From contig JAFDWH010000006.1 of the NCBI GenBank assembly GCA_018268595.1, forward strand, positions 1-49,475: DNA of 49,475 bases, read 5' to 3'. How positions within the stretch are numbered: the first letter of the stretch is position 1; the number at the start of each line of letters is the position of its first letter. The notes under the pieces were generated by a model, which saw only the letters and a list, made by a program, of their open reading frames with translations, made no database searches and had not been told where the DNA came from. Shown in pieces: positions 1 to 49,475 of this stretch. The DNA comes from Actinomycetota bacterium. GTDB taxonomy: Bacteria > Actinomycetota > Thermoleophilia > Solirubrobacterales > Solirubrobacteraceae. The translations under genes and the position numbers were made by a program.

Positions 1-530
1 ATGACAACCCCGTGATCTACCTCTTTCACAAGGGGATCATGGGCCTCGTGTGGATGTCCTACTTCGAGGGCTCAACCACACACGTCCCCGAGGGCGCCTA
101 CACCGTCCCGTTCGGCAGAGCCAGGGTCGTGCGCGAGGGCGCGGACGTGACGATCGTGACCTTGAGCCAGATGGTGCAGAAGGCGCAGCTCGCGGCTGAG
201 CAGCTCGCGGGTGAGGGGATCGAGGTTGAGTTGATCGATCTGCGCACGGTCGTGCCGCTCGATCGCGAGACGGTGCTGGAGTCGGTCGCGAAGACGGGCC
301 GGCTGTTGATCGCTGATGAGGACTACCTGAGCTTCGGTCTCTCGGGCGAGATCGCAGCGATCGTCGCGGAGGAGCTCGGCCGCGTCCAGCTCAAGTCGCC
401 CGTGCGGCGCCTCGCGGTCCCCGACGTCCCGATCCCCTACAGCCGCCCACTCGAGCAGCACGTGATCCCGCAGGTCAACGACATCGCCGCCTGCGTCCGC
501 GAGCTCGTCGGCGCCACGGTGGCCGCATGA
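1..530 (+). CDS. 2-oxoacid dehydrogenase E1 component, beta subunit (C-terminal part)
   Basis: C-terminal ~175 residues of the thiamine-diphosphate E1 beta subunit of a pyruvate/branched-chain-type 2-oxoacid dehydrogenase. The reading frame (codons from base 3) is open to the left edge, so the gene starts upstream. Near the left edge the frame reads NPVIYLFHKG, the conserved segment before the C-terminal transketolase domain. GADVTIVTLSQMV, IDLRTVVPLD and LIADEDYLSFGLSGEIAA follow, typical of the subunit-interaction domain. The stop overlaps the start of the lipoyl-domain gene by four bases, so E1 beta, lipoyl protein and E2 core are one operon. Which 2-oxoacid is used cannot be told from this fragment. 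Confidence 0.9.
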   Translation, partial: DNPVIYLFHKGIMGLVWMSYFEGSTTHVPEGAYTVPFGRARVVREGADVTIVTLSQMVQKAQLAAEQLAGEGIEVELIDLRTVVPLDRETVLESVAKTGRLLIADEDYLSFGLSGEIAAIVAEELGRVQLKSPVRRLAVPDVPIPYSRPLEQHVIPQVNDIAACVRELVGATVAA

Positions 531-790
531 GCGCACAGACGCTTGCCGTGCACGCCCCGACAGAGGTCTGGGAAGACGCCGACGAGGACGTCGAAGGCCT
601 CCTCGACGAGTGGCACGTGGCGGTCGGTGACGCGGTCGAAGCGGGTCAGGCGATCGCGTCGTTGATGATCGTCAAGACCAGCTTCGACCTCGAGGCTCCG
701 GTGACGGGCACGGTCGCGGAGATCCTCGTCGCGAAGGGTGAGACGTTCGGTCGCGAGAGCGAGCTTGTGCGGATCGAGCCGGGCGCATGA
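527..790 (+). CDS. free-standing lipoyl-domain protein (biotinyl/lipoyl attachment)
   Basis: An 87-residue protein that is just one lipoyl domain. The hairpin-turn lysine is K50 in MIVKTSFDLEAP, the place where E2 proteins carry the lipoylated lysine; the C-terminal half has PVTGTVAEILVAKGE, the usual second beta strand. In most 2-oxoacid dehydrogenases this domain is the N-terminus of E2. Here it is a separate gene overlapping E1 beta upstream (ATGA) and the E2 catalytic gene downstream (ATGA). It presumably carries acyl groups between E1 and the separate E2 core. A biotin carrier role is less likely because the flanking genes are E1 and E2. Confidence 0.85.
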   Translation: MSAQTLAVHAPTEVWEDADEDVEGLLDEWHVAVGDAVEAGQAIASLMIVKTSFDLEAPVTGTVAEILVAKGETFGRESELVRIEPGA

Positions 791-1476
791 GCGCCGCGGG
801 CGAGCCGCGCCGCGTGCCCTTCACGGGCCTGCGCGGCGCGGTCGCGCGCGCGATGACCGCGGCCTGGCAGGCGCCGCGTGTGGCCGCCGCCGTCGAGGTC
901 GACATGCGCCCCTGCCTCGCGCTCCAGCGCGAGCTGCAGGAGCGGGTCGGCGCCGAGCCGCGGCTGACGCCGACGCACCTCGTGCTGCGCGCGGTCGCGC
1001 TGACGCTGCGCGAGCACCCGCGCCTCAACGGCCGCGTCGACGCGGAGGGCGTCGAGCTGGTCGAGGAGGTCGCGCTCGGCCTCGCCGTCAACCTCGACGA
1101 GGGCCTGCTCGTGCCGGTGATCCGCGACGCCGGCGAGAAGCCGGTCGAGCAGCTCGCGCGCGAGTCGCGTGAGCTGGCGGGCGCCGCGCGCGCCGGCAGA
1201 CTCGGCCCGAGCGCGATCAAGCACGGCACCTTCACCGTCAGCACGCTCGGCGCGACGGGGATCGACTGGTTCACGCCGGTCCTCAACGCGCCGCAGGTGG
1301 CGATCCTCGGCGTCGGCCGCATCGCCGAGCGACCGCTCGTGCAGGACGGCGCCGTGATCGCGGCGCCGACGATGGCGCTGACGCTCGTCTACGACCACCG
1401 CGCCGTCGACGGGCACCCCGCCTCGCTGATGCTGGCGGCGCTGCGCGACCGCCTCGAGCGCGCCGACTTCGCCTGA
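787..1476 (+). CDS. 2-oxoacid dehydrogenase E2 acyltransferase, catalytic domain only
   Basis: A 229-residue protein equal to the chloramphenicol-acetyltransferase-like catalytic core of E2. The active-site motif is YDHRAVDG near the C-terminus (H204 and D208), the HxxxDG signature. It starts almost at once with the conserved RVPFTGLRGAVARAM segment, so neither a lipoyl domain nor a peripheral-subunit-binding domain is present. The start overlaps the lipoyl gene (ATGA), which keeps stoichiometry coupled. The core would form the E2 oligomer and receive acyl groups from the separate lipoyl protein. No E3 gene is visible to the right, and the strand switches at 1502. Confidence 0.88.
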   Translation: MSAAGEPRRVPFTGLRGAVARAMTAAWQAPRVAAAVEVDMRPCLALQRELQERVGAEPRLTPTHLVLRAVALTLREHPRLNGRVDAEGVELVEEVALGLAVNLDEGLLVPVIRDAGEKPVEQLARESRELAGAARAGRLGPSAIKHGTFTVSTLGATGIDWFTPVLNAPQVAILGVGRIAERPLVQDGAVIAAPTMALTLVYDHRAVDGHPASLMLAALRDRLERADFA

Positions 1477-1501
1477 GCCGACCGCGCCCGGCGGCGCGCC
1501 G

Positions 1502-1822
1502 TCAGTGTGCGCCGCCGAGGTGCACGGCGACGACGCCGGCGACGATCAGCACGATCCCCGCGACCGTCGTCGCGCTCGCCGGCTCGTCCAGCAGCGTAAA
1601 GCCGATCGCGGCGATCGCGGCCGTCCCGAGCGCCGACCAGATCGCATAGGCGGTGCCGACGGGGATCGTTCTGAGCGCCTGCGCGAACAGCCCGAACGTG
1701 ATCGCGTAGCCGACCACGACGGCGACGCTCGGCCCGGGGCGCGTGAAGCCGTCGGTGTACTTGAGCCCGATCGTCGTGACGATCTCGGCGCAGATCGCCC
1801 CGAACAGGAAGACGTAGGCCAT
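1502..1822 (-). CDS. SMR-family small multidrug exporter subunit
   Basis: A 106-residue, four-helix membrane protein of the small multidrug resistance family (EmrE/SugE/QacE type). E13 in AICAEIVTT matches the proton/substrate-coupling glutamate of helix 1. The helix-3 signature reads AYAIWSALGT with the conserved tryptophan, and the last helix ends in GVVAVHLG. The length is typical. It stands alone on the minus strand, convergent with the E2 gene and 96 bases downstream of the Rieske oxygenase stop. The substrate (drugs, guanidinium or polyamines) cannot be fixed. No clear ribosome binding site precedes the ATG. Confidence 0.88.
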   Translation of the reverse strand: MAYVFLFGAICAEIVTTIGLKYTDGFTRPGPSVAVVVGYAITFGLFAQALRTIPVGTAYAIWSALGTAAIAAIGFTLLDEPASATTVAGIVLIVAGVVAVHLGGAH

Positions 1823-1918
1823 GGGGAGGCGGCCGGGGGAAGCGGCGGCGAACGGACGGCGGCCGCGACGCAGGGCGCGCCGCGGCCGCCGGGACCCCCG
1901 CCGAGGTCCAGGGCGCGG

Positions 1919-3157
1919 CTAGGCCGCGCCGTTCCGGCCGGCGCCGTTCGCGTGCGCGCCGTTGCCGTTGAGAGGGGCGCCGCCGTAGGCCTTCTCGGCG
2001 ACCCAGCGGTCGAATCTCCACATGATCCCCTCGTGCTTGGAGAAGCGGCCGGCGGTCGCGCGGTGCGAGCGGATGCCGACCTGCTGCATCTCGGCGATCT
2101 TGTTGTCCTCGGCGACGAACGGCGGGATGTTGCGCGCGTACTCCTCGACGCCCGCCTTGAGCGGGCCTTCGACGCCGTCCTTGTAGGCCGCGGCGGCCTC
2201 CGGCGGCACGCACAGGAAGATGCTCAGCGCCATCCGCTCGGGGCCGGTCGGATGCATCAGGTAGTAGAGCATGCAGTCGAGCATCGGCAGCACCGCGAAG
2301 CTCGGGTAGGAGAGCCAGATCGGCATCCCGTCGAACTCCGGCGGGCAGTCCGCCATCGTCGGCGTCACCGGCAGCAGCGCGTCGCCCGAGTCGCTCAGCG
2401 TGAAGCCGGGGAACTGCCCGACCATCAGGATCCACGGCTGCTCGCTGATGTCGGGGAACTCGATCCAGCCCTTCATCGGCGTGACCGGCTGGAACGTCTC
2501 CGCGTGCACCCACGGCACGTGGTACTCCTCCATCGCGTTCTCGACGTAGATCTTCCAGTTGCACGCGAGGTCGTAGTCCCAGCGGTGTGTTGTGACGAAG
2601 TCGGCGAGGCCGTACTTGTCGCTGTGCCAGCGCGTCGTCTCGCTCACGCGCGGGGCGTAAGGCGTCGCGTCGGGGTCGAGGTTCACCATCACGAACCCCT
2701 CCCAGATCTCCGTCCGCACGGCGTGGAGCGGATAGTCGGCCTTGTCGAAGTTGCGCGTCTCTCTGAAGTCGGGCGTGCCGCGCAGCGTGCCGTCGAGCCC
2801 GTACATCCAGCCGTGGTACGGGCAGCGGAACGACTTGACGCTGCCGGCGCCCTCGACCAGTTGGCAGCCGCGGTGGCGGCAGACGTTGAGGTGCGCGCGG
2901 ATCTCGCCGTCGCCGTCGCGCACGACGACGACCGGCTCGCCGACGATGCTGGCGGTGAAGAAGTCGCCCGGCTCGGGGACGTCCTCGACGCGCCCGACGC
3001 ACAGCCACTCCTTGCGGAAGATCTGCTCGGCCTCGGCCTCGTAGAGCTGCGGGGACCAGTAGCACTCGGGCGGAAGCGTGGAGGCCTCGAGCGGCGGGCG
3101 GCTCAGCGCCTCCAACGCCTCGGGTGAGATCAGCGGGGCGCTCTTCGTCGCAGTCAC
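1919..3157 (-). CDS. Rieske non-heme iron oxygenase, alpha subunit
   Basis: A 412-residue aromatic-ring-hydroxylating oxygenase alpha subunit. The N-terminal Rieske [2Fe-2S] site is C93-x-H95 (NVCRHRG) and C112-x2-H115 (RCPYHGW). The C-terminal catalytic domain has NWKIYVENAMEEYHVPWVH, containing the bridging acidic residue and the two iron-binding histidines. The GTG start at 3157 is chosen because AGGAGG sits eight bases upstream and the frame overlaps the preceding gene as GTGA. No ferredoxin or reductase lies next to it, so electron donors must come from elsewhere. Substrate unknown; many relatives act on quaternary amines, carnitine or aromatic acids. Confidence 0.88.
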   Translation of the reverse strand: MTATKSAPLISPEALEALSRPPLEASTLPPECYWSPQLYEAEAEQIFRKEWLCVGRVEDVPEPGDFFTASIVGEPVVVVRDGDGEIRAHLNVCRHRGCQLVEGAGSVKSFRCPYHGWMYGLDGTLRGTPDFRETRNFDKADYPLHAVRTEIWEGFVMVNLDPDATPYAPRVSETTRWHSDKYGLADFVTTHRWDYDLACNWKIYVENAMEEYHVPWVHAETFQPVTPMKGWIEFPDISEQPWILMVGQFPGFTLSDSGDALLPVTPTMADCPPEFDGMPIWLSYPSFAVLPMLDCMLYYLMHPTGPERMALSIFLCVPPEAAAAYKDGVEGPLKAGVEEYARNIPPFVAEDNKIAEMQQVGIRSHRATAGRFSKHEGIMWRFDRWVAEKAYGGAPLNGNGAHANGAGRNGAA

Positions 3158-3600
3158 GTCTGCCTCCTGTCTGCCGCCTCGTCCACGCCGAGCTGGCGCA
3201 TGATCGTGCCGAGGTCGTAGTAGTGGGTCGTCTGGATCTCCTGCCCGTCCTTGACCTTCGCGACGGTGCAGAAGCGGAACTCGAACGGCCTTCCGGTCGC
3301 CTCGATCGTGCGGTCCTCCATCACGAAGGGGCCGTCGTGCGTGCCGCCGAGCGTGCCCTCGACGATCACCCAGTCGTCGACGGCGATCATGTTGTGGACC
3401 GTCTGCTTGCCGTCCGGCAGGGCGGCGGCCCAGCGCTCGAACTCCGCGCGCACGCCCTCGCGGCCGCTCCAGCGCTCGCCGGTCGGGACCTCGAGCACCT
3501 CGCAGTCCTCGGCGACCGCGCGCAGCGCACGCTCGACGTCGCGCTCGTTGAAGCCGCTGATGACTTCGAGCAGCGCGTTGCTCTCGGGGCCCTCGCTCAT
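3154..3600 (-). CDS. NTF2/SnoaL-like small protein
   Basis: A 148-residue protein of the NTF2-like cone fold (SnoaL / limonene-epoxide-hydrolase type). It begins SNALLEVISGFNERDVERALR and has the late beta strands FEFRFCTVAKVKDGQEIQ and a C-terminal YDLGTIMRQLG. It is the first gene of a two-gene operon with the Rieske oxygenase and overlaps it by four bases. The beta subunits of ring-hydroxylating dioxygenases have the same fold, so it could be a structural partner of the oxygenase or a hydrolase/isomerase of the same pathway; this is inference. The ATG at 3600 is chosen for the purine-rich GAGAGGAAG just upstream. Confidence 0.7.
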   Translation of the reverse strand: MSEGPESNALLEVISGFNERDVERALRAVAEDCEVLEVPTGERWSGREGVRAEFERWAAALPDGKQTVHNMIAVDDWVIVEGTLGGTHDGPFVMEDRTIEATGRPFEFRFCTVAKVKDGQEIQTTHYYDLGTIMRQLGVDEAADRRQT

Positions 3601-3642
3601 CGCGTTGTCTTCCTCTCTCCGGGGACCGCTGGTACAGTGGCA

Positions 3643-3652
3643 AAAGCGCTTT
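3643..3652. promoter_or_regulatory. palindromic operator candidate in a divergent promoter region
   Basis: AAAGCGCTTT is a perfect 10-bp palindrome centred on GC in the 197-bp gap between the divergent NTF2/Rieske operon and the aldehyde dehydrogenase operon. It resembles LacI/CcpA-type operator cores, but the flanks are not symmetric. No regulator gene is adjacent. The rest of the gap (3601-3642 and 3653-3797) holds the two ribosome binding sites and nothing else I can name. Confidence 0.35.
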
Positions 3653-3797
3653 CTCATGTCAACCGCCGGCTGGAAGCAGCGGTCAAAGAGCAGTGCGCGA
3701 ACGCGCCATTTCGACCAATGGACAGGCGGCCCCCGCGCGACCAAGCTCCCGCCCGGCGCGCGACGGACGCGCACTCCCCCACGGAAGAGAGAACGAC

Positions 3798-5285
3798 ATG
3801 ACTGTCCTGGCAGACGAGGAGAGGAGCGTCGTCGCAGCGGTGCCCAAGGGCCTGTACGTCGACGGCGCGTGGCGCGAGGGCGGCGGCGGGACACTGTCCG
3901 TCGAGGACCCGGCGACCGCCGCGCCGCTGTGCGACGTCGCCGACGCGACGACGGAGGACGCGCTCGCCGCGCTCGACGCCGCCGACCGCGCCTTCGCGGC
4001 CTGGCGCGCGACCGCGCCGCGCGAGCGCGCCGACGCGCTGCGGCACGCCTACGAGCTGACGATGGCGCGCGCCGACGAGCTGGCGCTGGTGATGACGCTC
4101 GAGATGGGCAAGCCGCTGCCCGAGTCGCGCTCGGAGGTCGTCTACGCCGCCAACTTCCTGCGCTGGTACTCGGAGGAGGCCGTGCGCGTCGACGGCCGCT
4201 TCGCGGTCAACGAGAACGGCCGTGGGCGCGTGCTGACGCTCCAGCAGCCGGTCGGCCCGTGCGTCTTCGTCACGCCGTGGAACTTCCCGCTCGCGATGGG
4301 CGCGCGCAAGCTCGCGCCCGCGCTCGCGGCCGGCTGCACGTGCGTCGTCAAGCCGGCGCGCCAGACGCCGCTGTCGATGCTCGCGCTGACCGAGATCCTC
4401 GAGCAGGCGGGCGTGCCGGCCGGCGTCGTGAACGTCGTCACGACGAGCAGATCGGGACCGGTCACGCAGGCGCTGCTGTCCGACGCCCGTGCCCGCAAGC
4501 TGTCGTTCACCGGCTCGACCGAGGTCGGCAAGCTGCTGATCGCGCAGGCGGCCCAGCAGGTGCTGCGCGTCTCGATGGAGCTGGGCGGCAACGCGCCGCT
4601 GCTCGTGTTCGAGGACGCCGACCTCGACCTGGCGGTCGACGGCGCCGTGCTCGCGAAGACGCGCAACGGCGGCGAGGCCTGCACGAGCGCGAACCGCATG
4701 TACGTGCACGAGCGCGTCGCCGACGCGTTCGCGGCGCGGCTCGCCGAGCGGCTCGCGGCGATGCGCGTCGGGCGCGGCACGGAGCCGGGCGTCGAGGTCG
4801 GCCCGCTGATCGACGCGGCGCAGCGCGACAAGGTCGCCGAGCTGGTCGCCGACGCGCGCGACCGCGGGGCGCGCATCGTGACCGGCGGCGCGGCGCTCGA
4901 CGGCGCCGGCTGGTTCTACGCGCCGACCGTGCTGGCGGACGTGCCCGGCGAGGCGCGCGTGCTGCACGAGGAGATCTTCGGGCCGGTCGCGCCGATCGTG
5001 ACGTTCGCCGACGACGACGAGGCGATCGCGGGCGCCAACGACACCGAGTACGGGCTCGTCGCGTACGTCTTCACGCAGGACGTCAACCGTGCGTTCGACG
5101 CGATCGAGCGGCTCGACGTCGGCATGGTCGGCTTCAACCAGGGGATGGTCTCGAACGCGGGCGCGCCCTTCGGCGGCGTCAAGCAGTCGGGCTACGGACG
5201 CGAGGGAGGACCGGAGGGCATGCAGGAGTACCTCGAGACGAAGTATGTCGCGATGAACCTCGGCGGCGAGGCGGTGCGGCCATGA
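3798..5285 (+). CDS. NAD(P)-dependent aldehyde dehydrogenase (succinate-semialdehyde type)
   Basis: A 495-residue aldehyde dehydrogenase. Motifs in order: PWNFPLAMGARKLAPALAAG at 160-179, cofactor lysine in VVKPARQTP, FTGSTEVGK (238-245), general base E261 in MELGGN, catalytic C295 in GGEACTSANR, and EEIFGPVAP. The pattern fits succinate-semialdehyde/glutarate-semialdehyde dehydrogenases best. The ATG at 3798 follows GGAAGAGAG; an in-frame extension upstream lies in the promoter gap. The aminotransferase gene overlaps the stop (ATGA), so the pair probably oxidises a semialdehyde released by transamination of an omega-amino acid or diamine. The exact substrate is open. Confidence 0.88.
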   Translation: MTVLADEERSVVAAVPKGLYVDGAWREGGGGTLSVEDPATAAPLCDVADATTEDALAALDAADRAFAAWRATAPRERADALRHAYELTMARADELALVMTLEMGKPLPESRSEVVYAANFLRWYSEEAVRVDGRFAVNENGRGRVLTLQQPVGPCVFVTPWNFPLAMGARKLAPALAAGCTCVVKPARQTPLSMLALTEILEQAGVPAGVVNVVTTSRSGPVTQALLSDARARKLSFTGSTEVGKLLIAQAAQQVLRVSMELGGNAPLLVFEDADLDLAVDGAVLAKTRNGGEACTSANRMYVHERVADAFAARLAERLAAMRVGRGTEPGVEVGPLIDAAQRDKVAELVADARDRGARIVTGGAALDGAGWFYAPTVLADVPGEARVLHEEIFGPVAPIVTFADDDEAIAGANDTEYGLVAYVFTQDVNRAFDAIERLDVGMVGFNQGMVSNAGAPFGGVKQSGYGREGGPEGMQEYLETKYVAMNLGGEAVRP

Positions 5286-6556
5286 GCGCCCGCGCGCTGT
5301 GGCACCCGTTCGCCGACATGGGCGCGGTCGCGCACGAGCGGCTGACGCTCGTACGCGGCGAGGGCGCGTGGGTGTGGGACGACGCCGGCCGCCGCTACCT
5401 CGACGCGACCGCCGCGCTGTGGTACGCGAACCTCGGCCACGGCCGCCGCGAGATCGCCGAGGCGGCCGCGCGGCAGCTCGAGACGCTCGACGCGTACAGC
5501 ATCTTCGGCGACTACGCGAACGAGCCGGCGCTCGAGCTGGCCGACCGCGTCGCGGCGCTCGCGCCGTCGCCCGGCAGCAAGGTGTTCCTCGGCTCCGGCG
5601 GCGGCGACATGCTCGACACCGCCGGCAAGCTCGCGCGCCGCTGGCACGCCGAGCGCGGCGAGCCCGGGCGCGTGCACCTGATCGGCCGCGAGCACGGCTA
5701 CCACGGCACGCACGGGCTCGGCACGAGCATCGGCGGGATCCCCGCCAACAGCGCCGGCCTCGGGACGCTCGTGGGCGACGTCTCGCACGTCCCGCACGAC
5801 GACGCGGCGGCGCTCGAGGCGGAGATCCTGCGCGTCGGGCCGGAGCGCGTCGCGGCCTTCTTCTGCGAGCCGGTGATCGGCGCCGGCGGCGTGCGCCTGC
5901 CGCCGGACGGCTACGTCGAGCAGGTGGCGGCGATCTGCCGCCGCCACGGCGTGCTGTTCGTCGCCGACTGCGTGATCTGCGGCTTCGGGCGCCTCGGCAC
6001 GTGGCTCGGGATCGACCGCTGGCCGGTCCAGCCGGACCTGATCGCGCTCGCGAAGGGCATCAGCGGCGGGACGCTGCCGGTCGGCGCGCTGATCGTCGCG
6101 CCGCACGTCGCGGAGCCGTTCTTCACCGACGCGCCGGGCGCGCCGGTGTTCCGTCACGGCGCGACGTACGCCGGCCACCCGGCCTGCTGCGCCGCCGCCA
6201 ACGCCGCGCTCGACCTCTACGAGCGCGAGGCGCTGATCGAGCGCGGGCGCACGCTCGAGCGGCCGCTCGCGGACGCGCTCGCGCCGCTCGCCGAGCATCC
6301 GCTCGTGGGCGAGGTGCGCGCCGGGCTCGGCTTCCTCGCGGCGGTGGACCTGGTCGAGGAGGCGCGCGCCGCCGACCCGGCGGCCGTCGTGCGGCTGCAG
6401 ATGGCGTGCCGCGCGGCGGGCGTGCTCGTGCGGCCGCTCGGCACCGGCATCGCCGTCTCGCCGCCGCTGACGGTCGGCGAGCGCGAGCTCGAGCAGATCG
6501 GCGACGCGATCGCGCACGGCCTCGCGGCGCTCGCCGACACGCGGCTGGTCGGCTGA
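5282..6556 (+). CDS. class III (omega) aminotransferase, divergent active site
   Basis: A 424-residue PLP enzyme of aminotransferase class III. The Schiff-base lysine is K258 in LIALAKGISGG and the ring-nitrogen aspartate is D229 in VADCVICGFGR. Two normally conserved patches are altered: the DE pair after the aspartate reads DC (C230), and the phosphate-binding SGSEA stretch reads GSGGGDMLDTAGK (104-116). The family transfers amino groups from omega-amino acids, diamines or beta-alanine-like donors. It is translationally coupled to the aldehyde dehydrogenase, whose semialdehyde substrate it could produce. A stem-loop terminator candidate follows. Confidence 0.85.
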   Translation: MSARALWHPFADMGAVAHERLTLVRGEGAWVWDDAGRRYLDATAALWYANLGHGRREIAEAAARQLETLDAYSIFGDYANEPALELADRVAALAPSPGSKVFLGSGGGDMLDTAGKLARRWHAERGEPGRVHLIGREHGYHGTHGLGTSIGGIPANSAGLGTLVGDVSHVPHDDAAALEAEILRVGPERVAAFFCEPVIGAGGVRLPPDGYVEQVAAICRRHGVLFVADCVICGFGRLGTWLGIDRWPVQPDLIALAKGISGGTLPVGALIVAPHVAEPFFTDAPGAPVFRHGATYAGHPACCAAANAALDLYEREALIERGRTLERPLADALAPLAEHPLVGEVRAGLGFLAAVDLVEEARAADPAAVVRLQMACRAAGVLVRPLGTGIAVSPPLTVGERELEQIGDAIAHGLAALADTRLVG

Positions 6557-6562
6557 GCGCGG

Positions 6563-6590
6563 GCCGCTGCCGGCGCCCGCCGGCGGCGGC
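6563..6590 (+). terminator. GC-rich stem-loop after the aminotransferase gene
   Basis: Twelve-base arms GCCGCTGCCGGC and GCCGGCGGCGGC (one T-G wobble) enclose a four-base loop, seven bases after the aminotransferase stop. No T tract follows, as is common in very GC-rich actinobacteria. The rest of the gap to 6709 holds a GAGGAGG ribosome binding site for the next gene. Confidence 0.45.
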
Positions 6591-6709
6591 TAGCGCGCTC
6601 GCGCCGCACGCGCGTCAGCGGGGCGACACGGCTCGGGACGCCGGGTCGCCGATGGGGAAGCCGCTCGCCGAGCGGCATCGTCCGCGAGCGAGCAGCGAGG
6701 AGGCATCCG

Positions 6710-7852
6710 ATGAAAGCCGTCGTCTACGAGGGCCCGTTCAACGTCCAGGTCGAGGAGGTCGAGGACCCGCGCATCGAGGCGCCGACCGACGCGCTGGTCC
6801 GCGTCACCTCCACCTGCATCTGCGGCTCGGACCTGCACATGTACGAGGGCCGCACGAAGGCCGAGCCGGGGATCGTCTTCGGCCACGAGAACCAGGGGAT
6901 CGTCGAGGAGGTCGGCAGCGCGGTCGTCACGGTCAGAAGCGGCGACCGCGTCAACCTCCCGTTCAACATCGGCTGCGGCTTCTGCAACAACTGCGAGCGC
7001 GGCTACACCGGCTTCTGCCTCACCGTCAACCCGGGCTTCGCCGGCGGCGCGTACGGCTACGTGAACATGGGCCCGTACAAGGGCGGGCAGGCCGAGCACC
7101 TGCGTGTCCCGTTCGCCGACTTCAACTGCCTCCAGCTGCCGGAGGGCGAGGAGCACGAGGCGGACTTCGCGATGCTCTCCGACATCTTCCCGACCGGCTA
7201 CCACGGCGCCGCGATCGCCGAGGTCAACCCGGGCGAGACGGTCGCGGTCTTCGGCGCGGGCCCGGTCGGGATCATGGCCGCCTATAGCTGCATGCTGCGC
7301 GGCGCGTCCGTCGTGTACGTCGTCGACCGCGTGCCCGAGCGGCTGAGCAAGGCGGAGGAGATCGGCTGCGTGCCGATCGACTTCTCCAGAGGCGACGCGG
7401 TCGACCAGATCAGGGAGATGCGCGGCGGCGACGGCGTCATGAAGGGGATCGACGCGGTCGGCTACCAGGCGCAGAGCGGCCAGGACGGCGAGGAGCAGCC
7501 GAACATCGTGCTGGAGGAGCTGATCCGGGTCGTCAACCCGACCGGCAAGATCGGCATCCCGGGCCTCTACGTGCCGTCAGACCCGGGCGCGGGCGACCCG
7601 CACGCGAGAGCGGGGATGCTGCCGATCTCGTTCGGGCGGCTGTTCGAGAAGGGGCTCTCGCTCCACACCGGGCAGTGCAACGTCAAGAGATACAACCGCT
7701 ACCTGCGCGACCTGATCGTCGCCGGGCGCGCGAGACCGAGCCTGATCGTCTCCAACGAGCTGCCGCTCGACGCGGCGCCCGACGCGTACGAGAAGTTCGA
7801 CAGACGCGTCGAGGGCTACACGAAGGTCGTGCTCCACCCCGTGGCGGCGTGA
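6710..7852 (+). CDS. zinc-dependent alcohol/formaldehyde dehydrogenase (MDR family)
   Basis: A 380-residue medium-chain dehydrogenase similar to glutathione-independent formaldehyde dehydrogenase. Catalytic zinc ligands are C38 (TCICGSD) and H59-E60 (FGHEN). The structural zinc site is C89, C92, C95 and C103 in CGFCNNCERGYTGFC. The Rossmann motif is AVFGAGPVGIMA and the C-terminal HTGQCNVKRYNR is typical of this branch. GAGGAGG precedes the ATG. The aquaporin-like gene begins one base after its stop, so the two are co-transcribed. The enzyme probably oxidises formaldehyde or another small aldehyde or alcohol with NAD. Confidence 0.85.
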   Translation: MKAVVYEGPFNVQVEEVEDPRIEAPTDALVRVTSTCICGSDLHMYEGRTKAEPGIVFGHENQGIVEEVGSAVVTVRSGDRVNLPFNIGCGFCNNCERGYTGFCLTVNPGFAGGAYGYVNMGPYKGGQAEHLRVPFADFNCLQLPEGEEHEADFAMLSDIFPTGYHGAAIAEVNPGETVAVFGAGPVGIMAAYSCMLRGASVVYVVDRVPERLSKAEEIGCVPIDFSRGDAVDQIREMRGGDGVMKGIDAVGYQAQSGQDGEEQPNIVLEELIRVVNPTGKIGIPGLYVPSDPGAGDPHARAGMLPISFGRLFEKGLSLHTGQCNVKRYNRYLRDLIVAGRARPSLIVSNELPLDAAPDAYEKFDRRVEGYTKVVLHPVAA

Positions 7853-7853
7853 G

Positions 7854-8627
7854 ATGGCGGCGGCGGGCGGGAGCGCGGGCGAGCAGGTCGCCGAGCGGCA
7901 CCTGATCGGCGCCGTCGTCGCGGAGGCGGTCGGCACGTTCCTGTTCGTGCTGTTCGGGACCGGGACCGTGTGCGCGGTCGGGACGGCGGCCGGCGGCGGC
8001 GGGCTCGTGACCGCCGGCGACGCCGCGATCGGGCTCGCGTTCGGCTTCGGGATCCTGATCGTCGTCTACGCCTTCGGCCACCTGTCGGGCGCGCACGTGA
8101 ACCCCGCGGTGACGGTCGCGCTGGCGGCGACGGGCCGCTTCCCGTGGCCGGTCGTGCCGTTCTACGTCGTGGCGCAGTTCGCCGGCGCGATCCTCGCGGC
8201 GTTCGCGGTCTGGATCGTGTTCCCCGGCCCGGTCGACCACCAGCCGCTGATCCTGGGCGCCACGCAGCCGGGGGTGGGGGACGGCCTCGCGCTGCTGGCG
8301 GAGATCGCGATCACGTTCCTGCTGCTGACGGTGATCATGGCGACCGCGACCGACGAGCGCGCGACGCCGCCGGCGGTCGGGATGGCGGTCGGGCTGACCG
8401 TCGCCGCCGGCGTGTTCGCGATGCTGCCGGTGTCCGGCGGCTCGTTCAACCCGGCGCGCTCGCTCGGGCCGATGCTGGTCGCGTGGGAGTTCCCCGGCTG
8501 GTGGATCTACATCCTCGGCCCCCTGCTCGGCGCGCTCGCCGGCGCGTTCCTCTACGACCGCGTGCTGCGCCACGCCGAGCCGCCGACCGTGAGCGGGCGG
8601 GTGGAGGAGCGGCCGAAAGCGGGATAG
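7854..8627 (+). CDS. MIP-family channel (aquaporin-like)
   Basis: A 257-residue, six-helix major intrinsic protein. The two pore motifs are NPA 83-85 (GAHVNPAVTVAL) and NPA 199-201 (GSFNPARSLGP), with the selectivity-filter arginine at 202. The residue after that arginine is serine, not the aspartate usual in glycerol facilitators, so a water channel is more likely, though other small neutral solutes are possible. Its start lies one base beyond the dehydrogenase stop, which suggests a functional link such as passage of a small alcohol or simply co-expression. Confidence 0.88.
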   Translation: MAAAGGSAGEQVAERHLIGAVVAEAVGTFLFVLFGTGTVCAVGTAAGGGGLVTAGDAAIGLAFGFGILIVVYAFGHLSGAHVNPAVTVALAATGRFPWPVVPFYVVAQFAGAILAAFAVWIVFPGPVDHQPLILGATQPGVGDGLALLAEIAITFLLLTVIMATATDERATPPAVGMAVGLTVAAGVFAMLPVSGGSFNPARSLGPMLVAWEFPGWWIYILGPLLGALAGAFLYDRVLRHAEPPTVSGRVEERPKAG

Positions 8628-8703
8628 CTTTTCCTAAAGCACTCTATTTGTCGAACCAGCAAATACGCTAAAAAAGGAAAATATCTCTGGTATCCTGCTT
8701 TGC
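8627..8703 (+). promoter_or_regulatory. AT-rich palindromic promoter/operator of the AbiEi-like gene
   Basis: A 77-bp stretch far richer in A/T than its surroundings. It contains GCTTT-TCCT-AAAGC (8627-8640), ATTTG/CAAAT arms (8646-8650 and 8660-8664), and TTTTCCT/AGGAAAA arms (8629-8635 and 8675-8681). TATCCT at 8691-8696 fits an actinobacterial TANNNT -10 box placed so that transcription would begin at or next to the ATG at 8704, giving a leaderless mRNA. AbiEi antitoxins are known to repress their own promoters through inverted repeats, so these are candidate operator sites. Confidence 0.5.
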
Positions 8704-9828
8704 ATGGAGACCGCAAGACTCCGGAATTCCGAGAATGATTTGGTCATCGCGGCTGCCGTCTGGCTGAATGAGCGGACGCCCGAGACATGGACCGTGGAGG
8801 CATCGCGTTCGCAGGAGCCGAGCGACCGTCGCGCGGCGGATGCGGCGATCACGGTGCGAGACCCGCGCAGCAGCTACGCCACGTTCGCGGTAGAGGCGCG
8901 CAGCTCGGTCGCTCCGCGCGACGTCGAGCGGCTGCTCGGCGGCTCGTTCGGTCAGAAGCTGCGTGCGATGACGCCGCACATCCCGGTCCTCGTCGTCGCG
9001 CCGTGGCTGAGCGAGCGGACCCAGACGCTGCTGGCCGCCGAAGGCGTCAACTACGTCGACCTGACGGGGAACGCGCGGGTGCAACTCGACAATCCCGCGC
9101 TGTTCGTGCAATCGCAGGGCGCCGCGCGCGATCCGGCGCCGGCGCCGCGAGGCCGAGTGCGTCTGCGCGGCTCGAAGGCCGGCCGCCTGCTGCGGACGCT
9201 GGTCGACGTCCGGCCGCCTTACGGCGTCGGCGAGCTGGCGGCTGCGACCGGGTTGGCACCGGGCTACGTCTCGCGCGTGCTCGAAGCGCTGGACGAAGAC
9301 GCGCTCGTGGAGCGCGCCAGACGCGGTCGTGTCGAGCGAACCGACGTCGAGGGGCTGCTGCGCCGCTGGGCGGAGGCCTACGACGTGTTCGCGACGAACG
9401 AGGTCGCGCGGTTTCTGGCGCCGCGCGGCGCCAGAGCGGCATTGGAGCGACTGGAGCGGATCGACCGCCCACCGGGGCGCTTCGCCGTCACGGGGTCGTT
9501 CGCTGCGGTGCGGCTCGCCCCGGTCGCGGCCCCCGCGCTGCTGGCGGTCTACGCCGACGACGTCGAGGCGCTGAGCCGAGAGCTGGAGCTGATGCCCGCC
9601 GATGCGGGCGCGAACGTCGCGCTGCTGCGGCCCTTCGACCCGGTCGCGTGGGAGGGGTCGAGCCTGGTTGACGGCGTCGCGTACGTGACGCCGTCGCAGG
9701 CGGCGATCGACTGCCTCAGCGGTAACGGCCGCATGCCGGCGGAAGGTGAGGCGCTGCTCGGTTGGATGCTCGCGGACGAGCGGCGCTGGCGGCGCTCCTC
9801 CCTGACCGCGGACCCCCCGGCGGCCTGA
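8704..9828 (+). CDS. AbiEi-like winged-helix regulator/antitoxin
   Basis: A 374-residue protein with an N-terminal endonuclease-fold-like region, then VNYVDLTGNARV (about 117-128), typical of proteins annotated as type IV antitoxin AbiEi, and a winged-helix segment with PPYGVGELAAATG and YVSRVLEALDEDALVERARRG (about 175-210). The C-terminal half (FAVTGSFAAVRLAPVAAPAL, VAYVTPSQAAIDCL) matches the AbiEi C-terminal region. It overlaps the next gene as TGATG. In such pairs the partner is an AbiEii nucleotidyltransferase toxin, but here that partner is broken. The protein probably binds the palindromes upstream and represses itself. A plain regulator role is the alternative. Confidence 0.6.
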   Translation: METARLRNSENDLVIAAAVWLNERTPETWTVEASRSQEPSDRRAADAAITVRDPRSSYATFAVEARSSVAPRDVERLLGGSFGQKLRAMTPHIPVLVVAPWLSERTQTLLAAEGVNYVDLTGNARVQLDNPALFVQSQGAARDPAPAPRGRVRLRGSKAGRLLRTLVDVRPPYGVGELAAATGLAPGYVSRVLEALDEDALVERARRGRVERTDVEGLLRRWAEAYDVFATNEVARFLAPRGARAALERLERIDRPPGRFAVTGSFAAVRLAPVAAPALLAVYADDVEALSRELELMPADAGANVALLRPFDPVAWEGSSLVDGVAYVTPSQAAIDCLSGNGRMPAEGEALLGWMLADERRWRRSSLTADPPAA

Positions 9829-10320
9829 TGGTGCGCGATCGCAACGACTCGCTGCCCGCGGCGGCCGGCGACGAAATCGACCTCCGCTACGTCGCGGCGC
9901 GGCGCGTCCTGCTCGACGCGCTCGAAGCGCTCGCGCCGCACGGCCGGGCAGTCGTCGTCGCGGGCTCCGCAGGCCGTCTACCTGCGGAGCGGCGACGCCG
10001 ACCTCGGCGTGGCGCCGTACACCACCGACGGAGACCTCGCGCTCGACCCGCTGCTGCTCGGCGACGAGCCACAGCTCGCGACTGCGATGCGCGACGCCGG
10101 CTTCCGGCCCGATCTTCCCGAGCTGCGTCGCGATCCGGTCGCGGGACCGGTCACCGAAGGCGCGATCCGCAGCCTGCCGCGGCTGTTCGGGCGTCGCAGC
10201 GGTGCCGGCGTCGCGATGGCGATCCGTGCGCTTCGCGGCGCCGTCCCCGAGGCGCAGGTCGCGACGCTCTCGGTCGGCTACGTGGAACGGCTGCTCGCGG
10301 AGGCCGACGCGCTCGCCTGA
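9828..10320 (+). pseudogene. decayed AbiEii-like nucleotidyltransferase (frameshift, probable internal deletion)
   Basis: Translation from the ATG at 9828 gives RRVLLDALEALAPHG and then runs into a low-complexity arginine-rich frame near 9963. The next frame (+1) continues the family sequence without a break: PQAVYLRSGDADLGVAPY then TTDGDLALDPLLL to a stop at 10320. Joining both parts restores the nucleotidyltransferase core with its GDxD-like TTDGDL acidic motif. After MRDAGF the middle of the usual protein seems missing, and a C-terminal LPRLFGRRSGAG segment follows directly. One extra base near 9963 explains the shift; a sequencing error is possible. If real, the toxin half of the pair is dead while the AbiEi-like partner is intact. 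Confidence 0.6.
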
Positions 10321-10341
10321 GCGAACGGCGCCTGCCACCCG

Positions 10342-12144
10342 TCACCGAAGCGTGAGCGCGAACAGGCCGGCGAGCGCCGCGGCGCCGCCGGCCGTCCACG
10401 CGACGTAGTCGCCGGCGTGGCCGCTGTGCAGCGCGCGGACCGCGTCGACGGCGCGCGCGGCGGCGGCCGGCAGGCGGCGGCCGGCGACGCCGAGCGCGGC
10501 GACTGCGGCCGCGCCCGCGAGCGTCGCGGCGGCGTACAGGTAGGCGGTGACGCCCGGCCCGCGCACGGCAGGGACCGCGGGCGTCGAGGCGCCCACGCCG
10601 CCGCCGAGCACCGCGGCCGCGTAGCCGGCCGGGTCGATGAAGCGGGCGGCCGCGTCCGTCACCGCCTGCGCGAGGCCCGGGACGAGCCCCCACACGAGCG
10701 CGGCCAGCACCAGCACCGCCGCGATCGCGGCCGGCACGCCGACGGCGACGTCGGCTTCGTCGCTGCGGGCGGCGTCCTCCTCGCGCGGGGCGAAGCGCTC
10801 GTCGCGCGGGGCCGGCTCGCCGACGCCGCCGAACACGCGCAGCCCGGCGCGCAGCAGCGCCCCCGCCGCGAGCGCCGAGATCAGCGCCATGACCGCCGGC
10901 ACCCACGCCCAGCCCGGTGCGCTCAGCGCCGCGTCCTCGACGAGCGCCTTGCCGAGGAACGTCCCGAACGGCGGCAGGTCCGCGACCGTCAGCGCCGCGA
11001 TCAGGTAGACGACCGCGAGCGGCCGCAGCGCCCGTGCGCGCCCGTGCAGCGTGCGCTCCTCGATCGCGTCGTAGCGGTGCTGCACGACGCCGACGCAGAT
11101 GAACAGCGCAGCCTTCGCGAAGCCGTCGCCGACGACGAAGATCGCCGTGCCCGCGAGCCCGTCCGCGCTCAGCAGCGCGATCCCGACGAGGAACAGCCCG
11201 ATCTGCGAGACGACGACGAACGCGAGCATCCGTCTGAGGTGGTGCTGGGCGAGCGCGAGCGCCGCCCCCAGCAGCCCGGTCGCGACTCCGAGCACGACGA
11301 AGATCGCCCGCACCGCGTCGTGGTGCGCCGCCAGCGCCGGCTCGAAGACGGTCCAGAAGACGCGCGCGAAGCCGTACAGCCCCAGCTCCGAGAAGACGCC
11401 CGCCAGCAGGATCAGCACCGGCGTCGGCGCGACCCCGTACGCGTCCGCCGTCCAGAAGTGGAACGGCACGACCGCCGCCTTCACCAGCAGGCCCGTCGCG
11501 ACGAGCGCGAACGCGACGTACACCAGCCCGCTCGGGCCCACCTCGTGCAGCGCCCGGCCGATCTGCGCCAGGTTCAGCGCGCCGGTCTTCCCGTACAGCA
11601 GCGCGATCCCGAACAGCAGCAGGATCGAGCCGACGCCGTTCGTGATCGCGAACGTCAGCGCCCCCTCCAGCGGCGCGCGCTGACGCACCTCGTAGCCGAC
11701 CAGCACGTAGGCGGCCACGCTCATCAGCTCGAAGAAGACGAACAGGTCGAACAGGTCGCCGGTCAGGCAGTAGCCGACCATCGCGGCGACGAACACGAGA
11801 CAGACGCCGTAGAACAGCTGCGCGCTCGCGCGGATCGCGTAGCCGGCCATCAGCAGCGCCGGCAGCGCCAGCACCATCACGTACAGCGCGAGCCCCGCGC
11901 CGAGCCCGTCGATCGCGAAGTCGATCCCGACGACGCGCCCGCGCGGCGGCCAGTCGCCCCACCACACGACGGTGCGCCCGCGACCGGTGCGGGCGAGCAC
12001 GACCGCGAGCAGCACGAGCGACGCGAGCGCGGCGCCCACCGCGACGACCGCCGCGGCGCGCCGGCGCTCGGCGACGTTCGCGAGCGCGAGCGCCGTGCCG
12101 GCCACGATCGGCACGAGCAGGCTGAGCGCGACGAGCGCCGTCAT
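10342..12144 (-). CDS. mrpD: Mrp-type cation/proton antiporter subunit D
   Basis: A 600-residue NuoN/MrpD-family membrane protein with about 14 helices. Family segments include ELMSVAAYVLVGYEVRQRAPLE split over two helices, the half-helix region VKAAVVPFHFWTADAYG with the key lysine, and LPPFGTFLGKALVEDA. It is the last gene of the seven-gene operon and overlaps mrpC as ATGA. It would form a proton/cation channel module of the antiporter. A long Ala/Glu/Asp-rich loop (about residues 470-500) precedes the last helices. The ATG at 12144 is chosen because of the overlap. Confidence 0.88.
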   Translation of the reverse strand: MTALVALSLLVPIVAGTALALANVAERRRAAAVVAVGAALASLVLLAVVLARTGRGRTVVWWGDWPPRGRVVGIDFAIDGLGAGLALYVMVLALPALLMAGYAIRASAQLFYGVCLVFVAAMVGYCLTGDLFDLFVFFELMSVAAYVLVGYEVRQRAPLEGALTFAITNGVGSILLLFGIALLYGKTGALNLAQIGRALHEVGPSGLVYVAFALVATGLLVKAAVVPFHFWTADAYGVAPTPVLILLAGVFSELGLYGFARVFWTVFEPALAAHHDAVRAIFVVLGVATGLLGAALALAQHHLRRMLAFVVVSQIGLFLVGIALLSADGLAGTAIFVVGDGFAKAALFICVGVVQHRYDAIEERTLHGRARALRPLAVVYLIAALTVADLPPFGTFLGKALVEDAALSAPGWAWVPAVMALISALAAGALLRAGLRVFGGVGEPAPRDERFAPREEDAARSDEADVAVGVPAAIAAVLVLAALVWGLVPGLAQAVTDAAARFIDPAGYAAAVLGGGVGASTPAVPAVRGPGVTAYLYAAATLAGAAAVAALGVAGRRLPAAAARAVDAVRALHSGHAGDYVAWTAGGAAALAGLFALTLR

Positions 12145-12491
12145 CAGCCGCTCAGCTCCCCGAGCCGGTCCGGGTCGGCGGTGCCGAAGCGCTTGTGCGC
12201 CTGCACCGTCAGCGCCAGCAGCACCGCCACGACCGTCGCCTCCACGACGACGTCCGTCAGCGCGAGCGCCTGCACGATCGGGTCGACGAACGGGGAGCTG
12301 GGCGGCACGCTGCTGGAGACGATCGGCGCATAGCCGCCGGTGCGGTAGCCGACCGCCAGCAGCAGCACGTACGTGGAGGACTGCACGACCGTCAGGCACA
12401 CGACCTGATGCACGAGCTGACGGCTCGTGATCACGCCCCACAGGCCCACCACGAGCAGCCAGCCGGCGACGAGGTAGGGGAGGACCGTCAC
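12144..12491 (-). CDS. mrpC: Mrp-type antiporter subunit C (NuoK-like)
   Basis: A 115-residue, three-helix NuoK/MrpC protein. It has VVCLTVVQSSTYVLLLAVGY in helix 2 and the family signature DPIVQALALTDVVVEA, followed by TVVAVLLALTVQAHKR. The GTG start at 12491 overlaps the mrpB stop (GTGA), and its own stop overlaps mrpD. It bridges the antiporter module to the rest of the complex. Confidence 0.88.
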   Translation of the reverse strand: MTVLPYLVAGWLLVVGLWGVITSRQLVHQVVCLTVVQSSTYVLLLAVGYRTGGYAPIVSSSVPPSSPFVDPIVQALALTDVVVEATVVAVLLALTVQAHKRFGTADPDRLGELSG

Positions 12492-13231
12492 GCGCTTCCC
12501 GCCAGCAGCGTCTGGTCCAGCAGCTCGGTGAGGATCAGCGCGACCGCGCCCGTCACCTCGACCCCGACGGCGACGCTCAGCACGGGGATCGTCCCGGCCG
12601 ACAGCAGGTTGCCGGTCGTCCCGAACGGCAGGAAGTTCGCGAGCGCCGCGCCCGCGAACACGAGGCCGCCGATCGCGACGAGCGCGAACGCGAGCGCGCC
12701 CGACGCCTCCGCGACCTCCACGAGCGCTCTCGGCTCGACGCGCTCGAGCATCGCCACCTGGCCGGCGGCGTAGACGAGCAGCAGCCCGGCGGCCAGGATC
12801 ACACCGCCCTGGAAGCCGCCGCCCGGCGACAGGTGGCCGTGCACGACGACGTAGACGCCCAGCACGACCAGCGGGCCGACGAGCGCCGCGCCGGCGGCCC
12901 GCAGCGCGTCGGCGGTGCGGCCGCTCGGCCGCGCCTCCGCGCGCTCGCCCGCGTCCCGCTCGCCGCGCCCGTGGCGCAGCAGCACGGCGCTGCCGAGCGC
13001 GGCGACGAACAGGATCAGCTCCTCGCCGAGCGTGTCGAGCCCGCGCAGGTCGTACGTGACGCCGTTGACGGTGTTCGCCGCGTGGCGCTCGTGCACGAGC
13101 GTGCGCACGACCGCGTCGGCCGGCCCGGACGGCGTGCCGAACGGCGTCAGCTCGGTCGCGGCCCACGCGACGGCGGCGGCGAGCGCGGCGAGCGCGAGCA
13201 GCGCGATCGCGCTGCGGCGGCGGACCCTCAC
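12488..13231 (-). CDS. mrpB: Mrp-type antiporter subunit B with an N-terminal MbhE-like region
   Basis: A 247-residue membrane protein in two parts. Residues 1-85 contain one helix and NTVNGVTYDLRGLDTLGEE, which corresponds to the C-terminal piece of MrpA (MbhE in archaeal Mbh complexes). Residues from about 110 form MrpB proper, with VVVHGHLSPGGGFQGGVILA. In many Mrp operons the first part belongs to the large MrpA protein. Here it is fused to MrpB and the large MrpA antiporter domain is absent. GTG start at 13231 overlaps the upstream DUF4040 stop. Confidence 0.82.
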   Translation of the reverse strand: MRVRRRSAIALLALAALAAAVAWAATELTPFGTPSGPADAVVRTLVHERHAANTVNGVTYDLRGLDTLGEELILFVAALGSAVLLRHGRGERDAGERAEARPSGRTADALRAAGAALVGPLVVLGVYVVVHGHLSPGGGFQGGVILAAGLLLVYAAGQVAMLERVEPRALVEVAEASGALAFALVAIGGLVFAGAALANFLPFGTTGNLLSAGTIPVLSVAVGVEVTGAVALILTELLDQTLLAGSA

Positions 13232-13482
13232 CGCCGCCGCTCCTCGTCCTCGTCGCGGCGCAGCTTCGTCAGTGTCAGCAGGATCATCACCGGCACCGCC
13301 ACCGTCGCCACGACGATTTGCGAGATCGCCACGTCGGGCGCCTGGAAGGCGAAGAACAGCAGCGCCAGCGCGAGCCCGAAGACGCTCGCCGCGAGCGCTT
13401 GGCGAACCGGGTCGCGCACCAGCACGACGGTCGTGCCGCCGACGGCGACGACGGCGAGCGCGACGACGTGCAGGACCGTCAC
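13228..13482 (-). CDS. DUF4040 / MrpA C-terminal (MbhD-like) membrane subunit
   Basis: An 84-residue, three-helix protein with FFAFQAPDVAISQIVVATVAVP, the signature of the DUF4040 segment that is part of MrpA in most bacteria and a separate subunit (MbhD) in membrane-bound hydrogenases. The GTG at 13482 overlaps the mrpG stop as GTGA. The last residues are strongly charged and probably cytoplasmic. As a free subunit it again matches the Mbh-like organisation of this operon. Confidence 0.8.
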   Translation of the reverse strand: MTVLHVVALAVVAVGGTTVVLVRDPVRQALAASVFGLALALLFFAFQAPDVAISQIVVATVAVPVMILLTLTKLRRDEDEERRR

Positions 13483-13763
13483 TCCGCCTCCCGCCGCGCG
13501 AGCAGGATCGCGCGCCCCGTGACGTGCGCCAGCACCGGCCCGCTGAACAGCAGGAAGGCCGCCAGCAGCAGCGCCCAGATGCCGATCAGCGAGAACGACT
13601 CGCGCACGACGATCGCCGCCGCGATCAGCGCGCCGGCGACGCTCGACGGCCCCAGGTAGTGCAGCCGGTCGAGCGCGTCGCGCATCAGCACGACGCCGAG
13701 CACGGCGAGCAGCTGCACCGCCGCGCCGGCGCCCAGCAGCGCCCACGCGAGCGCGCTCCTCAT
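13479..13763 (-). CDS. mrpG: Mrp-type antiporter subunit G
   Basis: A 94-residue, three-helix MrpG protein. LLAVLGVVLMRDALDRLHYLGPSS contains the family LMRxxDxxxRLHxxGxxS-like signature, split here by the helix end. It lies between mrpF and the DUF4040 gene, with 4-base overlaps on both sides. MrpG is small and non-catalytic but required for assembly of characterised Mrp complexes. Confidence 0.85.
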   Translation of the reverse strand: MRSALAWALLGAGAAVQLLAVLGVVLMRDALDRLHYLGPSSVAGALIAAAIVVRESFSLIGIWALLLAAFLLFSGPVLAHVTGRAILLARREAE

Positions 13764-14029
13764 CTGCGCCCGCTCCGCGGCGCGAGCTGCGCGAGGAAGC
13801 GCACGAACGCGATCGAGCCGGCGAACGAGGTCGCCGCCAGCACCAGCGCGAGGCTCGAGAACGACTGGCTCTTGGTCCCCTCCGCCAGCAGCAGCAGCGC
13901 GAGCGCCGCGTCGATCCCCGCCAGCTCGACCGCCACCAGCCCCGCGAGCGGCTCGCTCAGCGCCGCGACCGCGAGCAGCGGCACGAGCGCGGCCGCCAGC
14001 GCGGTCGCCGCCCACAGCCAGCCGTTCAC
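13760..14029 (-). CDS. mrpF: Mrp-type antiporter subunit F
   Basis: An 89-residue, three-helix MrpF protein with the conserved acidic residue in VAVELAGIDAALALLLLAE and a final helix ending AFVRFLAQ. The GTG at 14029 overlaps the mrpE stop and its own stop overlaps mrpG. The small size, helix layout and place in the operon support the call more than any single motif. Confidence 0.8.
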   Translation of the reverse strand: MNGWLWAATALAAALVPLLAVAALSEPLAGLVAVELAGIDAALALLLLAEGTKSQSFSSLALVLAATSFAGSIAFVRFLAQLAPRSGRR

Positions 14030-14568
14030 GGCGCGCCCTCCAGCGGCAGCGCGTCGCGCGCCGGCTCGGCCCGCGGCACGAGCTGGTGCGCGAGCAGCGT
14101 GCGCTCGTCCGCGTCCACCTCCAGCACGATCGTGTTCGGTCCGAGCGAGCCGAGCGTCGCCGTCAGCACGCGGTAGGCGGCCGCGCGCGGCGTGTCGCCG
14201 GCCGCGTCGAAGCGCAGCGCGCAGGTCGCGCCCGTCTGCTCGCGGCGCAGCACGCCGCGCACGACGAGTGCCCGTGCGAGCGGGGCGAGGTCGCGCACGA
14301 GCGCGAGCGGCTGGCGCCACCACGCGGTGCGCAGCCAGCCGGCGCGCGGGCGGATCAGCGTCCGTCGCTGCTGACGCACCAGCACCGCGGCCGTCGCGCC
14401 GAGCGCCGCCGCGACGGCGCCGGTCAGCAGCTCGTCGAGCGCGACGCGGTCGACCATCGCGAGCCACAGCGCCGCGCACAGCAGCCACCAGATCGCCCAC
14501 GCGCGCGCGGCGCCGCGGCGCCCGCCGCCGCCGCGCGGTCCTCCCGGATGTCGCTCGTGGTCCGGCAT
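14026..14568 (-). CDS. mrpE: Mrp-type antiporter subunit E
   Basis: A 180-residue MrpE/MnhE-like protein and first gene of the operon. Two N-terminal helices (WAIWWLLCAALWLAM, then ELLTGAVAAALGATAAVLV) are followed by the soluble region with VRDLAPLARALVVRGVL and SLGPNTIVLEVDAD, close to the MrpE pattern LTPGT.V..... The first helix is preceded by a Gly/Arg-rich leader. I choose the ATG at 14568; an in-frame start at 14610 would add 14 residues. The gap to the divergent SDR gene (14569-14669) must hold both promoters but I see no distinct boxes. Confidence 0.8.
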   Translation of the reverse strand: MPDHERHPGGPRGGGGRRGAARAWAIWWLLCAALWLAMVDRVALDELLTGAVAAALGATAAVLVRQQRRTLIRPRAGWLRTAWWRQPLALVRDLAPLARALVVRGVLRREQTGATCALRFDAAGDTPRAAAYRVLTATLGSLGPNTIVLEVDADERTLLAHQLVPRAEPARDALPLEGAP

Positions 14569-14669
14569 CGCGAGACGCTCGGTTCGGTACCCGCGCGCGC
14601 GGCGGAGCAAGCGCCGCGCCGGCTGACCGTTCCACGTTCCGGTCCGCCGCAGCAGGGTAGGAAGCGGGC

Positions 14670-15653
14670 GTGAGCAAGACGGTTGTCGTGACGGGCGCGT
14701 CGGCGGGCGTCGGCCGCGCGGCGGCGCGGGCGTTCGGCGCGCGCGGCGACCGCGTCGCGCTGCTGGCGCGCAGCGCGAGCGGCCTCGCCGACGCCTGCCG
14801 CGAGGTCGAGGCGGCCGGCGGGCGCGCGCTCGCGCTCCCCACCGACGTCGCGGACGCCGAGCAGGTCGAGGCGGCCGCGGCGCGGGCCGAGCAGGAGCTG
14901 GGCCCGATCGACGTGTGGGTCAACGACGCGATGGCGACGATCTTCGCCCCGGTCAAGGAGCTGGAGACCGCCGACGTGCGGCGCGCGACGGAGGTCACGT
15001 ACCTCGGCACCGTGTGGGGCACGATGGCCGCGCTCAGATACATGCTCCCGCGCGACCGCGGCACGATCGTGCAGGTCGGCTCGGCGCTCTCCTACCGCGC
15101 GATCCCGCTGCAGGCGGCGTACTGCGGCGCGAAGTTCGCGATCCGCGGCTTCACCGACTCGCTGCGCACCGAGCTGCTGCACGACAGAAGCGGCGTGCAC
15201 GTCACGATGGTCCAGCTGCCGGCGGTCAACACGCCGCAGTTCGAGTGGTGCAAGACGCGCCTGCCGCGCCATCCGCAGCCGGTCCCGCCGATCTTCCAGC
15301 CGGAGGTGCCGGCGGACGCGATCGTGTGGGCGTCCGAGCATCCGCGCCGCGAGCTGTGGGTCGCGCACTCCGCGATCAAGGCGATCGTGGCGGCGAAGCT
15401 CGCGCCGTCGATCGCCGACCGCTACCTCGCGCGCACCGGCTACGACGCGCAGCAGACCGACGAGCCGGTCCCCGCGGACCGGCCGTGCAACCTCTACGAG
15501 CCGGTCGAGGGGCTGCACGCGACGCACGGGCGCTTCGACGCGCGGGCGAGCGACCGCAGCCCCGAGCTGTGGGCGAGCGAGCGGCGCGCGCGCATCGCCG
15601 GCGGGGTGGCGGTCGCGGCGACGGGACTGGCGGCGCTGTTGGCACGGCGGTAG
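14670..15653 (+). CDS. short-chain dehydrogenase/reductase with C-terminal membrane anchor
   Basis: A 327-residue SDR. The cofactor motif is TGASAGVGRA (about 8-17) and the catalytic YxxxK is YCGAK after the serine in VQVGSALSYR. The NAG-like motif is changed to VNDAMAT. After the SDR core comes a ~90-residue extension ending in a hydrophobic stretch GGVAVAATGLAALLA, probably a membrane anchor. GTG start at 14670 is preceded by GGAAG. The GH15 gene starts three bases after its stop. Relatives are often annotated as oxidoreductases of unknown substrate. Confidence 0.85.
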   Translation: MSKTVVVTGASAGVGRAAARAFGARGDRVALLARSASGLADACREVEAAGGRALALPTDVADAEQVEAAAARAEQELGPIDVWVNDAMATIFAPVKELETADVRRATEVTYLGTVWGTMAALRYMLPRDRGTIVQVGSALSYRAIPLQAAYCGAKFAIRGFTDSLRTELLHDRSGVHVTMVQLPAVNTPQFEWCKTRLPRHPQPVPPIFQPEVPADAIVWASEHPRRELWVAHSAIKAIVAAKLAPSIADRYLARTGYDAQQTDEPVPADRPCNLYEPVEGLHATHGRFDARASDRSPELWASERRARIAGGVAVAATGLAALLARR

Positions 15654-15656
15654 GCG

Positions 15657-17537
15657 ATGGCGGAGGAGCGCTGCCCGCCGATCGCGGACTACGGGCTGAT
15701 CGGCGACTGCCGCTCGGCGGCGCTCGTGTCGACCGCGGGCGCGATCGACTGGTGCTGCCTGCCGCGGATGGACCAGGGGAGCTGCTTCGGGCGACTGCTC
15801 GACTGGAAGCGCGGCGGCTGCTGCACGGTGGCGCCCGCCGGGCCGGCCCGCACCCGCCGCCGCTACCTCGACGGCACGCTCGTGCTGGAGACGCGGCTCG
15901 CCTGCGAGGCCGGCGAGGTGCGGCTGCTGGACTGCTTCGCCGTCGCGCCGGGGGAGGAGGCCGGCCCCCGCTCGCAGCTCCTGCGGATCGTCGAGGGCGT
16001 GCGGGGCGCGGTGACGTTGGAGGTGCGCGTGGCGCCGCGCTTCGACTACGGCGAGCTGCCGCCGTGGATCCGCGACCACGGCGGTGGGACGTTCAGCGCG
16101 ACCGGCGGCGACGACGCGCTGCTGATCTCCGGCGACCTGCCGTTGGAGGCGCGCAAGCACGAGCTGTGCGCTCGCTTGGAGCTGTGCGAGGGCGAGCGGC
16201 GGCGGCTGTCGATCGAGCATGTCGATCCGGTGCTGGTGGACGAGCGCCCGCGCGCGCAGGAGGACGCCGCCGCGCTCGACGCGCGCCTCGATGCGACGGT
16301 CGCGTGGTGGCGCGAGTGGTCCTCGCGTGCGAGCCCTGAGGCGCGGGAGGCGGGCGTGCTGCGCTCCACGCTCGTGCTGAAGGCGCTCGCCAACCCGGCG
16401 ACGGGGGCGATCGCCGCCGCGCCGACGACCTCGCTGCCGGAGGTCGACGGCGGCGACCTCAACTGGGACTACCGCTTCAGTTGGGTGCGCGACTCGACCT
16501 TCACCGTGCGCTCGCTCGCGGAGGTCGGCTACGACGACGAGGCGGACGCGTTCCGCCGCTTCGTCGAGCGCAGCGCCGCCGGCAGCGCCGAGGGCGTGCA
16601 GGTGATGTTCGGCCTCGGCGGCGAGCGGCGGCTGGGGGAGGTCACGCTCGAGCTGGCGGGCTACCGCGGCGCACGACCGGTGCGGGTCGGCAACTCAGCG
16701 GCCGACCAGTGCCAGCTCGGCGTCTACGGCCAGCTCCTCGAGCTCGCGTGGCGTTGGCATCTGCGCGATCACCGGCCGGACGACGACTACTGGCGCTTCC
16801 TCGTCGACGTCGCCGACGCGGCGGCGGCGCGCTGGCGCGAGCCGGACCGCGGCATCTGGGAGGTGCGCGGCGATCCGCGCCACTTCGTGCACTCGAAGGC
16901 GATGTGCTGGGCGGGGCTCGACCGCGCGATTCGCCTGGCCGAGGACACCGGGCGCGAGGCGCCGCTCGAACGCTGGGCCGCCGAGCGCGACGCGGCGCGG
17001 GAGGCGATCGAGTCCGACGGCTACGACGCTGCGCGCAGAACATTCGTGCAGGCGTTCGGCGACGGGCGCCTCGACGCCGCGTTGCTGCTGCTGCCGACGG
17101 TCGGCTTCGTGGAGTGGGACGACGAGCGGATGGTCGGCACCGCCGACGCGATCCGCGAGGAGCTGGACGCGGACGGCCTGCTGCTGCGCTACCGCGTCGA
17201 GGCGGACGAGGAGCACGAGGGCGCCTTCCTCGCCTGCTCCTTCTGGCTCGCCGAGTGCCTCGCGCACCAGGGCCGCGCCGACGAGGCCGCCGCGGTCTTC
17301 GAGCGCGCCGCCGGCTGCGCGAACGACCTCGGCCTCTTCTCCGAGGAGGCCGACCCGCGCACCGGCGAGCTGCTCGGCAACTTCCCCCAGGGCCTGACCC
17401 ACCTCGCCCACATCTCCGCCGCGCTCGCGCTCGCGGGGGCGAACTCCGCGATCACTGCACCTCTTACCTCGGTATGCGAGGCAAAAGATGCAGTGATCCG
17501 ATCGGGGCGCTTGCGGAGCGGCAGCACGGGATCGTGA
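15657..17537 (+). CDS. GH15-family glucoamylase/trehalase-like glycosidase
   Basis: A 626-residue protein with the N-terminal beta-sandwich domain of bacterial GH15 enzymes (IADYGLIGDCRSAALVSTAG, then IDWCCLPRMD) and the (alpha/alpha)6 catalytic barrel from about 255: NWDYRFSWVRDSTF, VRVGNSAADQCQLGVYGQLLE and HSKAMCWAGLDRA. Actinobacterial relatives include both glucoamylases and trehalases, so the substrate is uncertain. The catalytic domain normally ends near LTHLAHISAALALA. Here about 28 more residues follow and are encoded by the 49-bp palindrome at 17450 and the start of the next gene, which the GH15 frame overlaps by 64 bases. Confidence 0.85.
   Translation: MAEERCPPIADYGLIGDCRSAALVSTAGAIDWCCLPRMDQGSCFGRLLDWKRGGCCTVAPAGPARTRRRYLDGTLVLETRLACEAGEVRLLDCFAVAPGEEAGPRSQLLRIVEGVRGAVTLEVRVAPRFDYGELPPWIRDHGGGTFSATGGDDALLISGDLPLEARKHELCARLELCEGERRRLSIEHVDPVLVDERPRAQEDAAALDARLDATVAWWREWSSRASPEAREAGVLRSTLVLKALANPATGAIAAAPTTSLPEVDGGDLNWDYRFSWVRDSTFTVRSLAEVGYDDEADAFRRFVERSAAGSAEGVQVMFGLGGERRLGEVTLELAGYRGARPVRVGNSAADQCQLGVYGQLLELAWRWHLRDHRPDDDYWRFLVDVADAAAARWREPDRGIWEVRGDPRHFVHSKAMCWAGLDRAIRLAEDTGREAPLERWAAERDAAREAIESDGYDAARRTFVQAFGDGRLDAALLLLPTVGFVEWDDERMVGTADAIREELDADGLLLRYRVEADEEHEGAFLACSFWLAECLAHQGRADEAAAVFERAAGCANDLGLFSEEADPRTGELLGNFPQGLTHLAHISAALALAGANSAITAPLTSVCEAKDAVIRSGRLRSGSTGS
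17450..17498 (+). repeat. 49-bp palindromic element, copy 1 (start of DUF559 gene 1)
   Basis: Outer arms GATCACTGCA and TGCAGTGATC (17450-17459 and 17489-17498) pair perfectly. The inner arms CCTCG and CGAGG (17467-17471, 17477-17481) flank a GTATG centre. Across the element 19 of 24 symmetric positions are complementary. The centre contains the ATG (17474) of the DUF559 gene, and the element also encodes the tail of the GH15 protein. Ungapped, 38 of 49 bases equal the copy inside selB and 28 of 49 equal the copy at 42539. Confidence 0.8.
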
Positions 17538-18382
17538 CGCGGCGGCAGCTCGTCGCGCTGGGCGTGGACGGAAGCGCGATCGACCGGCGGACCGCGCGGG
17601 GGCTGCTGATCCCGCTGCACCGCGGCGTGTTCGCGGTCGGGCATCGCCATGTGACGCTCGAGGGGAGATGGTTGGCGGCGGTGTTGGCGGCCGGGGATGG
17701 CGCGGTGCTGAGCCACCGCGACGCCGCCGCGCTCCACGGGATGCGCAAGCCGCCGGAGTCGCGGAAGGTGAGCGTCACGACGGCCTCGGCGGCGAAGGGG
17801 ACGCAGAGGCTGTGGGTGTACGCGCGTCGAGCGCTCCACGAGGAGGACGTCGCGAGCGTCCGCGGCATCCCGGCCACCAGCCCCGCGCGCACGCTGGTGG
17901 ACCTCGCGCCCATGCTCACCGCCGGGCAGCTCCAGGCGACGTTGGGCGAGGCGGACCGTCGCGGGCTGCTCGAACCGGCCGCGGTCTACCGGGCGCTGCG
18001 TCGCACCAAGGGCCGCCACGGCCCGGGCCACCGGCGCCTCACGGCCGCCCTCGATGCCCATCGGCGGCGCGGCATCACCCTGTTGCGCTCCGAGTTGGAG
18101 GAGCGCTTCCTCGACCTGACGATCGACGCGGGCCTCCCGCAGCCGCGCCTGAACGCCCACGCCGCCGGCTTCGAGGTCGACGCGCTGTGGCCGACCGCGA
18201 GACTCGTCGTCGAGCTGGACGGCTGGGCGCACCACAAGGAGCGCCAGGCGGCGGCGTGGGACCGCGAGAAGAGCAACCGTCTGCAGGCGGCCGGGTACGT
18301 CGTCCTGCGCTTCATGCACGCCGACCTCGTCCACCGGCCGGCGCAGATCGCCGCGGCGATCAGCGACGCGCTCGCGCGATGA
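17474..18382 (+). CDS. AbiEi-type HTH protein with C-terminal DUF559 nuclease domain, copy 1
   Basis: A 302-residue protein. The N-terminus has the AbiEi-like helix-turn-helix GIVTRRQLVALGVDGSAIDR followed by PLHRGVFAVGH. The middle has RGIPATSPARTLVDLA. The C-terminal DUF559/Vsr-like domain shows PD-(D/E)xK-type residues: LRSELEERFLDL, FEVDALWP and VVELDGWAHHKERQ, then GYVVLRFMHADL. It is the same length as, and very similar to, the gene at 42563. The ATG at 17474 lies in the centre of the 49-bp palindrome. Its 3' end overlaps the convergent FAD oxidoreductase gene by 23 bases. The family has been linked to type IV toxin-antitoxin systems, but no toxin gene is adjacent, so a solitary regulator or homing-like nuclease is equally possible. 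Confidence 0.75.
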   Translation: MRGKRCSDPIGALAERQHGIVTRRQLVALGVDGSAIDRRTARGLLIPLHRGVFAVGHRHVTLEGRWLAAVLAAGDGAVLSHRDAAALHGMRKPPESRKVSVTTASAAKGTQRLWVYARRALHEEDVASVRGIPATSPARTLVDLAPMLTAGQLQATLGEADRRGLLEPAAVYRALRRTKGRHGPGHRRLTAALDAHRRRGITLLRSELEERFLDLTIDAGLPQPRLNAHAAGFEVDALWPTARLVVELDGWAHHKERQAAAWDREKSNRLQAAGYVVLRFMHADLVHRPAQIAAAISDALAR

Positions 18383-21308
18383 CCTCGCCGAGGTGCAGCG
18401 CGTGCCGCCCGGCCACCTGCTCGAGCTGCGTCTTGCAGGAGAAGCCGTCGGCGACGATCAGCGTCTGCGGGCTGGCGGCCCGCACGGCGGGCAGCAGCGC
18501 ATGCTCGCCGCACGCGATCGAGACGTCGTAGTGCCCGTCCTCGAAGCCCCATGAGCCGGCGAGCCCGCAGCAGCCGCCGCTGACCTGCTCGACCTCCAGG
18601 CCCATCCGCTCCAGCGCGGCCTGCTCGCAATCCATCCCGCCCGTCGCCTTCTGGTGGCAGTGGCCCCACAGCAACACGTGGCCCTGGAGGCGCGGCAGCG
18701 CGAGCTCGTGCTGCTCGACGAAGTCGGCGAAGTGCGTCGCGACCCGCCGCAGGCGGTCGGCGTCGTCGTCGTGCGGCAGCAGCTTCGGCAGCTCCTCCTT
18801 GAAGACCGCCAGGCAGCTCGGCTCGATCCCGACGACCGGCGTGCCGGCGCGGATCTCGTCGCGCAGCACGTCGAGCACGCGCCGCAGGTAGCGCTCGGCG
18901 ACGTCGAGGAAGCCGTAGTCGTACAACGGCCGCCCGCAGCAGACGTGCCCGGTCGGCATCACGACCTGCCAGCCGGCCGCCTCCAACACCTCCACGCAGG
19001 CGATCCCGACCTGCGAGTGGAAGTAGGTGTTGAACGTGTCGGGCCACAAGACGACGCGCGGTCCGACGAGGTTGCGCGAGCCGCCGCGCGCCGCGAACCA
19101 GCTGCGCAGGTCGGTCCTCGCGAAGCGCGGGATCGAGCGGCGCGGGTCCATCCCGGCGGCGCGCTTCGCGAGCGACGCGGTCGGCTCGTGCGCGGCGAGG
19201 AAGTTCAAGAGCGGCGCCGGCACGTGCGAGGCGACGCGGGCCGCCTGGTCGACGAAGCCGAACGCGTACGCGTGCCGCGGCCGGCGCGTGCGCGGCGCCT
19301 TATAGCGGTGGTAGAGGAACTCCGCCTTCAACGTCGGCATGTCGACGTTGACCGGGCAGTCGTTCGTGCAGCCCTTGCACGCGAGGCACAGGTCGAGCGC
19401 CTCCATCACCGCGTCGCTCTGCCAGCCGTCGGTCACGACCTCGCCGACGAGCATCTCGTGCAGCAGCCGCGCCCGGCCGCGCGTCGAGTGCATCTCCTCG
19501 CGGGTCGCCTGGAAGCTCGGGCACATGACCGACTTCGCGTCCGGCACGCGGCACTCGCCGATCCCGACGCAGCGCAGCGTCGCGTGCGAGAAGTCGCCGG
19601 CGTCCTGCGGATAGGCGAAGCGCACCGGCGGCCGGGCGGGGTTGTAGTCGGCGCCGAGGCGCAGGTTCTCGTCGAGCCGGTAGGGGTCGACGACCTTGCC
19701 CGGGTTCATCTTCCAGTCGGGATCCCAGATGCGCTTGAACGCGCGCATCGCCTCGACGCCCTCGCAGCCGAACTGCCGCTCCAGCAGCTCGGCGCGCTGC
19801 TGGCCGTCACCGTGCTCGCCGGACAGCGAGCCGCCGAGCGAGAGGCACAGGTCGGCTGCCTCCTCGATGAAGCGCCGGTACACCCGCAGCCCGTCGGCGT
19901 GGCGCAGGTCGAACGACGTGCTCGTGTGCACACAGCCCTGCCCGAAGTGGCCGTAGAACGCGCCGTCGAGCCCGTGCTTGTCGTACAGCTTCTGCAGCGC
20001 GCCGATGTACTCGCCCAGCTTCCCCGGGGGAACGGCCGAGTCCTCCCAGCCGGCCCAGTAGTTGCGCACGCCCTCCGGCCGGACCTCGAACGCGGTCGCG
20101 CCGAGACCGGCCTCGCGCGCTCTCCAGATCTCGGCGGCGTGTCCACGCGCGCCCGGCCGCTCGCCGCCGAAGCGCTCGATGCGGTCCTCGTCGTAGCCCT
20201 TCTCGTCGCGCAGCCAGGCGGCGAACGCCTCCGCCCGCTCGTCCTCCTCGCCGGCCCGGTCGGAGCCGAACTGCACGAGCAGCCACGCGCCGCCGCGCTT
20301 CGGCAGCGGCAACTCGTCGAACTCGGCCGCGTGCACGTGGCTGCGGCGCGCGGCCTTGCGCAGCGCGCGGTCGAGCCCCTCCAGCGCGATCGGTCTCCAC
20401 GCGAGGATCTCCTCGACGTGCTCGCAGGCGTCGACGAGCGTGTCGTACTCGACCACGACGAGCGAGCGGTGCGCGAGCGCGGGCGTCAGCAGCAGCGTCG
20501 ATCTCAGCACCGTCACGCAGGTGCCCTCGGTGCCGACCAGCGCGCGCGCGACGTTGAAGCCGCGCTCCGGCAGCAACTCGTCGAGGTTGTAGCCGGAGAC
20601 GCGCCGCGGCAGCTCGTCGACCGGGCGCCAGGCGGCGCGGATGACGTCGGCGTATCTGTCGCGCAGCTCCCTCAGCGCGGCGTAGATCTCGCCCTTGCGC
20701 CCGCCGGCGGCGACGATCTCGTCGATCCGCTCCTCCTCGCCGACGCCGACCTCGAAGCGCGCGCCGTCGTAGGTGAGGATCTCCAGCGCGGCGACGTTGT
20801 CGGACGTGCGCGGCCCGGGGCCGTAGAGCTGCGACTGCACGGAGTGCGTGCCGCACGAGTTGTTGCCGACGTTGCCGCCGATCGTGCAGCGCGAGTGCGT
20901 CGAGGGGTCGGGCCCGAACACCAGCCCCACCGCGCCGGTGCGGTGGTTGACCTGCTCGTTGATCGCGCCCGGCTCGACGGTGACGGTCCTCTCGTCCGCG
21001 TCCGGCTCGCCGATCCACGTCAGGTGTCTGGAGACGTCGATCACGACCGCGTGGTTGACCGTCTCGCCCGACAGGCTCGTCCCGCATCCACGGGGAACGA
21101 GCGGCGCGCCGAAGGCGTGGCAGGCGGCGTGCGCGGCGACGACGTCGTCGAGCGTGCGCGGGACGACGACGCCGATCGGGATCTGGCGGAAGTTCGACGC
21201 GTCGGTCGCGTAGAGGCCCTTCGCGGCGGCGTCGAAGCGCACCTCGCCCGCGACCGTCTCGCACAGGCGGCGCTTGAGGCCGGCGACGTCGAGCGGCGTC
21301 GCGCTCAT
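18360..21308 (-). CDS. FAD-linked oxidase with C-terminal Fe-S / CCG domains (GlcD-GlcF-like fusion)
   Basis: A 982-residue fusion. Residues 1-~540 are a FAD-binding oxidase (VPRGCGTSLSGETVNHAVV, DPSTHSRCTIGGNVGNNSCG and FGHFGQGCVHT-like histidine cluster YGHFGQGCVH). A ferredoxin-like region follows with LDLCLACKGCTNDCPVNVDMP, supplying [4Fe-4S] cysteines, and then two CCG-type motifs (GHVCCGRPLYDYG and SGGCCGLAGSWG). This layout is that of D-lactate/glycolate/2-hydroxyglutarate-type dehydrogenases that pass electrons to quinones. It overlaps the upstream enolase-superfamily gene as ATGA, so the two share an operon, suggesting a sugar-acid or hydroxy-acid pathway. Confidence 0.85.
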   Translation of the reverse strand: MSATPLDVAGLKRRLCETVAGEVRFDAAAKGLYATDASNFRQIPIGVVVPRTLDDVVAAHAACHAFGAPLVPRGCGTSLSGETVNHAVVIDVSRHLTWIGEPDADERTVTVEPGAINEQVNHRTGAVGLVFGPDPSTHSRCTIGGNVGNNSCGTHSVQSQLYGPGPRTSDNVAALEILTYDGARFEVGVGEEERIDEIVAAGGRKGEIYAALRELRDRYADVIRAAWRPVDELPRRVSGYNLDELLPERGFNVARALVGTEGTCVTVLRSTLLLTPALAHRSLVVVEYDTLVDACEHVEEILAWRPIALEGLDRALRKAARRSHVHAAEFDELPLPKRGGAWLLVQFGSDRAGEEDERAEAFAAWLRDEKGYDEDRIERFGGERPGARGHAAEIWRAREAGLGATAFEVRPEGVRNYWAGWEDSAVPPGKLGEYIGALQKLYDKHGLDGAFYGHFGQGCVHTSTSFDLRHADGLRVYRRFIEEAADLCLSLGGSLSGEHGDGQQRAELLERQFGCEGVEAMRAFKRIWDPDWKMNPGKVVDPYRLDENLRLGADYNPARPPVRFAYPQDAGDFSHATLRCVGIGECRVPDAKSVMCPSFQATREEMHSTRGRARLLHEMLVGEVVTDGWQSDAVMEALDLCLACKGCTNDCPVNVDMPTLKAEFLYHRYKAPRTRRPRHAYAFGFVDQAARVASHVPAPLLNFLAAHEPTASLAKRAAGMDPRRSIPRFARTDLRSWFAARGGSRNLVGPRVVLWPDTFNTYFHSQVGIACVEVLEAAGWQVVMPTGHVCCGRPLYDYGFLDVAERYLRRVLDVLRDEIRAGTPVVGIEPSCLAVFKEELPKLLPHDDDADRLRRVATHFADFVEQHELALPRLQGHVLLWGHCHQKATGGMDCEQAALERMGLEVEQVSGGCCGLAGSWGFEDGHYDVSIACGEHALLPAVRAASPQTLIVADGFSCKTQLEQVAGRHALHLGEVIARARR

Positions 21309-22417
21309 GCCGCGTAGCGCTCCGCGTCGGCGCGCTTCAGCTCGATCCCCAGCCCCGGCCGCGCGCGGTCCGGCCGCAGCAGGCCGTCGACCGGCTCGGG
21401 CGTGCCGTCGAACAGCAGCCGCTCCGCGCGCTGGTGGTCGAAGAACCACTCGGTGTGCCGCAACGTCTCCAGCCCGCAGCCGGCGTGCGCCATCGCGGCC
21501 GGCACGCAGTGGCCGGAGAACGGCCGCTCGTGCGCCGCGCACAGCCCGTCGATCCGCAGCAGGTTCGTGATCCCGCCGCAGCGCGAGACGTCGGCCTGCA
21601 GCACGTCGACCGCCTCCGCCTCCAGCAGCCGGCGCGCGTCGGCGAGCGTCCACGCGTACTCGCCGGCGGCGATCGCGAGGCCGGCGGGCGCGCGCCCGCG
21701 CACGTCGCGCAGGCCGACGGCGTCGCGCGAGGAGAGCGGCTCCTCGATCCAGCGCACGTCGTGCTCGCGCGCGAAGCGGTGCGCCCAGCGCAGCGCCTCC
21801 GAGGGGGTGCGGTACGCGCCGTTCGCGTCGACCATCAGCTCGACCTCGTCGCCGACCGCCTCGCGCGCGGCGGCGGCGCGCGCCACGTCCGCCGCCGGGT
21901 CGCGCCCGACCTTCATCTTCACGGAGCGGAAGCCGTCGGCCGCCCAGCCGCCGAGCTGCTCGGCCACCTCCGCCGCGCCGTAGCTCGTGAAGCCGCCGCT
22001 GCCGTAGGCGGGGACCGCGTCGCGGAAGCGCGGCAGCAGGTCGCACAGCGCGACGCCGAGCAGCTTCGCCTTCAGGTCCCACAGCGCGAGGTCGACGGCG
22101 GAGACGGCCATCGCCGCGAGGCCCTCCTGCCCGAGCTGGCGGATCGCCGCCTGCATGCGCGCCCACGCCGCGCCCGGCGCCATCGCGTCGACGCCCGCGA
22201 TCGCATCTGCGAGCGTCGTCGTCGCGATCCGCGCGGCGGCGGCGTCGCAGTAGCTGTAGCCGAGGCCGGTCGCGCCGCCCCCGTCGATCTCCACGACGAC
22301 CACGCCGGTCGCGTGCCACACGAGCGTCCCGTCGGACTCCTGCGGCGTCGCGGTGGGGATCTCGTAGGCGCTCGCGCGCACGCTCCCGACCCGCACCGCC
22401 TCCGTCGTCGCGCTCAT
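21305..22417 (-). CDS. enolase-superfamily dehydratase/epimerase (mandelate racemase group)
   Basis: A 370-residue enolase-superfamily enzyme. The KxK motif is K167-x-K169 in SVKMKVG. The metal ligands are D197 (MVDANG), E225 or E226 (WIEEP) and E253 (AAGEYAW). A D-H dyad is suggested by D275/H303 (LQADVSRCGG and FSGHCVP), as in mandelate racemase and sugar-acid dehydratases. It would abstract the alpha proton of a carboxylate and lose water or epimerise. Translational coupling to the FAD/Fe-S dehydrogenase suggests a shared acid-sugar or hydroxyacid route. The start codon is preceded by a 45-bp gap containing a motif shared with 45289-45315. Confidence 0.83.
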   Translation of the reverse strand: MSATTEAVRVGSVRASAYEIPTATPQESDGTLVWHATGVVVVEIDGGGATGLGYSYCDAAAARIATTTLADAIAGVDAMAPGAAWARMQAAIRQLGQEGLAAMAVSAVDLALWDLKAKLLGVALCDLLPRFRDAVPAYGSGGFTSYGAAEVAEQLGGWAADGFRSVKMKVGRDPAADVARAAAAREAVGDEVELMVDANGAYRTPSEALRWAHRFAREHDVRWIEEPLSSRDAVGLRDVRGRAPAGLAIAAGEYAWTLADARRLLEAEAVDVLQADVSRCGGITNLLRIDGLCAAHERPFSGHCVPAAMAHAGCGLETLRHTEWFFDHQRAERLLFDGTPEPVDGLLRPDRARPGLGIELKRADAERYAA

Positions 22418-22448
22418 CGGGGATGAGTGGTTTCCGCAGGCGCGTGCC

Positions 22449-22475
22449 GGGAATCGCCGGGGTCATGGATGTGAC
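22449..22475. repeat. 27-bp shared intergenic motif, copy A
   Basis: GGGAATCGCCG (22449-22459), then GTCA, then TGTGAC (ending 22475). On the minus strand it reads GTCA-N6-TGAC followed by CGGCGATTCCC. Without gaps, 22 of 27 bases equal copy B at 45289-45315. Both copies lie at the stop of one minus-strand gene and just upstream of the next. It may be an operator or promoter element. Confidence 0.45.
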
Positions 22476-23977
22476 AGCGCGAGCCGGCCGCCGAGGTCGA
22501 TGCGGCGCCGGTTGGCGGTCGCGTCGCCGTTGCCGGGGTCGATCGCGACGAGGTCGGCGGCGAGCGGGCGGCCGAAGCGCGGCTTGAGCGCGTACAGCAG
22601 CACGGCGACGCCGATCGGCTGATGCTCGGCCAGGTTGCCCGTCCCGCCGCCGCCTGCGGTCCCGGCGTTCAGCACGACGACGTTCCCGCCGGCGCGCAGA
22701 TCCTGCATGTGCGTGTGCCCGACGAGGAAGACGAGCGGGTGCGAGGGCGGTCGCGCCGCCAGCCGCGCGAACGCCTGTGCGGCGAGCGCCGGCTCGTGCA
22801 CCATCACGACGTCCACGTCGCGCTGCACGCCGCGCAGCCACGCGTCGAAGGCCGCCTGCTGCGCTGCGTCCGGATGCGGGTTCGTCCCGGCGGGGACGCC
22901 CGGCCGCCGCAGGAACGGGTCGTCGTAGCCGGCCACGCGCAGCCCGGCGACGCGCACGACGCGCGGTCCCAACGAGCCGTCCGCGCGCAGCCGTCCGTCG
23001 CGTGTCAGCACGATCGCGCCGGCGCGCGCGAGCGCGCGCTCCAGGCCCGTCGAGTCGTGGTTGCCGGCGACGAACACGAGCGGTCTGCCCGCGCGCACGA
23101 CCGCCTGCGTGACGGCCGTCTCCAGCCGCGAGCCGCGGTCGGTCAGGTCGCCCGGCATGAACAGCGGGCCGCCGTTCGCGGCGCGCCGCAGCGCCGGCAG
23201 CACGAGCACGTTGTTGTGCAGGTCGGACGCGAGCGTCAGCCGCGGCGCGCCGGCCGCCGGCAGGCGCCCGGCCGGCGCGATGACGAGCCGCGCGAGCCCG
23301 ACGAGCTGCGCGTCGATCTCCTCGCCGAGATGCTGTGAGGAGCGCGTCGCGTCCTCGACCGCGCGCAGCGCCTGCGGGATGTCGGCCCCGTGCGCGAAGT
23401 ACTGCGGCTCGTCGAGCGGGCCGCGCGGCGGCAGCAGCAGCGCGACCGCGGCCGTGCACGCGAGCGCGCTGCCGCCGGCGCACGCCAGCAGCCAGCGGAC
23501 GCGGGGACCGCTGCGGCTGCGCACCGCGAGTGCGACGAGTCCGCCGAGCGCGAGCCCGCCGAGCAGCGCGAGCACGACCAGCACCCGCAGGTAGGAGGCG
23601 ACCGCGTCGCGCACCTCGCGGCGCAGCGTGTGCAGGTCGACCTGCTGGTCTTCGGCGATCCGCTCGGCCGCGGTGCGATCGACGCCGCGCACGTCGATCC
23701 GCAGCTCGGCCGGCAGCCGCACGACGGGGAAGCGCACGCCCCAGTCGACGAGCGGCACGTACAGCGCGAGCGCGCCGCGGTCGCCGGGGTGCACCGACAT
23801 GCGCACGGTCGCGACGTCGAGCTGGTGGTCCTGGTGGTAGGTCGCGAGCACGCCGACGACGCCGGCGGCGGCCGCCAGCACGGTCAGCAGCAGGGCCGCG
23901 GCGGCGCGTAGGCGCGCGCCGGTCAGGAGCGGCGGCCGCGCATGAGGCGCTCTCCGGCGCTGTCGGACGACGTCCAT
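22463..23977 (-). CDS. membrane-anchored metallophosphoesterase
   Basis: A 504-residue protein with two N-terminal transmembrane helices (about 23-45 and 140-165) and a calcineurin-like phosphoesterase domain. The five metal motifs are ASDLHNNV, PGDLTDRGS, AGNHDS, MVHEP and VGHTHMQ. The region between the helices probably lies outside the cell. The ATG at 23977 is inside the end of qcrB, giving an unusual 55-base overlap in a different frame; there is no good later start, though one at a CTG is possible. Its substrate is unknown. Location after the bc-complex genes suggests co-transcription only. Confidence 0.78.
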   Translation of the reverse strand: MDVVRQRRRAPHARPPLLTGARLRAAAALLLTVLAAAAGVVGVLATYHQDHQLDVATVRMSVHPGDRGALALYVPLVDWGVRFPVVRLPAELRIDVRGVDRTAAERIAEDQQVDLHTLRREVRDAVASYLRVLVVLALLGGLALGGLVALAVRSRSGPRVRWLLACAGGSALACTAAVALLLPPRGPLDEPQYFAHGADIPQALRAVEDATRSSQHLGEEIDAQLVGLARLVIAPAGRLPAAGAPRLTLASDLHNNVLVLPALRRAANGGPLFMPGDLTDRGSRLETAVTQAVVRAGRPLVFVAGNHDSTGLERALARAGAIVLTRDGRLRADGSLGPRVVRVAGLRVAGYDDPFLRRPGVPAGTNPHPDAAQQAAFDAWLRGVQRDVDVVMVHEPALAAQAFARLAARPPSHPLVFLVGHTHMQDLRAGGNVVVLNAGTAGGGGTGNLAEHQPIGVAVLLYALKPRFGRPLAADLVAIDPGNGDATANRRRIDLGGRLALSHP

Positions 23978-25398
23978 GGCTGTTGGGACACATCGTCCCC
24001 GGCCGCGGTTGCGCTTGCCTCGACGACCGCGAACCCGCCCGCCGGCGTGCGGCGCACGCGCCGTCCGCTCCAGCCGCGCAGCGGGTGCGCGTCGCTGCGC
24101 TGCAGCTCGCGGCAGATGCGCAGCGTCACGAGGTAGGCGATCACCGGCACGACGAAGACCGCCGCGCGCGCGAACCAGATCTGCAGCTCGTAGGGGATGC
24201 CGAAGCGGATCAGGATGCGGTCGGCCGAGCCGGCGAAGAAGACGAGCGCGACCCAGCTGAAGAACGCCATCCCGAGGGCGGTGCGCTGCGGGTTGTCGCG
24301 CGGGCGGTCGAGCAGCTCGTGGCGGCTGCGGTCGCCCGTGAGGCGGCGATCGAGCCACGGGATCGCGTACAGCAGCCCGAACACGACGAGCGGGAACGCC
24401 GCCCCGCCCCAGAACGGGTTCGGGATCCACGTGAGGCCGGCGAAGTGGATCTCCAGCGGCGGCATGATGCGCAGCCCGCCGATCAGCCAGCCGAGGTACC
24501 AGTCGGGCTGCGCGCCGTTCGTCGCGAGGTACGGCTCGTACGGGCCCCACTGCCAGATCGGGTTGATCTGCACGAGCCCGCCGAGCAGGAACAGCACCGC
24601 CGCGGTCGCGGCCAGCAGCCCGAGCGAGCGCAGCGCGTACGCCGGCCACGCCGGCGTGCCGACGACGTTGCGCTCGGTGCGGCCGGGGCCGGGGAACTGC
24701 GTGTGGTGGTTGCGGATCACGCCCGCGAGGTGCAGCGCGATCAGCGTGGCGATCAGCGCCGGCAGAAGGAACACGTGCAGCGTCAGCAGGCGCGTCGTGA
24801 ACTGGTGTCCGCCGGGGAACTCGCCGCCCCACGCGAGGAACGCGACGTTGGCGCCGACGACCGGGATCGACATCGCGACCCCGTACGCGATCGCCAGCCC
24901 CATGCCGCTCAGCAGGTCGTCCGGCATCGAGTAGCCGAGGAAGCCCTCCAGCACCGCGAGCATCAGCAGCGTGACGCCGATCGCCCACGTGATGTCGCGC
25001 GGCTTGCGGAAGGCGGCGGTGAAGAACACGCGCAGCAGGTGCGCGACGATCGCCGCGACGAACACGAGCGCCGCCCAGTGGTGCGTCTGGCGCATCAGCA
25101 GGCCGGCCGGCACGTCTTGCGAGAGGCGCAGCGTCGAGTCGTACGCGAGGCTCATGCGCTCGCCGAACAGCGGGGCGTAGGAGCCGTGGTAGGTGGTGTC
25201 GGCGGTGCTCGACTGGAAGAACAGCGCGAGGAACGTGCCGGTTCCGATCAGCACGAGGAACGCGTACAGCGCGATCTCGCCGAGCATGAACGACCAGTGC
25301 TCCGGAAACACGTAGCGCAGCGCGGCCTTCAGCGCCGGCGAGGCGCCGGCGCGCTCGTCGATCCAGCGGACCGTGTCGCGCCCGGGCTCCGGCGTCAC
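23923..25398 (-). CDS. qcrB: cytochrome bc complex, cytochrome b subunit
   Basis: A 491-residue cytochrome b. The two heme-binding histidine pairs sit in THHWAALVFVAAIVAHLLR and LHVFLLPALIATLIALHL. The quinol-oxidation site has PPLE in LRIMPPLEIHFAG, the PEWY-equivalent signature. GYSMPDDLLSGMGLAI marks the loop before helix C. The C-terminal tail of ~60 residues is polar. The gene order qcrA-qcrB and the GTGA overlap with qcrA place it in the respiratory operon. It would oxidise menaquinol and deliver electrons to the Rieske protein and the cytochrome c domain encoded just upstream. Confidence 0.92.
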   Translation of the reverse strand: MTPEPGRDTVRWIDERAGASPALKAALRYVFPEHWSFMLGEIALYAFLVLIGTGTFLALFFQSSTADTTYHGSYAPLFGERMSLAYDSTLRLSQDVPAGLLMRQTHHWAALVFVAAIVAHLLRVFFTAAFRKPRDITWAIGVTLLMLAVLEGFLGYSMPDDLLSGMGLAIAYGVAMSIPVVGANVAFLAWGGEFPGGHQFTTRLLTLHVFLLPALIATLIALHLAGVIRNHHTQFPGPGRTERNVVGTPAWPAYALRSLGLLAATAAVLFLLGGLVQINPIWQWGPYEPYLATNGAQPDWYLGWLIGGLRIMPPLEIHFAGLTWIPNPFWGGAAFPLVVFGLLYAIPWLDRRLTGDRSRHELLDRPRDNPQRTALGMAFFSWVALVFFAGSADRILIRFGIPYELQIWFARAAVFVVPVIAYLVTLRICRELQRSDAHPLRGWSGRRVRRTPAGGFAVVEASATAAGDDVSQQPWTSSDSAGERLMRGRRS

Positions 25399-26387
25399 GC
25401 GCCGCCCCGCTTCACCTCGAGCCACGCCGGGCCGATCGAGCCGGAGTAGCCGCCGTTCGCCCGCAACTCCCGCGTGCCCGGGTCGATCGCGAGCGGGAGC
25501 TGCGGCAGCGGCCGGCCGGCCGGGCCGAAGATCACGTCGGCGCCGCGCGCCGGGTCGAACGTCGAGTAGTGGCAGGGGCAGACGAGCGCCGGGCGCGGCT
25601 GCGTCGCGCGGAACGACGGGTAGCGGTACAGCGCGATCGCGCAGCCGGCGTGCGTGCAGATCTTCGAGTAGGCGAGCAGGCCCTCGGGCGCCCACGCCGC
25701 CTGCGCGCGCCCGTCCGGCAGGTGGATCGTGCTCGGCGGCAGGCGCACGATCACGATCGGTGAGGCGAGGTCGCGCAGCGAGGCGCCCTCCGGGAAGCCG
25801 GTCACGAACGTGCCGAACGGGACGTCGTCGGCGAGGATCGCTCTGCCGCGCTCGTCGACGACGCGGACCCCGCGCCGCCACGGCGTCGCGTCGATCCGCT
25901 GCGCGACGTTCGGGCCGAGCGAGGCGGCCGGCGCCACGAGCGCGGCGCCGACGCCGATCCCGGCGACGCCGGCCGCGCGGGCCAGCAGCCGCCGTCGCGT
26001 GACGCCCTGCACGCCCTCCGCGAGCAGCTCCGGCACCTCCTGCTCGGCCTGCTCGTCGATCAGCTCGGAGCGCTCCTCGACCGCGATCTCCTGCGGCACG
26101 ACCGCCTTGCCGGCGACGATCAGCGCCGCCGCGATCAGCGCCAGCGCGACGCCGACCGCGAGCCCCAGCCACTGCGTCTCGCCGCCGGGCGCGAGCAGGT
26201 AGACGAGCGCGAAGCCGAGCCCGGCGAGCCCGCCGAGCATCAGCAGCGCGGCGACGAGCAGCTCGGCGCGGCCGTTGAACGGCACGCGCCGCTCGCGCGG
26301 GTCGAGCGGCTGCTGCGGCGCCGGCCCGCGGCGGCCGCCCCGCAGCAGCAGGAGGATCGCCGCCACGATCACGCGCCACGGGCTCAT
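25395..26387 (-). CDS. qcrA: Rieske iron-sulfur subunit of the bc complex
   Basis: A 330-residue Rieske protein with three transmembrane segments as in actinobacterial QcrA (about 42-66, 73-93 and 134-152). A twin-arginine-like TRRRLLARA lies before the third. The [2Fe-2S] ligands are CTHAGC and CPCHYSTFD. ATG at 26387 overlaps the cytochrome c fusion gene stop (ATGA). It carries electrons from quinol at QcrB to cytochrome c. Confidence 0.92.
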   Translation of the reverse strand: MSPWRVIVAAILLLLRGGRRGPAPQQPLDPRERRVPFNGRAELLVAALLMLGGLAGLGFALVYLLAPGGETQWLGLAVGVALALIAAALIVAGKAVVPQEIAVEERSELIDEQAEQEVPELLAEGVQGVTRRRLLARAAGVAGIGVGAALVAPAASLGPNVAQRIDATPWRRGVRVVDERGRAILADDVPFGTFVTGFPEGASLRDLASPIVIVRLPPSTIHLPDGRAQAAWAPEGLLAYSKICTHAGCAIALYRYPSFRATQPRPALVCPCHYSTFDPARGADVIFGPAGRPLPQLPLAIDPGTRELRANGGYSGSIGPAWLEVKRGGA

Positions 26388-27931
26388 CGCGGCGACCGTT
26401 CCCCGATCAGGCGGATCACGATCAGCAACGCGAGCAGGCCGATGAACCACGCGATCAGTCCCTCCGGGATCGGACCGATGTTGCCGATCGACCAGCCGCC
26501 GGCGTCGTCCGGGTGCTTCGTCCACTCGACGTAGCGGGCGATGTCCGCGAGCGTGCGGTCGTCGATCTGTCTTCTGGTGAAGCGCGGCATCAGGTACGGG
26601 CCGATCCGCACCGCCTCGGCGACCTGCGTCGGCGTCGCCTGCTGCAGCGGCGGCGCGATCGCGCCGGTGACGATCCCGCCGCGCGCGACGACCTGGTGGC
26701 AGCCGGCGCAGTGGTCGGTGAACGCTCTGCGACCGGCGGCGAGCGAGCTGCGCGCGAGGTCCACGCGCGGGATCGGCGGGCCGTGCGAGAGCGCGGCGAC
26801 GTACGCGGTCAGCGCGCGGATCTGCGGCGGCGAGAACAGCGGATGGGAGCGCACCGGCGCGTCGCCCGGGTCGGCGAGCGGCATGCGCCCGGTTCTGAGG
26901 TAGAAGTCGGCCGCCTGCGCGCCGGCGCCCGCGAGCGACGGGCCGCGGCCGGGCACGCCGCGCCCGCTCAGCCCGTGACAGGACGCGCACGAGCCCTGGA
27001 ACAGGAGCTGTCCCTGCGCCGGCAGGGGGGACGCGGCGCGCGCCGCCGGCGGCTGCGCGGCGAGCGCGGGCCCGATCGCGAGCACGACCGCCAGCAGCAG
27101 CGCGAGCGGCTGGCGCGCCTCGCGTGCGACCGCTCGCCGCTCCTCGCGCTCCAGCGCCGCCCACACGGCGGCGACGGTCAGCGCCGCGGCCAGCACCGAG
27201 CCGGCCACCCACATGATCGTCCCGGCCGCGTGCTGGTCGGCGAGCGCGTCGACCCCCAGCGCGCGCGCCGGGGCGAGGTAGGCCGGATAGCGGACGCTCG
27301 TGTCGATCGTCAGCAGCACGCCGGCGGCGGCCATCGCCGGCATCCCCAGCAGCAGGTAGAGCAGCTGGCCGACCGGCCCCGGGCGGCGCGGCAGCGGCTC
27401 GGCGCCGAGCACCGGCAGCCAGAAGAGGACCGCCGCTGCCAGGTAGGCGAGGTGCTCCGCGGCGTGCGCCGCGGGGTCGCGCAGCGTCAGCTCGAAGATC
27501 CCCGTCAGGTGCGTCGCGAGCAGCAGCGCCGGCAGCAGCGACCACGTCACGAGCGGGTGCGTCAGCGCGCGCGCCGGCCGCGAGCGCAGCGCGCGCGCGA
27601 GCCGCCGCGCGCCGCCGTGCGGCAGCGCCCGCAGCGCGAGCGCGAGCGGCGCGCCCGCGACCAGCAGGGGCGCCGCCACGAGCGTCAGCAGCAGGTGCTG
27701 GACCATGTGCACCGACAGCAGCCGCTCGGACCAGGCGTCGAGGCCGGAGCAGAGCGCGAGCAGCGAGGCCGCGACGCCGAGCGCGAAGCAGGCGCCGCGC
27801 TGCGCCGGCCAGCGCCGCGCGCGCACGGCGCCCCACGCGTACGCGGCGAGCGCCACGGCAGCGCTCAGCAGCAGCCCGGGGTCGAGCGTCCAGCCGCCCA
27901 GCAGCTCGCCGATCGACGGGCGGCCGCTCAT
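26384..27931 (-). CDS. CtaG-like membrane domain fused to a diheme cytochrome c (QcrC-like)
   Basis: A 515-residue two-part protein. Residues 1-265 form a multi-helix domain of the caa3-type CtaG copper/assembly family (LLSVHMVQHLLLTLVAAPLL, HAAEHLAYLAAAVLFWLPVLG, DQHAAGTIMWVAG). After a further helix at 273-293 follow two cytochrome c domains with heme motifs C315-A-S-C-H319 and C408-A-G-C-H412, and a C-terminal helix at 492-509. The second half looks like the diheme QcrC of actinobacteria, usually a separate gene. The frame is continuous through the junction. It overlaps qcrA and the small membrane gene by four bases each. Confidence 0.8.
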   Translation of the reverse strand: MSGRPSIGELLGGWTLDPGLLLSAAVALAAYAWGAVRARRWPAQRGACFALGVAASLLALCSGLDAWSERLLSVHMVQHLLLTLVAAPLLVAGAPLALALRALPHGGARRLARALRSRPARALTHPLVTWSLLPALLLATHLTGIFELTLRDPAAHAAEHLAYLAAAVLFWLPVLGAEPLPRRPGPVGQLLYLLLGMPAMAAAGVLLTIDTSVRYPAYLAPARALGVDALADQHAAGTIMWVAGSVLAAALTVAAVWAALEREERRAVAREARQPLALLLAVVLAIGPALAAQPPAARAASPLPAQGQLLFQGSCASCHGLSGRGVPGRGPSLAGAGAQAADFYLRTGRMPLADPGDAPVRSHPLFSPPQIRALTAYVAALSHGPPIPRVDLARSSLAAGRRAFTDHCAGCHQVVARGGIVTGAIAPPLQQATPTQVAEAVRIGPYLMPRFTRRQIDDRTLADIARYVEWTKHPDDAGGWSIGNIGPIPEGLIAWFIGLLALLIVIRLIGERSPR

Positions 27932-28293
27932 CGCGTCCGCCGCTCCGCGCGCCACTCGCGCGCCAGCCCGCCGACGGCGAACGCGAACAGGCCGGCGCCG
28001 ATCAGGCACAGGAACGTGCCGACCTCGAGCCCCAGCAGCACGAGCGCGAGCGCGAGCGCCGCCAGCACCGCCGGCCAGCTCGTCTCCGGCACCGCCTGCG
28101 GCGCGAACGCTCGCTCGCCGGCGCGCCGCGCCGCGCGCCAGCCCGCGAGCGCGATCAGCGCCGTGCCCGCGACCGCGAACGCGGGCATCAGCACGCTCAG
28201 GTAGTCGACCTCCTCGAACACCGCCCACAGCACGACCGCCAGCGCGCCGAGCAGCGCCGCCCACACGAGGATCGCGACGCCCGGCCGTCTCAC
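27928..28293 (-). CDS. small membrane protein, cytochrome c oxidase subunit IV-like
   Basis: A 121-residue protein with four predicted helices in two pairs (residues ~8-27, 33-52, 72-88, 92-108) joined by a polar loop, and a basic C-terminus. The position directly after ctaD and the topology resemble CtaF, the extra subunit of actinobacterial oxidases, but no diagnostic motif is visible. GTG start at 28293 overlaps the ctaD stop. Confidence 0.5.
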   Translation of the reverse strand: MRRPGVAILVWAALLGALAVVLWAVFEEVDYLSVLMPAFAVAGTALIALAGWRAARRAGERAFAPQAVPETSWPAVLAALALALVLLGLEVGTFLCLIGAGLFAFAVGGLAREWRAERRTR

Positions 28294-29900
28294 GACGCCG
28301 CCTCGCGCAGGTCCTGCAAGGGCGCGAACGAGCGCACCGGCGGCAGCGGCGCGGGGAAGTTCTCCGGCGGCGGCGGGGAGGACGTCGCCCACTCGAGCGT
28401 CTGCCCGCCCCACGGGTCGGGCCCCGCCGGCACGCGCCGGCGCAGCGAGCGCGCGACGTTCAGCAGGAACACCAACAGCGAGATCAGCAGCAGCGCCGAG
28501 CCCGCCGAGGAGACCGCGTTGAGCGTCTCCCAGCCGGACGACCTCGGGTAGTCCGCCACGCGCCGCGGCATCCCCTCCCAACCGAGGAAGAACAGCGGGA
28601 AGAACGTCACGTTCATGCCGACCATCGTCAGCCAGAAGTGCCAGCGCCCGAGGCGCTCGCTCAGCAGCGTCCCCGTCACCTTCGGCCACCACAGGTAGAC
28701 GGCGGCGAACAGGCCCATCACGCTGCCGCCGAACAGCGTGTAGTGGAAGTGCGCGACGATGAAGTACGAGTCGGTGACGTGGTAGTCGAGCGGCGGGGAG
28801 CCGACGAAGATCCCCGTCGTGCCGCCGATCACGAACAGCACGAGGAAGCCGAGCGCGAACAGCAGCGGCGTCGCGAAGCGGATGCGCCCGCGCCACATCG
28901 TCGCCAGCGCGTCGAAGTACTCGATCCCGGCCGGCACGAGCAGCGCCGTCGAGGTGAGCGAGAAGTATCTGTTCTCGACGGCGCTCGTCGTGAACATGTG
29001 GTGGCCCCACACGCTCATCGACAGCGCCGCGAACAGCAGCAGCGACAGGACGAACGGTCTGTAGCCGAACCAGCGCCGCCCGCTGAAGATCGCGATCGCC
29101 TCCGCGATCGCGCCGACGAACGGGAAGAACACCACGTACACGACGGGGTGGCCGAAGAACCAGAACAGGTGCTGGTAGTCGAACGCGCCGGAGGCGCCGC
29201 TGAAGACGCCGCCGAGCTGGCGCTGCGCCAGCAGCAGCCCCATCGCGACGACGAGCGCGGGGAACGCCGTCAGCACCATCAGGCAGGTGACGACCATCGT
29301 CCAGGTGAAGACCGGCAGCCGCAGCATCGTCATGCCGGGCGCGCGCAGCGTCACGATCGTCGCGAGCACGCAGGCGGCGATCAGGATCGCCGCGCTCGCC
29401 GCGAGCAGGATGCCGACGATCCAGTAGTCGGTGCCGATCCCCGGCGAGTTCGGCATGTCCGACAGCGGCCAGTACGAGTACCAGCCGACGTCGGCCGCGC
29501 CCTGCGCCGTCAGGAAGCCCATCCACATGATCAGCCCGCCGGCGATCACCATCCACCAGCCGGCGAGCGCGACCCGCGCCCACCGCAGCCGCGCGGCGCC
29601 GATCTGCAGCGGCACCAAATACACCCCGGACGCGAGCGCGACCGGCGTCGCGAACAGGTAGAACATCGTCGAGCCGTGCAACGTGAACAGCTCGTCGTAG
29701 CCGTGCAGCGTCATCAGCTGCAGGCGCGGGCGCGCCAGCTCGAAGCGCATCAGCAGCGCGAGCACGCCGGCGGCGAGGAAGAACCCGAACGCGGTCGTGA
29801 AGAGGCCCGCGCCGAGCGCCTTGTGGTCGGTCGAGGCGAGCGTGCCGAGCCAGCCGCGGCGCGGCCGCGGCCGCACGCCGGCGGCGCCGACCGCCGTCAC
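28290..29900 (-). CDS. ctaD: heme-copper oxidase subunit I (divergent proton-channel residues)
   Basis: A 536-residue oxidase subunit I with 12 helices. Metal ligands are present: H75 for the low-spin heme (FTLHGSTMF), H251 and cross-linking Y255 (GHPVVY), H300-H301 (VWGHHMF), and H384/H386 (VAHFHY). Three residues used for proton uptake in A-type enzymes are changed: the D-channel Asp region reads GAARLRWARVALAGWW (Arg at 104), Glu of GHPEVY is V253, and Lys of VPTGIK is E327 (VPAGIEYF). The rest of the C-terminal half is A-type-like. GTG start at 29900 overlaps ctaC. No subunit III gene lies in the operon. Confidence 0.88.
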   Translation of the reverse strand: MTAVGAAGVRPRPRRGWLGTLASTDHKALGAGLFTTAFGFFLAAGVLALLMRFELARPRLQLMTLHGYDELFTLHGSTMFYLFATPVALASGVYLVPLQIGAARLRWARVALAGWWMVIAGGLIMWMGFLTAQGAADVGWYSYWPLSDMPNSPGIGTDYWIVGILLAASAAILIAACVLATIVTLRAPGMTMLRLPVFTWTMVVTCLMVLTAFPALVVAMGLLLAQRQLGGVFSGASGAFDYQHLFWFFGHPVVYVVFFPFVGAIAEAIAIFSGRRWFGYRPFVLSLLLFAALSMSVWGHHMFTTSAVENRYFSLTSTALLVPAGIEYFDALATMWRGRIRFATPLLFALGFLVLFVIGGTTGIFVGSPPLDYHVTDSYFIVAHFHYTLFGGSVMGLFAAVYLWWPKVTGTLLSERLGRWHFWLTMVGMNVTFFPLFFLGWEGMPRRVADYPRSSGWETLNAVSSAGSALLLISLLVFLLNVARSLRRRVPAGPDPWGGQTLEWATSSPPPPENFPAPLPPVRSFAPLQDLREAAS

Positions 29901-30550
29901 GCCGCGCCTCCCTGCCGAGCGCGGGTCCAGCGCGCGAACGCGGCGGGCGAGACGACCGCGACGTGGAACTTCATCCACGTGTGGCGCAGCCCGCAGTACT
30001 CGGAGCACTCGCCGCCGTAGCGCCAGAAGCCGGTGCGCGGGAAGACGAGCGAGAAGCTGCTGACGAAGCCCGGCGTCGCGTCGCGCTTGAAGCGCCGGTC
30101 GGGGATCCAGAAGGCGTGGATCACGTCGAGCGAGCGCAGCGTGAAGTCGATCGTGCGCCGCGCCGGCACGACGAGCGTCGGCGGCGCGTCGTCGGTCCCG
30201 CGTTGGACGATCCGCAGTCGCGGGTAGTCGAACCGCCAGTGCCACTTCGAGGCTGTCACGAGGACGCCCAGGCCCCTGCCCGACGCGGCGTGGTCGGTGC
30301 GTCCCTCGACGGTGTAGGTCCGCCACAGCAGCAGGGCGGCGACGCACGCCAGCACGAGCACGTACAGCGCCTCGGTGCGCGGCGCTCTGTGGATGCGGCT
30401 CGGGCGGCGCTGCTCGTCCGGGTCGTCGGGGCGCGCGCGGTAGCGCCACGCGAACGCGACCACGAGCAGCGCGACGAGCAGCACGACGGCGGCCCCGATC
30501 GGCACGTACAGGCCCGCGAGCGTGTCGTACTCGTGCCGCGTGTCCGTCAC
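29897..30550 (-). CDS. ctaC: heme-copper oxidase subunit II with CuA site
   Basis: A 217-residue subunit II with two N-terminal helices and a periplasmic-side cupredoxin domain. CuA ligands are H145 (VIHAFW), C182, E184, C186, H190 and M193 in ECSEYCGLRHTWM. The aromatic patch is SKWHWRFDYP. No signal-peptide lipobox or fused cytochrome c domain is seen. I choose the GTG at 30550; another GTG at 30577 would add nine residues. It is the first gene of the respiratory operon and diverges from selD with only 41 bases between starts, so the promoters overlap. Confidence 0.88.
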   Translation of the reverse strand: MTDTRHEYDTLAGLYVPIGAAVVLLVALLVVAFAWRYRARPDDPDEQRRPSRIHRAPRTEALYVLVLACVAALLLWRTYTVEGRTDHAASGRGLGVLVTASKWHWRFDYPRLRIVQRGTDDAPPTLVVPARRTIDFTLRSLDVIHAFWIPDRRFKRDATPGFVSSFSLVFPRTGFWRYGGECSEYCGLRHTWMKFHVAVVSPAAFARWTRARQGGAA

Positions 30551-30591
30551 GCCAGCGACGTACCCCGCCCGCCGCACGACGAAGCGGAGCG

Positions 30592-31626
30592 ATGACCGCG
30601 CTCGAGCCCGCAGGCGTCCCGCTCACCGCGCTGGCCGCCGGCGCCGGCTGCGGCTGCAAGCTGCCCGCGGCCGAGCTGCTGCCGATCGTGCGGGCGCTGC
30701 CGGCGCAGCCCGACCCGCGCCTGCTGGTGGGCGCCGCGACGAGCGACGACGCGGCGGTCGTGCGCGTGCGCGAGGACCTCGCGCTGGTGCAGACGGTCGA
30801 CTTCTTCACGCCGCTCGTCGACGACCCGTACGACTTCGGGCGGATCGCGGCCGCGAACGCGCTGTCGGACGTGTACGCGATGGGCGGGACGCCGCTGAGC
30901 GCCCTGAACGTCGTCGCGTTCCCGTTGGAGCGGCTCGGCGGCGAGCTGCTGGCGGCGGTCCTGCGCGGCGGGCTCGACGTCGTCGTCGCAGCCGGCGCGG
31001 TGCTGGCCGGCGGCCACTCGATCGACGACGCCGAGCCGAAGTACGGGCTGGCCGTGACCGGCGTCGTCGACCCGGCGCGGCTGCTGACCAACGCCGGGGG
31101 GCGCGCCGGCGACGCGCTCGTGCTGACGAAGCCGCTCGGGGTCGGCGCCGTCGTCGCCGCGCGCAAGCGCGGGCTCGCCGGCGACGCGCTGCTGGCGGAC
31201 GCGGTCGCGACGATGACGGAGCTGAACGCCGCGGCCTCGCGCGCGGCGCTCGCGGCCGGCGCGCACGCCGCCACCGACGTGACCGGCTTCGGGCTGCTCG
31301 GCCACCTCCACCACCTGTGCCGCGAGAGCGGGCTCGCCGCCGAGCTGGAGGCGGAGGCGGTGCCGGCGCTCGACGGCGTCGAGGAGCTGCTGCAGGGCGA
31401 GCAGCCGCCCGGCGGCTCCGGCGGCAGCCGCCGCAACGCCGCGTGGGCCGAGTCGTTCACGAGCTGCGCGTACGGCGTGGCCGGCTGGCGGCGGCGGCTC
31501 GTGGTCGACGCGACGACGTCGGGCGGGCTGCTCGTCGCGCTGGCGCCGGAGGCCGCGGACGACGTCCCCGGCGTCGTGGTCGGGCGGCTGCTCGACGGCC
31601 CGGCGGGGACGATCCGCGTGCGATGA
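30592..31626 (+). CDS. selD: selenide, water dikinase (selenophosphate synthetase)
   Basis: A 344-residue SelD that makes selenophosphate from selenide and ATP. The N-terminal catalytic loop is GAGCGCK with C20, C22 and K23; the position that is Sec in some SelD proteins is Cys here. The glycine-rich and acidic motifs include TSDDAAV, NALSDVYAMGG, GGHSIDDAEPKYGLAVTG and HAATDVTGFGLLGH. GGAG lies five bases before the ATG. It is the first gene of selD-selC-selB-selA; tRNA-Sec starts 46 bases after the stop. Confidence 0.93.
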   Translation: MTALEPAGVPLTALAAGAGCGCKLPAAELLPIVRALPAQPDPRLLVGAATSDDAAVVRVREDLALVQTVDFFTPLVDDPYDFGRIAAANALSDVYAMGGTPLSALNVVAFPLERLGGELLAAVLRGGLDVVVAAGAVLAGGHSIDDAEPKYGLAVTGVVDPARLLTNAGGRAGDALVLTKPLGVGAVVAARKRGLAGDALLADAVATMTELNAAASRAALAAGAHAATDVTGFGLLGHLHHLCRESGLAAELEAEAVPALDGVEELLQGEQPPGGSGGSRRNAAWAESFTSCAYGVAGWRRRLVVDATTSGGLLVALAPEAADDVPGVVVGRLLDGPAGTIRVR

Positions 31627-31672
31627 GCGGGTTGCGCAGCGGGCCGCCGCGCGCCGGCTCTCCCACCTCCCT

Positions 31673-31764
31673 GGAGCGGCCCGGGGCCGGTGCCCCGAAC
31701 GGCCTTCAAAGCCGTCGGCGGCGCGCTTCCCGCGCCGGGAAGGTTCGACTCCTTCGCCGCTCCG
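31673..31764 (+). tRNA. selC: tRNA-Sec (anticodon TCA)
   Basis: A 92-base selenocysteine tRNA. The eight-base-pair acceptor stem is GGAGCGGC (31673-31680) with GCCGCTCC, longer than normal tRNAs. The D arm has a six-pair stem and four-base loop, CGGGGC-CGGT-GCCCCG. The anticodon arm is ACGGC-CTTCAAA-GCCGT with TCA at 31706-31708. A long variable arm has stem GGCGCG/CGCGCC. The T arm is GAAGG-TTCGACT-CCTTC. The discriminator is G at 31764 and no CCA is encoded. These are the hallmarks of bacterial tRNA-Sec. It lies between selD and selB. Confidence 0.95.
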
Positions 31765-31801
31765 TCCGAGCCACCCCGCGCGTCGTCGGCCCAGGCACGC
31801 C

Positions 31802-33349
31802 GTGAGCGCCGGCCCGCTCACGCTCGGCACCGCCGGCCACGTCGACCACGGCAAGACCGCGCTCGTCGCCGCGCTCACCGGCGTGGACATGGACCGCCTG
31901 CCGGAGGAGCGTGCGCGCGGGCTGACGATCGCGCTCGGCTATGCGCCGCTGACACTGCCCTCCGGCCGGCGGCTGTCGGTCGTGGACGTGCCCGGCCACG
32001 AGCGCTTCGTGCGCACGATGGTCGCGGGCGCGAGCGGGATCGACGCGTTCCTGATGGTCGTCGCGGCCGACGACGGCGTGATGCCGCAGACGGTCGAGCA
32101 CGCGGAGGTCCTCCACGCGTTGGGCGTGGCGGACGGCGTGGTCGCCGTCACGAAGGCCGACGCGGCGGACCCGGCGCGCGCGGTCGCGGAGGCGCGCGAG
32201 CTGCTCGGACCGGGCGTGCCCGTCGTGGCGTGCTCGGCGCGGACCGGGATGGGCATCGAGGAGCTGCGCGCGGCGCTCGACCGGCTCGCGTCTGTGCTCG
32301 CCAGCCGCGCGGCGGCCGGCGGGCCGGCGCGGCTGCACGTCGACCGCGCCTTCACCGTCACCGGCCGCGGCACGGTCGTCACCGGCACGCTGTGGTCGGG
32401 CGCGCTCGCCGCCGGCGACGCGCTGGAGCTGCTGCGCCCGGGGCGGGGCGCGCTGGCGGTGCGGGTGCGTGGCTTGCAGGTGCACGACGAGCAGCGCGAC
32501 CGCGCCGAGGCGGGCCAGCGCGTCGCGGTCAACCTGCTCGGCGCGCGCGTGGCGGACGTCGCGCGCGGCGACGTGCTGGCCGCGCCCGGCGCCGTGTCCG
32601 AGGCGCGGATCCTGGACTGCGCGCTCGCGCTGCGCGACGCGCCCGCCTCACGTGGTGCGCGCGTGCAGATCCATCACGGCGCGCGCGACGTGCCCGGCCG
32701 CCTCGCGCCGCTCGACCCCGACGACGGCCTGTGGCAGCTCCGACTCGAGGCGCCTTTGCTCGCGCTCGACGGCGACCGCCTCGTCGTGCGCCGCCTCGCG
32801 CCGCCCGACACGCTCGGCGGCGGCGTCGTGCTCGACGCGCGCGCCGGCCGCCACGGCGCGCGGCCCGAGATCGTCGCGCGCCTGCGCGCGCTCGCGCGCG
32901 GGGAGCCGGCGCGACGCGCGCCGCGGCTCGAGCACTGCGTCTCTGACCTCGCTATGCGAGGCGAGATCGGCAGTGCTCCGCCGGCCGCGGCGCTCGCCGC
33001 GCTGGAGCAGCGCCTGCGCGCCGCCGGCCCGGCGCTGCTGTCGGAGGCGCAGATGACGGGGGAGGAGGACGCGCTGCGCGCGCTGCGCGCCGACGGGCGG
33101 GCGGTCCGCGTGAGCGGGCGGCTGTACGCGCACGCCGACGTGGCGGCCGACGTGGGCGAGCGGATCGTCGCGCTGCTCGAGCGCGACGGCCCGCTCGGGC
33201 TCGCCGCCGTGCGCGACGCGCTCGGCCTCTCGCGCAAGAGCGCGCAGGCGTTCCTGGAGCAGCTCGACGCCGCGCGGGTCACGCGGCGCCTGCCGGACGA
33301 CCGCCGCGAGCTGGTCCGCCGGTCCGCGCACGCCGGAGCGCGCGCATGA
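31802..33349 (+). CDS. selB: selenocysteine-specific elongation factor
   Basis: A 515-residue SelB. The GTPase motifs are AGHVDHGKT (11-19), DVPGH (62-66) and TKAD (117-120). EF-Tu-like domains II and III run to about residue 375, including the GGGVVLDARAGRHG segment. The C-terminal part that binds the SECIS RNA has only about 120 residues, with the last winged helix recognisable in LLERDGPLGLAAVRDALG. Characterised SelB proteins have four winged helices and are longer, so the first two may be missing. A 49-bp palindrome encodes residues ~377-393 at exactly that junction, in frame. GTG start; stop overlaps selA (ATGA). Confidence 0.92.
   Translation: MSAGPLTLGTAGHVDHGKTALVAALTGVDMDRLPEERARGLTIALGYAPLTLPSGRRLSVVDVPGHERFVRTMVAGASGIDAFLMVVAADDGVMPQTVEHAEVLHALGVADGVVAVTKADAADPARAVAEARELLGPGVPVVACSARTGMGIEELRAALDRLASVLASRAAAGGPARLHVDRAFTVTGRGTVVTGTLWSGALAAGDALELLRPGRGALAVRVRGLQVHDEQRDRAEAGQRVAVNLLGARVADVARGDVLAAPGAVSEARILDCALALRDAPASRGARVQIHHGARDVPGRLAPLDPDDGLWQLRLEAPLLALDGDRLVVRRLAPPDTLGGGVVLDARAGRHGARPEIVARLRALARGEPARRAPRLEHCVSDLAMRGEIGSAPPAAALAALEQRLRAAGPALLSEAQMTGEEDALRALRADGRAVRVSGRLYAHADVAADVGERIVALLERDGPLGLAAVRDALGLSRKSAQAFLEQLDAARVTRRLPDDRRELVRRSAHAGARA
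32930..32978 (+). repeat. 49-bp palindromic element, copy inside selB
   Basis: Outer arms GAGCACTGC/GCAGTGCTC (32930-32938, 32970-32978), inner arms CCTCG/CGAGG (32947-32951, 32957-32961) around CTATG. 18 of 24 symmetric positions are complementary. It is translated in frame as part of SelB (EHCVSDLAMRGEIGS). Relative to copy 1, position 3 changes T to G and its partner at position 47 changes A to C, so pairing is kept. There is no obvious target-site duplication. Confidence 0.78.
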
Positions 33350-34737
33350 CGGACGAGGGCCGCCTCCGCGCCCTGCGCGCACTGCCCGCCGTCGACCGGC
33401 TGGCCGCGCGGCTCGCGAACGGCGTGCTGCCGACGCCCGCCGAGGCGGTCTCGGTCGCGCGCGCCGTGCTGGCCGAGCGCCGCGGCGAGCTGCTGGCAGG
33501 CGCACCCGACGACGACGACGCCGACCTCCTCGCCCGCGCGCGCGAGCGGCTGCATCCGGGCCCGCGGCGCGTGCTGAACGGGACCGGCGTCGTGATCCAC
33601 ACGAACCTCGGCCGCGCGCCGCTCGCGGTGACGGCGGCGCGCGCGGTGCACGAGGCGGCGCAGGGCTACGCCGACCTGGAGCTGGACCTGGACGACGGGC
33701 GCCGCGGTCACCGCGACCAGCACGTGCGCGAGCTGCTGCGCGAGCTGACCGGCGCGCAGGACGGGCTGGCCGTCAACAACGCCGCCGGCGCCGCGCTGCT
33801 GGCGGTCGCCGCGCTCGCCGCGCGCCAGCGCGAGGACCGGCCGGTGATCGTCTCGCGCGGGCAGCTCGTCGAGATCGGCGGCGGCTTCCGCGTGCCGGAG
33901 GTGATCGCGCAGGCGGGCGCGCGCCTCGTCGAGGTCGGCACGACGAACCGCACGCGCCTCGCCGACTACGAGCGCGCGCTCGCGGACGAGCGCGCGGCCG
34001 GCGCCGAGCCCGTCCTGCTGCGCGTCCACCAGTCGAACTTCCGCACGGTCGGCTTCGTCGAGCAGGTCGACGTCGAGGCGCTGTGCGGGCTCGGCGCGCC
34101 GGTGATCGACGACGTCGGCTCGGGCGTTCTCACGGAGCTGCCGGCGCTGGCGGACGAGCCGCCGGTGCGCCGCTCGGTCGCGGCCGGCGCGGCGCTGACC
34201 GTCTTCAGCGGCGACAAGCTGCTCGGCGGCCCGCAGGCGGGGATCCTCGTCGGCCGCGCGGAGGCGGTCGAGGCGTGCCGCCGGCATCCGCTCGCGCGCG
34301 CGCTGCGGATCGGGCGCCTGCCGCTCGCCGCGCTCGCCGCGACGCTCGCCCTGCACCGCGACCCCGACCGCGCCCGCCGCGCGATCCCCGTGCTGGCGAT
34401 GCTCGACGTCCCGCGTAAGACGCTCGAGCAGCGCGCACGGCGGCTCGCGGACGCCTGCGGCGGCGAGGTCGTCGAGGCAGTCGCGCGCGTCGGCGGCGGC
34501 GCGCTGCCGCTGCTGGAGCTGTCCGGCCCCGCCGTCGCGCTCGACCCGCCCGCCCGCGCCGCCGACCCGGACCCCGCCCACCTCGCCGCCGCCCTGCGCG
34601 CCGGCCGGCCGCCGCTGATCCCCCGGCTCCACGCCGGCCGCGTCCTCGTCGACCCCCGCACGCTCGCCGACGACGAGATCGGCCACGCCGCGACCGCGAT
34701 CCGCGCGGCGCTCGCGCACCTCGCTACGAATCTGTAG
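33346..34737 (+). CDS. selA: L-seryl-tRNA(Sec) selenium transferase
   Basis: A 463-residue PLP enzyme that converts seryl-tRNA-Sec to selenocysteinyl-tRNA-Sec with selenophosphate. The PLP lysine is K291 in VFSGDKLLGGPQAG. Other family segments are LNGTGVVIHTNLGRAPL, VNNAAGAALL, SRGQLVEIGG and VGTTNRTRLADYE. Its start overlaps the selB stop (ATGA). The stop codon lies inside the first of three TAC-N6-GTA repeats that lead into the next gene. Confidence 0.94.
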   Translation: MTDEGRLRALRALPAVDRLAARLANGVLPTPAEAVSVARAVLAERRGELLAGAPDDDDADLLARARERLHPGPRRVLNGTGVVIHTNLGRAPLAVTAARAVHEAAQGYADLELDLDDGRRGHRDQHVRELLRELTGAQDGLAVNNAAGAALLAVAALAARQREDRPVIVSRGQLVEIGGGFRVPEVIAQAGARLVEVGTTNRTRLADYERALADERAAGAEPVLLRVHQSNFRTVGFVEQVDVEALCGLGAPVIDDVGSGVLTELPALADEPPVRRSVAAGAALTVFSGDKLLGGPQAGILVGRAEAVEACRRHPLARALRIGRLPLAALAATLALHRDPDRARRAIPVLAMLDVPRKTLEQRARRLADACGGEVVEAVARVGGGALPLLELSGPAVALDPPARAADPDPAHLAAALRAGRPPLIPRLHAGRVLVDPRTLADDEIGHAATAIRAALAHLATNL

Positions 34738-34782
34738 CGGATATCTCTACGAAATTGTATTGTGAACGATTACGAAATGGTA
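34725..34782 (+). promoter_or_regulatory. three TAC-N6-GTA repeats at 23-bp pitch plus -10 box
   Basis: TACGAATCTGTA (34725-34736), TACGAAATTGTA (34748-34759) and TACGAAATGGTA (34771-34782) start exactly 23 bp apart. Each is a TAC/GTA dyad with a shared GAA core, in a locally AT-rich stretch. TAGTCT at 34781-34786 fits a TANNNT -10 box seven bases before the ATG at 34793, so the third repeat overlaps the promoter. This looks like an operator array for the ATPase gene that follows. Confidence 0.6.
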
Positions 34783-34792
34783 GTCTATGGGC

Positions 34793-36064
34793 ATGGGCTA
34801 CCACCGCCGCATCCTCGACGACGAGCTGGATGACCTGACGCGTGCCTTGCCGGCGATCGCGCTGGAGGGTGCGAAAGGCGTCGGCAAGACCGCGACCGCG
34901 TCGCAGCGGGCGCGCAGCGTCCACCGCCTCGACGAGCCCGCGACACGTGCGATCGCGCAGGCCGACCTCGCCCGACTGCTCGTCACGCCCGCGCCGGTGC
35001 TCGTGGACGAGTGGCAGTACGTGCCGCCGGTCTGGGACAGCGTCCGCCGAGCCGTCGACGCCGGCGCCGCGCCGGGCAGCTTCCTGCTCACGGGCTCGGC
35101 ATCGCCGCGCGACACCGGAGCCCACTCTGGTGGCGGGCGGATCGTCAGCCTGCGCATGCGGCCGCTGTCGCTGGCGGAGCGCTACCCCGGCACCGCGGCC
35201 GTGAGTCTGGCGACGCTGCTGGAGGGAGAGCGCCCCCCGCTCGACGGCCGCACCGACTGCGGGCTCGTCGACTACGTGGAGGAGATCCTGCACTCTGGCT
35301 TCCCCGGCATCCAGGACCTTCGTGGGCGTCCTCTGCGCGCACAGCTCGACGGCTACCTGGCACGGATCGTGGACCGCGACTTCGCCGACCTGGGGCATCC
35401 GCTGCGCAATCCGAGCGCGCTCCGCCGCTGGATGACCGCCTACGCCGCCGCGACGGCGACGACGACGTCGTTCGAGAAGATCCGCGACGCGTCGACTGGC
35501 GGACACGACGCCAAGCCGGCGCGCACGACCGTCCAGCCGTATCGCGACGTCCTGGAGCGCCTGTTCATGCTCGACGAGGTGCCCGGCTGGAAGCCGTCGC
35601 GCAACCACATCGCGGAGTTAGGCCTCCCGCCGAAGCATCACCTCGCCGATCCGGCGCTTGCGGCGCGCCTGCTCGGCGCCACCGCCGACACGCTGCTGGA
35701 GGGGCAGGCGCCCGGTCCGCCGGTCGTGCGCGACGGCACGCTCCTCGGCGCGCTGTTCGAGTCGCTCGTCACGCTGTCCGTGCGCGTCTACGCGCAGGCC
35801 GCCGAGGCGCGCGTCGGTCACCTGCGCACGCACCGCGGTGCACACGAGATCGACCTCGTGGTCGAGCGCGCGGACGGCCGCGTCGTCGCGATCGAGGTGA
35901 AGCTCGCCGCCACGCCGCAGGACGCGGACGTCAAGCAACTCGAGTGGCTGCGCGGACGCCTCGGCGACGAGCTGCTCGACGCCGTGGTCGTGACGACCGG
36001 TCGCGAGTCCTACCGGCGGCCGGACGGCATCGCCGTCGTGCCCGCGGCGTTGCTCGGGCCGTGA
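34793..36064 (+). CDS. AAA-family ATPase with C-terminal DUF4143 domain
   Basis: A 423-residue protein. The Walker A motif is EGAKGVGKTA (25-34), Walker B is VLVDEWQ (69-75), and sensor-like LLTGSASP follows. The C-terminal DUF4143 region, VVRDGTLLGALFESLV with RTHRGAHEIDLVVER and AIEVKLAATPQDADV, has the E-D-ExK pattern of a restriction-endonuclease fold. Such ATPases are common, often mobile, and of uncertain function; a defence or toxin-antitoxin link has been proposed. I choose the second ATG (34793) because the -10 box directly abuts the first (34787), which suggests a leaderless mRNA. It is convergent with the formate dehydrogenase operon. Confidence 0.75.
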   Translation: MGYHRRILDDELDDLTRALPAIALEGAKGVGKTATASQRARSVHRLDEPATRAIAQADLARLLVTPAPVLVDEWQYVPPVWDSVRRAVDAGAAPGSFLLTGSASPRDTGAHSGGGRIVSLRMRPLSLAERYPGTAAVSLATLLEGERPPLDGRTDCGLVDYVEEILHSGFPGIQDLRGRPLRAQLDGYLARIVDRDFADLGHPLRNPSALRRWMTAYAAATATTTSFEKIRDASTGGHDAKPARTTVQPYRDVLERLFMLDEVPGWKPSRNHIAELGLPPKHHLADPALAARLLGATADTLLEGQAPGPPVVRDGTLLGALFESLVTLSVRVYAQAAEARVGHLRTHRGAHEIDLVVERADGRVVAIEVKLAATPQDADVKQLEWLRGRLGDELLDAVVVTTGRESYRRPDGIAVVPAALLGP

Positions 36065-36070
36065 CCGACC

Positions 36071-36379
36071 TCACGACGCCTCGTCGTGCGCCGGCTGCGG
36101 CAGCGCCCAGCTCGGCCCGCCCGCGCGCATCCGCCGCTCGACCGTCCACTGCCCGTCGCGTTGGGTCAGCAGCGCGACGAGCCGGTCGCCCTCGCGCGTG
36201 CGCAGCTCGCCGGCCGTCGGCCCGCTCGAGCGATAGGCGAGCTTGCGCTCGCCGGCCAGCGCACCGTCCACGATCTGCTGCACGCGCGCTGGCTCCAACC
36301 GCTCCGCCCGCTGGTCGCGCAGCGTCGTCGAGAGCGCGTTGAGCGCGCGGCTGATCTCGACGTCGGTCGGGCGGCTCAC
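36071..36379 (-). CDS. small protein of unknown function at the end of the fdh operon
   Basis: A 102-residue soluble, charged protein. A helix-rich first half (VEISRALNALSTTLRDQR, then RVQQIVDGALAGERKL) is followed by a beta-like region with DRLVALLTQRDGQWTVERR. I do not recognise a family. The GTG at 36379 overlaps the stop of the ferritin-like gene (GTGA), which supports it as real and part of the formate dehydrogenase operon. Six bases separate its stop from the convergent ATPase gene. Confidence 0.6.
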   Translation of the reverse strand: MSRPTDVEISRALNALSTTLRDQRAERLEPARVQQIVDGALAGERKLAYRSSGPTAGELRTREGDRLVALLTQRDGQWTVERRMRAGGPSWALPQPAHDEAS

Positions 36380-37308
36380 GTGCGCGGCGCCTCCGGTCTC
36401 GGCTCGGTGACGCCGCTGCGCCACAGCCGCGACTGCTCGATCGTCATCGCCATCGCCAGCTCGTCCTCGGCGTTCGCGCGCGCGAGCGCCGCGGTGCGTG
36501 CGTCGCCGGCCGCGCGCGCGAGCTGCGCGAGCCGCTCGTACGCCGCCAGCTCGCCGCGCTCGAACGCGTGCGCCGCGCGCAGGTCCGCGGGGTCGGGACG
36601 CCGGCGCAGCCGCCCGAGCTGCGCCTGCGCGTAGGCGCCGAGCTTCGCGCCCCAGTCGAGCGGTCGCAGGCGCGCCGCGTCCAGCTCGTCGAGTCGCTCG
36701 CGCACGCGCTCGGCGTGCCGGTTCGTCGCCTTGTGGTGAAACGCGACGTCGTGCACCAGCTCCTCGTCGTGCAGCCGCCAGCGCATCGCCGCCAGCAGCT
36801 TCAGCGACGCCTGCTCCATCGCGTGCGCCGCCCGCAGCGCCTGCACGACCTCCGCGCGCCGCTCCGGCACGCCGGCCGGTGGCGGCGCGCCGGCCGGCTC
36901 GGCGACCGTCTGCGGGTGCGCCGCGCCGGGGTCGCGCAGCTCGCCCGTGCCGGAGGTGTCGCGGTCGAGCACGAGCCCGAAGTGCGCGGCGGCCGTCCGC
37001 TTCGCGGCCACGTCGATGTCCTCGCCGACGCGCACGCGCGGGGCGTCGCGCACCGTCTCGGCCGGCGTCACGACGCGCACGCGCCGCCCGGTCGGCAGCG
37101 CCCCGCGGGCCGGCACCAGCACGCCCTCCTCGCCGGAGCCGGAGCCGGAGCAGGAGTCGGACCCCGGGCCGCCGGGCACCAGCACGAGCCACTCCGGCGC
37201 GCCGGTCTCGGCGTCGTGCAACGCGCCCGCGATCGTGCCGAGCGCCGCGCCGTACGGGTCCTGCGCCGTGCGGCCGGTCCAACTGCGCGCGTCCTCGGCG
37301 GTCAGCAT
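36376..37308 (-). CDS. ferritin-like helical protein with N-terminal PRC-barrel-like region
   Basis: A 310-residue protein. Residues 1-~125 resemble a PRC-barrel (DPYGAALGTIAGALHDAETG, EWLVLVPGG, then VDVAAKRTAAAHFGL-like end) with a Ser/Gly-rich insert at about 48-60 encoded by a GGAGCC-type simple repeat. Residues ~150-300 are a long-helix bundle with acidic and histidine residues (AMEQASLKLLAAMRWRLHDEE, HHKATNRHAER, AHAFERGELAAYERLA) like the DUF892/ferritin-like group. It overlaps the NrfD gene (ATGA). It could help metal or stress handling of the formate dehydrogenase; no function is established. Confidence 0.6.
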   Translation of the reverse strand: MLTAEDARSWTGRTAQDPYGAALGTIAGALHDAETGAPEWLVLVPGGPGSDSCSGSGSGEEGVLVPARGALPTGRRVRVVTPAETVRDAPRVRVGEDIDVAAKRTAAAHFGLVLDRDTSGTGELRDPGAAHPQTVAEPAGAPPPAGVPERRAEVVQALRAAHAMEQASLKLLAAMRWRLHDEELVHDVAFHHKATNRHAERVRERLDELDAARLRPLDWGAKLGAYAQAQLGRLRRRPDPADLRAAHAFERGELAAYERLAQLARAAGDARTAALARANAEDELAMAMTIEQSRLWRSGVTEPRPEAPRT

Positions 37309-38366
37309 CAGCTCGCGCCCCCGCGACCCGCCAGCCCAGCCGCGCGCGCCGCGCCCGCCGCCACGACGCGCCGGCTGGCGCCGCGCGTGCGCCCGCCGGC
37401 GATCCGCCTGCGCTGCGGCGCCACGGTGTAGCGCGGGTCGCGCGCCGACTGGAAGCCGGCCTTGAAGACGCTCCAGCGCTCGCACGCCGCGCCCGCCAGC
37501 ACCAGCGCCCCGCCGGCCGCCGCCGCCGCGCGCGAGCGCTCCGCGCGCGCCGCCAGCAGCAGCGAGCCGGCGACCGTCAGCCCGCGTGCGAGGCGGCCGT
37601 AGGCGCCGGCCGCCTCGCGGTGATACGGCTCGCCCAGCTCGCCGAGCCGGTGCTCCATCAGCGGCACGATCGCCAGCTCCGCGACGCAGCCCACGAGCGC
37701 AAGCCGCCGCGCCGGGCCGGCGTGGGCGACCGGCGTCAAAGCGCTCGCCAGCGCGCCCGCGCTCGCCGCCGCGCCGGCCGCGAACAGCGCCGGCAGCTCG
37801 CGCCGCGCCTCGTGCCACACCGGCACCGCGGTCTGCGCGATCAGCGCGCCGGTGTACGTCGCGAGCGGCAGGCCCGCCGCCGCCGCGGCCGGGCGCGCCG
37901 GGATCGCGGCCACGCGCAGCAGCCGGCGCCAGCGCCGCCGCGCCGGCGGCAGCAGCGCGTCGAGTCCCGCGGCGCTCGCCGCCCCGCCCGACACGGCCAG
38001 CACCCACGAGCCGACGCTCATCGGCGAGGTGACCTTGAACATCCGCAGCATGTAGAGGAAGCGCGCCGGTCTCCCCAGGTCGCTGATCAGCAGCACGGGC
38101 GACATCCCCGTGCCGACGAGCGCGCCGATCCACGCACGCCGCGCCAGCACCTCGTTCCCCCGCAGCTCGGCCAGCCACGCCAGCCCGGCCGACGCGCCGC
38201 CGAGCCCGCCGGCGAAGAAGTACCAGGGGATCTCCGGGTGCCAGATCGGCTCCTTGATGACCGGCTGGCCGTGGTAGGAGCGCGCCTCGCGCGGCGCCTC
38301 GCGCTCGACCGCGGCGGGGAAGCTCCCGAGCCGCGCGTGCCCGTTCGCGGAGCCGGCCGCCGTCAC
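37308..38366 (-). CDS. NrfD-family membrane subunit of the formate dehydrogenase
   Basis: A 352-residue NrfD/PsrC-type protein with about eight to nine helices. The N-terminus has PVIKEPIWHPEIPWYFFAGG and GLGGASAGLAWLAELRG, typical of the quinone-site entrance, then LLISDLGRPARFLYMLRMFK and SPMSVGSWVLAVSG, which are strongly conserved in the family. It would anchor FdhAB to the membrane and pass electrons to the quinone pool. GTG at 38366 overlaps the fdhB stop. Confidence 0.85.
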   Translation of the reverse strand: MTAAGSANGHARLGSFPAAVEREAPREARSYHGQPVIKEPIWHPEIPWYFFAGGLGGASAGLAWLAELRGNEVLARRAWIGALVGTGMSPVLLISDLGRPARFLYMLRMFKVTSPMSVGSWVLAVSGGAASAAGLDALLPPARRRWRRLLRVAAIPARPAAAAAGLPLATYTGALIAQTAVPVWHEARRELPALFAAGAAASAGALASALTPVAHAGPARRLALVGCVAELAIVPLMEHRLGELGEPYHREAAGAYGRLARGLTVAGSLLLAARAERSRAAAAAGGALVLAGAACERWSVFKAGFQSARDPRYTVAPQRRRIAGGRTRGASRRVVAAGAARAAGLAGRGGAS

Positions 38367-39259
38367 CGCCGGCCTCCGAGCAGCACCGACCCGATCAGCG
38401 CGGCGGCGAGCCCGGCCGCCGCGACGCCGACGGCCGCCCAGGACTCGCCGACGTCGCGCGTCGTGTCGACCGGATCGGGCGGCAGCCCGTACACCTCGGG
38501 GTCGTCGAGCAGCAGGAAGAACGCGCCCGCCCCGCCCACGCCGTCCGACGAGTCCGCGAGGTAGAGCTGCGCGCCCTCCAAGCCGGCCTCCGCGAGCTGC
38601 TCCAGCCGCCGATCCGCCCGCCCGCGCAGCTCCTCCAGCTCGCCGAACTGGATCGAGTCGGTCGGGCACGCCTGCGCGCACGCCGGCTCCTTGTCGTCCT
38701 TCAGGCGGTCGTAGCAGAGCGTGCACTTCCAGGCGCGACCGTCGCCCTCGCGCTGGTCGAGCACGCCGAACGGGCACGCCGGAATGCAGTAGCCGCAGCC
38801 GTTGCAGACGTCCTCCTGCACGACGACCGTGCCGAACTCGGTGCGGAACAGCGCTCCGGTCGGGCACACCTCCAGGCACGCCGCGTGCGTGCAGTGCTTG
38901 CAGACGTCGCTCGCCATCAGCCAGCGCAGCCCCTCGCCGTCCTGGTAGGTCTGCAGCCCGGTGTCGGTCACGAGCGACTCGAGCGAGGCCGCCTCCACGA
39001 GCCCCCCGGCGGCGACCCCGTCGACGCCCAGCTCCTTGCGCTGCTCGACGAACGCGACGTGGCGCCAGCGGTTCGCGCCGAGGTCGATCGAGTTGTCGTA
39101 GGAGTTGCCGGTGAAGCCCTGCGGCGACTCCGGCACGCGGTTCCACTCCTTGCACGCGACCTCGCACGCCTTGCAGCCGATGCACAGCGAGGTGTCGGTG
39201 AAGAAGCCGACGCGCGGTCTCGCCTCGCCGCCGTAGGTGCGGACCTCCAGCTCGCTCAT
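38363..39259 (-). CDS. fdhB: formate dehydrogenase iron-sulfur (beta) subunit
   Basis: A 298-residue electron-transfer subunit with four ferredoxin-type clusters: CIGCKACEVACKEW, CKHCTHAACLEVCPTGAL, CNGCGYCIPACPFG, and the CTLCYDRL...CAQACPTDSI pair. A single helix near the C-terminus (VGVAAAGLAAALIGSVLLGG) anchors it in the membrane. It lies between the catalytic and the NrfD-type subunits with four-base overlaps on both sides. Confidence 0.92.
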   Translation of the reverse strand: MSELEVRTYGGEARPRVGFFTDTSLCIGCKACEVACKEWNRVPESPQGFTGNSYDNSIDLGANRWRHVAFVEQRKELGVDGVAAGGLVEAASLESLVTDTGLQTYQDGEGLRWLMASDVCKHCTHAACLEVCPTGALFRTEFGTVVVQEDVCNGCGYCIPACPFGVLDQREGDGRAWKCTLCYDRLKDDKEPACAQACPTDSIQFGELEELRGRADRRLEQLAEAGLEGAQLYLADSSDGVGGAGAFFLLLDDPEVYGLPPDPVDTTRDVGESWAAVGVAAAGLAAALIGSVLLGGRR

Positions 39260-42200
39260 CCGGCCGCGCCTCCCTCCGCGCGGCCGGCGCGGTCCTCGCG
39301 CACCGGCTCGCCGGGCACGACGCCCGCGCGCCGGCGGTACTCCTCGACGAACGCGCTCAGCGCCGGCCCGCGCGGGCGCCGCCCCGCGACGATGTCGCAC
39401 GTCGCCGTCTTGAACTCGGAGATGTGCACGTTGAGGTCGAGCACCAGCGGCAGCAGGTCGTTCGCCGAGTCGCCCTTGACGAGCCCCTTGCGGCCCCAGT
39501 GGTAGGGCACGCCGACCTGGTGCACGAGCCGGTCGGCGACCTTCAGCGGCTGCACGCGGTCGGTCACCATCACGCGCGCCTCGATCGCCGTGCGAGTCGT
39601 GACGATCGTCGCCCAGCCGCCGTGCTCCAAGCCCCGCTCGGCCGCGAGCGCCGGGCTCACCTCGCAGAACAGCTCCGGCTGCAGCTCGGCGAGGTAGGGG
39701 ACCGTGCGGCTCATGCCGCCGGCGGTGTGGTGCTCGGTCAGCCGATAGGTCGCCAGCACGAACGGGAACACGTCCGCGCCCGGCTGCACGTCGGACGGGT
39801 TGTACGGGTTCTCGGGGCGCGGGAACGTCTGTCGCGTCGGCACCGAGCGTTGCGCGTAGAGCAGGTTCGGGACGGGCGACTCGTGCGGCTCGTAGTGCGT
39901 CGGCAGCGGTCCGTCGACGAGCCCGGTCGGCGCGTACAGCCAGCCGAGCCCGTCGGGGTGCAGGATGAACGGGGAGCTGCCGGAGATCGCGTCCATCGCC
40001 TTCGCGTCCTCGGGGGGCTCGTAGTCGGGCGGTCGGTCGGGCACGAAGTCGGGGTCGTCGCCCAGCGAGGCCCATCTTCTCTCCGAGGCGTCCCACCAGA
40101 CGTACTTCTTGCGCTCCGACCACGGTCTGCCCTCCGGGTCGGCGGACGCGCGGTTGTAGAGGATGCGGCGGTTGCTCGGCCACGCCCAGCCCCACTCGGG
40201 CGCGATCCAGCTCTGCTCGCCGCCGGGCTTCTTGCGCGCGCTCTGGTTCTCGCCGTCTCTGTAGATGCCGGCGTGGATCCACGAGCCGCACGTGGTCGAG
40301 CCGTCGTCTCTCAGCTCCTGGTATCTGGAGACGAAGCTGCCGTCGGCGTGGCGGCCGTTGACCTCCTGCATGACCGTCTCGGCGTCGGGCTCGTCCTGCG
40401 GGCCCTGCGTCGGGTAGTCCCACGTGAGGTCGAGCAGCGGCCGGTCGCGCTCCTCGGTCGACCCGGCCAGCCGCGCGCGCACGCGGCGGCCGAGGTGGTA
40501 GGTGAACCACAGGTCCGAGCGGCAGTCCCGCGGCGGCTCGACCGCCTTGAAGTGCCACTGCAAGAGCCGCTGCGTGTTCGTGAAGGTGCCGTCCTTCTCG
40601 GTGTGCGCGGCGGCGGGGAGGAAGAAGACCTCCGTGCCGATCTGCTCCGGCGAGGTCTCGCCGGCCTCGATCTCAGGCGAGTCGTACCAGAAGGCGGCCG
40701 TCTCGATCTCGTTCGTGTCGCGCACGACGAGCCACTCGAGGTTCGCCAGCGCACGGCGTTGCAGCCCCGCGTTGGCGGAGCCGACGGCCGGGTTCTGCCC
40801 GATCACGACGAACCCTCTCGTGCGCCCGTCGAGCATCCGCAGCATCATCTGGTAGTGCGAGTGGTCCCCGTCGATGCGCGGCAGGTACGGGAACGCGAAC
40901 TGGTTCTCCGGCGTCGCCGCGTCGCCCCACCACGCCTTCAGCAGGCTCACCGCGTACGACTTCAGGTCGCCCCACGCGCCGGTGTCGGGACCGTTTCTCT
41001 CGACGAACTCGTCGAGGTCGTCGCCCGCGTCCGGGTGCGGCATCGGGATGTAGCCGGGCAGGATGTCGTAGAGCGTCGGGATGTCGGTCGAGCCCTGGAT
41101 GTTCGCGTGGCCGCGCAGCGCGAGGATGCCGCCGCCGGGCCGGCCGATGTTGCCGAGCAGCAGTTGGACGATCGAGGCGGCGCGGATGTTCTGCACGCCG
41201 TGCGTGTGCTGCGTCCAGCCGACCGCGTAACAGATCGCGGAGGTGCGCTCGCGGCCGGAGTTGCGGCAGAGGATCTCCGCGACCTGGAGCAGCTTCTCGC
41301 GCGGCACGCCGCACACCTGCTCGACCATCTCTGGCGTGTAGCGGGCGAAGTGGCGCTTGAGCAGTTGGAAGACGCAGTTGGGGTGCTCGAGGCTCCAGTC
41401 CTCCTCGGGCGGCTCGCCGTGCTCCAGTCTCATCCCGTGCGCGCCGTGCGCCTGGTCGCCCGAGACGTCGCCGGTCTGCTCGCGCTTGCCGGCCGGCAGC
41501 TCGCCGCTCGTGCCGGCGTAGCCCCACGTCGAGACGTTGTAGACGCCGTCCTCCGGAACCCAGCCGGAGAAGAAGCCGTCCAGCTCCTCAGGGTCCTTGA
41601 ACTCGTCCTTGATGATCACGCGGGCGTTGGTGTAATGCCGCACGTACTCGGTGAACTGGCGGTCGTTGCTGAGGATGTAGTTGATGACGCCGCCGAGGAA
41701 CGCGATGTCGCTGCCGGGCCGCAGCGGCACGTGCAGGTCCGCGACCGCGCTCGTACGGGTGTAACGGGGGTCGACGTGCATCACCGTCGCGCCGCGCTCC
41801 TTCGCCTCGACCACCCACTGGAACCCGACCGGATGCTGCTCGGCCATGTTCGAGCCCATGATCAGGATCGCGTCAGCGTTCGCGAGGTCCTGCTGGAACG
41901 TGGTGGCGCCGCCGCGCCCGAACGAGGTCCCCAGACCGGGGACCGTCGAGCTGTGTCATATGCGCGCCTGGTTCTCGATCGACACCGCGCCCGCGGCGGA
42001 GAAGAACTTCTTCATCAGGTAGTTCTCCTCGCTGTCGAGCGTGGCGCCGCCGAGCACCGCGACGCCCAGCGTGCGCCGCAGCGGCTTGCCGTCCTCGTTG
42101 ACGTCCTCCCACGTCTCGGCGCGCGTTCTGAGGAAGCGGTCGGCGATCATGTCGATCGCCGTCTCGAGCTTCAGCGACTCCCATCTCGTCCCGTACGGCC

Positions 42201-42498
42201 TGCGGTACTTGACCTCGTGCTCGCGCACCGGCGAGTTGACGTACGCCTCGGACGCAGCGCCCTTCGGGCACAGCCGACCGCGCGATATCGGCGAGTCGGG
42301 GTCGCCCTCGATCTGGACGACCCTCTCGTCCTTGACGTACACCTTCTGCCCGCAGCCGACGGCGCAGTAGGGGCAGATCGACTGCACGACCCGGTCGGCG
42401 GTCTTCGTCCGCGGGACCAGCTCCGCGCTCCTCCGCGACCGCGCGGAGTTCCCAAGCCCCAACGGATCGCCCCTCAGCTGCCGCAGAAAGCCCGTCAC
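39256..42498 (-). CDS. fdhA: selenocysteine-containing formate dehydrogenase, catalytic subunit
   Basis: One gene of 1,080 residues read through an in-frame TGA (plus-strand 41956-41958), which is Sec181. The flanks IENQARI-U-HSSTVPG match the Sec site of bacterial formate dehydrogenases, and GTSFGRGGATT follows. The N-terminal [4Fe-4S] cluster is C42, C45, C49 and C77 (ICPYCAVGCG, GRLCPKG). The molybdopterin domains continue with MGSNMAEQHPVGFQW and GNIGRPGGG. A SECIS hairpin starts 11 bases after the TGA. The GTG at 42498 is the start. No Tat signal is evident. It oxidises formate to CO2 and passes electrons to FdhB. Confidence 0.94.
41926..41958 (-). promoter_or_regulatory. Sec-UGA codon and bacterial SECIS hairpin in fdhA
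   Basis: On the minus strand the TGA occupies 41958-41956. Eleven bases later a perfect seven-pair stem, GGTCCCC (41944-41938) with GGGGACC (41932-41926), encloses the loop GGTCT (41937-41933). In E. coli fdhF, SelB needs a short stem 11 nucleotides after the UGA with G and U in a GGUCU-like loop, so spacing and loop both match. Confidence 0.9.
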
Positions 42499-42538
42499 GC
42501 CCTGTCGCCTACCCGAGCGCCACGGGGGCGAATCCGTC

Positions 42539-42587
42539 GATGACTGTCCCTCTTCATACCTCGTGCGTACTCAGACGGACAGTGATC
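42539..42587 (+). repeat. 49-bp palindromic element, copy 3 (start of DUF559 gene 2)
   Basis: Outer arms GATGACTGTCC and GGACAGTGATC (42539-42549, 42577-42587) pair at 10 of 11 positions; overall 16 of 24 symmetric positions are complementary. The inner CCTCG/CGAGG stem of the other copies is lost. Positions 9/41 (C-G to T-A) and 10/40 (A-T to C-G) differ from copy 1 by paired changes. The GTG (42563) of the DUF559 gene lies at the centre. It occupies most of the 64-bp gap to the divergent fdhA. Confidence 0.7.
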
Positions 42588-43471
42588 CGATCTCGGCGCT
42601 GGCCGAGCAGCAGTACGGGGTGGTCGCGCGACGGCAACTGCTCGACTTGGGCGTTACGCAGAGGGCGATCCAGGGACGCCTCTCTCGCGGAATCTTCATC
42701 CCGCTCCATCGCGACGTCTACGCATACGGGCACCGCCAACTGCGCCTCGAGGGGAGATGGCTGGCGGCGGTGTTGGCCGCCGGAGACGGCGCCGTGCTGA
42801 GCCACCGCGACGCCGCCGCGCTGCACGGGATGCGCAAGCCGCCGGACTCGCGGAAGGTGAGCGTAAGCGCGCCGACGCATCGGCGGGAGATCGCCGGCGT
42901 CTGGCTGTACGCACGACGCCAGCTCACCGCAGAAGACGTCACGAACGTCAAGGGCATCCCCACCACCAGCCCAGCACGCACGCTGGTCAACCTCGCGCCG
43001 ATGTTGACCGCGGGGCAACTCCAGGCGACGCTCGGGGAGGCAGACCGAAGAGGGCTCCTCGACGTCCGCGCGACAGCGCGGGCGCTGCGTCGCACCAAGG
43101 GCCGCCACGGCCCGGGCCACGAGCGCCTCTCGGCCGCCCTCGTTGCCCATCAGCAGCGCGGCATCACCCTGGTGCGCTCGGAGTTGGAGGAGCGCTTCCT
43201 CGATCTGATCATCAAGGCCCGCCTCCCACAGCCCGCGCTGAACGCCACGACGGCCGGCTACCAGGTCGACGCCCTCTGGCCGACCGCAAGACTCGTCGTC
43301 GAGCTGGACGGCTGGGCGCACCACAAGGAGCGCCAAGCCGCTGCTCAGGACCGCGACAAGACGAACAGACTCCAACTCGCGGGGTACAGGGTCCTGCGCT
43401 TCATGCACGCCGACCTCGTCCACCGGCCGGCGCAGACCGCCGCAACGATCCGCGCCGCGCTCAGCGGTTGA
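42563..43471 (+). CDS. AbiEi-type HTH protein with C-terminal DUF559 nuclease domain, copy 2
   Basis: A 302-residue paralogue of the gene at 17474 and exactly the same length. Domains match: N-terminal helix-turn-helix GVVARRQLLDLGVTQRAIQ, RGIFIPLHRDVYAYGH, GIPTTSPARTLVNLA, and a C-terminal nuclease-like part with ELEERFLDL, YQVDALWP and VVELDGWAHHKERQ. Long DNA stretches, for example 42749-42866 against 17660-17777, are nearly identical, so duplication or gene conversion is recent compared with other divergence. It starts within a 49-bp palindrome, diverges from fdhA, and overlaps the convergent TPP-enzyme gene by 11 bases. Confidence 0.75.
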   Translation: MRTQTDSDPISALAEQQYGVVARRQLLDLGVTQRAIQGRLSRGIFIPLHRDVYAYGHRQLRLEGRWLAAVLAAGDGAVLSHRDAAALHGMRKPPDSRKVSVSAPTHRREIAGVWLYARRQLTAEDVTNVKGIPTTSPARTLVNLAPMLTAGQLQATLGEADRRGLLDVRATARALRRTKGRHGPGHERLSAALVAHQQRGITLVRSELEERFLDLIIKARLPQPALNATTAGYQVDALWPTARLVVELDGWAHHKERQAAAQDRDKTNRLQLAGYRVLRFMHADLVHRPAQTAATIRAALSG

Positions 43472-45236
43472 CCAGCTCGTCGACCTTCCCGCGGATCGCC
43501 TGCCGCAGGATGCGCCCGCGCGCCGGGTCGCCGACCAGCGCGTGCGCCATCTCGCGCGCCTGCTCGAAGCGGATGTGCGGCGGCAGCGGCGGGACCTCCG
43601 GGTCGGTGAGCGCCTCCAGCACGACCGGGATCCCCGACGCGAGCGCCTCGTCCCACGCCGGGCCGACCTGCTCGGGCGCGTCGATGCGGATCCCCTTCAG
43701 CCCGATCAGCTGCGCGTAGCTCGCGTACGGGAAGTCCGGCAGCGTCTGCGAGGCGTCGAGCTTCGGGTCGCCCGACATCACCCGTTGCTCCCACGTCACC
43801 TGGTTGAGGTCGTGGTTGTTGAGCACGAGCACGACGAGCCGCTGGTCGCTCCAGCGCGAGCGGTACTTCGCGATGTCGATCAGCGCGTTGATGCCGAGCA
43901 TCTGCATCGCGCCGTCGCCGAGGCACGCGATCACGGGCCGGTCGGGGAACGCCATCTTCCCCGCCAACGCGTACGGGATCGCCGGGCACATCGTCGCCAA
44001 CGTCCCCGACAGGATCGCCTGCATCCCCGCGCGCATCCGCAGGTGACGCGCCCACCAGTCGGTCGCCGAGCCGGAGTCGGACGTCAGGATCGCGCCGTCC
44101 GGCAGCCGCTTCGACAGCTCGTGGAACAGCAGCTGCGGGTTGATCGGGTCGGCCGGCTCGTGCGCATGCGCGTCGAGGATCTCCCACCAGCGGCGCACGC
44201 CGTCCTCGATCTGCTCGCGCCATTCCCGCGCCTGCTTGCGCTCCAGCAGCGGGATCAGCGCGCGCAGCGTCTCGCGGCTGTCGCCCGTGAGGCCGACCTC
44301 CATCGGGTAGCGCATGTTCAGCATGCGCCCGTCGAGGTCGATCTGCACGCCGCGCGCCTGGCCCTCCTGCGGCAGCCACTCGGCGTAGGGGAACGACGAG
44401 CCGACCATCAGCAGCGTGTCGCAGCCTTCCATCATGTCGTAGGACGGCTTCGTGCCCAGCAGCCCGATCGAGCCGGTCACGAACGGCAGCTCGTCCGGCA
44501 GCGCCGCGCGCCCGTTCAGCGCCTTCGCGACCCCCGCGCCGAGCAGGTCCGCGACGCGCTCGACCTCCGCGCCGGCGTGCAGCGCGCCCTGCCCGATCAG
44601 GATCGCGACGCGCTCGCCCGCGTTCAGCACGGCGGCGGCGCGCTCGAGGTCCTCGTGGCGCGGCACGATCAGCGGCTCGCTGAAGCCGGTCGAGGTGTAG
44701 ACGGCGCCGTGCTCGCGCGGCGGCGCCGCGTAGTCGGCCTCCTGCACGTCGTTGGGGACGATCACGCAGGTGGGGGAGCGCGTCACCTTCGCGATGCGGA
44801 TCGCGCGGTCGATCAGGTGCTGCGCCTGGGCCGGCTCCATGCAGACCTGCACGAACTCGGACGCGACGTCCTTGAACAGCACCTGCAGGTCGACCTCCTG
44901 CTGGTAGTTGCCGCCGAGCGACATGCGCTTCTGCTGCCCGACGATCGCGACGACCGGCGCGTGGTCGAGCTTCGCGTCGTAGAGCCCGTTGAGCAGGTGG
45001 ATCGCGCCCGGGCCGCTCGTCGCCATGCAGACGCCGACCTCGCCGGTCAGCTTCGCGTGCGCGGTGGCCGCGAACGAGGCGATCTCCTCGTGGCGCACCT
45101 GCACGAACTCGAGTCTGTCGCCGACCTCGTGGAACGCGCCCAGCAGTCCGTTGATGCCGTCGCCCGGATAGCCGTAGACGCGCTGCACCCCCCACGCGGT
45201 CAGGCGCTCGAGCATGAACTGGGCGGTCGTCGGCAT
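43461..45236 (-). CDS. thiamine-pyrophosphate enzyme, pyruvate oxidase/dehydrogenase-like
   Basis: A 591-residue member of the POX/acetolactate synthase family. The catalytic glutamate is in VRHEEIASFAATAHAKLTG, the central FAD-type domain follows, and the TPP motif runs from CLGDGAMQMLGIN to VLNNHDLN. It is closest in layout to PoxB-type enzymes and to actinobacterial TPP-requiring proteins of this length. Product could be acetate plus CO2 from pyruvate, but substrate is not proven. The ATG at 45236 is preceded by GAGGAGG six bases upstream; an in-frame earlier start at 45269 lacks this. A motif shared with 22449-22475 lies upstream. Confidence 0.82.
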   Translation of the reverse strand: MPTTAQFMLERLTAWGVQRVYGYPGDGINGLLGAFHEVGDRLEFVQVRHEEIASFAATAHAKLTGEVGVCMATSGPGAIHLLNGLYDAKLDHAPVVAIVGQQKRMSLGGNYQQEVDLQVLFKDVASEFVQVCMEPAQAQHLIDRAIRIAKVTRSPTCVIVPNDVQEADYAAPPREHGAVYTSTGFSEPLIVPRHEDLERAAAVLNAGERVAILIGQGALHAGAEVERVADLLGAGVAKALNGRAALPDELPFVTGSIGLLGTKPSYDMMEGCDTLLMVGSSFPYAEWLPQEGQARGVQIDLDGRMLNMRYPMEVGLTGDSRETLRALIPLLERKQAREWREQIEDGVRRWWEILDAHAHEPADPINPQLLFHELSKRLPDGAILTSDSGSATDWWARHLRMRAGMQAILSGTLATMCPAIPYALAGKMAFPDRPVIACLGDGAMQMLGINALIDIAKYRSRWSDQRLVVLVLNNHDLNQVTWEQRVMSGDPKLDASQTLPDFPYASYAQLIGLKGIRIDAPEQVGPAWDEALASGIPVVLEALTDPEVPPLPPHIRFEQAREMAHALVGDPARGRILRQAIRGKVDELVNR

Positions 45237-45288
45237 CGGATCCTCCTCGGTCGCGGCGTCACGCGACATCTGCCCCGACGGGCGGCGC

Positions 45289-45315
45289 GGGAATCGCCGC
45301 CGTCACCGCTGTGAC
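45289..45315. repeat. 27-bp shared intergenic motif, copy B
   Basis: GGGAATCGCCG (45289-45299), GTCA (45302-45305) and TGTGAC (45310-45315). On the minus strand GTCACAGCGGTGAC forms a GTCA-N6-TGAC dyad followed by CGGCGATTCCC. It matches copy A at 22 of 27 positions, lies just after the stop of the membrane-protein gene and 52 bases before the TPP-enzyme start. Confidence 0.45.
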
Positions 45316-45322
45316 CGGCGCG

Positions 45323-47365
45323 TCAGCGGGCGTGACGCCACGCGAGCATCGTGCCGTTCGTGGCGATCAGCCTGTAGCCGCGGTGCAGGAACACCCGCAG
45401 GTGCGCGTTCGGCGCTAGCGAGTCGCCGACCGGGTTCCAGCCCGGGTTGGGCGTGAACAGCATGCGCACGTGCGCGCGTTCGATCGCGTCGACCAGCGTC
45501 GCCATCTGGCGTCTCGTGACGACCGCGTTCTCCGACTCGTACGGCGAGACGTCGTCGAGCCCGAGGTCGTAGGCGATCCGGTAGCCCTCGGCTATCAGGA
45601 TCGCGACCTTGTCGCCGCGTCTGGTGAACCTGGAGACGAACGGCTCGGCGATCCTTCCGCGAAACGACGCGTGGCCGCCGCGCGCGATCGCGGAGATGCG
45701 CGGCACGGGCGAGCGCATGCCGGTGAGCGAGACGACCGCGAGCGCGAACGCGAACAGCACGAGCAGCTCCGCGAGCGTCGGCGCGCGCCACTCGCGCGCT
45801 GCCAGGGCGCGCACGCAGACGATCGTCAGCAGCGCGATCGCGAAGCCCCACGCGGAGAACAGCGCGACGAGCTTGAGGTCGTCGGGGCGCGCGACGTAGT
45901 AGCTCGCCGCGAGCAGGCCGAACACGCCGCTCCACGCGAGCATGCTCGTCAGCAGCACGTCGCGTGCCGCGCGCGCGACCCGCACGGCCGCGACGGCGAT
46001 CGCCGCGACGAGCGTTGCGTAGAGCGCGAGGTCGAGGCTCGCGGTCGGCAGCGGCAGCGACAGCAGCCCGAGGCCGGTGAAGATCCTCGGCCACTCGAGC
46101 AGGACGGCGGGATCGGGCAGGCGGCCCGCGCGCACGAGCGTGAACGCGGTCACGAGCGCCACCGCGCCGGCCACGCCGCCGGCGACGCTGCCGGCGAGCC
46201 GCGCGAGCTCGCGCAGCGTGCGCGGCGGGCTGGCGCACAGCAGCGCGGCGACGGCTCCCAGCAGCGCGCCGAGCCCGAAGTCGAGGTTGTCGATCGTCAC
46301 GAGCCCGGCGACGAGGAACACGAGCCACGCGCGGCGCGGTCGCTCGCCGTCGACGTGGCGCGCCGTCAGCCACGCGACGAGGTAGGCGCCGCCGTAGCGC
46401 ATCGGCCATATCGACGCGAGCCTCATCCCGTGGTCGGTGCCGCTCAGCGCCACGAACGGGACGAACAGCGCGAGCCCGTAGACGCTGCCGACGATGCGGC
46501 GCAGCACCGCGCAGGCGGCGAGCAGCGCGCCGAGGTTGAGCAGCGCCATGAACAGCGTGAACGCGAGCGTGGTCGCGCCGAACGTCGCGAGCACGAGCGC
46601 GGTCGGGTAGGGCAGCAGCTTCGCGTACAGGATGTGCGCGTCGACCAGCAGCGTGCGCCCGTCGAGCACCGCGTAGGCGCCGCTCGGCATCCAGTTGAGC
46701 ATGCCGATGTCCTCCCACATCGCGTCCGTGGCGACCCCGTCGAGGAGCCAGATCGCCGCGAACACGGCCGCCAGCGCGAGGCACGCGCGGCGCGTCGCCG
46801 GTCGCTCGCGCGCGAGCCGCGCGACGCGTCCGGCGAGCCCGCCGCGGCGCAGCGCGAGCAGCGCGAGCGCGAGCAGCGCGGCGGCGGCTGCGAGCAGGCC
46901 GCCGCCGAAGACGGGATCGATCCTCCTTCCCTCCTGGATGATCCTGTGCTGGCCGATCGCGCCGGCGACGACGAGCGCGAGGACGCCGGCCTGGCCTGCG
47001 AGCGCGAGCGCGCGGACGGTGCGCGGGCGCAGTCGCAGCGGACGCCGCGCGCCGAGCAGGATCGCGCCCGCGAGCACGACGGGCGCGAGCAGGGCGAGGT
47101 CGTAGCGGCCGTTCTTGACCGGTTCCGCGGTGCCCTTCGTCTGCCACCAGCCGAGCGGCCACAGCGCGTCGGAGCCCGGCCTCACGAGCAGGTGCCCGAG
47201 CGGCGGCCCGAGCAGCAGGATCGCCGCCGCCATCGCGAGCGCGCAGGGGAGCAGCACGACCCAGGCGGTCTCGGCCGGCGTCAGCGCGCGCGGACGCTCC
47301 GCCGCCGTGGCCGGCGCGGGCACGGCCTCGACCCCAGCGGCGCGCACCGGCGCGGCCTCGGACAT
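45323..47365 (-). CDS. polytopic membrane protein of unknown function (GT-C-like layout)
   Basis: A 680-residue protein with roughly 14-16 transmembrane helices and a soluble C-terminal domain of ~150 residues. A loop after about the sixth helix contains TDAMWEDIGMLNWMPSG and LVDAHILYAKLLPYPTAL. This acidic loop before a Pro-rich helix start resembles lipid-linked (GT-C) glycosyltransferases, but no exact catalytic motif is recognised. The C-terminal part has VAILIAEGYRIAYDLGLDDV and FLHRGYRLIATNGTMLAW. GGGGGA precedes the ATG at 47365. Role unknown; cell-envelope glycosylation is a guess. Confidence 0.65.
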   Translation of the reverse strand: MSEAAPVRAAGVEAVPAPATAAERPRALTPAETAWVVLLPCALAMAAAILLLGPPLGHLLVRPGSDALWPLGWWQTKGTAEPVKNGRYDLALLAPVVLAGAILLGARRPLRLRPRTVRALALAGQAGVLALVVAGAIGQHRIIQEGRRIDPVFGGGLLAAAAALLALALLALRRGGLAGRVARLARERPATRRACLALAAVFAAIWLLDGVATDAMWEDIGMLNWMPSGAYAVLDGRTLLVDAHILYAKLLPYPTALVLATFGATTLAFTLFMALLNLGALLAACAVLRRIVGSVYGLALFVPFVALSGTDHGMRLASIWPMRYGGAYLVAWLTARHVDGERPRRAWLVFLVAGLVTIDNLDFGLGALLGAVAALLCASPPRTLRELARLAGSVAGGVAGAVALVTAFTLVRAGRLPDPAVLLEWPRIFTGLGLLSLPLPTASLDLALYATLVAAIAVAAVRVARAARDVLLTSMLAWSGVFGLLAASYYVARPDDLKLVALFSAWGFAIALLTIVCVRALAAREWRAPTLAELLVLFAFALAVVSLTGMRSPVPRISAIARGGHASFRGRIAEPFVSRFTRRGDKVAILIAEGYRIAYDLGLDDVSPYESENAVVTRRQMATLVDAIERAHVRMLFTPNPGWNPVGDSLAPNAHLRVFLHRGYRLIATNGTMLAWRHAR

Positions 47366-47422
47366 CGTTCCCCCATCCCGATAGACCGGAAAGCCAACAA
47401 TAGCGGCTCGCCGGGCCTCCGA

Positions 47423-47956
47423 TCAGGAGATCTCGTCGGCCGCCACGCCGCCGTGGCGCCGCCGCCCGCCGCGCGTGGCCAGCTCGCGCAGCTTCGCCGC
47501 CTCCGCGTCCCAGTCGTAGACGACGGCCGTGTCGGCGATGCGGTCGTAGAGCGCCTGGCGCGTGCGCCCGAGCACGATGCCGAGGAAGCCGACGCCGAGC
47601 GTCAGGAAGCCGAGCGGGAACGCGACCAGCCGCACGAGCGCGTGGCGCTGGTCGAGGTCGGCGCCGTCGGCGCGCACGATCCGCAGGCCCAGCAGCGACA
47701 TGCCGGGACTGCGTCCGAAGCCGACCCACGAGCTGCCGAAGTACAGCGCCGCCCACGCGAGCGTGCCGATCGCGAAGCCGGCGCTCCCGACGTTCAGCGT
47801 CCACGGCGTCGCGGCCTCGATCGCGAAGCGCAGCAGCGCGAGCCCGGCGGTGAAGATCACGCCGATCAGGAACGAGTCGGCTGCGTACGCGAGCAGCCGG
47901 CTGATCGGGCCGGCGTAGTGGCCCTGCTGCTCGATCGCGTCGCGCGTCGGCGTCAC
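47423..47956 (-). CDS. RDD-family membrane protein
   Basis: A 177-residue RDD protein with three to four helices. The family features are SRLLAYAADSFLIGVIF (the R...D pair of helix 1), GRSPGMSLLGLRIVRADG, and RQALYDRIADTAVVYDW with the second conserved Asp-rich motif. The C-terminus is basic. GTG at 47956 overlaps the stop of the nonapeptide-repeat gene, so the two are coupled. RDD proteins have been linked to ion or small-molecule transport, but function here is unknown. Confidence 0.8.
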   Translation of the reverse strand: MTPTRDAIEQQGHYAGPISRLLAYAADSFLIGVIFTAGLALLRFAIEAATPWTLNVGSAGFAIGTLAWAALYFGSSWVGFGRSPGMSLLGLRIVRADGADLDQRHALVRLVAFPLGFLTLGVGFLGIVLGRTRQALYDRIADTAVVYDWDAEAAKLRELATRGGRRRHGGVAADEIS

Positions 47957-48720
47957 GCGCTCGGCTCGCCTCGCTCGTCCGGCAGCAGCAGCGGCGGCCC
48001 GGGCGGGCCTTCGGCCCGCCGCAGCAGGCGGTCGACGAGCCGCGTCACGAGCGTGTCGGCGCCGACCGTCTGGGCGCGCGCCGCGTCGAGCGCCGCGCTC
48101 GCGAAGCCGCTCGTCGAGCGCGCGACGATCGTGCCCAGCTCGGTCTCCTCGACGACCGCGTCGACGTCGACGCGCTGCACGACCGCGTTGACGTCGATGC
48201 GCGCGGCGATCGCGTCCACGTCGATCCGCGCGATCAGCGCGTCCATGTCGACGCCGGCGAGCAGCGCGTCGAGGTCCATCCGCTCCAGCAGCGCGTTCAC
48301 GTCCGTGCGCGCGAGCAGCGCGTCGAGGTCGACCTGCGCGACGACCGCGCCGACGTCGACCCGCCGCACGATCGCCTCCACGTCGAGCAGCTCGACGACC
48401 GCGGGCACGAGCCGCTCGAGCGCCCGCTGCGCCTGCGCGACGGTGCGGCGCCGCACGCGCACGCCGTCCGCCGCGAACGGGCGCGCCGCGGCCGACAGCG
48501 CGTCGCCGGCGACGCGCGCGCCCGGCAACGCGTCCGCGACCCGTGCGCCGAGCCGCAACGCCCCGCCGGCCGCCGCGCCGACGCGCTGCGCCATGCGGGC
48601 GGCGCGCGTCCCCGCACCGAGCGCGAGGTCGGCCGCGAGCATCAGCTCGCGAGGGACGCCGCGCGTGCCGAGCGGCACGAGCTGCGTCCCGGGGGATCCG
48701 TGGGACGCGTCGTCGTCCAT
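47953..48720 (-). CDS. nonapeptide-repeat protein of unknown function
   Basis: A 255-residue protein whose middle (about residues 110-205) consists of about ten tandem nine-residue units of the form (V/I/T/M)-D-(V/L/M)-x-A-(I/V/L)-x-x-(R/Q/E), for example VDVGAVVAQ, VDLDALLAR, TDVNALLER, MDLDALLAG, VDMDALIAR, IDVDAIAAR, IDVNAVVQR and VDVDAVVEE. The N-terminus is Ala/Arg-rich and the C-terminus carries a Pro-rich tail. I do not know a named family. The 9-residue rhythm could make a regular solenoid or helical scaffold. ATG at 48720 is chosen; a GTG two codons upstream (48726) is possible. It is coupled to the RDD gene. Confidence 0.7.
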   Translation of the reverse strand: MDDDASHGSPGTQLVPLGTRGVPRELMLAADLALGAGTRAARMAQRVGAAAGGALRLGARVADALPGARVAGDALSAAARPFAADGVRVRRRTVAQAQRALERLVPAVVELLDVEAIVRRVDVGAVVAQVDLDALLARTDVNALLERMDLDALLAGVDMDALIARIDVDAIAARIDVNAVVQRVDVDAVVEETELGTIVARSTSGFASAALDAARAQTVGADTLVTRLVDRLLRRAEGPPGPPLLLPDERGEPSA

Positions 48721-48803
48721 CGACACCGCCGAATCTAGCGCGCGCGACGGCCGCTCCGCCAGTATCTCCGGTCCGCTGGGGCGGAAGCTGAGACGATCGG
48801 CGC

Positions 48804-49223
48804 GTGACCGACGCAGGCGACACCGTCCGGATCGACAAGTGGCTGTGGGCGGCGCGGCTCGCGAAGACGCGACCGCTGGCGGCCGAGGCCGTCAAGGGCG
48901 GCCACGTCGAGCTGAACGGGCGGCGGGTGCCGGCCGCCAAGGGCGTGCGCGTCGGCGACCGCGTCGAGGTGACGAGCGGCGGTGCCCCGCGCGTCGTCGT
49001 CGTGCGCGGGCTGGCCGAGCGGCGCGGACCGGCGAGCGTCGCCGCGACGCTCTACGAGGAGACGCCCGAGAGCGTCGCCGCGCGGGAGCGGCTGGCCGAG
49101 CAGCGGCGGATCGAGCGCGCCGCCGACCCGTTCGGCGCCCCGCTTCCCCACCCGGGCGGCGGGCGCCCGACGAAGCGCGACCGCCGCCGCATCGACGTCG
49201 CGCGCGGCCGTCGCCGCGGCTGA
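48804..49223 (+). CDS. S4-domain RNA-binding protein (Hsp15-like)
   Basis: A 139-residue protein with an N-terminal S4 domain (RIDKWLWAARLAKTRPLAAEAVKGGHVELNGRR split at VKGG) and a basic C-terminus rich in Arg (GGGRPTKRDRRRIDVARGRRRG overall). This is the layout of Hsp15/HslR, which in E. coli binds 50S subunits that carry a stalled peptidyl-tRNA. GTG start at 48804. It is divergent from the nonapeptide-repeat gene; the 83-bp gap shows no clear promoter boxes. Confidence 0.82.
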   Translation: MTDAGDTVRIDKWLWAARLAKTRPLAAEAVKGGHVELNGRRVPAAKGVRVGDRVEVTSGGAPRVVVVRGLAERRGPASVAATLYEETPESVAARERLAEQRRIERAADPFGAPLPHPGGGRPTKRDRRRIDVARGRRRG

Positions 49224-49240
49224 CGGCGGCTCAGCCGCCG
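49224..49240. terminator. bidirectional stem-loop between convergent genes
   Basis: CGGCGGC and GCCGCCG (49224-49230 and 49234-49240) form a seven-pair stem with a TCA loop directly after the S4 gene stop. The loop is also the stop codon of the convergent edge gene. No T tract. Confidence 0.35.
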
Positions 49241-49475
49241 ACGTGCGCCTCGGCCAGCCGGCGCAGCAGCTCGTCGCGCTGCGCGGCCAGCTCGGCCGCG
49301 CTCGGCAGGCGGGGGCGGGGCGTGCGCTGGGAACGCTCGCCGGCGGCCGGCTCGGGAGCCGCCGCCGGGCGCGCGCCGAGCGCCGACAGCGCGTGCTCGA
49401 GCGCCGCGATCTGCGCGCGCAGCCGGCGGCGTGCGGCCGCCTCGCCGTCGGCTCTGCGCGCCGCCCGCCGCGGCG
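49231..49475 (-). CDS. C-terminal end of a coiled-coil protein (truncated by window edge)
   Basis: An open frame of about 81 residues runs from the right edge to a TGA at 49233-49231. It reads RLRAQIAALEHALSALGARP, a Pro/Ala-rich linker, then LPSAAELAAQRDELLRRLAE and a short tail. The heptad-like LxxxIxxLExxLxxL pattern suggests a coiled coil. The start lies outside the window. Family not recognised. Confidence is moderate because only the tail is visible. Confidence 0.5.
   Translation of the reverse strand, partial: PRRAARRADGEAAARRRLRAQIAALEHALSALGARPAAAPEPAAGERSQRTPRPRLPSAAELAAQRDELLRRLAEAHVGG

Follow-up and report, generated by a model that had tools for sequence, protein, structure and literature searches.

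The 49-bp palindromes of the window, by which we mean the whole stretch of 49,475 nucleotides analysed here, are best understood as recognition cassettes of a selfish (or domesticated) element system resembling that of REP elements, with one nuclease paralogue to each palindrome family, a reading to which we give a probability of about 0.6. The system is apparently a large one of soil actinobacteria and apparently undescribed, and comprises a nuclease gene with a palindrome at its own start together with scattered copies of that palindrome.

Three such 49-mers are found in the window (Table 1). On recount, the exact length of 49 bp, the numbers of symmetric pairs and the ungapped identities of the original prediction were all recovered (38/49 for copies 1 and 2, 28/49 for copies 1 and 3), and copies 2 and 3 share 26/49. 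Its placement of two copies at the starts of DUF559 paralogues and of one copy alone in selB is likewise correct; ATG and GTG are central in the two start copies. Paired substitutions had been claimed at three positions. Those at 3/47 (T-A, G-C) and 9/41 (C-G, T-A) hold among the three copies, while that at 10/40 holds for copy 1 (A-T) and copy 3 (C-G) but not for the selB copy, where G faces G and is unpaired. Palindromy by itself is unimpressive in such G+C-rich DNA, since 18/24 is reached by four 49-mers of the window, two of which are unrelated. With a general covariance model (CM), copies 1 and 2 stand far above the window background. For copy 3 the E value of 0.0055 compares with 0.0086 and 0.0094 for the next, unrelated matches; because this score is marginal, its membership is supported mainly by its place at the start codon of a paralogue. 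A motif like that seen by eye upstream of genes 1 and 3 is also visible at several other genes having a central ATG.

Table 1. Positions of the palindromes, genes and upstream motifs in the window
Feature	Position	Strand	Remarks
GGGGGCGAA motif	17435..17443	+	Last base 6 bases upstream of gene 1 palindrome; by eye
Copy 1, 49-bp palindrome at DUF559 gene 1 start	17450..17498	+	19/24 pairs; ATG at exact centre (position 25); CM E 8.3e-11
Gene 1, predicted AbiEi-like DNA-binding module (residues 4-197) and EDxHD/Vsr-like nuclease domain (201-302)	17474..18382	+	Pfam AbiEi_4, DUF559
selB	31802..33349	+	SelB domains; carries solo palindrome in variable interdomain linker
Copy 2, solo 49-bp palindrome of gene 1 family	32930..32978	+	18/24 pairs; in frame within selB; CM E 5e-07
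GGGGGCGAA motif	42524..42532	+	Last base 6 bases upstream of gene 3 palindrome; by eye
Copy 3, 49-bp palindrome at DUF559 gene 3 start	42539..42587	+	More degenerate, 16/24 pairs; GTG central; CM E 0.0055, marginal
Gene 3, second AbiEi/DUF559 paralogue	42563..43471	+	74% identical to gene 1; DUF559 match; AbiEi_4 below Pfam cut-off

That the window palindromes lie above chance frequency, a point on which the original prediction had made itself depend, follows from the genome of the host, the organism carrying the window. A pattern derived from the family, with at most two mismatches, finds 13 host sites; its reversed control finds 0, and the pattern itself has 0 sites in 60 relatives. A looser pattern built from the three window copies gives 10 forward and 10 reverse matches in the host genome versus 1 and 1 for its control. 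The palindrome at the start of gene 1 belongs to this family of 13 copies. A start palindrome is present in each of the five AbiEi/DUF559 paralogues that the host has, with a different sequence in each, and at least three of the five palindromes belong to clear families. The single family of three members first described is real, but the host holds five genes with five start palindromes.

The gene 1 protein (AF2 model, pLDDT 91.8) is by prediction and homology a fusion of an AbiEi-like DNA-binding module with a homing-endonuclease domain of the I-Bth0305I/Vsr kind. Its N-terminal module resembles AbiEi in fold (6y8q, Z 12.7 over residues 4-197), and PADLOC gives an AbiEi match at 3.4e-24. The nuclease domain matches I-Bth0305I in sequence (3r3p, E 3.1e-5) and in fold (Z 13.1 over residues 201-302; Foldseek E 3.4e-3) and Vsr in fold (Z 10.9), and its residues E209, D236, E247 and D263 are invariant in an alignment of 42 sequences. 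PHROGs and NCBIfam returned weak matches only, those of NCBIfam under cut-off. The identified neighbours are GH15 and an FAD oxidase/Fe-S protein for gene 1, and a molybdopterin oxidoreductase and a TPP enzyme for gene 3; no AbiEii nucleotidyltransferase toxin is among them (41860-42538 is not assigned).

The ends of the elements are sharp. In five families similarity stops at the 49-bp boundary, with no bases conserved beyond it and no GTAG or CGTC tag, and three identical 49-mers sit in unrelated flanks, which suggests copying rather than convergence. The flanks of 77 elements show G/C richness only, and target-site duplications of 2-10 bases are in no clear excess over permuted flanks (the largest value being 0.419 versus 0.368, sd 0.024, at 4 bases). 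The compared genomes, all of them distant (best selB 74%), showed no empty or polymorphic site, and orthologues of the GH15 gene beside gene 1, tried as empty sites, were too remote (best identity 54%). A second copy of the same family (at least 34/49) is found around the stop codon in 13 of 55 genes and anywhere in the locus in 16 of 55, whereas cross-locus comparisons give such a copy in 0.4% of 2970; the five host genes are all without one at the 3' side (best 24-29 of 49).

By heuristic gene calls, 77 elements of the host and its congener G005, gene starts included and five of 82 rows omitted, are placed as follows: divergent genes enclose four and convergent genes 21, tandem gaps hold 34 and predicted frames 15, and three are unclassed. 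Hence 62 of the 77 lie outside predicted reading frames, and 55 of these 62 occupy a convergent or tandem gap, where at least one gene ends toward the element. This setting bears on the view of the DUF559 protein as a transcription regulator whose operators, the scattered palindromes, are immobile and maintained through selection for expression. The palindrome does overlap or adjoin the gene start, and PMC7319586 describes AbiEi as binding inverted repeats in its own promoter and autoregulating. Nevertheless, we consider such a regulon unlikely: by the same heuristic calls divergent gaps hold only four of the 77 elements, the identical full-length 49-mers in unrelated flanks suggest copying, and a regulator alone explains neither the nuclease domain nor the 3' copies.

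The selB copy was proposed earlier to be a solo remnant of a small mobile unit of which the palindrome forms the end. Among 15 SelB orthologue loci, one of which ends before the linker, the model matches the linker in the host and G005 only, and the two solo 49-bp cassettes differ in sequence. It had also been asked whether related selB genes encode the same residues from non-palindromic DNA; the linker residues are not conserved among orthologues, and the original prediction was not refuted on this point. Same-family copies flanking some genes on both sides and solo cassettes in the selB of two species agree with a mobile unit. However, the palindrome is not merely a terminus, because it overlaps or adjoins the start of the nuclease coding sequence, and the selB copy may instead be a directly copied 49-bp cassette.

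Scattered copies were compared with resident genes to see how closely genes and palindromes are tied. In the host and G005, all 68 scattered copies are closer to a resident start palindrome than to one of the other genome, and outer-arm identity reaches at least 22/30 with a resident gene in 67 of 68 versus 2 of 68 with the other genome's genes. Gene and palindrome are thus paired in these two genomes, as fits the earlier proposal that the 49-mer is the DNA site of the AbiEi/DUF559 protein; one family per paralogue is what was found, and binding and cutting would follow by inference. The tie is weaker in G003, G004 and G014, for which all 10 G014 genes, six of seven G003 matches and three of five G004 matches were compared. 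Here at least 22/30 is reached with a resident gene in 21 of 34 copies and with another genome's gene in 4 of 34; 25 copies (among them one that is a gene's own 3' copy) are closer to a resident gene, one is a tie and eight are closer to another genome's. The model was trained in part on palindromes from the host and G005, and patterns supplied 14 of the host copies and eight of those in G005, so that membership was not blind; in G014, with no training sequence in the model, the count is 6/8. Across genomes, the model finds matches in 21 of 28 having the gene (and none in the other seven) versus 2 of 13 lacking it, with 407 and 3 strand-matches in sum.

Could another, unrecognised enzyme spread the palindromes, with the DUF559 genes either as cargo or as hosts to which the palindrome serves as a start region? 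Some G004 families have no corresponding gene found, the DUF559 fragments of that genome being without a palindrome, and in G005 an HNH_2 gene also lies between two 85-bp repeats, each with a family palindrome inside; copying by the DUF559 protein, moreover, is itself inferred. Yet we regard this as improbable, given that the host and G005 have one family to each paralogue, that some genes bear same-family copies on both sides and that gene and palindrome co-occur across genomes. The transposase searched for, Y1/RAYT (PF01797), is absent from the host and seven others of 10 genomes, with three in G014 and one in G050, and RAYT was rejected as the mover in the host on this ground.

Pairing itself is maintained among relatives. 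From 76 homologous loci collected, four were dropped, and a palindrome score of at least 13 near the start was found in 31 of the 72 scored versus 28 of 1821 control windows from the same loci; many DUF559 starts are without a clear 49-mer. In 55 of 58 distinct start palindromes (at least 16/24 pairs) the centre shares the codon phase of the protein. A gap-free alignment of 25 49-mers (23 starts and two solo copies) has 86.2% paired cells versus 52.6% when shuffled, and a covariation of 0.809, the shuffled value being 0.208 and the slid value 0.140 at most. Of the five covariation measures, two clear the shuffles poorly, namely double-sided change pairs (20 versus 18.1; 31/500) and pair types (59 versus 52.8; 11/500). 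Compensatory changes maintain pairing both between and within families, so sequences vary among relatives while pairing across 49 bases persists. RNA hairpins selected for pairing in mRNA, whether as terminators, 3'-end stabilisers or RNase targets, would share this feature and would suit the 55 of 62 elements toward which a gene ends. Even so, we think them highly improbable. In the 58 start palindromes sense-strand A.C mismatches (69) are commoner than G.U (37), opposite to the tolerance of a sense RNA, and on these mismatch types the sense hairpin was rejected; a terminator needs neither a 49-base frame nor sharp ends, and at 17 loci Rfam gave no match up to E 5 overlapping a palindrome. 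Self-marking or defence, in which the nuclease spares or cuts DNA by the presence of its own palindrome, would be in keeping with the PADLOC match and the four invariant acidic residues, but is the least probable of all given that no AbiEii toxin is among those neighbours of genes 1 and 3 that were identified, and that the copies found number in the tens, which is few for the marking of a genome.

Under the REP-like reading, each AbiEi/DUF559 gene would encode a dimeric DNA-binding nuclease that reads the 49-bp dyad across or beside its own start, where it would probably autoregulate. The nuclease would promote copying of the same cassette to other sites, for the most part outside genes and often directly after stop codons, and the gene would sometimes travel between two cassettes. 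The reaction may be repair-templated copying after a cut, or hairpin excision. As the specificities of paralogues diverge, one genome would come to carry several parallel families, distinguished by the outer arm. Identity over the whole protein does not follow identity in the outer arm (rho 0.05, with 0.17 for the inner arm). Residues about 116-140 follow the outer arm to an extent that goes beyond the protein as a whole (partial r 0.28; p 0.004, family-wise, from permutations that ignore the tree); as a lead, they are a candidate link to the outer-arm sequence.

Whether this is a new class of selfish element, in which a homing-type nuclease copies the 49-bp palindrome that it recognises and not only its own gene, we put tentatively at slightly less than even odds. 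If true, duplication and divergence yield orthogonal nuclease-palindrome pairs in one chromosome, a natural specificity code, and REP-like repeats arose independently of HUH transposases. An unrelated second enzyme with the same logic of one gene and one palindrome would show that such repeats originate by more than one mechanism, would hint at what AbiEi_4/DUF559 genes do and would supply many natural protein-DNA pairs for the decoding of specificity.

The portions of the open-licence literature consulted contain no report joining DUF559 to palindromes or repetitive extragenic palindromic elements, nothing pairing AbiEi with DUF559 or palindromic elements with a homing endonuclease, and no relevant work on Thermoleophilia palindromes or Conexibacter repeat elements. 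Rickettsia palindromic elements, like the selB copy, are palindromic cassettes in frame inside a protein gene; to our knowledge they have no partner gene, and length and taxon differ. REP elements are a widespread kind of bacterial repeat, for which we know of no partner enzyme other than the HUH transposase RAYT. As PMC2817692 and PMC3733652 describe them, REP elements are genome-specific palindromes, largely extragenic and beside the 3' ends of genes, with a matching gene (RAYT, or TnpA-REP) that the same palindromes can flank. The present elements are alike in these respects, except that same-family copies at both ends are seen in 13 of 55 genes and in 0 of 5 in the host. They differ in having as partner AbiEi plus an EDxHD/Vsr-like nuclease instead of an HUH Y1 transposase, in their length (49 bp versus 20-40), in the lack of conserved bases outside the palindrome where REP have a GTAG or CGTC tag, in a gene that begins in or just before the palindrome, and in the presence of several families within one genome, each matched by a separate paralogue. 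The AbiEi antitoxin of type IV toxin-antitoxin systems shares the fold of the N-terminal module, to which a C-terminal nuclease is here added; the neighbours identified at genes 1 and 3 include no AbiEii toxin. The EDxHD homing endonuclease I-Bth0305I is alike in its catalytic domain and, according to PMC3943268, dimerises on a long target of nearly 60 bp. In contrast, the nuclease described here is fused to an AbiEi module and has several paralogues per genome, and its presumed site is a scattered palindrome.

The positions, symmetry and pairwise identities originally given for the three 49-bp palindromes were all reproduced when recomputed on the window. Palindromy alone is unremarkable, as two unrelated 49-mers of the window score equally well. 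Recurrence of the element extended to the 3.57-Mb host genome, where a looser pattern, drawn from the three copies, matched 10 times in forward and 10 times in reverse orientation (control, 1 and 1) and a family-drawn pattern gave 13 sites (control pattern, none). The latter pattern found no site in 60 relatives, six of which are of the host's genus. Among 14 pattern-matched loci, a homologue of genes 1 and 3 lay within 1.5 kb at only two, namely genes 1 and 3 themselves; the first host copies came from a pattern built on the window copies.

Features of the window discussed here
Feature	Position	Strand	Remark
GGGGGCGAA-like motif	17435-17443		ends about 6 bases 5' of palindrome
49-bp palindrome	17450-17498		start of gene 1
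Gene 1 (AbiEi/DUF559)	17474-18382	+	
tRNA-Sec gene	31673-31763	+	RF01852, above gathering threshold; just 5' of selB
49-bp palindrome	32930-32978		inside selB
Molybdopterin oxidoreductase frame	from 41859		adjoins SECIS_3-like match
Weak SECIS_3-like match	41900-41961	-	below gathering threshold
GGGGGCGAA-like motif	42524-42532		ends about 6 bases 5' of palindrome
49-bp palindrome	42539-42587		start of gene 3
Gene 3 (AbiEi/DUF559)	42563-43471	+	

Palindromes gathered by pattern (14 and 8), covariance model and gene starts numbered 28 in the host and 54 in its congener G005, including one off-register host row (L254) that was later left out. Counting gene starts, the host families comprise 13 members for gene 1, six for the paralogue locus L017 and four for L019; a further paralogue, L018, has two solo copies alike in the outer arm only, and the gene 3 start palindrome has no family members in the gathered set. 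G005 holds families of 21, 11, 9, 4, 3 and 2 palindromes, each with a resident gene start, and the remainder consists of two genes without scattered copies in the gathered set and two orphan palindromes. In all 68 non-start copies of these two genomes, the outer arm resembles that of a resident gene more than that of any gene in the other genome, and in 67 of the 68 its identity to the resident gene is at least 22/30. A family is marked by its outer arm, the inner arm sometimes being exchanged. G005 families that differ in the outer arm can have inner arms in common, as though these were swapped modules; an ACCCC/GGGGT inner arm is found in both the families of 9 and 11. In G014, a genome of another genus that was not in model training, six of eight copies match the resident loci L162 or L295 at 42-49 of 49 positions, one of the six being L162's own 3' copy. 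In G003, G004 and G014 together, with part of the G003 and G004 genes compared, 25 of 34 copies are nearer a resident gene, one is tied and eight are nearer a gene of another genome (21 versus 4 at 22/30 or better). For some palindrome families of G004, a search of that genome did not find the cognate gene.

All five AbiEi_4/DUF559 genes of the host carry a start palindrome of common plan with differing arms, with GTACATC/GATGTAC in L017, GGGTCCC/GGGACCC in L019 and CCTCG/CGAGG in gene 1 at the same place. Among 76 homologous loci, mostly from Thermoleophilia, 72 were kept after dropping two N-terminally truncated loci and two duplicates; 31 of these have a strong palindrome near the start, compared with 28 of 1821 control windows. 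Alignment of 106 of 111 gene regions yielded 58 distinct start palindromes with at least 16/24 pairs, and in 55 the palindrome centre is in codon phase with the protein. An ATG or GTG lies exactly at position 25 in 22 of the 55. In 26 of the remaining 33, an ATG, GTG or TTG occurs in frame no more than 30 bases upstream, which could allow translation of the palindrome; a single one of the 55 contains an in-frame stop. The GGGGGCGAA-like motif also occurs in several relatives, and the genes concerned have ATG at the palindrome centre. Two palindromes stand at the start of a DUF559 gene of this protein family in L074 (CAMCUD010000007.1), a record titled as a Bifidobacterium breve MAG, a label that looks doubtful.

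We picked 25 well-paired 49-mers, of which 23 stand at gene starts, one is the selB copy of G005 and one a solo copy of the host; they align without gaps across 49 columns. Paired cells amount to 86.2% (52.6% shuffled, at most 39.6% slid) and covariation to 0.809 (0.208 shuffled, at most 0.140 slid), values reached by none of 500 shuffles; the structure was named by us from the same 25 sequences and so has an advantage in the slid control. Both-sided change in 20 of 22 pairs and 59 further pair types are modest excesses, reached by 31 and 11 of 500 shuffles, respectively. The commonest end bases among the 58 start palindromes are G1 (42), A2 (31), T48 (30) and C49 (32), and Y14-T15 stands opposite A35-R36 in most (T15 in 42, A35 in 43); GA...TC ends are near-constant in the host and G005 families. 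Compensatory change also occurs within single-genome families, with pair 10/40 of the gene 1 family being G-C six times, A-T three times and C-G once. Quasi-palindrome correction could maintain symmetric arms without selection, so symmetry by itself is no proof of function.

A strictly filtered covariance model scan of 41 genomes, in which one palindrome often counts on both strands, listed matches that were all 49 bases long; another search gave two sites of 50. The training included host and G005 sequences. All seven genomes of the host's genus have from at least 14 to at least 63 strand-matches each, G014 has at least 32 and G050 at least 28, and 18 of the 41 have none among the matches listed. 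On the same matches, 21 of 28 genomes with a DUF559 gene are positive, versus 2 of 13 without one.

Among the 55 genes bearing a start palindrome, 16 have a second same-family copy (at least 34/49) within the locus, compared with 0.4% of 2970 cross-locus comparisons. In 13 of the 16 this copy is around the stop codon, at a distance of 0.86-1.01 kb from the start palindrome; all five host genes lack a second copy of this kind. Likeness ends at the 49-mer boundaries in the five families displayed, three identical G005 copies (L230, L232, L233) have nothing evident in common outside the 49-mer, and element flanks gave no clear case of target duplication. Under gene calls from a codon-usage heuristic, 77 elements, gene-start copies included and 5 of 82 rows left out, fall inside predicted frames (15) or in convergent (21), tandem (34) or divergent (4) gaps, with three unresolved; several convergent gaps are hardly more than the element itself. 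At L274:767-1945 in G005 (C3), an HNH_2 endonuclease gene is flanked by a pair of 85-bp direct repeats that are 99% identical to one another, and an identical family palindrome is included in each; the gene may represent another type of nuclease that uses the same cassettes.

The element is in the SelB linker at two of 15 orthologue loci (host and G005), from different families, one of the 15 being cut before the linker. The same linker carries palindromes of another kind in G014 (L111), G012 (L113) and G021 (L123), for example TGCCAGGCACC...GGTGCCTGGCA, and may be a hotspot for repeats of different kinds. In the window, selD-like, selB and selA genes adjoin near the tRNA-Sec gene, and the molybdopterin oxidoreductase may be a selenoprotein with its TGA read through.

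An AlphaFold2 prediction from 42 window and related sequences reached a mean pLDDT of 91.8. In predicted-structure comparison, residues 4-197 (gene 1 numbering) resemble AbiEi of Streptococcus agalactiae (Z 12.7) and residues 201-302 the catalytic domain of the homing endonuclease I-Bth0305I (Z 13.1), as well as the putative endonuclease 3hrl (Z 12.3) and Vsr (Z 10.9). Foldseek gave a firm match to AbiEi (2.1e-7) and weaker ones to the nucleases (3.4e-3 and above); sequence profiles agree with the fold (3hrl, 7e-8; 3r3p, 3.1e-5), and E209, D236, E247 and D263 are invariant in the alignment. AbiEi is reported to bind inverted repeats in its own promoter and thereby to autoregulate (PMC7319586), and I-Bth0305I binds a target of nearly 60 bp as a dimer (PMC3943268). 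By analogy, the natural expectation is that the fused protein would sit as a dimer on the 49-bp dyad. Divergence of residues ~116-140 best tracks that of the outer arm beyond whole-protein identity, making them a candidate specificity determinant.

As to how a nuclease might copy its own site, our first guess would be repair-templated copying into a cut, and the second hairpin excision. The system is not a member of REP/RAYT, because eight of the ten genomes searched, the host among them, lack the HUH transposase and, where REP/RAYT has a tag beside the palindrome, there is none outside the 49-mer here. We take the palindromes and the DUF559 gene to work in a like manner, given what they have in common with REP/RAYT as described previously (PMC2817692, PMC3733652): matched palindromes with a partner gene, extragenic bias and genome-specific sequences.

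What the first reader, a model, noticed from the sequence alone, without database searches (positions are those of the whole stretch)
32930..32978. Palindromic element translated in frame inside selB
The element encodes about residues 377-393 of SelB, right where EF-Tu-like domain III ends and the winged-helix region should begin. Forty-nine is not a multiple of three, so a simple insertion would shift the frame; some flanking gain or loss must have occurred. An essential decoding factor thus tolerates, or uses, a regulatory-looking DNA site within its coding region.
Basis: partly seen in the sequence, partly recalled or inferred. Interest (0 to 1): 0.65.

Follow-up and report, generated by a model that had tools for sequence, protein, structure and literature searches.

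The report
Mobile AbiEi-type operator palindrome inside SelB
A 49-base palindrome sitting in-frame in the selenocysteine factor SelB is one copy of a repeat scattered through this bacterium's genome, and the same kind of palindrome marks the start of a family of DNA-binding nuclease genes, so SelB appears to have been hit by a small mobile-like DNA element that its flexible linker tolerates.

Summary
In detail: a 49-nt palindrome (32930-32978) is translated in frame as SelB residues 377-393. It is not a SelB feature. It is one of at least 14 dispersed copies (16 at laxer E) in a 3.57-Mb genome assigned to the same genus as Conexibacter arvalis. Copies lie mostly between genes, often beside stop codons. 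Three others lie in coding sequence: a Maf loop, a GT2 glycosyltransferase, and the end of a GH15 gene. None of 21 SelB and 23 Maf relatives examined shows the insert. The SelB linker is a recurrent landing site: other lineages carry unrelated repeat palindromes there.

The same palindrome class overlaps the start of AbiEi-DUF559 genes (AbiEi-like region plus Vsr-like nuclease domain). All 5 in this genome have one; 41 of 88 across the order score high, against 29 of 1019 control windows. In 15 the start codon is exactly the palindrome centre. Its 49-nt, 23-3-23 layout equals the published AbiEi operator. Solo copies usually match the palindrome of a resident AbiEi-DUF559 gene.

Best reading: a dispersed, cognate AbiEi-type operator repeat, analogous to REP/RAYT but with a different gene family. 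Mobilisation by the nuclease is inferred, not shown. This genome has no detected Y1 transposase.

The parts
32930..32978 (+). 49-nt palindrome inside selB, encodes residues 377-393 (EHCVSDLAMRGEIGSAP)
31802..33349 (+). selB (515 aa), host gene of the insertion
   Evidence: TIGR00475 E 4e-90, Pfam domains
17450..17498 (+). same-family 49-nt palindrome at the start of AbiEi-DUF559 gene 1; also read in frame near the C-terminus of the upstream GH15 gene
   Evidence: (E 2e-14)
17474..18382 (+). AbiEi-DUF559 gene 1 (302 aa); its ATG starts at nt 25 of the 49-nt palindrome, i.e. the centre
42539..42587 (+). 49-nt palindrome of different sequence at the start of AbiEi-DUF559 gene 2
42563..43471 (+). 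AbiEi-DUF559 gene 2 (302 aa, 74% identical to gene 1); GTG start at the palindrome centre

Best explanation
The element is an inserted copy of a dispersed 49-bp repeat with the layout of an AbiEi operator: two 23-bp inverted half-sites around a 3-bp centre. Its parent sites overlap the start codon of genes for proteins that join an AbiEi-like DNA-binding region to a DUF559 (Vsr-like, PD-(D/E)XK) nuclease domain. The AbiEi part probably binds the two half-sites and represses its own gene. Copies of each operator have spread through the genome, landing mainly between genes next to stop codons and occasionally in tolerant loops of proteins such as the SelB linker and a Maf loop. They persist there because most reading frames of the element are open. 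Shown here: dispersal, insertion relative to orthologues, the 49-nt 23-3-23 layout, linkage to AbiEi-DUF559 genes, and cognate pairing within genomes. Inferred: binding and autoregulation. More weakly inferred: that the fused nuclease itself drives the spread.
For: Copies: the covariance model finds 14 places in this genome at E <= 1e-3, and 16 at E <= 0.006, all exactly 49 nt. Arms covary: 14 of 24 pairs have two-sided changes, covariation score 0.24 against 0.13 shuffled, 0/500 reach it. Insertion: none of 23 Maf relatives has it, and in this genome the Maf loop is exactly the element (AG|STASFASHTEARGAVV|VGVD); SelB relatives lack it. Gene link: palindromes scoring >= 10 at 41 of 88 AbiEi-DUF559 starts against 29 of 1019 control windows (Fisher p 3e-31); 38 of 41 lie in codon phase with the gene; 15 of 41 have the start codon exactly at the centre. 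Pairing starts at nt 1/49 and stops at nt 22/28 across 43 palindromes. The published abiE operator is 23-3-23 (PMC3985639; PMC7319586). The N-terminal part is AbiEi-like (PADLOC E 3e-24; Pfam AbiEi_4 E 3e-11). Cognate pairing: for 20 of the 23 solo copies whose genome has a surveyed AbiEi-DUF559 palindrome, the best match is a resident one, label-shuffle mean 1.4, 0/5000; outside this genome 6 of 9. No Y1 transposase found here.
Against: No binding, cleavage or transposition data. No target duplication or exact empty site could be read, because relatives are too distant and the loops vary in length. The 15 solos of this genome were found with a model that includes gene 1's palindrome, so their pairing is partly circular; only 9 solos from other genomes are independent of that, and three of those do not match a resident gene best (including the one in G005 selB). 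About half of the surveyed DUF559 genes have no strong palindrome. The published AbiEi operator lies over the promoter, not the start codon, and its half-site sequence differs. The predicted structure of the protein was of too low confidence to use.
Confidence: 0.68

Rival explanations
1. Regulon reading: the solo palindromes are functional operators through which the AbiEi-DUF559 protein controls other genes, selB included; no mobility is involved.
For: Operator architecture and cognate pairing.
Against: Placement is wrong for operators: of the 12 intergenic copies 7 are between convergent genes, none is between divergent genes, and only about three lie within 100 nt upstream of a gene start. 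Copies inside selB, Maf and GT2 are far from promoters, and orthologues of selB and Maf lack them.
Confidence: 0.12
2. Selfish coding palindrome of the Rickettsia type (RPE) spread by an unknown enzyme in trans; the AbiEi-DUF559 link only reflects that such genes captured or donated the sequence.
For: In-frame insertion into conserved proteins plus intergenic copies are just as described for RPEs (PMC2229807).
Against: Cognate pairing and codon-phased placement at dozens of AbiEi-DUF559 starts point to a specific partner. RPEs are 105-146 bp; these are 49.
Confidence: 0.25
3. REP element moved by a RAYT (Y1 HUH transposase).
For: REP-like placement, hairpin form, cognate gene association as in REPIN-RAYT (PMC3116915).
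Against: No Y1_Tnp match in this genome nor in the other searched genomes of its genus; it is found in G014 and G032, whose selB palindromes are of other sequence classes.
Confidence: 0.04
4. The palindromes are bidirectional terminators amplified because they end transcription between convergent genes.
For: 7 of 12 intergenic copies lie between convergent genes, often close to stop codons.
Against: No terminal U-run is part of the unit, the length is fixed at 49, copies in selB, Maf and GT2 would be harmful, and the gene-start copies would block their own gene.
Confidence: 0.05
5. Chance symmetry or a native SelB feature.
For: High-GC genome with many weak inverted repeats.
Against: 0 expected in shuffles, 38 of 49 identity to the gene-1 palindrome, absent from relatives' SelB.
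Confidence: 0.01

Closest known systems
AbiEi operator of the abiE type IV toxin-antitoxin system (23-3-23 'AbiEi box', Streptococcus agalactiae; cf. Rv2827c of M. tuberculosis)
   Same: 49 bp, two 23-bp inverted half-sites separated by 3 bp, imperfect symmetry, gene of an AbiEi-domain protein directly beside it (PMC3985639, PMC7319586)
   Different: Here the site overlaps the start codon, the protein carries a DUF559 nuclease domain, there is no AbiEii toxin gene next to it, and the site is dispersed through the genome
REP / REPIN elements and RAYT transposases
   Same: Short palindromes, mostly between genes, each sequence type paired with a resident gene in the same genome
   Different: Partner is an AbiEi-DUF559 protein, not a Y1 transposase; the unit is one 49-nt operator, not a REP doublet
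Rickettsia palindromic elements (RPE) in protein-coding genes
   Same: Palindromic repeat inserted in frame in conserved proteins, also found between genes
   Different: RPEs are 105-146 bp and the review passages read here report no associated gene; these are 49 nt with a candidate partner gene
Vsr-like / DUF559 endonucleases (e.g. PDB 3hrl)
   Same: C-terminal domain of the partner protein (E 0.002; Pfam DUF559 E 3.5e-9)
   Different: Fused to an AbiEi-like N-terminal region; activity untested

Membership tests
AbiEi operator | Two 23-bp inverted half-sites with 3-bp spacer | tested here: met
   Pairing across 43 gene-start palindromes runs from nt 1 to 22 and falls off outside nt 1/49 and at the centre; compare PMC3985639
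AbiEi operator | Adjacent gene encodes an AbiEi-domain protein | tested here: met
   PADLOC AbiEi E 3e-24; Pfam AbiEi_4 E 2.6e-11
AbiEi operator | Bound by the protein, represses its promoter | not testable with these tools
   needs EMSA and reporter assay
AbiE type IV toxin-antitoxin system | AbiEii nucleotidyltransferase toxin encoded next to AbiEi | tested here: not met
   Neighbours of the two window genes are GH15, an FAD-linked oxidase, a TPP enzyme and a molybdopterin oxidoreductase fragment
REP/RAYT | Y1 tyrosine transposase (PF01797) in the genome | tested here: not met
   0 matches in G000, G002, G003, G005, G006
REP/RAYT | Repetitive, palindromic, mainly extragenic | tested here: met
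   12 of 16 copies intergenic
Rickettsia palindromic elements | Palindromic repeat inserted in frame in protein genes | tested here: met
   selB, Maf, GT2 and the GH15 end
Rickettsia palindromic elements | Length 105-146 bp | tested here: not met
   49 nt here
Rickettsia palindromic elements | Sequence related to an RPE class | not tested
   no RPE sequences were compared

The most novel reading that the evidence does not exclude
AbiEi-DUF559 proteins are a new kind of partner enzyme for miniature mobile DNA: each binds its own 49-bp operator through the AbiEi region and, through the fused nuclease, copies or moves that operator around the genome, sometimes into genes such as selB, where it is translated.
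Probability: 0.35. Interest if true: 0.85.

Novelty: new variant of a known kind. Interest (0 to 1): 0.7.

Why it matters
DUF559 proteins are common in these genomes (28 of 41 searched) and their role here is unknown. Tying them to AbiEi-type operators and to dispersed cognate palindromes gives a testable function and a second possible gene family, beside RAYTs, behind REP-like repeats. It also shows a DNA regulatory-type site turning into protein sequence in conserved proteins, with the SelB linker as a recurrent landing site in which unrelated repeat families have settled independently.

Tried and rejected
Chance symmetry: rejected. Known RNA family: only tRNA-Sec in the region. RAYT/Y1 origin: no Y1_Tnp found in this genome. 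G005 selB palindrome as a cognate of a G005 DUF559 gene: not found; its arms occur once in that genome. Exact empty site and target duplication from SelB and Maf orthologues: not readable because loop lengths vary. GT2 relatives were too distant to map that insertion. AlphaFold model of the AbiEi-DUF559 protein: mean pLDDT 51, not used. Pfam on alternative ORFs over the copies: no families. Literature search for DUF559 with palindromes: two papers held both words, both unrelated judging by title and abstract, not read in full.

Full report
Observation. The 49-nt palindrome is present exactly as described and is read in frame by selB. Residues 377-393 fall in the stretch between the SelB beta-barrel domain (280-348) and the last winged helix (458-502).

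It is a dispersed repeat. A second copy lies in the window at 17450-17498. An exact 13-nt core search found six places in the 3.57-Mb genome. A covariance model built from seven copies finds 14 places at E <= 1e-3 and 16 at E <= 0.006, all 49 nt long. Across the 16, both arms change together, so symmetry is maintained. Relatives have few or no matches to this sequence family, so it has expanded in this lineage.

Where the copies lie. A codon-usage gene map puts 12 of 16 between genes, seven of them between convergent genes and none between divergent ones; about half abut a stop codon within a few bases. Four lie in coding sequence: selB, a Maf nucleotide pyrophosphatase (PF02545 E 5e-42), a GT2 glycosyltransferase (PF00535), and the last codons of a GH15 gene next to AbiEi-DUF559 gene 1. 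Four of the six reading frames are open in most copies, which helps explain tolerance.

Insertion, not ancestry. Twenty-three relatives' Maf proteins (one a fragment that starts after the loop) have a loop of a few to about a dozen residues there; in this genome the whole loop is the element. None of 21 relatives' SelB proteins shows this peptide, and the linker varies in length between them (L020, L025 and L028 end in or before the region). G014, G021 and G032 carry in the linker other palindromes that are repeated tens of times in those genomes (GGTGCCWGGCACC: 72 places in G014; GGGGTCAGACCCC: 42 in G021, 47 in G032). The SelB linker is thus a recurrent landing site for unrelated palindromic repeats.

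The linked gene. Each of the five DUF559 genes of this genome has a ~49-nt palindrome at its start, each of different sequence. Over 88 DUF559 genes from the order that could be anchored, 41 have a palindrome scoring >= 10 against 29 of 1019 control windows from the same loci. Thirty-eight of the 41 are in codon phase with the gene, and in 15 the first base of the start codon is the exact centre. Centred on their midpoints, 43 such palindromes pair from position 1 to 22, with pairing falling to background outside. The proteins have an AbiEi-like N-terminal part and a DUF559/Vsr-like C-terminal nuclease domain; the two in the window have no AbiEii toxin gene beside them.

The match to a known operator. 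AbiEi of S. agalactiae binds two 23-bp inverted half-sites spaced by 3 bp, written 23-3-23 (PMC3985639; PMC7319586). That is 49 bp. I found this after the length had been measured, which makes it a check rather than a fit. I conclude the palindrome is most likely an AbiEi-type operator; binding itself is not shown.

Cognate pairing. For each solo palindrome whose genome has a surveyed AbiEi-DUF559 palindrome I asked which of 71 gene-start palindromes it resembles most. In 20 of 23 the best match was a gene of the same genome (label shuffles: mean 1.4, 0 of 5000 as high). This is partly circular for this genome, since the model contained gene 1's palindrome; outside it, 6 of 9 solos match a resident gene best, the clearest being G002 (47, 45 and 39 of 49 bases).

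Mechanism. The most economical account is that AbiEi-DUF559 proteins bind 23-3-23 operators that regulate their own gene, and that operator copies have spread by insertion. Which enzyme does this is not shown. The DUF559 nuclease is the natural candidate because it travels with the site and no Y1 transposase was found, but other recombinases were not surveyed.

What I could not do. No target duplication or exact empty site, no whole-genome unbiased census, no usable structure, no experiment.

Noticed in passing
window 31673-31764: tRNA-Sec gene lies between selD (30592-31626) and selB, so selD-tRNA-Sec-selB-selA form one cluster.
   Followed up: partly
L009, L018, L024 (selB of G014, G032, G021): Other selB linkers hold palindromes that are repeated tens of times in their own genomes, of the GGTGCCWGGCACC and GGGGTCAGACCCC types; Y1 transposase genes are present in G014 and G032.
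   Followed up: partly
L011 (selB of G012): A long imperfect palindrome (AAAGGGGGGG...CCCCCCTTT) in the selB linker; whether it is a genome repeat was not tested.
   Followed up: no
L007:3083-3133 (G005, just downstream of selB): A second 49-nt palindrome lies right after selB in G005 and resembles the palindrome of a resident AbiEi-DUF559 gene (40 of 49 bases).
   Followed up: partly
L110:2588-2642: A strong 55-nt palindrome (AGCGAACCGATCGGG...) near the Maf gene of G047, of unknown kind.
   Followed up: no
window 48115-48409: Eight overlapping 27-nt-spaced tandem repeat units.
   Followed up: no
window 34787-36064: An AAA/DUF4143 ATPase gene sits directly after selA.
   Followed up: no
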